Below are positions 1 through 34,451 of a stretch of 34,451 bases of DNA, piece by piece. The DNA comes from Sphingobacteriales bacterium. GTDB taxonomy: Bacteria; Bacteroidota; Bacteroidia; Sphingobacteriales; Sphingobacteriaceae. Made by a program: the position numbers and the translations under genes. Every line of letters starts with the position of its first letter. Position 1 is the first letter of the stretch. The notes beneath the pieces were generated by a model. The model saw only the letters and a list, made by a program, of their open reading frames with translations, was not told where the DNA came from and did no database searches. The DNA lies in assembly GCA_015654985.1 (NCBI GenBank), contig JAATFW010000029.1:1-34451 (forward strand), given 5' to 3'.

Positions 1-866
1 CTTAAAGCAGTTAATACCGGAACATTCTGCTGTTTCAGCCAGGCGAGCGTCTGGTCTGAACTTCCGGCAGTTATCCTGCCATGCGGCATCATGACAACAA
101 GGTCGGGATTGATCTTTTTCAGCCATTCAAGCCGCTTTGTAGCACCTGCCATCGGATAAACATTCCAGTGCTGCTTTTCCATTGCCCTGATGATGGCATC
201 CAAATGATCCCGGTTTGAATTAAACGGACCCGGTACACTGGTGAGAAGGACTATTTTGGGCCATCCCAACCGGTGAATATGATTTTTTTCAGCATACTTT
301 GTGAAGCCTTCAGGCGAGTCGAAGGCCAGGCTCTCATCCAGATAAAAAAATACGTCTTTGGGAATTACCCGGGGAGGCGCCGGTTTTGCTGCAAACCATT
401 TTTTATGATCGAGAACAAACCGGACATATTTCAGCAGGTTTGAATAGTTTTCCGTTCCGCCATACCTGAAATAATCAGTAACCTGATCCAGGTCTTTTCC
501 TTTCAGATTAGTTACATCGAAATTAGGATTATTGGCAGTTTCAACAAAAACCGGAAGATCGGTATAGGAGGCATTCTTCAGCAAGTTAAGTTGTTCGGCA
601 TTTAGCTCCAGCCCTCTTCCAAAAACAAATACGGCATCGTAGTTCCTGATTTTACCCAGCTTTTCGACAGGAAGGCTGACTACCCGGATCATCTTTCCGC
701 TGTTGGCTTTCAGGATGCGGGAAAGCTGAAAGGAGGAATAATTAACAAAAGCAAGCCGGGTTACGCCTATATTGTTTTTATAATAACGGTAAGCGGAGAT
801 GCAGGCAACCAGTATCAGGAGCAGCCAGAGGGCCGGTTTACCGAAGCGAATGAACTGTTTTTTCAT
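1..866 (-). CDS. CobN-like chelatase, HmuS type (N-terminal part, cut by window edge)
   Basis: The reading frame opens at the ATG at 864-866 and stays open to the left edge, giving about 288 residues of a protein that normally exceeds 1,200. It begins with a short basic stretch and one hydrophobic segment (about residues 10-25), so it is probably anchored in the inner membrane. Residues such as DQVTDYFRYGGTENYSNL and a later GWPKIVLLTSVPGPFNS resemble the N-terminal part of the CobN/BchH chelatase family. In the family, CobN inserts cobalt into corrin rings; the HmuS branch in heme-uptake operons is linked to metal removal from heme. Its place downstream of a TonB receptor and a HmuY-like lipoprotein favours the HmuS-type role. 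The metal cannot be decided here because the catalytic part lies outside the window. Confidence 0.8.
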   Translation of the reverse strand, partial: MKKQFIRFGKPALWLLLILVACISAYRYYKNNIGVTRLAFVNYSSFQLSRILKANSGKMIRVVSLPVEKLGKIRNYDAVFVFGRGLELNAEQLNLLKNASYTDLPVFVETANNPNFDVTNLKGKDLDQVTDYFRYGGTENYSNLLKYVRFVLDHKKWFAAKPAPPRVIPKDVFFYLDESLAFDSPEGFTKYAEKNHIHRLGWPKIVLLTSVPGPFNSNRDHLDAIIRAMEKQHWNVYPMAGATKRLEWLKKINPDLVVMMPHGRITAGSSDQTLAWLKQQNVPVLTAL

Positions 867-877
867 GTGCTGTAAAA

Positions 878-922
878 CGGGGCAGAATAAGAGAGCCTTG
901 TTAGACCGGATACCCTGCCCCG
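878..922 (-). other. Intercistronic inverted repeat between HmuY-like gene and cobN-like gene
   Basis: CGGGGCAG (878-885) and CTGCCCCG (915-922) form a perfect GC-rich 8-bp stem with a 29-nt loop in the 72-bp gap. There is no following T run on the minus strand, so it is not a typical terminator. It could protect or separate the upstream mRNA segment, letting the lipoprotein be made in excess of the chelatase. Confidence 0.4.
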
Positions 923-938
923 CATGTTTATGTTTTAG

Positions 939-1994
939 TTACTGAAGTTCTGTGTATTCGAAGGAAGGGTAACCCACTGCGCCTGTAGAAAGGTTCTTAA
1001 AAGCAGTAAATCTGATCTTAAAGTACTTTCCTTCAGTATCTTTTACGATATAGGTTTTCCAGTCGTAAATTTTGTAATTACCCGAACTGTGGGGGGTGAG
1101 GATCTGCCGCCAGTTGCTGCCTATGGTCATGGCATCTTCCTTAAACTCAAACTTAAAGACATCAGCCTTTGTAATGATACCGTACCTGCTATTACTGCTG
1201 GCATAAAGATTAATTTCAGCATTCGGATCGTCGCTTTCTGTTAGGGCCGAAGCAGGGTTGTCGACGGCTACTGTTACGCCGTTATAACGGTTGGATACGG
1301 TTGCCGGGCTTACTACATAACTTCCGGGAGGCCCTCCCCCTGCTACGGTAGCTCCAACGAACATTAGGTCCCACTGGTTTTTATCAGGCTCTACGTCGAC
1401 TACTCCGGCAGAAAACGAATAGTAGGTGAAATTTTTAATGGTGTTTACCGGGATTTCGACGGTTTGCTCTGCCGTACCGTCGAGGTTAGCGAAGCGTAAG
1501 GTGTATTTGCCCGAGTCAAAACTTTTTATCTGGAATTTTTTAAAGCCGAGATTCGTTGCCGAGCTGGGCGGGTTGTTTCCGAGATTGACGATATAGACCA
1601 GATTCCGGCTGGTCCCGTTGTCGGCCCACTGCCCTATTGCCGTCGCGCTCAGGTCGCCGCTGGGATCGTCATAAACGAACCCGCTTGCGGGTGCAGCGGT
1701 TACAGAAGCAAAATCGGTGGTTGAAGAGACATATATAGCCGACTTCTTCCCGGTATTTACTTTAACGGCATTTCCGCCGTTGCTTTCAAAAGCAAGATCC
1801 CAGCTATTCACCGGTTTGCTGGTGACCGTTTGGGTACTTAATTTAACATACACCTGGTTCTCATAGGTGGCTCCCATTTCGATCACCTGGCTTCCCTCAA
1901 TAACGGGAGCTGTATAGGGCTTGTCTTTTTTGCAGGCAACTGCCGACAGCAACAGGCCTGCCAATAGTGCTGAATATTTTACATTTTTTTTCAT
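939..1994 (-). CDS. HmuY-like heme/metal-binding lipoprotein with two HmuY-type repeats
   Basis: 351 residues with a lipoprotein signal ending in SAVAC (Cys21), so it is probably attached to the outer membrane. The C-terminal half shows the HmuY pattern: a Tyr-Tyr-Ser-Phe strand, a WDLMF motif near residue 209, and a final YIVKDTEGKYFKIRF strand followed by a conserved Gly-Pro-Phe-Tyr end. The N-terminal half carries a second, diverged copy of the opening motif (VYVKLS, then SWDLAFES), so the protein looks like a tandem duplication. HmuY proteins bind heme and pass it to the TonB receptor HmuR. The gene lies 39 bp after the receptor gene and 72 bp before the chelatase gene, consistent with one operon. 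The ligand (heme, another porphyrin, or a metal complex) is inferred from context only. Confidence 0.82.
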   Translation of the reverse strand: MKKNVKYSALLAGLLLSAVACKKDKPYTAPVIEGSQVIEMGATYENQVYVKLSTQTVTSKPVNSWDLAFESNGGNAVKVNTGKKSAIYVSSTTDFASVTAAPASGFVYDDPSGDLSATAIGQWADNGTSRNLVYIVNLGNNPPSSATNLGFKKFQIKSFDSGKYTLRFANLDGTAEQTVEIPVNTIKNFTYYSFSAGVVDVEPDKNQWDLMFVGATVAGGGPPGSYVVSPATVSNRYNGVTVAVDNPASALTESDDPNAEINLYASSNSRYGIITKADVFKFEFKEDAMTIGSNWRQILTPHSSGNYKIYDWKTYIVKDTEGKYFKIRFTAFKNLSTGAVGYPSFEYTELQ

Positions 1995-2033
1995 TTATTT
2001 AGTGGGTTATTGTTTACTTATAATTCTATATGA

Positions 2034-4340
2034 TTACTGTTTACTTATTAAATAACTGGCCTTAATAAAAACCGACCGTCCCCAGGCAACAGGCAATGCC
2101 GTTTTGGAATCGGCCCGTGGAACCAGGCTGTCGCTCCCCTCACCGGTTTGCAATACATCGGTTACATTGAAAATATTTTTTATTCCTGCCGTAAAGAGAT
2201 AGCGTCCTGCATCAAAACCACGAGTTAAGCTCAGATCCATTAAATGACAGGCCTGCAGCGTTTTATCGGACAGCGAGCCATCTTCCTTCAGGCTGAACTG
2301 CGCCAGCGGCCCGTTATATTTGTAAAACAGGCTGAACCGGCCTATCTTCTTTACGGAATAGGCGAGGGTGGTATTTGCTTCATAGCTGTTAAAGTAACGG
2401 CCAAGCGAGTTACTTCCGCTGCGCTGAAGCAGGCCTCCGCCGAGTTGCGCCCTGAAATTATTATCATAGGAATAACCCAGGCTGAGGGTTACCCCACGGG
2501 TCCTGAAATCTGGAATATTGGCATAAGTGCGGGCCACATTAATGTTCTGCCATTCCGGCGGCAAGGTGGAACGGTCGAGCTGTACCAGTTCTATTTTATT
2601 ATCTATCAGATTAATATAAGCGAAAGGAGAAATACTGAACAGGCTCTTTCCTCCTGCCCACTGGTATCTGGCAGAAACCATATAATTATCAGCGATCTCC
2701 GGTAAAAGCGCTTCATTGCCGATAATAAAATGATTGGCATTCTTAAAGTCGTAAAACAACTCTCTTAACGAGGGGGCCCGGAAGCCTTTGGCATAGGAGG
2801 CACGAAAAGTGAGATGAGGGCCGGGAACAAACCTGACGTTCAGGGATGGAATAACCGGAAGCCGACTGTTAAGAAAGTTGATATCTTTTGGATCATACTT
2901 ATTATTCCAGGCATACCGTAAGGCGGGCTGAATTTCCAGTTTATTCATCAGCATAATCTGCCAGCTTCCGTAAATCCCTGCATCATTGATCTTTCCGGCA
3001 CTTTCAGCTACACGGTCGCCTGTGGAATTGTTCAGATTAATTTCGTATCCGGCCTGATACCCCATGTGCCCTTTGCCGGCATCACTGTTACTATAAGAAC
3101 CTCTGAAGATCCAGGATAAGAAGCGGGTATTGGAGTTTCCCAGAAAATTCCGGCTTTCGTCATGCACGTTTGTAAGATAGGTACGCGAATCGCGGTTGAA
3201 ATACTGATAGCTGTTAAGGAAGTCGATATAGGAATGGTCTCCCAGTTTTCCGTTAGCATAAAGCACTGTGTTCCAGCGGTTGGAGATGTAATCATAATCA
3301 CTTGCCGTGAGTAACTGAGTGCCTGGATCGGGCGCTCCCTTACTATGATTATCTTCGTGAAGCTGGTTATGCATCAGCCCTGCATTGATCGTTCCGAGCA
3401 TACGCGAGATCCTGAAGTTACCGAAATACTGTTCTTTGGGATTCCAGTTCAGGGAACGGTTGTCGTAAGGCCTCCCGGCCCGGTTCCCGGGAGAAGAATA
3501 TCCCGTAAACTGGTTTCTGCCCAGGTTTAACCGCAGCTTATAGCTTCCTGCACGGATCCCGGTATTTACATCGAGGTTGTACTGCCGGGCGCTTTCGTAA
3601 TAGGTATTTATTCCTGCCTGAAATTTCCCGGCATCCAGATCCCGGCTTACTATATTGATCGTTCCGGCAAGGGCATTGGTGCCGTACTGAACACTTAAAG
3701 GGCCTTCCACGATTTCGACACGTTCGGTGTTGTTCAGGTTAAACAGGCCCAGATCGAATTCATCCCCTGCACTCCCAACCACCGGAACTCCGTCTAAAAG
3801 GACTTTAACGTTCTGTCCGCTGATTCCCTGTAAGATCAGCGTGTTGCCGAGAACATTATCCGACATGACCCGGGCATTCAGCTCATTCATCATCAGGTCT
3901 CCAAGACTAACAGCTCCCCGGCTCCTGATCCGTTCCCTGTCGAGCACCTTTACATTATACAGGCTCTTTTCGGCAGATACCGGCCGGTATTGACCGGCGA
4001 TCACCACTTCCTGTAAAGCATTCGGTGCGGACTTCAGGATATATACTTTATCGGAGACAATTGCAAGCGTATCGTGAGCAGGCATATAGCCCATGTGACT
4101 GATGGTTAATGCCGACCGGCCTTTAAGCTTATAAAAAGCCGCTCCGTCTTTCCCGGTTATTATTGTTTGCACGGTCCCTGAAATCAGATCAGTGATCACA
4201 ATGGTTGCGGAGGGTAAATTATCTTCGGGGCTGCGTACTGTAATACGGGCCGTTTGGGCAAAGCATGTTATTGATATAAACAGCATCAGAGAAAAGCATA
4301 ATACATACCTGCTTTTCCCCTTAGCTAAAGCATCGGGCAT
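2034..4340 (-). CDS. TonB-dependent outer-membrane receptor (HmuR-like)
   Basis: 768 residues. A signal peptide (about 1-29, ending CFAQ) precedes a carboxypeptidase-regulatory-like domain (about 30-110), a plug domain (about 115-235, with LLDGVPVVG and a VEIVEGPLSVQYGTNALAG segment) and a 22-strand-type barrel to the C-terminus. The barrel contains FRAPSLRELFYDF and, shortly after, NEALLPE. These match the FRAP and NPxL positions typical of heme and siderophore receptors, although the Asn-Pro is changed to Asn-Glu. It would take up a scarce complex across the outer membrane using TonB energy. It lies between a small membrane-protein gene (77 bp upstream) and a HmuY-like gene (39 bp downstream). 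An 11-bp direct repeat, TGTTTACTTAT, flanks its 3' end (2011-2021 and 2038-2048) with no clear role. Confidence 0.88.
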   Translation of the reverse strand: MPDALAKGKSRYVLCFSLMLFISITCFAQTARITVRSPEDNLPSATIVITDLISGTVQTIITGKDGAAFYKLKGRSALTISHMGYMPAHDTLAIVSDKVYILKSAPNALQEVVIAGQYRPVSAEKSLYNVKVLDRERIRSRGAVSLGDLMMNELNARVMSDNVLGNTLILQGISGQNVKVLLDGVPVVGSAGDEFDLGLFNLNNTERVEIVEGPLSVQYGTNALAGTINIVSRDLDAGKFQAGINTYYESARQYNLDVNTGIRAGSYKLRLNLGRNQFTGYSSPGNRAGRPYDNRSLNWNPKEQYFGNFRISRMLGTINAGLMHNQLHEDNHSKGAPDPGTQLLTASDYDYISNRWNTVLYANGKLGDHSYIDFLNSYQYFNRDSRTYLTNVHDESRNFLGNSNTRFLSWIFRGSYSNSDAGKGHMGYQAGYEINLNNSTGDRVAESAGKINDAGIYGSWQIMLMNKLEIQPALRYAWNNKYDPKDINFLNSRLPVIPSLNVRFVPGPHLTFRASYAKGFRAPSLRELFYDFKNANHFIIGNEALLPEIADNYMVSARYQWAGGKSLFSISPFAYINLIDNKIELVQLDRSTLPPEWQNINVARTYANIPDFRTRGVTLSLGYSYDNNFRAQLGGGLLQRSGSNSLGRYFNSYEANTTLAYSVKKIGRFSLFYKYNGPLAQFSLKEDGSLSDKTLQACHLMDLSLTRGFDAGRYLFTAGIKNIFNVTDVLQTGEGSDSLVPRADSKTALPVAWGRSVFIKASYLISKQ

Positions 4341-4417
4341 AAGATTTTAAGAATAAATTTTAAAACTGGACTACCGGCTTCTTACCCGGAAAACAGGCAA
4401 AGCCACACATTGAGAAA

Positions 4418-4747
4418 CTAAATGATGGCGGGAGGGCCTTTATTTGTCCAGGAGACCAGGGAAACTTTAACAGGAACCGGGGAACTTTCCAGGGTGAGGA
4501 TCACGGCGCAGCCCGACCAGAACGCCAATACAAGAGGGTGCCAGTAATTTAAATGCCGGCTCTGCTGGTTGGCGGTAAAGTCGCATACGGCACATTTAAC
4601 TGTATAAGAATGTACACTGGCAGAAGGATCCTTCCCCGAAAGAGCAAGGGCATCCTGATCATGCTGATGAAGGGCCTGTATCAGAGGAACAGCACAGAAA
4701 ACCGCCAGTAAAAGCAAGGAAACCAACTGATATACCCTGTTCTTCAT
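4418..4747 (-). CDS. Small His/Cys-containing membrane or periplasmic protein, first gene of uptake operon
   Basis: 109 residues; I do not recognise a characterised family. Residues 8-25 are strongly hydrophobic and could be a signal or membrane anchor. Right after it come HQHDQD (27-32) and a CAVC pair (Cys52, Cys55), followed by a second hydrophobic stretch (about 69-87) and a C-terminus ending NKGPPAII. The clustered His and Cys suggest metal or heme contact. Small proteins of this kind, ending in a GPP motif, occur just ahead of TonB receptors in Bacteroidota. It starts 27 bp from a promoter-overlapping palindrome pair and precedes the receptor gene by 77 bp, so it is the first gene of the operon. 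A DUF2946-like relationship is possible but not shown. Confidence 0.65.
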   Translation of the reverse strand: MKNRVYQLVSLLLLAVFCAVPLIQALHQHDQDALALSGKDPSASVHSYTVKCAVCDFTANQQSRHLNYWHPLVLAFWSGCAVILTLESSPVPVKVSLVSWTNKGPPAII

Positions 4748-4773
4748 TCTTATTAAATATATTTCTTTTTTAT

Positions 4774-4790
4774 ATGCAGCAAAGTTGCAT
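4774..4790. promoter_or_regulatory. Candidate Fur/Zur-type operator, site 1
   Basis: ATGCAGCAAAGTTGCAT is a 17-bp near-palindrome centred at 4782, with one mismatched pair besides the central base. It overlaps the predicted -7 element of the leftward promoter. It shares the pattern ATGCARC-NNN-RTTGCAT with two other sites in the window. Fur-family repressors typically use such AT-flanked dyads overlapping the promoter; the identity of the regulator is inferred. Confidence 0.55.
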
Positions 4791-4810
4791 TATTTTTAAT
4801 AATATTGCAA
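4780..4810 (-). promoter_or_regulatory. Predicted promoter of the TonB/HmuY/CobN-like operon
   Basis: Read on the minus strand, TTG (4808-4810) lies 20 nt upstream of CAACTTTG (4780-4787). This resembles the Bacteroidota promoter form TTTG-N19-21-TAnnTTTG with one substitution in the -7 box. One palindrome overlaps each element, which is the classic layout for repression. Confidence 0.4.
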
Positions 4811-4822
4811 CAGTGATGCAAT
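4804..4822. promoter_or_regulatory. Candidate Fur/Zur-type operator, site 2
   Basis: ATTGCAACAGTGATGCAAT is a 19-bp palindrome centred at 4813 with a single mismatched pair. It overlaps the predicted -33 element and is 31 bp, about three helical turns, from site 1. It also lies 29 bp upstream of the lgt start, so lgt expression could be touched by the same regulator. Confidence 0.6.
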
Positions 4823-4850
4823 TATAATTATTTTTTATTTGATTAATGAT

Positions 4851-5687
4851 ATGCTGTCTTTTATTCACTGGAATATTGATCCTGTTATTTTCCATGCCGG
4901 ATCCTTCTCCTTAAGGTATTATACGCTGCTGTTTATGCTTGCGTTTTATGCCAGTTACCTCATCATGGCAAAGATTTACAGGAAGGCAAACGTCCCCCTG
5001 AACTTACTGGATAAGTTAACTGTCTATATTATTCTGGCAACAATAGCCGGGGCAAGGCTGGGACATTGCCTGTTCTACGGCTTTGATTATTATAAAGAAC
5101 ACATTGCAGAAATATTTCTTCCCTTTCATTTCAGCAATGGAACGTTTGTATTAACAGGTTACCAGGGTCTGGCCAGTCATGGGGGTGTTGCCGGAATATT
5201 GATCGCCGTGTTTTTATACTGCCGGAAGTATAGAACAGCTATGTTCTGGCTGTTAGACCGGCTTTCTGTGGTGGCAGCGCTGTCGGGATGTTTTATCCGC
5301 ATCGGCAACCTGTTTAACTCTGAGATCACCGGCCGGGCCACTGATGTTCCCTGGGCTTTTATTTTTGTAAGGGAGGATCTGATTCCGCGTCATCCGGCTC
5401 AGTTATACGAGTCGCTGTCTTATTTACTTATTTTCTTTTTGCTCGCAAGGCTTTATAAAAGCAAGGCCCGCGTATTACAGCCCGGATTCATGTTTGGTTT
5501 ATTTCTGATCCTGGTATTCGGTGCCCGTTTTGCAATTGAATTTCTGAAAGAAAACCAGGAAGCCTTTGAAAGTAAGCTTCCCCTTAATATGGGCCAGCTA
5601 TTAAGTTTACCATTAATCGGCTATGGAATCTGGCTGGTAACTATAAAAAGCAGGGTTGCACCTAAACGGAACATCATTGTTTTTTAA
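4851..5687 (+). CDS. lgt: Phosphatidylglycerol-prolipoprotein diacylglyceryl transferase
   Basis: 278 residues from the ATG at 4851. An upstream in-frame TTG at 4839 would add four residues, but family members begin near an ML(S/N)-I-W motif, so the ATG is preferred. Lgt transfers diacylglycerol from phosphatidylglycerol to the lipobox cysteine of prolipoproteins, in the inner membrane. The sequence has about seven hydrophobic segments and the family signatures: GARLGHCLFY, a SHGGVAG loop, IRIGNLFNSEITGR and HPAQLYESL. Its length is usual. It is divergent from the uptake operon and converges on the MerC-like gene, with their stop codons overlapping by two bases. Many lipoproteins encoded in this window (HmuY-like, two SusD proteins, the beta-helix protein) would be its substrates, but this is a general housekeeping link. 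Confidence 0.95.
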   Translation: MLSFIHWNIDPVIFHAGSFSLRYYTLLFMLAFYASYLIMAKIYRKANVPLNLLDKLTVYIILATIAGARLGHCLFYGFDYYKEHIAEIFLPFHFSNGTFVLTGYQGLASHGGVAGILIAVFLYCRKYRTAMFWLLDRLSVVAALSGCFIRIGNLFNSEITGRATDVPWAFIFVREDLIPRHPAQLYESLSYLLIFFLLARLYKSKARVLQPGFMFGLFLILVFGARFAIEFLKENQEAFESKLPLNMGQLLSLPLIGYGIWLVTIKSRVAPKRNIIVF

Positions 5688-6070
5688 TGCTTATGAACAG
5701 TACACCGCGTAAAACGCCAGTTTATTAAGTGAGCTGCGGCTATGGTAAGACCTCCTGCAGGAACCACAATTGCCTCAGACACTTTAAGAACCGGGAGGTG
5801 GCCCGCAGCAATCATAGAAAACCCAAGCAGAAGAATAAGTAAGGGGAGAATTTTTTTGTGATGCATAAAAGACATACCAAGAGAAAGAGATCCGATCAGA
5901 AGGGCAATTCCAATCATCATCAGTTCGACCCACCCTGCGGCAAGAAATTCCAACCCCCAAAGGGGCAATACAGTAATAAGCAGTGGAACAGCCGCACAAT
6001 GTATGGCACACAGGGTAGAAGCAGTCATGCCGGCATTATCCAGCCTGTAAGTGATCTTTTGAATTTTCAT
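5684..6070 (-). CDS. MerC-like inner-membrane protein
   Basis: 128 residues from the ATG at 6068-6070; an upstream in-frame ATG at 6103 would add 11 residues but falls inside the palindrome, so the shorter start is chosen. The N-terminus has the MerC motif TLCAIHCAAVPLL (Cys21, His24, Cys25), followed by about four hydrophobic segments and a His-containing loop (MHHKK). MerC proteins of mercury operons move Hg(II) across the inner membrane. In Bacteroidota single MerC-domain genes occur without other mer genes and often near metal-responsive regulators, so a role in zinc or iron homeostasis is more likely here. No merA, merT or merR is nearby. A palindrome matching the two ahead of the TonB operon ends 16 bp from its start codon. 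Confidence 0.8.
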   Translation of the reverse strand: MKIQKITYRLDNAGMTASTLCAIHCAAVPLLITVLPLWGLEFLAAGWVELMMIGIALLIGSLSLGMSFMHHKKILPLLILLLGFSMIAAGHLPVLKVSEAIVVPAGGLTIAAAHLINWRFTRCTVHKH

Positions 6071-6085
6071 CCGGCAAAAATAATA

Positions 6086-6104
6086 AATGCAACCAAATTG
6101 CATT
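6086..6104. promoter_or_regulatory. Candidate Fur/Zur-type operator, site 3 (upstream of MerC-like gene)
   Basis: AATGCAACCAAATTGCATT is a dyad centred at 6095 with eight paired positions per arm out of nine plus central mismatches. It matches sites 1 and 2 in the TGCA..TGCA spacing. Placed immediately before the MerC-like start, it suggests shared control. Confidence 0.55.
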
Positions 6105-6170
6105 AATATTATTTATTTATATTTACAACATTATTACAAAAAAAATCAGAACGCATCAATTACAGTGAGT

Positions 6171-6407
6171 ATGTGTAATACTGCTGCTGTACTGCTCTCC
6201 CGTTATTTGTTCCGTCCTAAACGACAGGCCATCCATAAGTTTTTACTGGATGGCAGTATGGCTTATCACTGTACATTTGATTGTGTACATCATATTGACT
6301 TACATCATGCACCGGTGCCACCGAAACTTCCATTGAAACTTTCCGGGTCCGCAAACAGTATAAAGAGCTGGGAGAAAAGTAAAAGGATCATTAACCCTTT
6401 AATATAG
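6171..6407 (+). CDS. Possible small Cys/His-rich protein upstream of the histidine kinase
   Basis: An open frame from ATG 6171 encodes 78 residues and ends three bases before the kinase ATG, a spacing that would allow translational coupling. It contains YHCTFDCVHHIDLHH, an unusually dense Cys/His cluster. There is no signal peptide or recognisable domain, no clear ribosome binding site, and a hairpin (6228-6254) lies inside it. It may be untranslated leader. I list it because of the spacing and the cluster, with low confidence. The rest of the 6105-6410 gap is AT-rich and shows nothing else. Confidence 0.2.
   Translation: MCNTAAVLLSRYLFRPKRQAIHKFLLDGSMAYHCTFDCVHHIDLHHAPVPPKLPLKLSGSANSIKSWEKSKRIINPLI
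6228..6254 (+). other. Perfect inverted repeat in the kinase leader
   Basis: GCCATCCA (6228-6235) and TGGATGGC (6247-6254) pair perfectly around an 11-nt loop. There is no T run after it. It may be a transcript stem-loop or an operator for the kinase gene about 160 bp downstream. Confidence 0.4.
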
Positions 6408-6410
6408 AAT

Positions 6411-7946
6411 ATGCATAAAAGAGTAGCGGGTTCCCGGCAGCGGGAAAGTCTGGAAATAAACTATAAAGGGATATTAAATTCTGTTGAAGAAGGAATCTTT
6501 GCCCTGGATGAGCGTGGAGTTTGCATATACTGTAACCCGGCAAGTCGCCGCATTCTCGGATACAAAAAAGAGGAGGACTTTCTTGGTAAACGGCTTCACT
6601 CCATTCTCCACTTCGCTCATCCTGACGGAAGCTCTTACCCGGAAAGTGAATGTAAAATATTGCAGGCTATCCTGACAGGAAAATATGAATCGGTAAATAG
6701 CGAAGTATTCTGGAATGCTGATGGGGCTCCGGTACCGGTTACTTATTCATGTTTTCCACAGACAAAAAATGGCCGTATTGCCGGATCGGTGATCAGCTTC
6801 TCTGATCTCTCTAACCAGAAACTACAGCAGAAAAAGCTGGAGGCCAGCGAAGCCAAATATCGCAATATCTTTAAGAATGCAAACGCCGGAATTATCTACG
6901 TGAACGAATCAGGCTATACCGTTTCAGCCAATCTTTTTTTCCAGACCCTTCTTCTGTACTCCCTGAAAGAACTGCAGGAGTTACATTACTCTGAATTTAC
7001 AGTTAAAGAAGATTTTGAAAAGGAAGTTCTCTTAAGGAAAGAACTGCATGAGGGAAAAAGGGATGAATATAAAATCGAAAAAAGGTATATCCGCAAAGAC
7101 GGCAATATAATATGGGTAAGCTCTGGTGTATCAGCTTTCCGCGAACAACCCGCTTCCCCGCTGTCTTATGTAGCTGTGATACATGATATATCGGATCGTA
7201 AGGACTTTGAGAGAAAACTGACAGAAAGCAATGCCACTAAAGATAAATTCTTTTCAATCATAGCCCATGACCTTCGCAACCCTGTTGGTTCACTGAAAAC
7301 GATCAGCGAATTACTGAATCGGGATCTGAGAGCCGGAGACATGAACGGAGCCGCAGAAATGGCCGGACTGCTGGGCAAACAGATCACTAATACTCTCGAA
7401 CTCCTGAATGATCTGCTTGAATGGAGCGGGGCTCAGGCCGAAAAAATAACATTTTCACCGGTTCCATTAAGAGTAAAAGATGTTTTTGAAGAACGGGCGG
7501 CCTATCACCAGGTACAGGCAGGCAACAAACAACTTACTATCAAATTCACTGCAGATGAATCGTTAATGGTTTATGCGGATTTACACATGCTTAATACAAT
7601 CCTGCGGAACCTGATCACCAATGCTATTAAATTCAGTTATGAAAACGGACTGATATGGTTAGATGCAGAAAAAGAAACAGATGAAATGATCAGCATTAGT
7701 GTTCAGGATCAGGGCACCGGCATTCCCCCGCCTGTACAGGAGAAACTCTTTCTTCCCGGTACCAAATACAGTACTCCGGGAACGTGGAGCGAAAACGGCA
7801 CCGGGCTGGGACTGATGCTCTGCAAAGAATTTGTAGGAAAACATGGAGGAGAAATCCGGATAAAAAGTGCGGAAGGAGCAGGAAGCCGTATTACGTTCAC
7901 ACTTCCCGTAAGCAAGAGCAATCCCGGTGAAAGAGAGATATTCTAA
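6411..7946 (+). CDS. PAS-domain sensor histidine kinase
   Basis: 511 residues, no signal peptide or membrane segment, so likely cytoplasmic. Two PAS domains (about 17-135 and 143-265) precede a HisKA dimerisation domain with the phospho-acceptor His286 in FFSIIAHDLRNPVGSL, and a HATPase domain with an N box (LRNLITNAIKFS), a G1 box (DQGTGIP) and a G2 box (GTGLGLMLCKEF). It is complete and should autophosphorylate. No response regulator is adjacent and there is no receiver domain, so its partner is elsewhere. The next gene, 65 bp downstream, is a multi-PAS protein with only an acceptor domain; the two probably form an operon. The signal sensed is unknown. Confidence 0.9.
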   Translation: MHKRVAGSRQRESLEINYKGILNSVEEGIFALDERGVCIYCNPASRRILGYKKEEDFLGKRLHSILHFAHPDGSSYPESECKILQAILTGKYESVNSEVFWNADGAPVPVTYSCFPQTKNGRIAGSVISFSDLSNQKLQQKKLEASEAKYRNIFKNANAGIIYVNESGYTVSANLFFQTLLLYSLKELQELHYSEFTVKEDFEKEVLLRKELHEGKRDEYKIEKRYIRKDGNIIWVSSGVSAFREQPASPLSYVAVIHDISDRKDFERKLTESNATKDKFFSIIAHDLRNPVGSLKTISELLNRDLRAGDMNGAAEMAGLLGKQITNTLELLNDLLEWSGAQAEKITFSPVPLRVKDVFEERAAYHQVQAGNKQLTIKFTADESLMVYADLHMLNTILRNLITNAIKFSYENGLIWLDAEKETDEMISISVQDQGTGIPPPVQEKLFLPGTKYSTPGTWSENGTGLGLMLCKEFVGKHGGEIRIKSAEGAGSRITFTLPVSKSNPGEREIF

Positions 7947-8011
7947 AACTTTAAAACAGGCGATAAGTTGGTATATAACCAACCCTGTATAAGCCTTTAA
8001 TCTAATTACCG

Positions 8012-9817
8012 ATGGCTGTTTATAATGATATACTCTATACACTTAATGCCGCCGATTCTGCATGCCTCATCCTGATGGCTGATGCCCCTGAATTTACGGT
8101 TGCAGAAGTTACAGAACGCTACTCCTCCCTAAGCGGAAAAGAAGCAAAAGAACTTAAAGGAAAGGGACTGTTTGAAATCATCCGGTATCCGCCCCGGCAG
8201 GAAGCATTTCACAGGGAGGCTCTTCAGCAGGTAATACAGACTGGGAAAAGATCCAGCCTGAAGAAGGACTTTGTTCCTGAAGGACAAAAGGCCCTGCCTG
8301 ATTACTGCCCGGTATTTGATAAGAAAGGGCATCTCCGGTGCATTCTGCAAATTACCAAAGCTGTAAATAAAAACCAGCAGGAAGATAATTGTTCATTTCA
8401 GGGGATCGAAAACAGTGAAATTGCCGATATTTCCGAAAAGTATGAATTGATATTAAAAGCCACAAGCGATACTATCTGGGACTGGAATTTTCAGAATAAC
8501 CAGATTCGCTGGAGCAGGGGTATCGACGAAGTTTTTGGGTATAAGGATCCCGGACAAACTCCTTTTGATTGGTGGGTTGCCAATGTTCATCCTGACGATA
8601 AGGAACGAACGTTGGGAAGCCTGGAAAGAAACATAAAAAAGGGCATTTCCAGATGGCAGGAAGAATACAGGCTGCGTTGCTCTGATGGAACCTATAAAGT
8701 GGTGTCCGACCGGGGATTTCTCATGTTTGACCAGCATGGAAAGCCTGTAAGGATGATCGGTGTCATCCATGACATAACAGAAAAAAAACAGAAAGAAAAG
8801 GAGCTGCGGGAAAGCCTGGCCCTGTACAAGCTGATTTCACAGGCTTCACACGACGCCATTTACGACTGGGATCTTGAATCGGGAAAAGTTAGCTGGAGCC
8901 ACGCTATAGGGCCGGTTTTTGGTTACCGGGCCGGGGACGAAGTTTCAAGAGAGAGATGGTGGGCCGACAAGATCCATCCCGGCGATTTTGAACATGCCAA
9001 CAAACTATTCCATGCGGCTATCGCGCGCCGGTCGTCTTCGTTAAAAAGAGAATACCGTTTCCGCTGCCATGATGGTTCCTATAAATATATCGACGACGAA
9101 TGTTCCATCATTTACCAGTCAGAAAAGGCGGTCAGGATATTAGGAACAATAAAAGATGTTGATGAACTCAAGAGAGCTCATGATGAGAAATCAAAGCTGG
9201 CCGAACTGCTTAGTAAGGTGCCCAGTATTGTACTTGTGACCGACAGTGACGGCATTATAACCTGGGCGAATAAAGCCTTTACGCTCCACAGCGGATATAA
9301 AAGAAAGGAGGTTCTTGGCAGAAAGCCTTTTGAAATACTTCATGGCCCGGAGACCGATCAGGCTGTTTCTGCAGAAATGAAACAGATCTTCGGCGAACTT
9401 CGTCCATTTACCAGGGAACTGATCAATTATTCGAAAACCGGCACAAAATATTGGATCGAGATTAATTGTACTCCGATTTTTAATAAAGACGGTGTTTTTG
9501 CCGGATATATCACCATTGCTAATGAGATATCTGTACGAAAAGAAAGGGAAGCGTACATTGAGAAACAAACTTCCATTCTCAGACATATAGCCTGGATCAG
9601 TTCTCATGAAATCAGAAAACCCGCAGCCAATATTATAGCATTGCTGGGGCTGCTGGGAACATGTAATAGCCGGAATGAAAAAAATGAGCTTCTGTATCTC
9701 CTCCGGCAATCGATCCTGGAACTCGACGAAATCGTAAAGAAGATAACAAGCAAAATCAACAGTTATGAAATCGATTTGAAAATAAGCTCCAGGTCTGACC
9801 TTTCTGATGATCTTTAG
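8012..9817 (+). CDS. Four-PAS protein ending in a DHp helix pair, no ATPase domain
   Basis: 601 residues without membrane segments. A diverged PAS-like region (about 1-120) is followed by two PAS_3-type domains that are similar to each other (about 148-265 and 270-390; both with W-W-x-x-x-(V/I)-H-P and a YR(L/F)RC-DG-(T/S)YK segment) and a fourth PAS (about 393-510). The final 85 residues resemble a HisKA dimerisation domain with His532 in WISSHEIRKPAANI. The protein stops after the second helix, so the ATP-binding domain is absent. Such truncated PAS-HisKA proteins are seen in Bacteroidota. It may accept phosphate from the upstream kinase, dimerise with it, or act as a phosphorelay intermediate; all of these are inference. 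The stop at 9815-9817 is followed by about 280 bp with no gene. Confidence 0.85.
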   Translation: MAVYNDILYTLNAADSACLILMADAPEFTVAEVTERYSSLSGKEAKELKGKGLFEIIRYPPRQEAFHREALQQVIQTGKRSSLKKDFVPEGQKALPDYCPVFDKKGHLRCILQITKAVNKNQQEDNCSFQGIENSEIADISEKYELILKATSDTIWDWNFQNNQIRWSRGIDEVFGYKDPGQTPFDWWVANVHPDDKERTLGSLERNIKKGISRWQEEYRLRCSDGTYKVVSDRGFLMFDQHGKPVRMIGVIHDITEKKQKEKELRESLALYKLISQASHDAIYDWDLESGKVSWSHAIGPVFGYRAGDEVSRERWWADKIHPGDFEHANKLFHAAIARRSSSLKREYRFRCHDGSYKYIDDECSIIYQSEKAVRILGTIKDVDELKRAHDEKSKLAELLSKVPSIVLVTDSDGIITWANKAFTLHSGYKRKEVLGRKPFEILHGPETDQAVSAEMKQIFGELRPFTRELINYSKTGTKYWIEINCTPIFNKDGVFAGYITIANEISVRKEREAYIEKQTSILRHIAWISSHEIRKPAANIIALLGLLGTCNSRNEKNELLYLLRQSILELDEIVKKITSKINSYEIDLKISSRSDLSDDL

Positions 9818-10098
9818 TATTCTGCATCGGCTCTCTTGTGATCAAACCCGGCAAATGAAGCCAATGGTATATCAACAGACGACGGAATGTGGCCTTCCGG
9901 CAATGCAATGCCCCGCTTTTATTGAGCTTCAAAAGAAAAAGATGTTTAGTGGACAACACTTCCTGGTTTCAAAGAAATCTGTGTCAGTCTGATTGTAATA
10001 TATAAATTTTATAGAGTATATAGATATTACCGCTCTAATCGTTAATTTTGCCATATAATAAATACACAGGGAGCTGTTATTGGCTCTCTTCAAGAATT

Positions 10099-11307
10099 AT
10101 GCTAAAGAATATTCCTTTTGAAGTAGGCCCGAATACTTCAGCAATTCATGCCGGAGAAGAGCCGGATCCCGTTACACGAGCCTCTGCACCTAATATAGTC
10201 ATGTCAACCACTTTTATTACTGAAGCCGACGCGGGATTTTCTGTGGAAGGCATGAGTGAAGATGCCGGGTGGACATATACCCGCTGGGGGAACCCCACTG
10301 TTCATCAACTGGAAGAAAAAATAGCAGCTCTGGAAGGAGCCGGATCAGCAGTTGCCTTCGGAAGCGGGATGAGTGCTATATCGGCATTACTGTTTCATAC
10401 TCTTGCTTCCGGCGATCATGCCATCGTGAGTGATGTGGCGTATGCAGCATTATCTGAGATGACCAATGAGATGCTTCCCAGGCTGGGAGTTTTAATCAGT
10501 AAAGTAAATACTTCAGATCTTTCAGCAGTTAAAAACGCTGTAACCTCTAAAACACGACTCATCTATTTAGAGACCCCCTGTAACCCTATTCTCCGGTTAA
10601 CCGATATTGAAGCCGTGGCCGGTATTGCTCATAATGCGGGTGCAAAACTTGCTGTCGATTCCACCTTTGCCACTCCTGCTGCAACTCAGCCCCTTTTATT
10701 GGGCGCAGATTACGTCGTTCATTCGCTTACCAAGTATCTTGGCGGTCATGGAGATGCCCTGGGAGGTATCATAGCAGGAAGGAAAGAGGATCTGGCAGGA
10801 CTTCGTAAAAGTACTGCCATACGGCTGGGCGGAGTTTTAAGTCCTTTTAATGCATGGCTCATCATGAGAGGCATTGCTACTTTTCCATTGAGAATGCGGG
10901 CTCACGCTGAAAATGCAGCAAAAGTAGCAGTGTTTCTTGAAAATCATCCCAAAGTAACACGCGTCATTTATCCCGGCCTTCCCTCCCATCCCCAGTATGA
11001 ACTGGCCTGCAGGCAAATGAAGAACTTTTCAGGAATGATCACCTTCCAGGTGGAAGATGGGCCATCTATGGCCAAAGTAATAGCCGAACGGCTCCGGATT
11101 ATTCATTATGCAGTTTCCCTGGGGCATCATCGTTCCCTGATCTTTTATCTTCCTTCCGAAGATCTGCTTAAAACTTCCTTTAAACTCGATACACAGGAAC
11201 AACAGGAATCCTGGAAGTACTTTGCGGGGAAAGGTATTTTCAGATTTTCAGTCGGACTTGAAGATGCAGACGATCTGATCAGAGATCTTGAAATTGCTTT
11301 GAAATAA
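10099..11307 (+). CDS. PLP-dependent Cys/Met metabolism enzyme (methionine gamma-lyase / cystathionine gamma-lyase family)
   Basis: 402 residues from the ATG at 10099. A TTG at 10048 would extend the frame by 17 residues, but it lies in a TAATTTTG stretch (10043-10050) that matches the -7 promoter form, so I reject it. The fold-type I PLP signature is clear: YTRWGNPTVHQLEEKIAALEG (substrate/PLP-contact Tyr and Arg), GSGMSAISALL, the LETPCNP strand, the AVDSTFATP segment with the ring-contact Asp, and the Schiff-base Lys212 in SLTKYLGGHGD. Length and lysine position agree with methionine gamma-lyase and cystathionine gamma-synthase/lyase. The residue after the conserved Tyr in VAYAALSEM is Ala rather than the usual Gly, and no Cys matching the methionine gamma-lyase active-site Cys is visible there, so the exact reaction is open. 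It stands alone, with no other sulfur gene nearby. Confidence 0.88.
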   Translation: MLKNIPFEVGPNTSAIHAGEEPDPVTRASAPNIVMSTTFITEADAGFSVEGMSEDAGWTYTRWGNPTVHQLEEKIAALEGAGSAVAFGSGMSAISALLFHTLASGDHAIVSDVAYAALSEMTNEMLPRLGVLISKVNTSDLSAVKNAVTSKTRLIYLETPCNPILRLTDIEAVAGIAHNAGAKLAVDSTFATPAATQPLLLGADYVVHSLTKYLGGHGDALGGIIAGRKEDLAGLRKSTAIRLGGVLSPFNAWLIMRGIATFPLRMRAHAENAAKVAVFLENHPKVTRVIYPGLPSHPQYELACRQMKNFSGMITFQVEDGPSMAKVIAERLRIIHYAVSLGHHRSLIFYLPSEDLLKTSFKLDTQEQQESWKYFAGKGIFRFSVGLEDADDLIRDLEIALK

Positions 11308-11580
11308 ACATTGTTCCTGAACAGGGAAGTCCCTCGTAGTCGTCATACTTCATAAATTGTCGCAGGGAAGTGTCATATTCAGACAGATTTTTTTCCGGCA
11401 GATATTAGCGGTAGGCCATCCCACGTAGCCATCCACATAAAACCGTTATTATCCTTTACAATACTTGAAACTGAATTATGAGACAGCTCATTTTCCCCAG
11501 AGTAAAAGGCTAAACTGTAATTGGACTGGGCTAAACCAACGTTAAACACCCTTTCTTCATACGTTTTCGTTGCCTATAAA
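11308..11580 (-). pseudogene. Decayed fragment of a beta-propeller two-component sensor regulator
   Basis: On the minus strand, one frame reads LSHNSVSSIVKDNNGFMW followed by MATWDGL, the hallmark first-blade motif of periplasmic propeller sensors of hybrid two-component regulators. It hits a stop at 11379-11381. The neighbouring frame continues with LSEYDTSLRQFMKYDDYEGLP (11310-11404), matching the F-x-x-Y...GLP linker of the same proteins. The switch occurs at a run of seven A residues. No start codon, kinase or DNA-binding part remains, and the piece ends at the tail of the PLP enzyme gene. It is most likely the residue of a regulator once associated with the SusC/SusD operon on its right. 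Confidence 0.7.
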
Positions 11581-11645
11581 TTAGAAATCTAATATACCGG
11601 TGGAGGCTGATGTACCATTATAATATCTCGTTTTTATTTTGATTA

Positions 11646-11672
11646 ATATTATTTCATACAAAGAAATAATAT
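11646..11672. repeat. AT-rich perfect inverted repeat
   Basis: ATATTATTTC (11646-11655) and GAAATAATAT (11663-11672) form a 10-bp perfect dyad with a 7-nt centre, abutting the direct-repeat element on its left. It may be a further operator or a remnant terminator of the decayed regulator. Confidence 0.5.
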
Positions 11673-11677
11673 ACCGG

Positions 11678-11708
11678 TTTTTATACCTTTTTAATCAATT
11701 TTTATACT
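11678..11708 (+). promoter_or_regulatory. Direct-repeat operator ahead of the SusC/SusD arm
   Basis: TTTTTATACC (11678-11687) and TTTTTATACT (11699-11708) are 21 bp apart, with a weaker TTTTTAATCA between them, all preceded by ACCGG. The same arrangement occurs on the minus strand at 30913-30943 before the GH3 gene. Two helical turns between repeats suits an AraC-type dimer such as the hybrid regulator encoded at the right end. Binding is inferred. Confidence 0.65.
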
Positions 11709-11730
11709 GGCCTTGAAGTAAATTTGTTGA

Positions 11731-11748
11731 AATGCCAACGATGGCATT
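11731..11748. promoter_or_regulatory. 18-bp inverted repeat shared by both arms
   Basis: AATGCCA-ACGA-TGGCATT is a perfect 7-bp dyad with a 4-bp centre. An identical 18-mer lies on the minus strand at 30871-30888. Both are downstream of the 21-bp direct repeats (22 and 24 bp). From its distance to the direct repeats it may overlap the core promoter, or form a stem-loop at the 5' end of each transcript. Confidence 0.7.
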
Positions 11749-11815
11749 AGAAAGGAAAATAATCATGTTAACCAATTAACTCTGACTGATACACAAAAAT
11801 AAACAAGGAAAGCAT

Positions 11816-11898
11816 TGACAGGCCATTACATTATCCATTAATAAGGATACCCTGAATGGGCAAGAATAGCATGACGGCTGTCAGTTGAAACTTCAACT
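11816..11898 (+). other. Possible structured leader of the SusC/SusD transcript
   Basis: TGACAG-(g)-CC (11816-11824) can pair with GG-CTGTCA (11876-11883), enclosing a TATCC/GGATA hairpin (11832-11849) and a short CCC/GGG hairpin (11850-11860), a three-way-junction layout. Just after it, AGTTGAA-AC-TTCAACT (11883-11898) is a perfect dyad that shares its first base with the outer stem. I recognise no known riboswitch class. The remaining leader to 12113 (AT-rich, about 215 bp) shows only a 21-codon open frame from ATG 11930, which I do not support as a gene. Confidence 0.3.
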
Positions 11899-12113
11899 CA
11901 ATTAATCAAATTAAAAAACTAATCAACTTTATGAGGAAAGTATTATACAAAATCCCAATGCCGGTCCTGTTTGAATGCAGTGACCTACATTCTTAATGGA
12001 CTTTCAATACCATTTCAACAGTAAGTTCTATACAGAGAAAATTAACTGATATCAGTATGGACCTTCAATAATATATTTTAAAATATAATTATTTAACTAA
12101 TAAATCCTTTATT

Positions 12114-15100
12114 ATGAAACCAAAAAGAGGAAAAACGAAGAGACGGCTGCTTCTGTTTTTCACATTTTTACTAATCACTATCTTCAGAGCATATGCTCAG
12201 GACATTACAATAAAAGGTAATGTAAAAGACACCGGAGGAAAGCCGGTTAACGGCGCCACAATTCAGGTACAGGGAAATGCAACCGTTGGTACTATTTCAG
12301 ACCAGGACGGGAATTTCTCCCTTTCAGTGCCTAAAGACACAAAGCAGTTAATAGTAAATTACCTTGGGCTGCAGTGGCAGTTGGTAAACATCATTGCAGG
12401 GCAACCGCTCAAAATTGTCCTGCAGCAGGATACCAAAAATCTCGATGAAGTAGTTGTGATCGGGTACCAGACAATGAAACGGAGAGACCTTACGGGAGCT
12501 GTATCATCCGTTAGCGGAAAAGTTATCGCGGCCACACCTGTTGCCAACGCGGCACAGGCATTACAGGGGAAACTTCCGGGAGTAAGTGTAATGTCCCAGG
12601 ACGGGCGTCCCGATGCATCTGTTTCTATCCGTGTACGTGGCGGAAGCTCCATCTCACAAAGCAACGAGCCTCTGATCCTGGTCGACGGAGCCAGTGTGGG
12701 TTCTTTAAGCGACATTCCTGCCGACCAGATAGAAAGCATTGATGTATTAAAGGACGCCTCATCCACTGCCATCTATGGGGCACGCGGTGCTAACGGAGTA
12801 ATCCTCGTCACCACAAAAAGTGCAAAAGAAGGAAAGATAATAACCTCTTACAACGGTTATAGTAAGTTCAATACACCCGCCAAGTATCTGGAAGCCATGA
12901 ACCCATACGATTATCTTAAATATGTATGGGCAAATGCGGCAGCAAATGGCGAGGCTTATCAAACACCCTTCGAGAAATTATATGGTATAGGTGCTTACAC
13001 AGGTAATAACACAGGCGGGATCGAAAGCTATCGTAATGTGCCCGCCTATGACATTCAAAGAGATGTTTATAACAGTTCATTTTCACATAATCATGATCTT
13101 TCTATATCCGGAGGTACCAGCAAAACAAAGGTCTTTTTTTCCTCAAACTTCATAGATGAGCAGGGAATGAAACTTAATTCTTATTTTAAAAGAGGTAATG
13201 CATCCCTCAAGGTTAATCAGAAACTGTCCGACAATCTTGATGTAAACGTAGATGCCCGTTATACAGATGTCCACCAATTGGGAGATGAAGGTATCACAAG
13301 TGGCAGCGGCTCTTTACTTTCTTCTTCTTATAAATTCCGTCCAATTGCCACATCAGATATTTTAGGCGACTTAACTGCATTGAGAGAAGGAAATATGGAA
13401 CAGTATGGAAAAAATTCGACGTGGGATACCTATAGCTCGTTAAGCCGCATTAAAGATTACGATCCGCTTTCAATAGGTCAGAGTATACGCGGCATATTTT
13501 CTTTGAACTGGAAAGTCAAAGGATTGACTTACCATACTGATCTGATTTTGAACAGGGGATGGAATCAAACCAAAACCTGGGCGGGAGCCATATACAATAA
13601 TTATCTTGATGATGCCACCGGAGAAAAGCTTTATGCAGGCTCTGTTGACTATCAAAAGTCGGATAGCTGGGGGCTCCGCTGGACAAATACATTGAACTAC
13701 GACATCACTTTTTCAGAGATACACCGGTTAAATGTGCTGGCAGGTCATGAAATTTCTAACTCAGGCGGAAGTAATATGAGAATAACCGCCAATCACTTCC
13801 CGTCAAATTTCACCAAAGAAAATGCTTTTGCCATGATCGACCAGTATGACCGGGCAATAGGAACCAGTTCTTTTTCGTCGGACATAAGCACACCAAGCCG
13901 TATCATCTCGTACTTCGGCAGGGCGAACTACACCTTACTCGACCGGTATTTGTTTACCCTTACTTTCCGGGCCGACGGTTCCTCCAGGTTCGCTCCCGAT
14001 CACCGCTGGGGATATTTTCCTGCAGCGGCTGCCGCATGGCGATTGTCGGAAGAGCCTTTCCTGAAAGACGTAAGCTGGGTGAATAACCTGAAACTTCGTT
14101 TATCTTACGGCGAAGTAGGCAACGACGGCATCAGCTCCAACCTTTGGTCTCAATTGTGGACGTCAGAACCCGACAGGAGATGGCAGTATGTACTTAATAA
14201 CCAATATCAAACCTCTTATGACCTGGCCGCCTCGCAGATGGCTAATTCCGACCTGAAATGGGAGACTTCTGTCACACGCAATATTGGTACTGATTTTGAA
14301 TTTTTCAACAGGCAAATATGGGGAACGGTCGATTTATACAAAAACACCACCAAAGACCTGCTCATGCTCACAAGTATCCCCGGAATTACCGGTTTTACCT
14401 CAACCTATGCTAATATCGGGCAAATAAGCAATAAGGGGATAGAAATATCACTTTCAGGTGTAATCTTTAAAAACAGCAACTGGAATATAACAGCAGGCGC
14501 TAATATTAACTTTAATAAAGGGAATGTTGACAAACTGGCCGACGACGTAACGGGTCTTTACGGTACAAGCTGGGCAAGCAGCAGTACATATCCTACCAAC
14601 GACTATCTTCTTACAACAGGCAGCCCCGTAGGCCTGGTCAGAGGATTGATATATGACGGCTTCTATACTACCGGCGATTTCAATTACGCAAACGGTGTCT
14701 ATACATTGAAGGAAGGCATTTCCGATGTGGGCAGTTTTATTGGCGCTGTTCACGGAATCGGTACAAACGAACGGCCTTCCGGACAGATAGCATACCCGGG
14801 TATTATTAAATACAAAGACCTGGATGGAAACGGCTTGATCGATGAAAACGATCTCAGTGTTATCGGCAACACAAACCCTGCCCATACAGGCGGCTTCAAC
14901 CTCAGCGCTACTTTTAAGAATATCGATTTCAGCGCTTACTTCAACTGGAGTTATGGTAATGACATTTACAATGTCAATAAGCTTGCGTCTTTATACGGAT
15001 ACAAAGAAGCCGGAGTTTATGAAAATAAACTTTCCCTGCTTAACGATTCGTATAAAATATATGATGTTGTCGACGGTCAGCTTGTTCGCCTTAGTACACC

Positions 15101-15446
15101 CGATCAATTACAGGCTGCAAATACAAATGCCACATTGCCGCTGGCGTACAATGAGAATGGGGTAACCTCATCAATGGGCATTGAAGACGGTTCATATCTC
15201 CGTTTAAATACACTTACGCTGGGATACACGTTCCCTAAACAATTGGTTAAGAAAGCAGGAATAAATAATCTGCGCATTTATGGATGCGCTTATAACCTCC
15301 TCACTATAAGCGGTTATTCGGGGCTCGATCCCGAAGTGAATACAAATACGTCGCAAAATCACGCCGCCTACCCTACTACAGGTTTAGACTGGGGTACTTA
15401 TCCCCGCGCACGGTCGTTTGTCTTCGGTTTAAATCTTAATTTCTAA
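12114..15446 (+). CDS. SusC-family TonB-dependent glycan transporter
   Basis: 1,110 residues. A basic signal peptide (about 1-29, ending RAYAQ) leads into a carboxypeptidase-D regulatory-like domain (about 31-115), the TonB-box-like LDEVVVIGYQT and a plug (about 125-235) with RVRGGSSISQSNEPLILVDG and DVLKDASSTAIYGARGANG, then a large barrel ending in an aromatic C-terminal strand (FVFGLNLNF). SusC proteins import oligosaccharides through the outer membrane with the SusD lid encoded 20 bp downstream. The start codon is preceded by a leader of more than 350 nt carrying the direct-repeat and inverted-repeat elements, so control by the hybrid regulator in the window is likely. No hydrolase gene accompanies this pair on the plus strand; the enzymes are on the converging arm. 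Confidence 0.95.
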   Translation: MKPKRGKTKRRLLLFFTFLLITIFRAYAQDITIKGNVKDTGGKPVNGATIQVQGNATVGTISDQDGNFSLSVPKDTKQLIVNYLGLQWQLVNIIAGQPLKIVLQQDTKNLDEVVVIGYQTMKRRDLTGAVSSVSGKVIAATPVANAAQALQGKLPGVSVMSQDGRPDASVSIRVRGGSSISQSNEPLILVDGASVGSLSDIPADQIESIDVLKDASSTAIYGARGANGVILVTTKSAKEGKIITSYNGYSKFNTPAKYLEAMNPYDYLKYVWANAAANGEAYQTPFEKLYGIGAYTGNNTGGIESYRNVPAYDIQRDVYNSSFSHNHDLSISGGTSKTKVFFSSNFIDEQGMKLNSYFKRGNASLKVNQKLSDNLDVNVDARYTDVHQLGDEGITSGSGSLLSSSYKFRPIATSDILGDLTALREGNMEQYGKNSTWDTYSSLSRIKDYDPLSIGQSIRGIFSLNWKVKGLTYHTDLILNRGWNQTKTWAGAIYNNYLDDATGEKLYAGSVDYQKSDSWGLRWTNTLNYDITFSEIHRLNVLAGHEISNSGGSNMRITANHFPSNFTKENAFAMIDQYDRAIGTSSFSSDISTPSRIISYFGRANYTLLDRYLFTLTFRADGSSRFAPDHRWGYFPAAAAAWRLSEEPFLKDVSWVNNLKLRLSYGEVGNDGISSNLWSQLWTSEPDRRWQYVLNNQYQTSYDLAASQMANSDLKWETSVTRNIGTDFEFFNRQIWGTVDLYKNTTKDLLMLTSIPGITGFTSTYANIGQISNKGIEISLSGVIFKNSNWNITAGANINFNKGNVDKLADDVTGLYGTSWASSSTYPTNDYLLTTGSPVGLVRGLIYDGFYTTGDFNYANGVYTLKEGISDVGSFIGAVHGIGTNERPSGQIAYPGIIKYKDLDGNGLIDENDLSVIGNTNPAHTGGFNLSATFKNIDFSAYFNWSYGNDIYNVNKLASLYGYKEAGVYENKLSLLNDSYKIYDVVDGQLVRLSTPDQLQAANTNATLPLAYNENGVTSSMGIEDGSYLRLNTLTLGYTFPKQLVKKAGINNLRIYGCAYNLLTISGYSGLDPEVNTNTSQNHAAYPTTGLDWGTYPRARSFVFGLNLNF

Positions 15447-15466
15447 CGATTAATAGTGTAACGATC

Positions 15467-17512
15467 ATGAAAAAAATAACAAATTATATAATCGTCACGG
15501 CACTGTGTGTTCTTTTGACTCAATGCAAAGACTATCTCGAAACTTCTTCGCCATCCAATACAGATGATACCTTTGTAACATCCACCACATCCGAAACTTT
15601 TAAAGCATTATCCTGGTGCTACGCCAACTATCGCCAAAATTGTGCGATATCACTGTATAGCTGGAATGATCCGGTCGGATCAGATGCCGAAATGTATCCC
15701 GAAGCGACTTCTACAAATAATCTCAATGCGATCATGCAGTCGGAAGCCATAACTGTTGACGCCCTTAAGGATCCGTTTAATAACCTTTACAGTAATATTG
15801 CCCGTGCCGCCAAACTAGCTGATATCATTGCAACAAAATCAGAATATCAGTCGGACGTCGCTTCAGGTACTGTTTCTGACTGGACTCAGCTTTACGGAGA
15901 AGCAATTACAATAAAGGCGTTTTGCTATTTTAACCTCGTAAAGCATTATGGCGATGTTCCTTATGGTTATGAAAACACCTATGTAGAAGATTATACCTTG
16001 ACTTCACGCTTTGATATTTATGATAATTTAATTGCTTCGCTGAAACAGGTTGAACCCCTCATGTATAAGATAGGAGAAGGAAGTATAACAGCCGAACGCT
16101 TCTCCAGAACGTTTGCAGATGCATTGATCGGCGAAATAGCCCTTTATGCCGGGGGATACCAGACAATCCGCACAGATGTTGCCGGCCTGTACGGAACCGT
16201 GCAATTCACCACAAAAGGCAAAGAAGAATATGGTTGCAAGTACGCACGCCGCAGCGATTATCTCGAATATTACAAAATTGCTGAGCAGTATTTACAGACT
16301 GCCATTGATAATAAGGGCAGCGTCAATCTGATCACTTCCGATGGAAGAAGCTATGCAAACAATCCGTTTCAGCGCCATTTTCAGTATATGGAAGATCTGC
16401 AGATAAGCCCGGAATCATTGTTTGAAATCGGTAATATACAGGGCGGACAAAGCGGCCAGACGACAACCAGCGATTACCCTTATAATTTCGGTCGCCCGTC
16501 AAACGGCGGTAGTTCTAATGCTGCTCCTTGTAAAGTCTTTGCTTCTATTCGTGCTATTCCGACGTTCTATTATGGTGAATATGAAGATGGCGACAAACGT
16601 AGAGATGTCAGTGTGACCGCTACCGGAAGTACCGGGGATGGGAATGAGGCTATGCTGGATTTTAAGCCCGGATCCAAACTTGACGGTGGAATTTCACTTA
16701 ATAAGTGGGACGATAACCGTATGAACCCTCCTTATTCTGCAGCTCAAAGACAGTCGGGCATTAACTACCCTGTTTTGAGAATGGCAGATGTGATCCTGAT
16801 GCTGGCAGAGGTCAAGGCCGAATTAGGAGAGAACGGAGATGCCATCACCCTCGTTAACCAGATTCGGGAAAGAGCTTTCGGCAATTCCAATCATAATATA
16901 AGCGGGCTGTCAGGCGAAGACTTGAAAGAAGCCATATTACAGGAAAGGAAACTGGAGCTTTTTGGCGAGGGAACACGCCGCTGGGATCTGATACGTTCGG
17001 GGAAATTTTCGGAAAAGGCCGTTGCTGTCCGCAATGAAATGACGGCGATGATCAACGACCTTCGTTCCCGCGGCTACCACATGTTTGCCAATGGCAATGT
17101 GATATCAAATTATATTCTTACAAAAAGCGTCAAATTAGATAATCCTCTTACTTATGATGCTCCAAATACAAGCGATCCGGTTCTATACCCCGGATGGAGA
17201 GGGCAATATAACTGGAGTACTTCCGATGTAAGCAGTAAGGTAAAAGGCACGAACCATAATGTAGCAATCAAAGGCCTGTTCAGTTATATCGATCCTAACG
17301 GAACAGAAGCCGCTGCTTTAAAAGCAGAAGGTTATACTGTAACCAATTGGGCGATAGATATTGTTAACAATGCAACCAGTTATGACAGGAACATTCTCTC
17401 CGGAATAAAAACAACCGAAGATCCACCCAGATATTTCTTTCCGATTCCTTTCGATACGATCAACAAATCGAAGGGAAAGGTAACAAACGGCTACGGATTA
17501 GCTCAACAATAA
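15467..17512 (+). CDS. SusD/RagB-family surface glycan-binding lipoprotein
   Basis: 681 residues with a lipoprotein signal (LLTQC, Cys20), so it sits on the cell surface as the lid of the upstream SusC channel. The family pattern is present: CKDYLETSSPS after the lipobox, TPR-like helices in the first half (EAITIKAFCYFNLVKHYGDV), and the C-terminal NYPVLRMADVILMLAEVKAE and ERKLELFGEGTRRWDLIRSGK motifs. It is longer than the usual 500-600 residues because of an extended C-terminal region after the ERKLE helix. The ligand is unknown. A strong hairpin follows 23 bp after the stop codon. Confidence 0.93.
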   Translation: MKKITNYIIVTALCVLLTQCKDYLETSSPSNTDDTFVTSTTSETFKALSWCYANYRQNCAISLYSWNDPVGSDAEMYPEATSTNNLNAIMQSEAITVDALKDPFNNLYSNIARAAKLADIIATKSEYQSDVASGTVSDWTQLYGEAITIKAFCYFNLVKHYGDVPYGYENTYVEDYTLTSRFDIYDNLIASLKQVEPLMYKIGEGSITAERFSRTFADALIGEIALYAGGYQTIRTDVAGLYGTVQFTTKGKEEYGCKYARRSDYLEYYKIAEQYLQTAIDNKGSVNLITSDGRSYANNPFQRHFQYMEDLQISPESLFEIGNIQGGQSGQTTTSDYPYNFGRPSNGGSSNAAPCKVFASIRAIPTFYYGEYEDGDKRRDVSVTATGSTGDGNEAMLDFKPGSKLDGGISLNKWDDNRMNPPYSAAQRQSGINYPVLRMADVILMLAEVKAELGENGDAITLVNQIRERAFGNSNHNISGLSGEDLKEAILQERKLELFGEGTRRWDLIRSGKFSEKAVAVRNEMTAMINDLRSRGYHMFANGNVISNYILTKSVKLDNPLTYDAPNTSDPVLYPGWRGQYNWSTSDVSSKVKGTNHNVAIKGLFSYIDPNGTEAAALKAEGYTVTNWAIDIVNNATSYDRNILSGIKTTEDPPRYFFPIPFDTINKSKGKVTNGYGLAQQ

Positions 17513-17535
17513 AAGACTCAACATTGATTTTAATT

Positions 17536-17568
17536 AAAGGCCGTTCTCCGAAAAAGGGAATGGCCTTT
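17536..17568 (+). terminator. Intrinsic terminator of the plus-strand SusC/SusD operon
   Basis: AAAGGCCGTTCTC pairs with GGGAATGGCCTTT-side bases to give a 13-bp stem with two G-U pairs and a purine-rich loop. It lies 23 bp after the SusD stop. The T run is short (three T inside the stem end), so termination is likely but not certain. Confidence 0.75.
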
Positions 17569-17592
17569 ATGATAACCACTAACGCTTTTTAG

Positions 17593-17724
17593 TATCTGAG
17601 GAAGTATAATCTTCATTCTGTTTTCTTTCCTTACAAAAACACACCCGGCCATCCAAAGAGGAATGAACAACAGTCGATGGCGGATAATCTGATCAACTTT
17701 ATTGATAAGACTATTAAGTGGTAA
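17593..17724 (+). pseudogene. C-terminal gene relic, possibly of an alpha/beta hydrolase
   Basis: Between the two facing terminators a plus-strand frame reads 43 residues to a TAA at 17722-17724, containing HSVFFPYKNTPGHPKR and ending ADNLINFIDKTIKW. The composition is protein-like and resembles the Gly-His-containing C-terminus of S9-type peptidases or acetyl esterases. There is no start codon; an in-frame TAG (17590-17592) precedes it. I read it as the tail of a lost gene of this locus. The family assignment is tentative. The rest of 17513-17893 holds only the two terminators. Confidence 0.35.
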
Positions 17725-17782
17725 GCTTACTTCTCAGAAAAAATTGTACTACAGGAAGTAACGATTACAGTTTAGACTATTT

Positions 17783-17822
17783 AAAAAAACTACCTCAAGC
17801 AACGGAAATTTGCCTGAGATAG
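17783..17822 (-). terminator. Intrinsic terminator of the minus-strand hydrolase operon
   Basis: On the minus strand CTATCTCAGGCAA (17822-17810) pairs with TTGCTTGAGGTAG (17802-17790) over 13 bp with two G-U pairs and a 7-nt loop, followed by seven T (17789-17783). It lies 72 bp past the GH2 stop codon and is a textbook terminator. Confidence 0.9.
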
Positions 17823-17893
17823 AATTGTCCAATGCTCCAAACCCCTGCCTTTGAATATTGTGTTTTGTGATGCCTCGCTCAGATTATTAAATT

Positions 17894-20800
17894 TTACAAA
17901 TCAGCATTTTGGTCTTTTTCTGAATACCGAAGTATGTTAAGTAATAGCTGCTGCCCGACAATATTAGCCTTATTAAGTTGAGAAGAGTTAAAAGTACTCA
18001 TCGAAGCATTTTCCCCGTCGCCTTCAGCCCTTTTAACAGCTTTCAGATCATGGATGCATGAAAATATGTCCAAAGCACACAGAATAATTTTCCCCCGGCC
18101 ATGAGGTACTATGCTTAATGCAGAGTAAACTTCCTGTTTATGGTCTGATACACATCCTACTACAGTCTCGCCATTAAACATCCTCAACCCTATTCTGCTC
18201 TTATTATAAGTAGCAAAACACTGGTATTCCCAGTTAAAGACACACGACTGGGGCAGGCCCTTAAATAATTCATGCTCTTTAACAAAATAATTACCACCAT
18301 ACCAAGAGGTACCAAGATCTTTCATACCGCGATAATCCACTACTTCTTTTTTTGCCAGATACGACGCCCATACATCGGCGTTGTTTGCTATAATCAGTGT
18401 ATTGCCTTCATTTACCCACTCCAGGATATCTGTTACCAGGGGATTCCCGGATTGAGGAGGTGTAAAAGAACCGATCAGAAGATATTTTCCCTGAGGTCTT
18501 CCGGATTTGAAATCTTTAAATGAGCGTATGCCAACTGTTTTAAGAAAGTTGCTGATCACTCCACTGCTGTCAGCTACCATACCGTCCACGGGAATACCTG
18601 TTGTATTAAGCTTTACCGCATACATTTTATCCTCTCCGGAAGCAGCTACTTTTCCATTGCTTATCAATTGCACTGTTACAGAAGTATAACCTTCACTCCG
18701 GGGAATTACCGGAAGTCCTGCAAATAACAGCTCGCCGTAAGTTGTACCTCCTGTAACATTCACCGGGATGTTCCTGTTAAAGATCACCTGCCCTTCTGCA
18801 TCGTTTACCTTTACTTCGAGAGTATAATTTCCATGGAGGTCTACCTCATTTACCAGATGAAAATCAACCATGGAGGTATCGCCTACACCCAAAACCTTCC
18901 GGTTCATTTTTACCGCTATAAAAAGGGGCCGGTTATATCTTGAAATGAGAGAAGGATCGCCTTTAAGATTCCGGTAATTGTCTACCACTCCTGAGTGATT
19001 CTCCAGTTTCATGCTTTCCCAGCCGTTCACTGCATAACCATCAATAATATCATTGATGCGGATATTCTCGATAGCCCGCCCCTGATAATAAAAAGAAACA
19101 TTACCCATTTTTCGTGTCAGAGAATCAACATTCGGGAACGCTTTGGTAAAACCATTATTCCTGAGGAAAGTATCATAAGCGTCGTACCATTTCAGATAAG
19201 TATCGCTTTCCCAGCCTATGTCTTTTCCGATTTTCAGTATTTCATCCCTGATGAGCTGAAGCCGCGGAGGAGTTCCAATGGCCCCCTCTTCTCCATAGTA
19301 GATAATTTCATCTTTATGACCGGTATATTTTAAATAGTCTTTGGGCCCCTTGTATAAATTATCGTGATAAACCCCCGGCCCCCCGGCGTGATGCTGGTCA
19401 AACCATCCATAATCGTAAAATTTTGTATCATAAGGCAATAGATGAAGTTTAAAACGGGCATCAGGACCTATTTTGATCGGTCCGTTTGACGAATTGTAAG
19501 TCATTATCCTCGTTTCATCAAGCTTGTGGCCTGCAAGCATCTCCTGCCTGTCCTGATCCTGGGGCTCCGCGCCCCGCTCGTTATGAAGATTATAGATCAC
19601 CAGGGAGGGATGGCTACGGTCCCGGCGGATCATCCTGAACAATTTCTCATTCCGTACAGCAAAGTAGAAATTGGCCTGCATTTTTCCCGCAGGGTCATTT
19701 ACATTGAACCGGTCGGCAGGATATTGGTTACCTCCCGGTTCTTCGAAGTAAAGTAAGCCCAGTTCGTCCGCATAGTTCAAAACGTTTGATTGCCCGATAG
19801 TCCGGTGAAAATTGAGCATATTAAGACCGATCTTTTTCGCCGATTCAATTTGCTTACGCGCCAGTTCGTCAGACGGCGCAATTCCATTGACCGGCCAGAA
19901 GCCCCATGATATAGAGGTACGGATCACGATACGCTTGCCATTCAGATAGAACTGTTGATCTCCGTTTACGTCCCTGACCTCAAACCATCTGAACCCAAAC
20001 CGCTGCTTATATTCGTCACTGCTTTTGTCGGCACCCTTCCAAACAGCAGTAAGTGTATACAGGTTTGGGTTTTCAACGCTCCATAATTGGGCATGATCAA
20101 GGGCGATTGTAAATTCAGAGGTATTAGTTCCCTTTTGAAGCTGGTTTACCGGGTAACTTTTTTCAAAAACTACGTTGCCCCCGTCCTTTACTTCATTTAC
20201 CTGAAGCAACAGGATTCCGGCAACAGGTTTTCCCAGCAAATTGGCAGTAGTAATCTCCACATCTACCTCGTTTACCCTGGGTTTATTTTTAACAAAGATA
20301 TCGTCAATAAAAACTTTATCCGTAGCTACCAGGTTTACTTTACCTGTGATTCCTCCGAATCCATGCGAAGGCTGTGTCCGGTAATCACCCCACATAAAAT
20401 TCTGAGAATCTCTCCAGTCGAAGTTACCATTGGGATCGGTAATCCTTACAGCTACTTCATTTTCCTTCCCGAAACTGACGGCATTGGTAATATCCGTTTC
20501 AAAAGGCGTACTGTTTACCAGATCATACCCTACCAGTTTCCTGTTTACAAATACTTCAGCTCTGAACCTGACACTTTCAAACTGAAGGGTCAGCCTCTTC
20601 CCTTTAAGGTTACTGGGAATATTTATTCGGGTTGTAAACCACGATACCCCCAGGTAATTGCCAGACACTCCAAAAGGATTTCCATTATCCCCCCAATAGT
20701 ACTGCTCTACCGTGGCAGGAAGATGAACCTCTTTGCCCCTGGATTGCTGAAGCACATCCCAGCCACCAGTTGGAATATTAACAGGCAATCGGGCAAGATT

Positions 20801-21031
20801 ACCAGGATGAGCAAATAACGGATCGTTTATCCATCTAGCCTTCTTATCCAGCCAGAGCTTCCAGTTGTTACCTGAAATATCAGTTACGATACGCCCGGAA
20901 GGATCACCGGCAACGACGGTTTCATCTTGACCAGAAACAGACTTCCGGCTTTCATTGGAACCATTTTTTAAAGTAAGACTGAACACATTTACATACAGCA
21001 AACACAACAAAGGCCAAAGAAATTTTTTCAT
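17894..21031 (-). CDS. Glycoside hydrolase family 2 enzyme, beta-galactosidase/beta-glucuronidase-like, with GATase-like C-terminal region
   Basis: 1,045 residues from the ATG at 21029-21031, where a signal peptide (MKKFLWPLLCLLYVNVFS) begins. An in-frame ATG at 21130 would overlap the preceding gene and give a non-signal N-terminus, so it is rejected. The order is a jelly-roll sugar-binding domain (about 50-210), an Ig-like domain (about 215-325), a TIM barrel (about 330-620) and C-terminal beta-rich and alpha/beta regions. The likely acid/base is Glu485 in IYNLHNERG and the nucleophile Glu581 in YYGEEGAIG, matching the GH2 Asn-Glu and S-E-Y-G-type positions. Residues 780-960 (KYLLIGSFTP, LEWVNEGNTLIIANN, GRGKIILCALD) resemble a glutamine-amidotransferase-like fold. 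GH2 members release beta-galactose, mannose, glucuronate or related sugars; the specificity is not readable here. It is last in the minus-strand operon. Confidence 0.88.
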   Translation of the reverse strand: MKKFLWPLLCLLYVNVFSLTLKNGSNESRKSVSGQDETVVAGDPSGRIVTDISGNNWKLWLDKKARWINDPLFAHPGNLARLPVNIPTGGWDVLQQSRGKEVHLPATVEQYYWGDNGNPFGVSGNYLGVSWFTTRINIPSNLKGKRLTLQFESVRFRAEVFVNRKLVGYDLVNSTPFETDITNAVSFGKENEVAVRITDPNGNFDWRDSQNFMWGDYRTQPSHGFGGITGKVNLVATDKVFIDDIFVKNKPRVNEVDVEITTANLLGKPVAGILLLQVNEVKDGGNVVFEKSYPVNQLQKGTNTSEFTIALDHAQLWSVENPNLYTLTAVWKGADKSSDEYKQRFGFRWFEVRDVNGDQQFYLNGKRIVIRTSISWGFWPVNGIAPSDELARKQIESAKKIGLNMLNFHRTIGQSNVLNYADELGLLYFEEPGGNQYPADRFNVNDPAGKMQANFYFAVRNEKLFRMIRRDRSHPSLVIYNLHNERGAEPQDQDRQEMLAGHKLDETRIMTYNSSNGPIKIGPDARFKLHLLPYDTKFYDYGWFDQHHAGGPGVYHDNLYKGPKDYLKYTGHKDEIIYYGEEGAIGTPPRLQLIRDEILKIGKDIGWESDTYLKWYDAYDTFLRNNGFTKAFPNVDSLTRKMGNVSFYYQGRAIENIRINDIIDGYAVNGWESMKLENHSGVVDNYRNLKGDPSLISRYNRPLFIAVKMNRKVLGVGDTSMVDFHLVNEVDLHGNYTLEVKVNDAEGQVIFNRNIPVNVTGGTTYGELLFAGLPVIPRSEGYTSVTVQLISNGKVAASGEDKMYAVKLNTTGIPVDGMVADSSGVISNFLKTVGIRSFKDFKSGRPQGKYLLIGSFTPPQSGNPLVTDILEWVNEGNTLIIANNADVWASYLAKKEVVDYRGMKDLGTSWYGGNYFVKEHELFKGLPQSCVFNWEYQCFATYNKSRIGLRMFNGETVVGCVSDHKQEVYSALSIVPHGRGKIILCALDIFSCIHDLKAVKRAEGDGENASMSTFNSSQLNKANIVGQQLLLNILRYSEKDQNADL

Positions 21032-21074
21032 TATCATGATTCGTTTATACCAACATCTCCATTTTAGCATGCTG

Positions 21075-21106
21075 AAAAAAGAGACTGCTCCTATCGGCAG
21101 CCTCTT
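21075..21106 (-). terminator. Terminator-like hairpin upstream of the GH2 gene
   Basis: On the minus strand AAGAG-G-CTGC (21106-21097) pairs with GCAG-T-CTCTT (21088-21079) around one mismatch, followed by a T run (21080-21075). It lies 12 bp after the beta-helix gene and 44 bp before the GH2 start, so it may reduce rather than stop GH2 transcription. Confidence 0.5.
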
Positions 21107-21117
21107 CTTTTGCAGCA

Positions 21118-22752
21118 TTAATAAGTCCACCTCGGATCGCCAATTGCCGTCCCTACATTACTCACAGTGCGTAGCACCGATTCTGCCGGCAAAGTAAAGT
21201 CTGTAGTAGCTGATGTCCATCCCAAATTAATCGACTGATTGCCGATCTGAGTGGTGGCCGAAGGAAATGTGAGGGCCACTCCGGATGCATTATTAAAATT
21301 GAAAACATTATTATTGTTAAAGATCAGCGTAGAGCCGGCTCCATTTGCCCTGATTGCGGCATTCTGAACGCTTTGTGCAGGCATAGGGACATTCCCAATA
21401 ATACTGTTCTTTATATTCACCGTGATTGGATTATCTCCGACATCCACTAACACATATTTATTTTGTGAACCAAAATTATTAAAAGTGCAATAATCAAACG
21501 TAACGACCGGTACCTTAGGCAATACGGTAGAGGAAGCAAACAACGCCGAACCAAACGTATAAAATGTAGATTTAGTAACCGTCATTGTGTTAAACTGCAA
21601 TTTACTCAGGTGAAAGCAGATATAACTCGAAGATGCCCCGATATCATATATTACACAATTTTTAATAGCAATTTCGTCCATCGAATAATCACCGGCATTT
21701 GAGCCGCGATCTCCTCTGAAAAAACTTGTTGATGCTCCGTGAATAATACAGTTGTTAATATTTACCTTAGTAAATGCAGCGATTTCTGAATTTGATACGG
21801 CCCCTGTAAGGTTGATAAAATATGAACCACCTGGTCCGGTGCCATCGCATTCTACATCTGAGAGAATGAGCCCTGCACCGGTTCCGCTTAAAGTAAATTC
21901 TTTAAAAAGGATTTTGGTATCAGAAGGATTACCCGACGTTGATTTAATGGTCAGCGTTTTTTTCAGGAAAGAGAACCCGGCTCCACTTGCATTATAAGTA
22001 CCAGGATTTAAACCTATTACCGCATTATCTGCCGCAGCAGTTATAGCAGCAGCTAAATCATCACCTGGATTGAGGATTACACTGTATACTGTAGCGACTG
22101 GGGTGCTGAATGACAGGATCCCCTTGCTCTTAGCATCAAGAAACAGTTCCGCGGTATAATTTACACCAGCGTTCAATCCTGTAATCACTTTCACTCCTGA
22201 AGAAAGCTCCGATGAAGAAAGCGGGTAATCCACGGATGCCCCACCGTCAGGTTTCAGTACAATTTTTGTTAACTCAGGATTCGGCTTCCACCTTAAAGTT
22301 ATAGAAGTTTCCTTAACTTCCACATCCCTGATTGGCAGGAATAATTGTTCACCAGTTATAGAAAAGCCGGGGCTAATTGCCCATTTTGACTCAGGTTGAT
22401 CGCCGTAGGCATTCGCCTTAATTCTTACGTAGTATTTCTTGCGGATCTGTAACTTGTCGTCAGTTACCGTAACACCAGTTGTATCCAGTGTTAAAGCAAA
22501 TTCTGAGCTTGCAAAAGTAGTATCCTGCGAGAACTCGGCTGTGTAGGTTAATTGTAAACCAGAGCTCAGCAACGGCGTTTCCCAGGTAATCTTAGCACTG
22601 GTCTCTCCGGTTTTTATAGATAAACCGCTTGGTTTGAATATGCGGGGAGCCACTAAGCCACCGTTAGGATCTTTTTTGCAAGAACCTGATAAACAGCTTG
22701 CTATTACAAAAAAGAGCAAGCCGTAAACATCTAATTTCTTAATCAGTTTCAT
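21118..22752 (-). CDS. Fn3/beta-helix surface lipoprotein (DUF4957/DUF5123-like)
   Basis: 544 residues with a lipoprotein signal (SGSC, Cys25). Residues about 35-225 form two fibronectin type III-like domains (SAKITWETPLLSSG; TSITLRWKPNPE). Residues about 235-530 begin LNPGDDLAAAITAAADNAVIGLNPGTY, typical of a right-handed parallel beta-helix as in pectinases, and contain repeated short strands (INNCIIHGAST, IKNCVIYDIG, FDYCTFNNFG, IKNSIIGNV). The end, TAIGDPRWTY, is characteristic of DUF5123-type proteins, which are common in polysaccharide utilisation loci, several of them for pectins. No lyase Asp/Lys/Arg centre can be assigned. It may bind glycan at the surface in place of a SusE/SusF protein or be an uncharacterised lyase. 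It lies 11 bp after SusD. Confidence 0.8.
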   Translation of the reverse strand: MKLIKKLDVYGLLFFVIASCLSGSCKKDPNGGLVAPRIFKPSGLSIKTGETSAKITWETPLLSSGLQLTYTAEFSQDTTFASSEFALTLDTTGVTVTDDKLQIRKKYYVRIKANAYGDQPESKWAISPGFSITGEQLFLPIRDVEVKETSITLRWKPNPELTKIVLKPDGGASVDYPLSSSELSSGVKVITGLNAGVNYTAELFLDAKSKGILSFSTPVATVYSVILNPGDDLAAAITAAADNAVIGLNPGTYNASGAGFSFLKKTLTIKSTSGNPSDTKILFKEFTLSGTGAGLILSDVECDGTGPGGSYFINLTGAVSNSEIAAFTKVNINNCIIHGASTSFFRGDRGSNAGDYSMDEIAIKNCVIYDIGASSSYICFHLSKLQFNTMTVTKSTFYTFGSALFASSTVLPKVPVVTFDYCTFNNFGSQNKYVLVDVGDNPITVNIKNSIIGNVPMPAQSVQNAAIRANGAGSTLIFNNNNVFNFNNASGVALTFPSATTQIGNQSINLGWTSATTDFTLPAESVLRTVSNVGTAIGDPRWTY

Positions 22753-22763
22753 TTCTTCTGGAA

Positions 22764-24590
22764 TTAGTATCCGTAATTTTGCACTGTCTTTGTATTCAGG
22801 TTAAGGGTTTCATAGTAGAAAGGAAGTACTTCCTTTTTGTTCGGTTCAAAATAGGTGGCGAAACCTGTTGCGCTGCCTGTAATGCCATCTTCATTTAGGG
22901 ATGCCCGCCAATTTTTAGTCGTATATCCGGTTGGGGCCTTTGAGTCTCCGAGCCCGGGCTGAAATAAAGTGGCAGAGGGCGAACCACCGTAAGTATCAAG
23001 CGTCCTGAATTCCTCTCCCGAAGTTACCAAATTATAAGCCGCAGGCTTTGAATAAACATAGCTTGGCAAATTGGCATAAACCCCTTCTCCGTTCATCAAT
23101 TGGCGCAGCTTGGTTCGCGTCTCGTCAAACTTACTTGCCATCAGGTTCCAGCGGATTAAATCATATTTCCGGATAGCTTCTCCCCCGAATTCTAATAAAC
23201 GTTCCTTTACAATAGCCTCAAAAAAGCCGGTATAATCGGTAGGAATAGCCGGTATCCGGCTTTCATAGCCCACAAACGCCCTTTTTCTGATCTCTAGTAA
23301 CGCATCTTGTGCTTCTGCCGACGGCCCGTTATTCAGTTCATTATCAGCTTCAGCAAACATGAGTAAAATATCGGCAAAACGTAATACAGGCCAGTTTACC
23401 GCGAGGTTCTGAGTGGTCCCTACAATGGAAGTCCACGACCTTCTGAACTTAGCGTCGGTCATGTTATTCAGCGTATTCATTACCTTCTGACTATTTGCAT
23501 CAATTTCATAAGAGCCAACAGTAACATCTCTCCGGCAGTCGCCTAACTGATCAAACTCATAAAAATAGGTTGCTATTGCCAGTATACCACCTCCGCCGCC
23601 GCCAAAACGCGAAGCCGAATTAATACGTATCCCGTTATAGTAACCCAGCTTAGTATCGGTCCGCGCCCCCGCTCCATAAGCACCCACCTCGAACATCAGC
23701 TCGTTCTTAGGATCGCTTCTTGTACTCGAGTGAAGTGATTTAAAAATATTTTCATATACAGGATTAAGGTCGTGCTGATCACGGCGTGCCATCACATCCT
23801 TACATTCATCATAGGCAATCTGATAATATTTCTTGTAGTCATTGCTTCGAATCATAGTATGAGATTCCTTATCCATCATATATCCGCCCCTGAACAATGC
23901 GATCCGCGCTCTCAGGCCCTTTATTGCACCTTTGCTCCAACGGGTATCCGGGAAGCCTGTCTCACTTAGCCACGGCACCAAATCCTCAGCATCCTTCAAG
24001 TCATCCAGCAAACTGTCAAGTACTGCTGTACCGGCCGTAACAGGAACATCAAGTACGGTTGTATTAGAAGACGGCTGCCACTGAGCAACAACACTGCCCC
24101 AGTTTCTGACAAGTACAAAGTAAAAGTACGCCCTTAAGGTGAGCGCTTCGCCAAGGTATTGTCCCATCAAAGCTTTACCGGGCGATCCTTCCTGATAAAG
24201 TGAAGATGCCCTTATTCCCGAAATACAAAGATTAGCACGTTCTATCCCGGAATAAAGCTGGTTGAATCCATTTTCCAGTTCACCGTTCTGGCTGCTGGCG
24301 CCATACATACTAATACCTCTCCGGTCTTGCGAACTATAACTGCCTGAAGTTTTAAAATCATCGGCCATCATTGCCCAAATAGTACCCTCCTTCGTTGTTC
24401 CGTTATCTCCGCACAACTGGTTATATATGCCTATAATAGCACTGTTTGTATTAGAGGCACTGGAATAGGTAGCGTCCAGCGATACGGTAGATGGAGATTC
24501 AACATCCAGGTAATTTTTGCAGGCACTAGCTCCCGTAATGAGGCTGATTGCAAGCATGCCTGCTAATATTTTAGTTATTTGATTTTTCAT
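22764..24590 (-). CDS. SusD/RagB-family surface glycan-binding lipoprotein
   Basis: 608 residues from the ATG at 24588-24590. An in-frame ATG at 24758 lies deep within the SusC gene and is rejected; the chosen start gives a lipoprotein signal (ITGASAC, Cys24) followed by KNYLDVESPST, the usual SusD beginning. The TPR-like helices (LGEALTLRAYFYFVLVRNWG), the NWPVLRFADILLMFAEADNEL motif and the KERLLEFGGEAIRKYDLIRWN motif are all present. Together with the SusC encoded 16 bp upstream it would form the second glycan import complex of the locus. Gly-rich FGGGGGGILAI near residue 315 is a notable but probably surface-loop feature. Confidence 0.93.
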   Translation of the reverse strand: MKNQITKILAGMLAISLITGASACKNYLDVESPSTVSLDATYSSASNTNSAIIGIYNQLCGDNGTTKEGTIWAMMADDFKTSGSYSSQDRRGISMYGASSQNGELENGFNQLYSGIERANLCISGIRASSLYQEGSPGKALMGQYLGEALTLRAYFYFVLVRNWGSVVAQWQPSSNTTVLDVPVTAGTAVLDSLLDDLKDAEDLVPWLSETGFPDTRWSKGAIKGLRARIALFRGGYMMDKESHTMIRSNDYKKYYQIAYDECKDVMARRDQHDLNPVYENIFKSLHSSTRSDPKNELMFEVGAYGAGARTDTKLGYYNGIRINSASRFGGGGGGILAIATYFYEFDQLGDCRRDVTVGSYEIDANSQKVMNTLNNMTDAKFRRSWTSIVGTTQNLAVNWPVLRFADILLMFAEADNELNNGPSAEAQDALLEIRKRAFVGYESRIPAIPTDYTGFFEAIVKERLLEFGGEAIRKYDLIRWNLMASKFDETRTKLRQLMNGEGVYANLPSYVYSKPAAYNLVTSGEEFRTLDTYGGSPSATLFQPGLGDSKAPTGYTTKNWRASLNEDGITGSATGFATYFEPNKKEVLPFYYETLNLNTKTVQNYGY

Positions 24591-24606
24591 ATCATTTGGC
24601 TTAACA

Positions 24607-27600
24607 TTAAAAACTAAGATCCAGGCCGGCCAGAATATAGCGGCTTCGGGGATACGCTGAATAATCAACGCCAGGAGTAAGCGGCCCCCTTCTTGTATTT
24701 GCTTCAGGATCGTAGCCGGAATACTTTGTAAAAGTATAGAGATTATTAACGGTTCCATATATTCTCAAACGGGAGAACACTTTGGTCCGGTTAAGAAAGT
24801 TCTGCGGAAGGGAATATCCAATGGTAATGTTAGAAAGTCTCAGGAAGGAACCGTCTTCAATTTCATAAGATGTCAAAATATATTGTCCGGTCGGAGGCGT
24901 CCAGAAAGATGTATTTGCATTCATTTCCCGTAACCTGTCAGGGTCTGTTACCTTTACCCCGTTTTCATCGAACCATTTCCACCGGTCCTTTACAACGGAA
25001 AGCATATTGTTGTCTTTGTACAGGTATTGTCCGGTAAATTCGCTTTTGTTAGCATTATACGTCTTTTTACCCAAAGCAAAATTCATAAAAATGGATGCAT
25101 CAAAATTTTTGTATCTCAACTGATTGTTAAGACCTCCGGCGAACTTAGGCGTGGCTTCACCAAGTACCTTTCTGTCATCCGTAGTAAGAAGATAACTTTC
25201 TGTATTTGTAAGCTTCTTCAGTTTCATATCTCCCGGTTGCGGGTTCTTTCCACCCAGAGCAACTTCTCTCGCATTAGGGATTCCATCTTTTAGTGTGTAA
25301 GAATACGTGTCGCTTGAAGAATTATAGGCAACATCAAAATCATCCAGCTCATACCGGCCGTCAGAAACGTAACCATAGAACTGCCCTACAGGGCCTCCAA
25401 CCTGAACAATAAAATCATCGCCGTTAATTCCGCCGGAAGCTGTCAGATAACTGGTTTTAGGAGATCCGAAGGGATCCAGGCCAAGGCTGACAATTCTGTT
25501 TTTATTATGGGAAATATTAAAGTTTATTGAATAGTTGAAGTTTTTATTGCTGACAACAAGACCATTCAATTGCAGTTCAATCCCCTTATTCGACGTTTTC
25601 CCGATATTTTCCTGCCGCTCCTGATATCCCGATGTTCCTGGCATCTTCGACAACAACAGTAAATCTTTGGTGTTGTTATTATAAACATCTACTGTTGCGT
25701 TCAACCGTCCTTTGAATAATTCTAAGTCGAAGCCCAAATTCCTGGAAATGGTGGTCTCCCATTTGATATTTGGATTGGCAAATCCATTTGGAGCAAATCC
25801 AGGTGTAACCGACTCGCCCGTTGCATAGCCATAATTACCGCCGGCAACATACAGGGTTTTCCACTTATCCACTCCAATCCGGTTATTACCACCAGCCCCA
25901 TAGCTGGCCCTCAGCTTCAGGTTATTAATCCAATCCAGATCAAGTTTTTTAAAGAAATCTTCCTGGCTGATTCTCCAGGCAACTTGTCCTGAAGGAAACA
26001 TTGCATTACGGTTTTCCGGGGCGAATAAAGAAGAAGCATCGTTTCGAAGAATAAAAGATCCAAGGTATTTATCTTTATAAGAATAAGATACCCGGCCAAA
26101 AAAGGAGAATAGCTTAGTCGTCGATTCAGAAGTTGTTGCAGGGTCCTGGATAGCTCCATTAGGCGGAGTAGCCTTTTGTATTCCCGCAATTGCCTGCTCC
26201 GGCGTTAAGTCTACAGGCAGCCATTTTATCGTATTTCCATAGTTCAGGCTTCTGCTTTGGTTGACTTCCTCCCCGGCGAGCAGAGTTATCTTATGTTCTT
26301 TTGCTATGTTGAAATCATATGAAATGGTATTACTGTTCGTAATGGTTAACGTTGAGATCGTTCCGATACTTACAACGGGCAGATTGGCATTCTGCCGTGC
26401 AACTGAAGTAATGGAGCTGCTGTACTGGTCTGTTCTTCGTTCTGTATTTGTTATACCAAATACCGTTCTCACTGTAAGGCCCCTGGCAAGAGTATACTGG
26501 GCGTTCGCGCCGGTAATGATCTGATTCGTATAATCATTTTTCGTTTCAGCATAGGCACCCAGAACCGGACTAATCAGGTTAGTCAGATTAGCATAATCAG
26601 GATCGAATTCATCAACAGCAGGATCCATTCCGAAATCCATGTAAGGCCGGTACCGCACCGCATTCCTCAGCCTGTTATTACTCTGAGAGACGGTGTTTGA
26701 GGTACCTACTCCCAATATATCCTGCCTGCTATAACGGGCATTGAATCCAAAGCGAAACTTATCTGTGGCATTGTTATCATAACGAAAGGCGGCAAAAGTA
26801 CGCTTAGCCCCTGAGTTCAGCATAATCCCGTCTTCCTTGTAATTATTAACGGTGAAATTGAAGTTTGAGGATTTGTCACCGCCGTTTATATTCAAATTCT
26901 CTGTATGACCAAATGCAGAGCGGCCAAATACAAGGTCCTGCCAGTCAGAAAAAGGGATATTCTTATAAATATCCAGATCTTCAAAAGTGCCATACCTGTC
27001 AGAAAAAGCATCCTTCGTCTGCTGGTCGGTTCCATTGTTATATAGCTGATACTGGTATATAACATAGTCATAAGGCCTCAATACATCGAGATGATTAGTG
27101 ATCTTCCTGGCGCCGGCATAGCTGCTGAAAGAAACATTGGTTTTACCATCCCTTCCGCCGCCTTTTGTTGTGATAAGAACGACACCGTTGGCGCCCCGAG
27201 CCCCGTAAATTGCAGTTGAAGCGATATCCTTGAGCACATCTATAGACTGAATTTCCTGCGGCGATATCACAGATAATGCATTCTCTACCTGGATACCATC
27301 TACAATGTAAAGCGGCGAGTTGTCCTGAGTTATAGAACCGCCTCCCCTGACGCGGATGTCGATATCGGCCCCTGGCCGGCCTTCTGAAGTCGTAACAGAA
27401 ACACCGGCAAGCTTTCCGGCAAGCGCTTCGGCTGCAGTAGCAACGGGGAAATCCTTTATATCCTTTGCACCTACCGATGATACGGCTCCTGTTACAGCAT
27501 TCTTACTAACAGTTGCATACCCGATGTTCACAACACTTACCTCTTCCAGTAAGGTAGCATCCGCAGTTATTAAAGTAACAACAATGTCCTTCTGACCGGT

Positions 27601-27855
27601 AATTACAATTTCCTTTGGGTTAAAACCAATATACCTTACTAAAAGAGTAACACCGCCTGACTGCGGAACGTTAATACGGAATTTTCCGTTCACATCAGTG
27701 GAACCTCCGGTCTTGGCCCCCTTGATAGTCACTGTAGCACCGATCACCGGTTCGCCACCGCTTTCGACAACAGTACCGGTCAATTCTCTTGTCTGCGCCC
27801 ACGAGTTAATACAAAACAGGGTCAGAATGAGAGTTTTAAGTAAGATTTTTCTCAT
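24607..27855 (-). CDS. SusC-family TonB-dependent glycan transporter
   Basis: 1,082 residues. A signal peptide (1-20, ending SWAQ) is followed by a carboxypeptidase-D regulatory-like domain (about 22-100), the TonB-box-like LEEVSVVNIGYATVSK and a plug (about 115-225) with RVRGGGSITQDNSPLYIVDG and DVLKDIASTAIYGARGANG, then the barrel ending SRYILAGLDLSF. It is only moderately similar to the plus-strand SusC, so the two pairs look like separate lineages and not a recent duplication. The gene is 288 bp downstream of GH3 on the same strand; I find no terminator or clear promoter in that gap, so readthrough from GH3 is likely. Confidence 0.95.
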   Translation of the reverse strand: MRKILLKTLILTLFCINSWAQTRELTGTVVESGGEPVIGATVTIKGAKTGGSTDVNGKFRINVPQSGGVTLLVRYIGFNPKEIVITGQKDIVVTLITADATLLEEVSVVNIGYATVSKNAVTGAVSSVGAKDIKDFPVATAAEALAGKLAGVSVTTSEGRPGADIDIRVRGGGSITQDNSPLYIVDGIQVENALSVISPQEIQSIDVLKDIASTAIYGARGANGVVLITTKGGGRDGKTNVSFSSYAGARKITNHLDVLRPYDYVIYQYQLYNNGTDQQTKDAFSDRYGTFEDLDIYKNIPFSDWQDLVFGRSAFGHTENLNINGGDKSSNFNFTVNNYKEDGIMLNSGAKRTFAAFRYDNNATDKFRFGFNARYSRQDILGVGTSNTVSQSNNRLRNAVRYRPYMDFGMDPAVDEFDPDYANLTNLISPVLGAYAETKNDYTNQIITGANAQYTLARGLTVRTVFGITNTERRTDQYSSSITSVARQNANLPVVSIGTISTLTITNSNTISYDFNIAKEHKITLLAGEEVNQSRSLNYGNTIKWLPVDLTPEQAIAGIQKATPPNGAIQDPATTSESTTKLFSFFGRVSYSYKDKYLGSFILRNDASSLFAPENRNAMFPSGQVAWRISQEDFFKKLDLDWINNLKLRASYGAGGNNRIGVDKWKTLYVAGGNYGYATGESVTPGFAPNGFANPNIKWETTISRNLGFDLELFKGRLNATVDVYNNNTKDLLLLSKMPGTSGYQERQENIGKTSNKGIELQLNGLVVSNKNFNYSINFNISHNKNRIVSLGLDPFGSPKTSYLTASGGINGDDFIVQVGGPVGQFYGYVSDGRYELDDFDVAYNSSSDTYSYTLKDGIPNAREVALGGKNPQPGDMKLKKLTNTESYLLTTDDRKVLGEATPKFAGGLNNQLRYKNFDASIFMNFALGKKTYNANKSEFTGQYLYKDNNMLSVVKDRWKWFDENGVKVTDPDRLREMNANTSFWTPPTGQYILTSYEIEDGSFLRLSNITIGYSLPQNFLNRTKVFSRLRIYGTVNNLYTFTKYSGYDPEANTRRGPLTPGVDYSAYPRSRYILAGLDLSF

Positions 27856-28143
27856 AATCGATTAGTTAATTTCAAATTCCGGGTGATTGGGAAATCCCAC
27901 GGTGTTGAATCTGTGATTTTATAATTAGCCTTTTAATTTTGAAATAAAGCCGGAGCCTTGTCTGCCCGATTGAAAGCTTGACGAATATCCCCGTCTGTCG
28001 CAATAAAACTTCTTATGGAATTCTTATCCGGTATATTCCTCGCATTGCCTTTAAATAATTATAGTTAAACATTTTTAGATCCATTTGCTGATAAATTTTA
28101 TGTGCCCGGCATGCAGAATCAGCACGGCTAATCCGTCACATAC

Positions 28144-30774
28144 CTATTGAATAATTATCTCTTTCGTTAATACATTGCCGCTTGTTTTGTTAGGTTCATC
28201 AGGCTGGCTTCCTCCGACGCTTATTTGCACCTTTCCCGAAAGAGGGATACGTATTCCATTCTGATCGACGTATGTCAAATCCTCAGGTGATAAGTTAAAT
28301 GTAGCTACCTGGCTCTCTGAAGGGCTCAAACCTATGCGCTTAAAACACTTCAACGCTTTAAGCGGTCCCTTAACCGATCTGTTGAGACTGGATACATATA
28401 TCTGAACCACTTCATCCCCGGTAACTTTGCCGGTATTCGTAATCCGTACAGACATCGTGATGCCCATGCCTTTCTGAACAGCAGGCGGAATGTCAAACTG
28501 GTCATAATGAAAGGATGTATAACTTAACCCAAAGCCGAAGCCATAGAGTGGCTTGCCCTTAAAGTACCGGTATGTCCTGTTATTCATGGAATAATCAGTA
28601 AATGGAGGCAGATCATTGTCGCTGCGGTAAAAAGTAACAGGCAAACGGCCTGCTGGGTTGTAGTCGCCAAAGAGAATATCAGCCACGGCAGTACCGGCAG
28701 CCTGACCACCATACCAGGCGTTAAGAATAGCAGGAATATGTTCAGATTCCCAGGGAGTAGCAATGGCACTTCCTGTCATCATCACAAAAACTACTGGTTT
28801 TCCCGAGGATGCCAGGGCCTTCATGAGTTCGGTCTGCACAGCGGGAAGAAGGATAGAAGTACGGTCTCCTCCGTTGAAACCGGGATCGTCCACCTTCATT
28901 GCTTCCCCTTCCAGTTGAGGTGAAATTCCTCCGGCAAATATGAACAAGTCGGCATCTGCGTGCTTTTTCACCAGAGCATTAAAATCCGTAACAACATAGT
29001 TCCCTGCGCTAAACCTTATATCAGCCTTACCCTCTCCCTGCCAATATTCTATAACTATTTGATATACAGAATCTTTCTTTTCGTTTAACTGGTACACTTT
29101 TAATCCCCGTGTCTTTTTAGTCCATGCCGATAACACCTCTTTATCATTAATGATGAGGCGATAACCCTCATCTGCTTCGAGTTCAAAAGAAACAGGCCCT
29201 GTAGACGATGCCCTGAAATTAGTTGTATAACGGGCAGAAAAGTTAGCTGCAGGAACATTCCCCGAAACAGACTGGCCCTCCTGCCAGGAATTTTCCACTT
29301 TACTTTCGTATCTGGTAAATACAGGTTTGCCGCTCAGCTCAGTATTATCGAAATACTCGGCTTTGAACCCCTGCCTCCCGTCATAAGAATATTGATTGCT
29401 CAGATCATTGTAAAGCAGTAAACTTTTATTGGTATAGTTAACCGCCTTTTCATAAACTACCTTCGTATTAGCACCAACTTTATCTTTAATCCCGGCAAGT
29501 ACCGTGGAGAGCCTTGACGGGTTACCATTATAGTTGCCAAGAATGGAAACCGGGTTATCGGCATTCGGCCCAAGAACGACAATCTTTTTAAGATCCTTTT
29601 TCAAAGGCAGCAGGTTGTTTTCATTTTTAAGAAGGACCATTGATTCACGGGCCATTTTAAGAGCATGCTTCCGATGGGCTTCACATTCAAGCACAGAATC
29701 AGGAGTCTGAGCATATTTAACCATGTTTACCGGGTCGAACATACCGAGCCTGAAACGCACCATAAATAGCCTTCTCACAGATATATCAATCTGTTTTTCA
29801 GCAATTTTCCCATCTCTTACAGCAGCGACGAGAGCTTTATAGGCATCTGTTCCGCAATCAAGATCGGTACCATGGAAAACGGCGTCAGCCGATGCCGCTT
29901 CGGCATCCGGATGAGTCTTATGATTTTTAAAAAAGTCGTCTATTGCCCAGCAGTCGGAAGTAACATATCCGGTGAACTTCCATTGATTCCGCAGAATATC
30001 TGTCATAAGTATATCATTGGCACAGCAAGGCTGAGTTCTGAAGGCATTATAGGCACACATCACTCCCGCCACTTTCGAATCAATCACAAGCTTTCGAAAA
30101 GCAGGCAGGTACGTATCCCAGAGATCATGTGCACTTACGTCAACATCAAATTTATGACGCAATGGCTCCGGTCCGCTGTGAACTGCATAGTGTTTAGCGC
30201 AGGCAGCTGCCTTTAAATATTTCGGATCATCACCCTGCAGCCCCTTAACAAAAACATCTCCGAGAACAGATGTAAGGTAAGGATCTTCTCCATAGGTCTC
30301 CTGTCCTCTTCCCCACCTGGGATCGCGGAATATATTGATATTAGGGGTCCAGTATGTAAGTCCGGCGTACTTCTCATTCGTCTTTCCGGCAGCTACCCCC
30401 CTGTTATAAACTGCCCTGCCTTCAGAAGCCGAATAATCAGCCATGATTCCTAGGGCCTCCGGGTCAAAAGCTGCTGCCATCGCTATCGCCTGGGGATAAA
30501 CGGTTACTTTATATGGAGTTCTGGCTACCCCGTGTAAGGTTTCATTCCACCAGTCATAGGCAGGAATTCCAAGCCTTGGAATTGCCGGAGAAGAATTAAG
30601 CATCTGAGATACTTTTTCTTCAAGGGTCAGGCGACTAACCAGGTCTTCCACTCTCCTTTCAAATGGCTGTTGGTAATCCTGAAAAAGGTATGGTTTTATC
30701 TGTGCTTTAGTTGTATTGAAAATTATTATACAACCAATTAGAATATGCAAAATTTTGAAATTTTTTATCCTCAT
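28144..30774 (-). CDS. Glycoside hydrolase family 3 enzyme with PA14 insert, beta-xylosidase-like
   Basis: 876 residues with a signal peptide (about 1-24). The N-terminal GH3 barrel carries YDWWNETLHGVA, a form common in beta-xylosidase/arabinofuranosidase members, and the nucleophile Asp274 in GYVTSDCWAIDDF. The C-terminal alpha/beta domain begins near residue 385 (LLPLKKDLKKIVVLGPNAD) and is interrupted by a PA14 domain (about 465-600, AEYFDN to ADIRFSAGNY). It resumes with the LEGE motif (621-624, the probable acid/base region) and finishes with a Fn3-like domain (SVRITNTGKVTGDEVVQIYVS). It should cleave terminal beta-linked sugars from oligosaccharides in the periplasm or at the surface. 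It is the first structural gene after the regulator and is preceded by the direct-repeat/inverted-repeat element at 30871-30943. Confidence 0.92.
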   Translation of the reverse strand: MRIKNFKILHILIGCIIIFNTTKAQIKPYLFQDYQQPFERRVEDLVSRLTLEEKVSQMLNSSPAIPRLGIPAYDWWNETLHGVARTPYKVTVYPQAIAMAAAFDPEALGIMADYSASEGRAVYNRGVAAGKTNEKYAGLTYWTPNINIFRDPRWGRGQETYGEDPYLTSVLGDVFVKGLQGDDPKYLKAAACAKHYAVHSGPEPLRHKFDVDVSAHDLWDTYLPAFRKLVIDSKVAGVMCAYNAFRTQPCCANDILMTDILRNQWKFTGYVTSDCWAIDDFFKNHKTHPDAEAASADAVFHGTDLDCGTDAYKALVAAVRDGKIAEKQIDISVRRLFMVRFRLGMFDPVNMVKYAQTPDSVLECEAHRKHALKMARESMVLLKNENNLLPLKKDLKKIVVLGPNADNPVSILGNYNGNPSRLSTVLAGIKDKVGANTKVVYEKAVNYTNKSLLLYNDLSNQYSYDGRQGFKAEYFDNTELSGKPVFTRYESKVENSWQEGQSVSGNVPAANFSARYTTNFRASSTGPVSFELEADEGYRLIINDKEVLSAWTKKTRGLKVYQLNEKKDSVYQIVIEYWQGEGKADIRFSAGNYVVTDFNALVKKHADADLFIFAGGISPQLEGEAMKVDDPGFNGGDRTSILLPAVQTELMKALASSGKPVVFVMMTGSAIATPWESEHIPAILNAWYGGQAAGTAVADILFGDYNPAGRLPVTFYRSDNDLPPFTDYSMNNRTYRYFKGKPLYGFGFGLSYTSFHYDQFDIPPAVQKGMGITMSVRITNTGKVTGDEVVQIYVSSLNRSVKGPLKALKCFKRIGLSPSESQVATFNLSPEDLTYVDQNGIRIPLSGKVQISVGGSQPDEPNKTSGNVLTKEIIIQ

Positions 30775-30870
30775 TTATTTGGTTTACTTATTACTGATAA
30801 TATCCTGCCGCCGCCTCTGTTCTGCGTGCACAGGATAAAATCAGTCCGGTTAATCAGCGTAAAAATTGAC

Positions 30871-30888
30871 AATGCCATCGTTGGCATT
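30871..30888. promoter_or_regulatory. 18-bp inverted repeat upstream of GH3, identical to the one at 11731
   Basis: AATGCCA-TCGT-TGGCATT on the plus strand is the exact reverse complement of 11731-11748. It lies about 100 bp upstream of the GH3 start and 24 bp downstream (in the minus direction) of the direct repeats. Confidence 0.7.
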
Positions 30889-30912
30889 TATTAGTAAATA
30901 TCGGCATCCTCA

Positions 30913-30943
30913 GGTTTAAAAACTGGTACAAAAGGTACAAAAA
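30913..30943 (-). promoter_or_regulatory. Direct-repeat operator ahead of the GH3-led arm
   Basis: On the minus strand TTTTTGTACC (30943-30934) and TTTTTAAACC (30922-30913) are 21 bp apart, with an additional TTTTGTACC (30933-30925) between them and ACCGG leading in. The pattern equals that at 11678-11708. No TAnnTTTG -7 box follows, which fits an activator-dependent promoter. The remainder of 30775-31026 shows nothing else. Confidence 0.65.
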
Positions 30944-31026
30944 CCGGTCGTTTTTATTAAATAAAGAAAAGTAATTAACTAAGAATAAACATCGACATAT
31001 CTTTCAAAAATAAGGTTTCAATATTT

Positions 31027-34000
31027 TTAGGGCATTTGAATATCGGAACGGCCGGAATGGGTATCCGATCTCTTTCTTATATATTCGGTAGGGCTCATGC
31101 AGAAGCGTTGTCTGAAGCACGTTGCAAAATACTTTGCATTTTTAAATCCAACGGAATAAGCCACGGAGGCAATATCATATTCCCCGGATTCAAGATATCC
31201 CAAAGCCCGTTTAAGCCTCATTTCCCTCACAAATTCAACAGGTGCCATATTTGTCAGGCTCTTGAGTTTTTTATAAAAGGTCGAACGGCTCATATTCATT
31301 GTATCGGCTACGAGATCAATATTAAACCGGGAGTCTTTCATATGCCCGTCAACCGTATCCATAACTTCTTTAAGAAAGAGTTCGTCGTAATTGGTAATTG
31401 AAGCATTTGTTGGTTTAGGTGTGTCATTTCCCCTCCCGATAAGCATTGATTCGAACAGTTTACGCCGTCCCTGAATTAAGTTACGGATCGATGCAAGCAA
31501 AAATTCATTACTGAACGGCTTGGTAATGTAGTAATCTGCTCCGTACTTAAGCCCCACTATCTGGTTTTCAACAGATGTTTTAGCTGAAAGCAATATAATT
31601 GGAACGTGGCTGGTAACAGGATTGTTTTTCAAACGGTCGAGCATTGCAATTCCGTCCATTTTAGGCATCATCACGTCGCTTATTATTACATCAGGAATTA
31701 AGTTCACCGCCTTTAACAACCCTTCCTCACCATCATTTGCTGTCTCTATCTCATATACCGGGGATAGCTGCATATGCAGAAAAGAACGCATATCTGAATT
31801 GTCTTCAACCAGAAGCAACAGATTGCGGTCACCTTGTTTCTGCTTAAAAGGCCCGGTGTTTTCAACTTCCCGCGGAGCAACCGGTACATTGTTATTGTAA
31901 TCTGCCGCTGGACTTTCTGCAAAAACAACAACCTTCGGATCAAAATGATCAGTCCCCGGTTTCAATTCAATCCGTACAGTCAGCCCCCCCCTGTCGTTAT
32001 TCAAAGCGTAAATACGTCCGCCATGCAGATCGATAAATTCCCTGGAAAGGGCCAGCCCAATTCCAGTTCCTCCAATCTGGCTCTCCCCTTCACTTTCCGC
32101 TCTGAAATATAAGCCAAAGATTTGCGCCAATTGCGACTCGGGTACACCGCAACCCTCGTCAGACACTTCAATCACGATATTGCCGGATGTATCTGAATGC
32201 TCGATTTTTATACTAATACTAGTACCTTCCCTTGCAAATTTAAAAGCATTGGCTAATAAATTATAAATCACAATATCCATCTTTTCAGCATCAAACCAGG
32301 CAAAAATCCGGTCCGCCGGTGAATGGACTTCTATTGCGATCTTTTTTTCTCCCGATAAATCGGAAAAGTAACCCGTAACCTTGTTGATAAAATCACTAAC
32401 CTCGTTGCAACTGATTTTTAATGTCGATTTTCCGCTTTGTGCTTTTCGCAAATCAAGTAACTGATTAACAAAACGTACCATCCTGCCGGCATTTCTCCTA
32501 ACCAGATTAAGATGTTCCCTTTCTTCTGTGGAAAGGCGCTTATTCTTTGCTATTTCCTCCAGTGGATTTACGATCAGGGTTAGCGGAGTTCGCAACTCAT
32601 GCGAAATATTTGTAAAGAACGAAAGTTTTAAATCAGTCAGCTTACGTTCGATAATAATTCCCTGGCGAAGCCGGAACATGGTGATTATAGTGCGCCTTAT
32701 CAGAATGAAAAGAACAACCACAATCGTCAGATAGATCATCCGTGCCCACCAGGTAGCCCAGGGAGGTGGAAGGATCGTAATTTCCAGGCTTCTTTGAGGT
32801 ACATTAAGATAAAGGTCTGAACTGTTACTTCTCACCTGGAAAACATATTCTCCGGGGGGAAGATTAGTGTAAGTAGCCCTGGTCTGCTCTTTATTGTTAT
32901 ACCAAATTGAATCAAACCCGAGCAGCCTGTAAGCATACGACTTCCTGCTTTCAGACCTGTAGTCCAATAAACAGTAATCAATACTTAAAATATTCTGGTT
33001 ATGGCGGAGCGTAACATGGCTGGTATTATTGATCACATCGTTGAGCGGAGAACCTGTTTGACCGGATACTACATCTTCGTTATTTACCTGGAAATTTGTA
33101 AGTGCAATATTGGCATTGATTTTCCTGTCATTGATTTTTTCCGGCAAAAAACGGATGTAACCCCGTGACGTACCAAAGATCAGTTCATTGTTTTCAGACC
33201 TAAGGGAAGCAGCCTCAGCAAAATTCATCACGGGCAACCCATCGGTGGCATCATAGTTTCTGAACTTTTGAGTTTTCAGATTAAACCGTGCTAATCCGTT
33301 TTGAGTAGCTATCCACAGGTTATAGTGTTTATCCTCCACACAGCTCAGCAAGTAGTCGCTGGGAAGTCCATTCTGCTTTGAATAATTCCGAAACTTGAGA
33401 GACTTAAACGGGTTATGGAAAATCGCCTTGTTAAGACCGCCGCCAGACGTACATATCCAAAGAGAATTTTCTGAATCGCGGTATATAAACTGTACATCGT
33501 TGTCTCCAAGGCTCTCCTTATTTCCCGGAACCTTTATAATGCGGGTAAACGGGGTTTGAAGCGGATCATTCCTGGTAGGATCGAAAATCAGCAAGCCATC
33601 GGTCGTTCCTATCCAAATATTTCCGGCAGCGTCCGGCGCAATATGCCTTATCCGGCTAAAGGCATCCCGGGGATAACCTTTCAACTTATTTCCTTTGTGA
33701 AAAAATCTTACTTTCATTTGTGATTCATCCACCAGGTTCAACCCTCCACCGAAAGTACCGGCCCAGACACGTCCTTTCTTATCCTCAAACAAAGAATAAA
33801 CAATATCGCTGTTGATAGAATAGGCGTCGTCTTTACTATGAATATACCGGGTAACTCTGTAGATGGTCTGGTCCCTGTTTACAGGAGTTGCTTTCAGCAA
33901 ACCATTTCCCTTTGTTCCCAGCCAGATGTTATTTTTGTTATCTGCCAGCACCGAATAGACCCCGCCCATTCCTTCTGCCGGAGTATTTAAAAATGTAATA

Positions 34001-34451
34001 TTAACCCGGCTTCTATTATTGAATACATAAAGCCGCGATGCTTTAGTCCCGGCCCAGAAGCGACCCAGATGATCAATTCCCATTCCCCGCACCTCATTTT
34101 CCTTCGGATAGTACGTTTGTTTCACCAGTAAGGTCTGCCCGAAATCGTTTGGCTGAAACACTACCTTTTCAATCCCGCCATCATCCGAACTTAACCATAA
34201 AATACCACAGGGATCATAAAACATAGCACTGATCATATTAGAAAAACGGTAATCAGTACTACCTGATTTATCGTAAAAATGATTAAAGCTGCGTGAATGC
34301 CGGTCGTAATAACCAAACCCGCAGCCTTTCATATTAACCCATACTACTCCGCTTCTATCCTCAGAAACCTGATATTCATCAGCATCGTGAATGTAATTCG
34401 AATAATTTTGTTGTGTAAAGTAACGAAATGATTGCTCTGAAGGATCGAAAA
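31027..34451 (-). CDS. Hybrid two-component regulator (propeller sensor, kinase, receiver, AraC DNA-binding), N-terminus cut by window edge
   Basis: The frame is open through the right edge (an internal ATG at 34330-34332 is not the start: in-frame propeller sequence such as SEDRSGVVWVN precedes it), so more than 1,140 residues are visible. Numbered from that ATG: periplasmic beta-propeller repeats (to about 425, with repeated W-x-G-T blades), a Y_Y_Y domain (about 435-510), a membrane helix (about 522-545), HisKA with His578 in ISHELRTPLTL, HATPase (about 680-795, GGTGIGLALSREF), a receiver domain with Asp886 in ISDVMMPKMDG and an AraC-type double HTH (about 1000-1095). Such regulators sense an oligosaccharide in the periplasm and activate the adjacent utilisation operon. 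GH3 starts 252 bp downstream of its stop. Confidence 0.95.
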   Translation of the reverse strand, partial: FDPSEQSFRYFTQQNYSNYIHDADEYQVSEDRSGVVWVNMKGCGFGYYDRHSRSFNHFYDKSGSTDYRFSNMISAMFYDPCGILWLSSDDGGIEKVVFQPNDFGQTLLVKQTYYPKENEVRGMGIDHLGRFWAGTKASRLYVFNNRSRVNITFLNTPAEGMGGVYSVLADNKNNIWLGTKGNGLLKATPVNRDQTIYRVTRYIHSKDDAYSINSDIVYSLFEDKKGRVWAGTFGGGLNLVDESQMKVRFFHKGNKLKGYPRDAFSRIRHIAPDAAGNIWIGTTDGLLIFDPTRNDPLQTPFTRIIKVPGNKESLGDNDVQFIYRDSENSLWICTSGGGLNKAIFHNPFKSLKFRNYSKQNGLPSDYLLSCVEDKHYNLWIATQNGLARFNLKTQKFRNYDATDGLPVMNFAEAASLRSENNELIFGTSRGYIRFLPEKINDRKINANIALTNFQVNNEDVVSGQTGSPLNDVINNTSHVTLRHNQNILSIDYCLLDYRSESRKSYAYRLLGFDSIWYNNKEQTRATYTNLPPGEYVFQVRSNSSDLYLNVPQRSLEITILPPPWATWWARMIYLTIVVVLFILIRRTIITMFRLRQGIIIERKLTDLKLSFFTNISHELRTPLTLIVNPLEEIAKNKRLSTEEREHLNLVRRNAGRMVRFVNQLLDLRKAQSGKSTLKISCNEVSDFINKVTGYFSDLSGEKKIAIEVHSPADRIFAWFDAEKMDIVIYNLLANAFKFAREGTSISIKIEHSDTSGNIVIEVSDEGCGVPESQLAQIFGLYFRAESEGESQIGGTGIGLALSREFIDLHGGRIYALNNDRGGLTVRIELKPGTDHFDPKVVVFAESPAADYNNNVPVAPREVENTGPFKQKQGDRNLLLLVEDNSDMRSFLHMQLSPVYEIETANDGEEGLLKAVNLIPDVIISDVMMPKMDGIAMLDRLKNNPVTSHVPIILLSAKTSVENQIVGLKYGADYYITKPFSNEFLLASIRNLIQGRRKLFESMLIGRGNDTPKPTNASITNYDELFLKEVMDTVDGHMKDSRFNIDLVADTMNMSRSTFYKKLKSLTNMAPVEFVREMRLKRALGYLESGEYDIASVAYSVGFKNAKYFATCFRQRFCMSPTEYIRKRSDTHSGRSDIQMP

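Follow-up and report, generated by a model that had tools for sequence, protein, structure and literature searches.

The two converging arms of a gene cluster from a member of the Sphingobacteriaceae are preceded by the same composite promoter element, in which direct repeats 21 bp apart are followed by an inverted repeat (IR), and we consider it likely that these promoters place both arms under an HTCS activator together with a XylR-type LacI-family monosaccharide repressor. The window, that is, the whole stretch analysed (34,451 nt), is the entire contig C182 of a 4.73-Mb assembly in 355 contigs that is 87.9% complete. It holds a minus-strand left arm and a plus-strand right arm, with the following features:

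11673–11708, + strand: site A HTCS element (predicted), with a counterpart conserved at the GH3/SusC1 promoters of L046–L054; parts ACCGG (11673–11677), TTTTTATACC (11678–11687), TTTTTAATCA (11688–11697) and TTTTTATACT (11699–11708)
11719–11726, + strand: candidate −7 box TAAATTTG of promoter A, assigned by its fit to TAnnTTTG (PMC7366714)
11731–11748, + strand: IR copy A, AATGCCAACGATGGCATT, predicted XylR-type LacI-family operator at the predicted +1 (23.8 bits)
12114–17512, + strand: right arm, SusC2 and SusD2
12114–15446, + strand: SusC2, preceded by about 365 nt of leader
15467–17512, + strand: SusD2
17894–27855, − strand: left arm, genes after the first
17894–21130, − strand: GH2
21118–22752, − strand: DUF5123 lipoprotein
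22764–24758, − strand: SusD1
24607–27855, − strand: SusC1
28144–30774, − strand: GH3 with PA14 insert, Xyl3A-like beta-xylosidase (Pfam; NF041776), first gene of the left arm
30871–30888, − strand: IR copy B, AATGCCAACGATGGCATT, predicted XylR-type LacI-family operator
30895–30902, − strand: weak candidate −7 box GATATTTA of promoter B
30913–30948, − strand: site B HTCS element (predicted); parts ACCGG (30944–30948), TTTTTGTACC (30934–30943), CTTTTGTACC (30925–30934) and TTTTTAAACC (30913–30922)
31027–34332, − strand: HTCS regulator (Reg_prop/Y_Y_Y sensor, HisKA, HATPase, receiver, AraC-type HTH_18)

The HTCS, with its sensor, kinase, receiver and AraC-type HTH, adjoins its putative target genes and has lost its N-terminus at the contig end, leaving a frame of 1140 aa compared with about 1450–1517 aa in relatives. 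GH3 scored 1049 bits against NF041776, under the curated cut-off of 1250, and a Xyl3A-like GH3 makes release of xylose by the cluster plausible.

An earlier note on this DNA had described the same composite element in both intergenic regions, and both copies proved to be exact. The repeat pair TTTTTNTACC-N11-TTTTTAWACY matches without mismatch at 11678–11708 (+) and 30913–30943 (−), and the IR is an 18-nt sequence with a CG centre, complementary in eight of its nine position pairs, the run common to both copies being 19 nt. The distance from repeats to IR, given in the note as 22–24 bp, measured 22 nt at site A and 24 nt at site B. An exact 18-mer repeat was present in just 1 of 100 first-order Markov random windows, and the composite elements are not expected by chance. 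The whole-genome motif search proposed in the note placed both parts at the two window sites only, with no exact IR elsewhere in the 4.73-Mb genome and no further genome match to the repeat pair at up to three mismatches (0.11 expected), while single TTTTTRTACC matches were at chance level (103 versus 91 expected, at up to two mismatches). Matches to the IR with three mismatches in the same genome (51, versus 31 in the control) are mostly chance, and a search of 60 genomes (own and relatives) at up to one mismatch gave none outside the genome itself. Because the matches to the degenerate ATGCCANCGNTGGCAT in 18 of 400 family genomes lie nearly all within coding sequences of unrelated genes, that search is uninformative alone. 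Aligned on the IR without gaps, the flanks of the two sites are 36% and 33% identical, which argues against a recent duplication and bears out the view that the pair did not arise by simple copying.

In published HTCS motifs, two directly repeated sites lie on average 21 bp apart, an arrangement read as a dimer on one helix face (PMC3878776). The direct repeats of the window share this form and distance, and a reading of them as the predicted binding site of an AraC-type HTCS dimer, as suggested earlier, is supported also by conservation of the element at orthologous promoters. At orthologous SusC1 loci, which were drawn from Pedobacter, Niastella, Longitalea, Pinibacter and metagenome bins (68–74% SusC identity), CAATNNNNNAACC-like repeats 21 bp apart precede GH3 or SusC1 and are followed, after 20–21 bp, by TAnnTTTG; this arrangement stands ahead of GH3 in L047 and L053 (with a variant in L049) and ahead of SusC1 in L046–L054. 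Moreover, the order of repeats and then TAnnTTTG was also found after many HTCS genes of the family, and the direct-repeat half of the composite is ordinary for HTCS promoters. The description of ACCGG followed by two direct repeats was right as to the 21-bp repeats but undercounted the half-sites: in both elements ACC-like half-sites lie at offsets 0, 12, 21 and 33, forming two interleaved 21-bp pairs, of which positions 0, 12 and 33 are kept in the GH3 promoters of L047 and L053, and ACCGG is itself probably part of the repeat array. Compared with published HTCS regulons (PMC3878776), the window is alike in the form and distance of the repeats, in the HTCS gene beside the cluster and in having a SusC or enzyme gene as target, but differs in its four interleaved ACC half-sites and in the spacing to the candidate −7 box. 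At promoter A this gap is 10 bp rather than the 20–21 bp of relatives, one helical turn closer, though counted from the other interleaved pair it is 22 bp; at promoter B, GATATTTA lies at the same 10 bp from the last repeat. TAAATTTG in turn stands 4 bp before the IR and 6 bp before its TGCCAACG core, so placed that the IR, directly downstream of the candidate −7 box, covers the predicted +1.

With few exceptions, LacI-family regulators have motifs that are even palindromes 16–22 nt long, and in 1173 of 1303 the consensus has CG at its centre (PMC4052901); the IR has this form. Moreover, IR-type operators occur among the xylose genes of relatives. Where a LacI-family gene and xylBA (xylulokinase–xylose isomerase) diverge, the intervening region holds the operator, TATGCCAACGTTGGCGTT in G074 and ATTGCCAACGTTGGCATA in G035, and TATGCCAACGTTGGCACT and TGTGCAAACGTTGGCATA precede a transaldolase-family gene (tal) in these two genomes. 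An IR-type site thus adjoins a LacI-family gene in both relatives; none does so in the window's own genome. With the relatives' xylulokinase as query, 21 of 41 genomes proved to have xylB, and in 14 of these 21 relatives a CG-centred palindrome, sought by a criterion applied without reference to the IR, lies 43–103 bp before xylB, ten of them being of the TGC[C/A]AACG type. The xylB promoters of all five congeners (G001–G005) hold CGTTGGCA beside the −7 box, the sites of G001 and G005 having failed the palindrome criterion and been read by eye. On a matrix built from 16 xylB/tal sites of relatives, whose leave-one-out scores range from 19.6 to 28.3 bits, the IR scores 23.8 bits. Across HTCS/SusC/PUL loci totalling about 650 kb, scores above 20 bits were confined to the two IRs and a PUL promoter of G074, and the reversed-sequence control gave one match above 17 bits. 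A third XylR-like site of the genome itself, AATGCCAACGTTTGCACA (27.1 bits), is on contig C37, where it precedes another susC by 52 bp and has a further HTCS nearby; no clear direct repeat was seen at that site. The IR is therefore best read as a predicted LacI-family operator of the XylR (xylose repressor) type. The window is like the relatives' LacI-family XylR-type regulons in the operator core (TGCCAACG/CGTTGGCA), its CG centre and its place just after the −7 box; it differs in that the IR precedes PUL genes (GH3 and SusC) and that the assembly lacks the regulator gene. This assembly, incomplete and fragmented as it is (87.9%, 355 contigs), yielded neither xylR nor xylB, whereas both are present and adjacent in five of five congeners, and their joint absence points to an assembly gap more than to gene loss.

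Other readings of the IR were weighed against this one. It could be the operator of a LacI-family protein other than XylR, either the hexuronate-linked LacI encoded on contig C276 or a local one lost with the contig end, a view that draws on the LacI gene lying between HTCS and GH3 in L047, on the C276 protein being the closest relative of that LacI in the window's own genome and adjoining hexuronate genes, and on the failure to find xylR itself in the assembly; the C276 LacI shares 53% identity with the LacI of the Pedobacter frigiditerrae PUL. The C276 LacI and its orthologs, however, adjoin a different type of site (TTGTAACCGATTACAT; TTGCAACCGATTGCAT), the IR matches xylB/tal sites, and the TGCCAACG site that does lie beside the C276 ortholog in G074 and G035 faces the transaldolase-family gene. 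The C276 LacI was set aside as the IR binder on account of its own upstream site, and we regard a non-XylR LacI as unlikely overall.

Of the two options that had been offered for the IR, a second regulator acting at the core promoter is the one supported here, while the RNA stem-loop is not. On the latter view, both transcripts would carry at their 5′ end a hairpin (7-bp stem, 4-nt loop) that stabilises or regulates the mRNA. The IR does lie at the predicted +1, and 50-nt segments fold at −8.8 and −9.1 kcal/mol, but any such palindrome folds, the z-scores reach only −2.4 and −1.3, loop and stem are identical in the two copies with no compensatory change, and what relatives conserve beside the LacI gene and xylB is the operator sequence class; we hold an RNA role to be very improbable. 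The least probable account dispenses with a second regulator and takes the two elements for copies of one promoter cassette or for a small mobile repeat. There are just two exact copies, both within one cluster, and SusC2 leaders in several relatives hold an MRK.LL-type start that recalls SusC1 and hints at promoter capture. The dissimilar flanks, the 2-bp difference in repeat-to-IR spacing and the occurrence of IR-type sites alone before xylB, tal and the third susC all speak against it.

The reading of the IR as a XylR-type operator gains from recurrence of the composite promoter in G074, a member of another genus. There an HTCS ortholog (50% identity) is followed by AAACC, TTGAACC 21 bp on, then after 20 bp TAGCTTTG, after 6 bp TGCCAACGTTAGCA, and SusC, with the same order of parts as at site A and the same 6-bp gap between the −7 box and TGCCAACG. 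A strict composite pattern was matched in 3 of 301 genomes and in none of the control; G074 is the informative case, the matches in G029 and G272 having been set aside as lying inside coding sequence. Similar layouts with another LacI-like core were seen in G184, where TACAATCGATTGCA follows two different HTCS elements, in G202 (CAATCGATTGC) and in Pinibacter (CCAATCGATTGCGG). By a strict test, a LacI-type palindrome stands at +1 in 2 of 31 related HTCS promoters (0.1 expected), so the operator is an optional and not a constant part. In keeping with this, of the two parts whose joint absence from orthologous loci was to have counted against the composite, the direct repeats are present there and the IR has no counterpart at most orthologous GH3 and SusC1 promoters; SusC2 orthologs are mostly without an HTCS element or with other LacI-like sites. 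We tentatively propose that HTCS promoters of the family have an optional slot at +1 for operators of different LacI-family monosaccharide repressors, gained or lost species by species, each gating one PUL by the sugar that it releases. Its occupants would be the XylR-type TGCCAACG in the window and G074 and the CAATCGATTG-type in G184 (twice), G202 and Pinibacter.

In the mechanism that we favour, the HTCS encoded at the right end of the window would bind, as an AraC-type dimer, the 21-bp direct repeats ahead of the core promoter and activate transcription once its periplasmic sensor detects an oligosaccharide, while a cytoplasmic XylR-type LacI repressor would occupy the IR at +1 and sterically prevent initiation until the cell has accumulated xylose or a close product. 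The IR would thereby join the cluster to the xylose regulon, with glycan specificity kept by the HTCS, and full induction would probably need the sugar chain outside the cell together with its xylose in the cytoplasm. The scheme builds on the sequence elements, on where they lie and recur, and on the operator match to xylB/tal operators of relatives; from these we infer the identity of the binder, repression rather than activation, the start site and AND-type logic, with xylose suggested as effector by gene context. The split regulon with two-input control put forward in the earlier note follows as a plausible extension of these data, but the IR is not private to the cluster, as its match to the relatives' xylose-gene operators indicates.

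Such dual control has a precedent in the arabinan PUL of Bacteroides, for which an arabinan-responding activator and an arabinose-responding repressor have been shown and variations predicted to be common (PMC5061871), and in B. thetaiotaomicron three PULs are controlled by both an HTCS and AraR (PMC4666351). The B. thetaiotaomicron arabinan PUL (HTCS BT0366 and AraR; PMC5061871; PMC4666351; PMC3878776) and the window, as interpreted here, are alike in that a polymer-responsive HTCS activator controls the PUL genes and a cytoplasmic repressor answers to the released monosaccharide and also controls monosaccharide genes. They differ in that the repressor there is the NrtR-family AraR and the sugar L-arabinose, whereas the predicted operator in the window is LacI-type and tied to xylose genes, and also in the Sphingobacteriaceae host and the position of the operator at the predicted +1. 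The XylR of Bacteroides, for its part, belongs to the NrtR family (BT0791) and not to LacI (PMC3878776). A limited literature search found no published description of an HTCS–LacI composite promoter in Sphingobacteriaceae; the xylose-linked, LacI-type version with its operator at +1 would be new, the arabinan/AraR paradigm itself being known. The finding would extend the rule of a polymer-sensing activator plus a monomer-sensing repressor to a xylose-linked PUL whose repressor would belong to an unrelated family, and the two promoters of the window offer a compact, testable pair. Should the arrangement prove general, the sugar released by an uncharacterised PUL would be predictable from a match between its +1 operator and the operators of monosaccharide catabolism.

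Four features concern LacI-family genes and sites or the region ahead of SusC2, the first gene of the right arm:

L047 21425-22440: LacI-family gene within the orthologous PUL of Pedobacter frigiditerrae, with HTCS on one side and GH3 on the other
L089 9543-9749 (contig C20): LacI gene immediately 5' of a SusC/D operon; the palindromes here, ACGGTACCGGTACCGT and TCGGGAACGTTCCCGA, are perfect and centred on CG
L085 3599-3616 (contig C37:8598-8615): AATGCCAACGTTTGCACA, a predicted XylR-like operator; another susC follows 52 bp downstream
Window 11931-11996, + strand: short leader ORF, MRKVLYKIPMPVLFECSDLHS, ~180 nt before SusC2

By sequence, the C20 palindromes are LacI-type sites at a SusC promoter within the window's own genome, where the C37 site, with a divergent HTCS gene nearby, is the third XylR-like one. 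LacI-like sites of the CAACCGGTTGCA type precede SusC2 orthologs of another genus (L064, L074-L078) in place of an HTCS element, and some additional ones (CGGCAACGTTTGCG) lie farther upstream.

Leader ORFs of the MR.. type, 14-42 aa long, occur ~210-490 nt upstream of several SusC2 orthologs (L067-L073). Since the SusC2 leader ORF resembles a decayed start of SusC1, the left-arm SusC, we suggest that it is a trace of promoter capture, or else a leader peptide.
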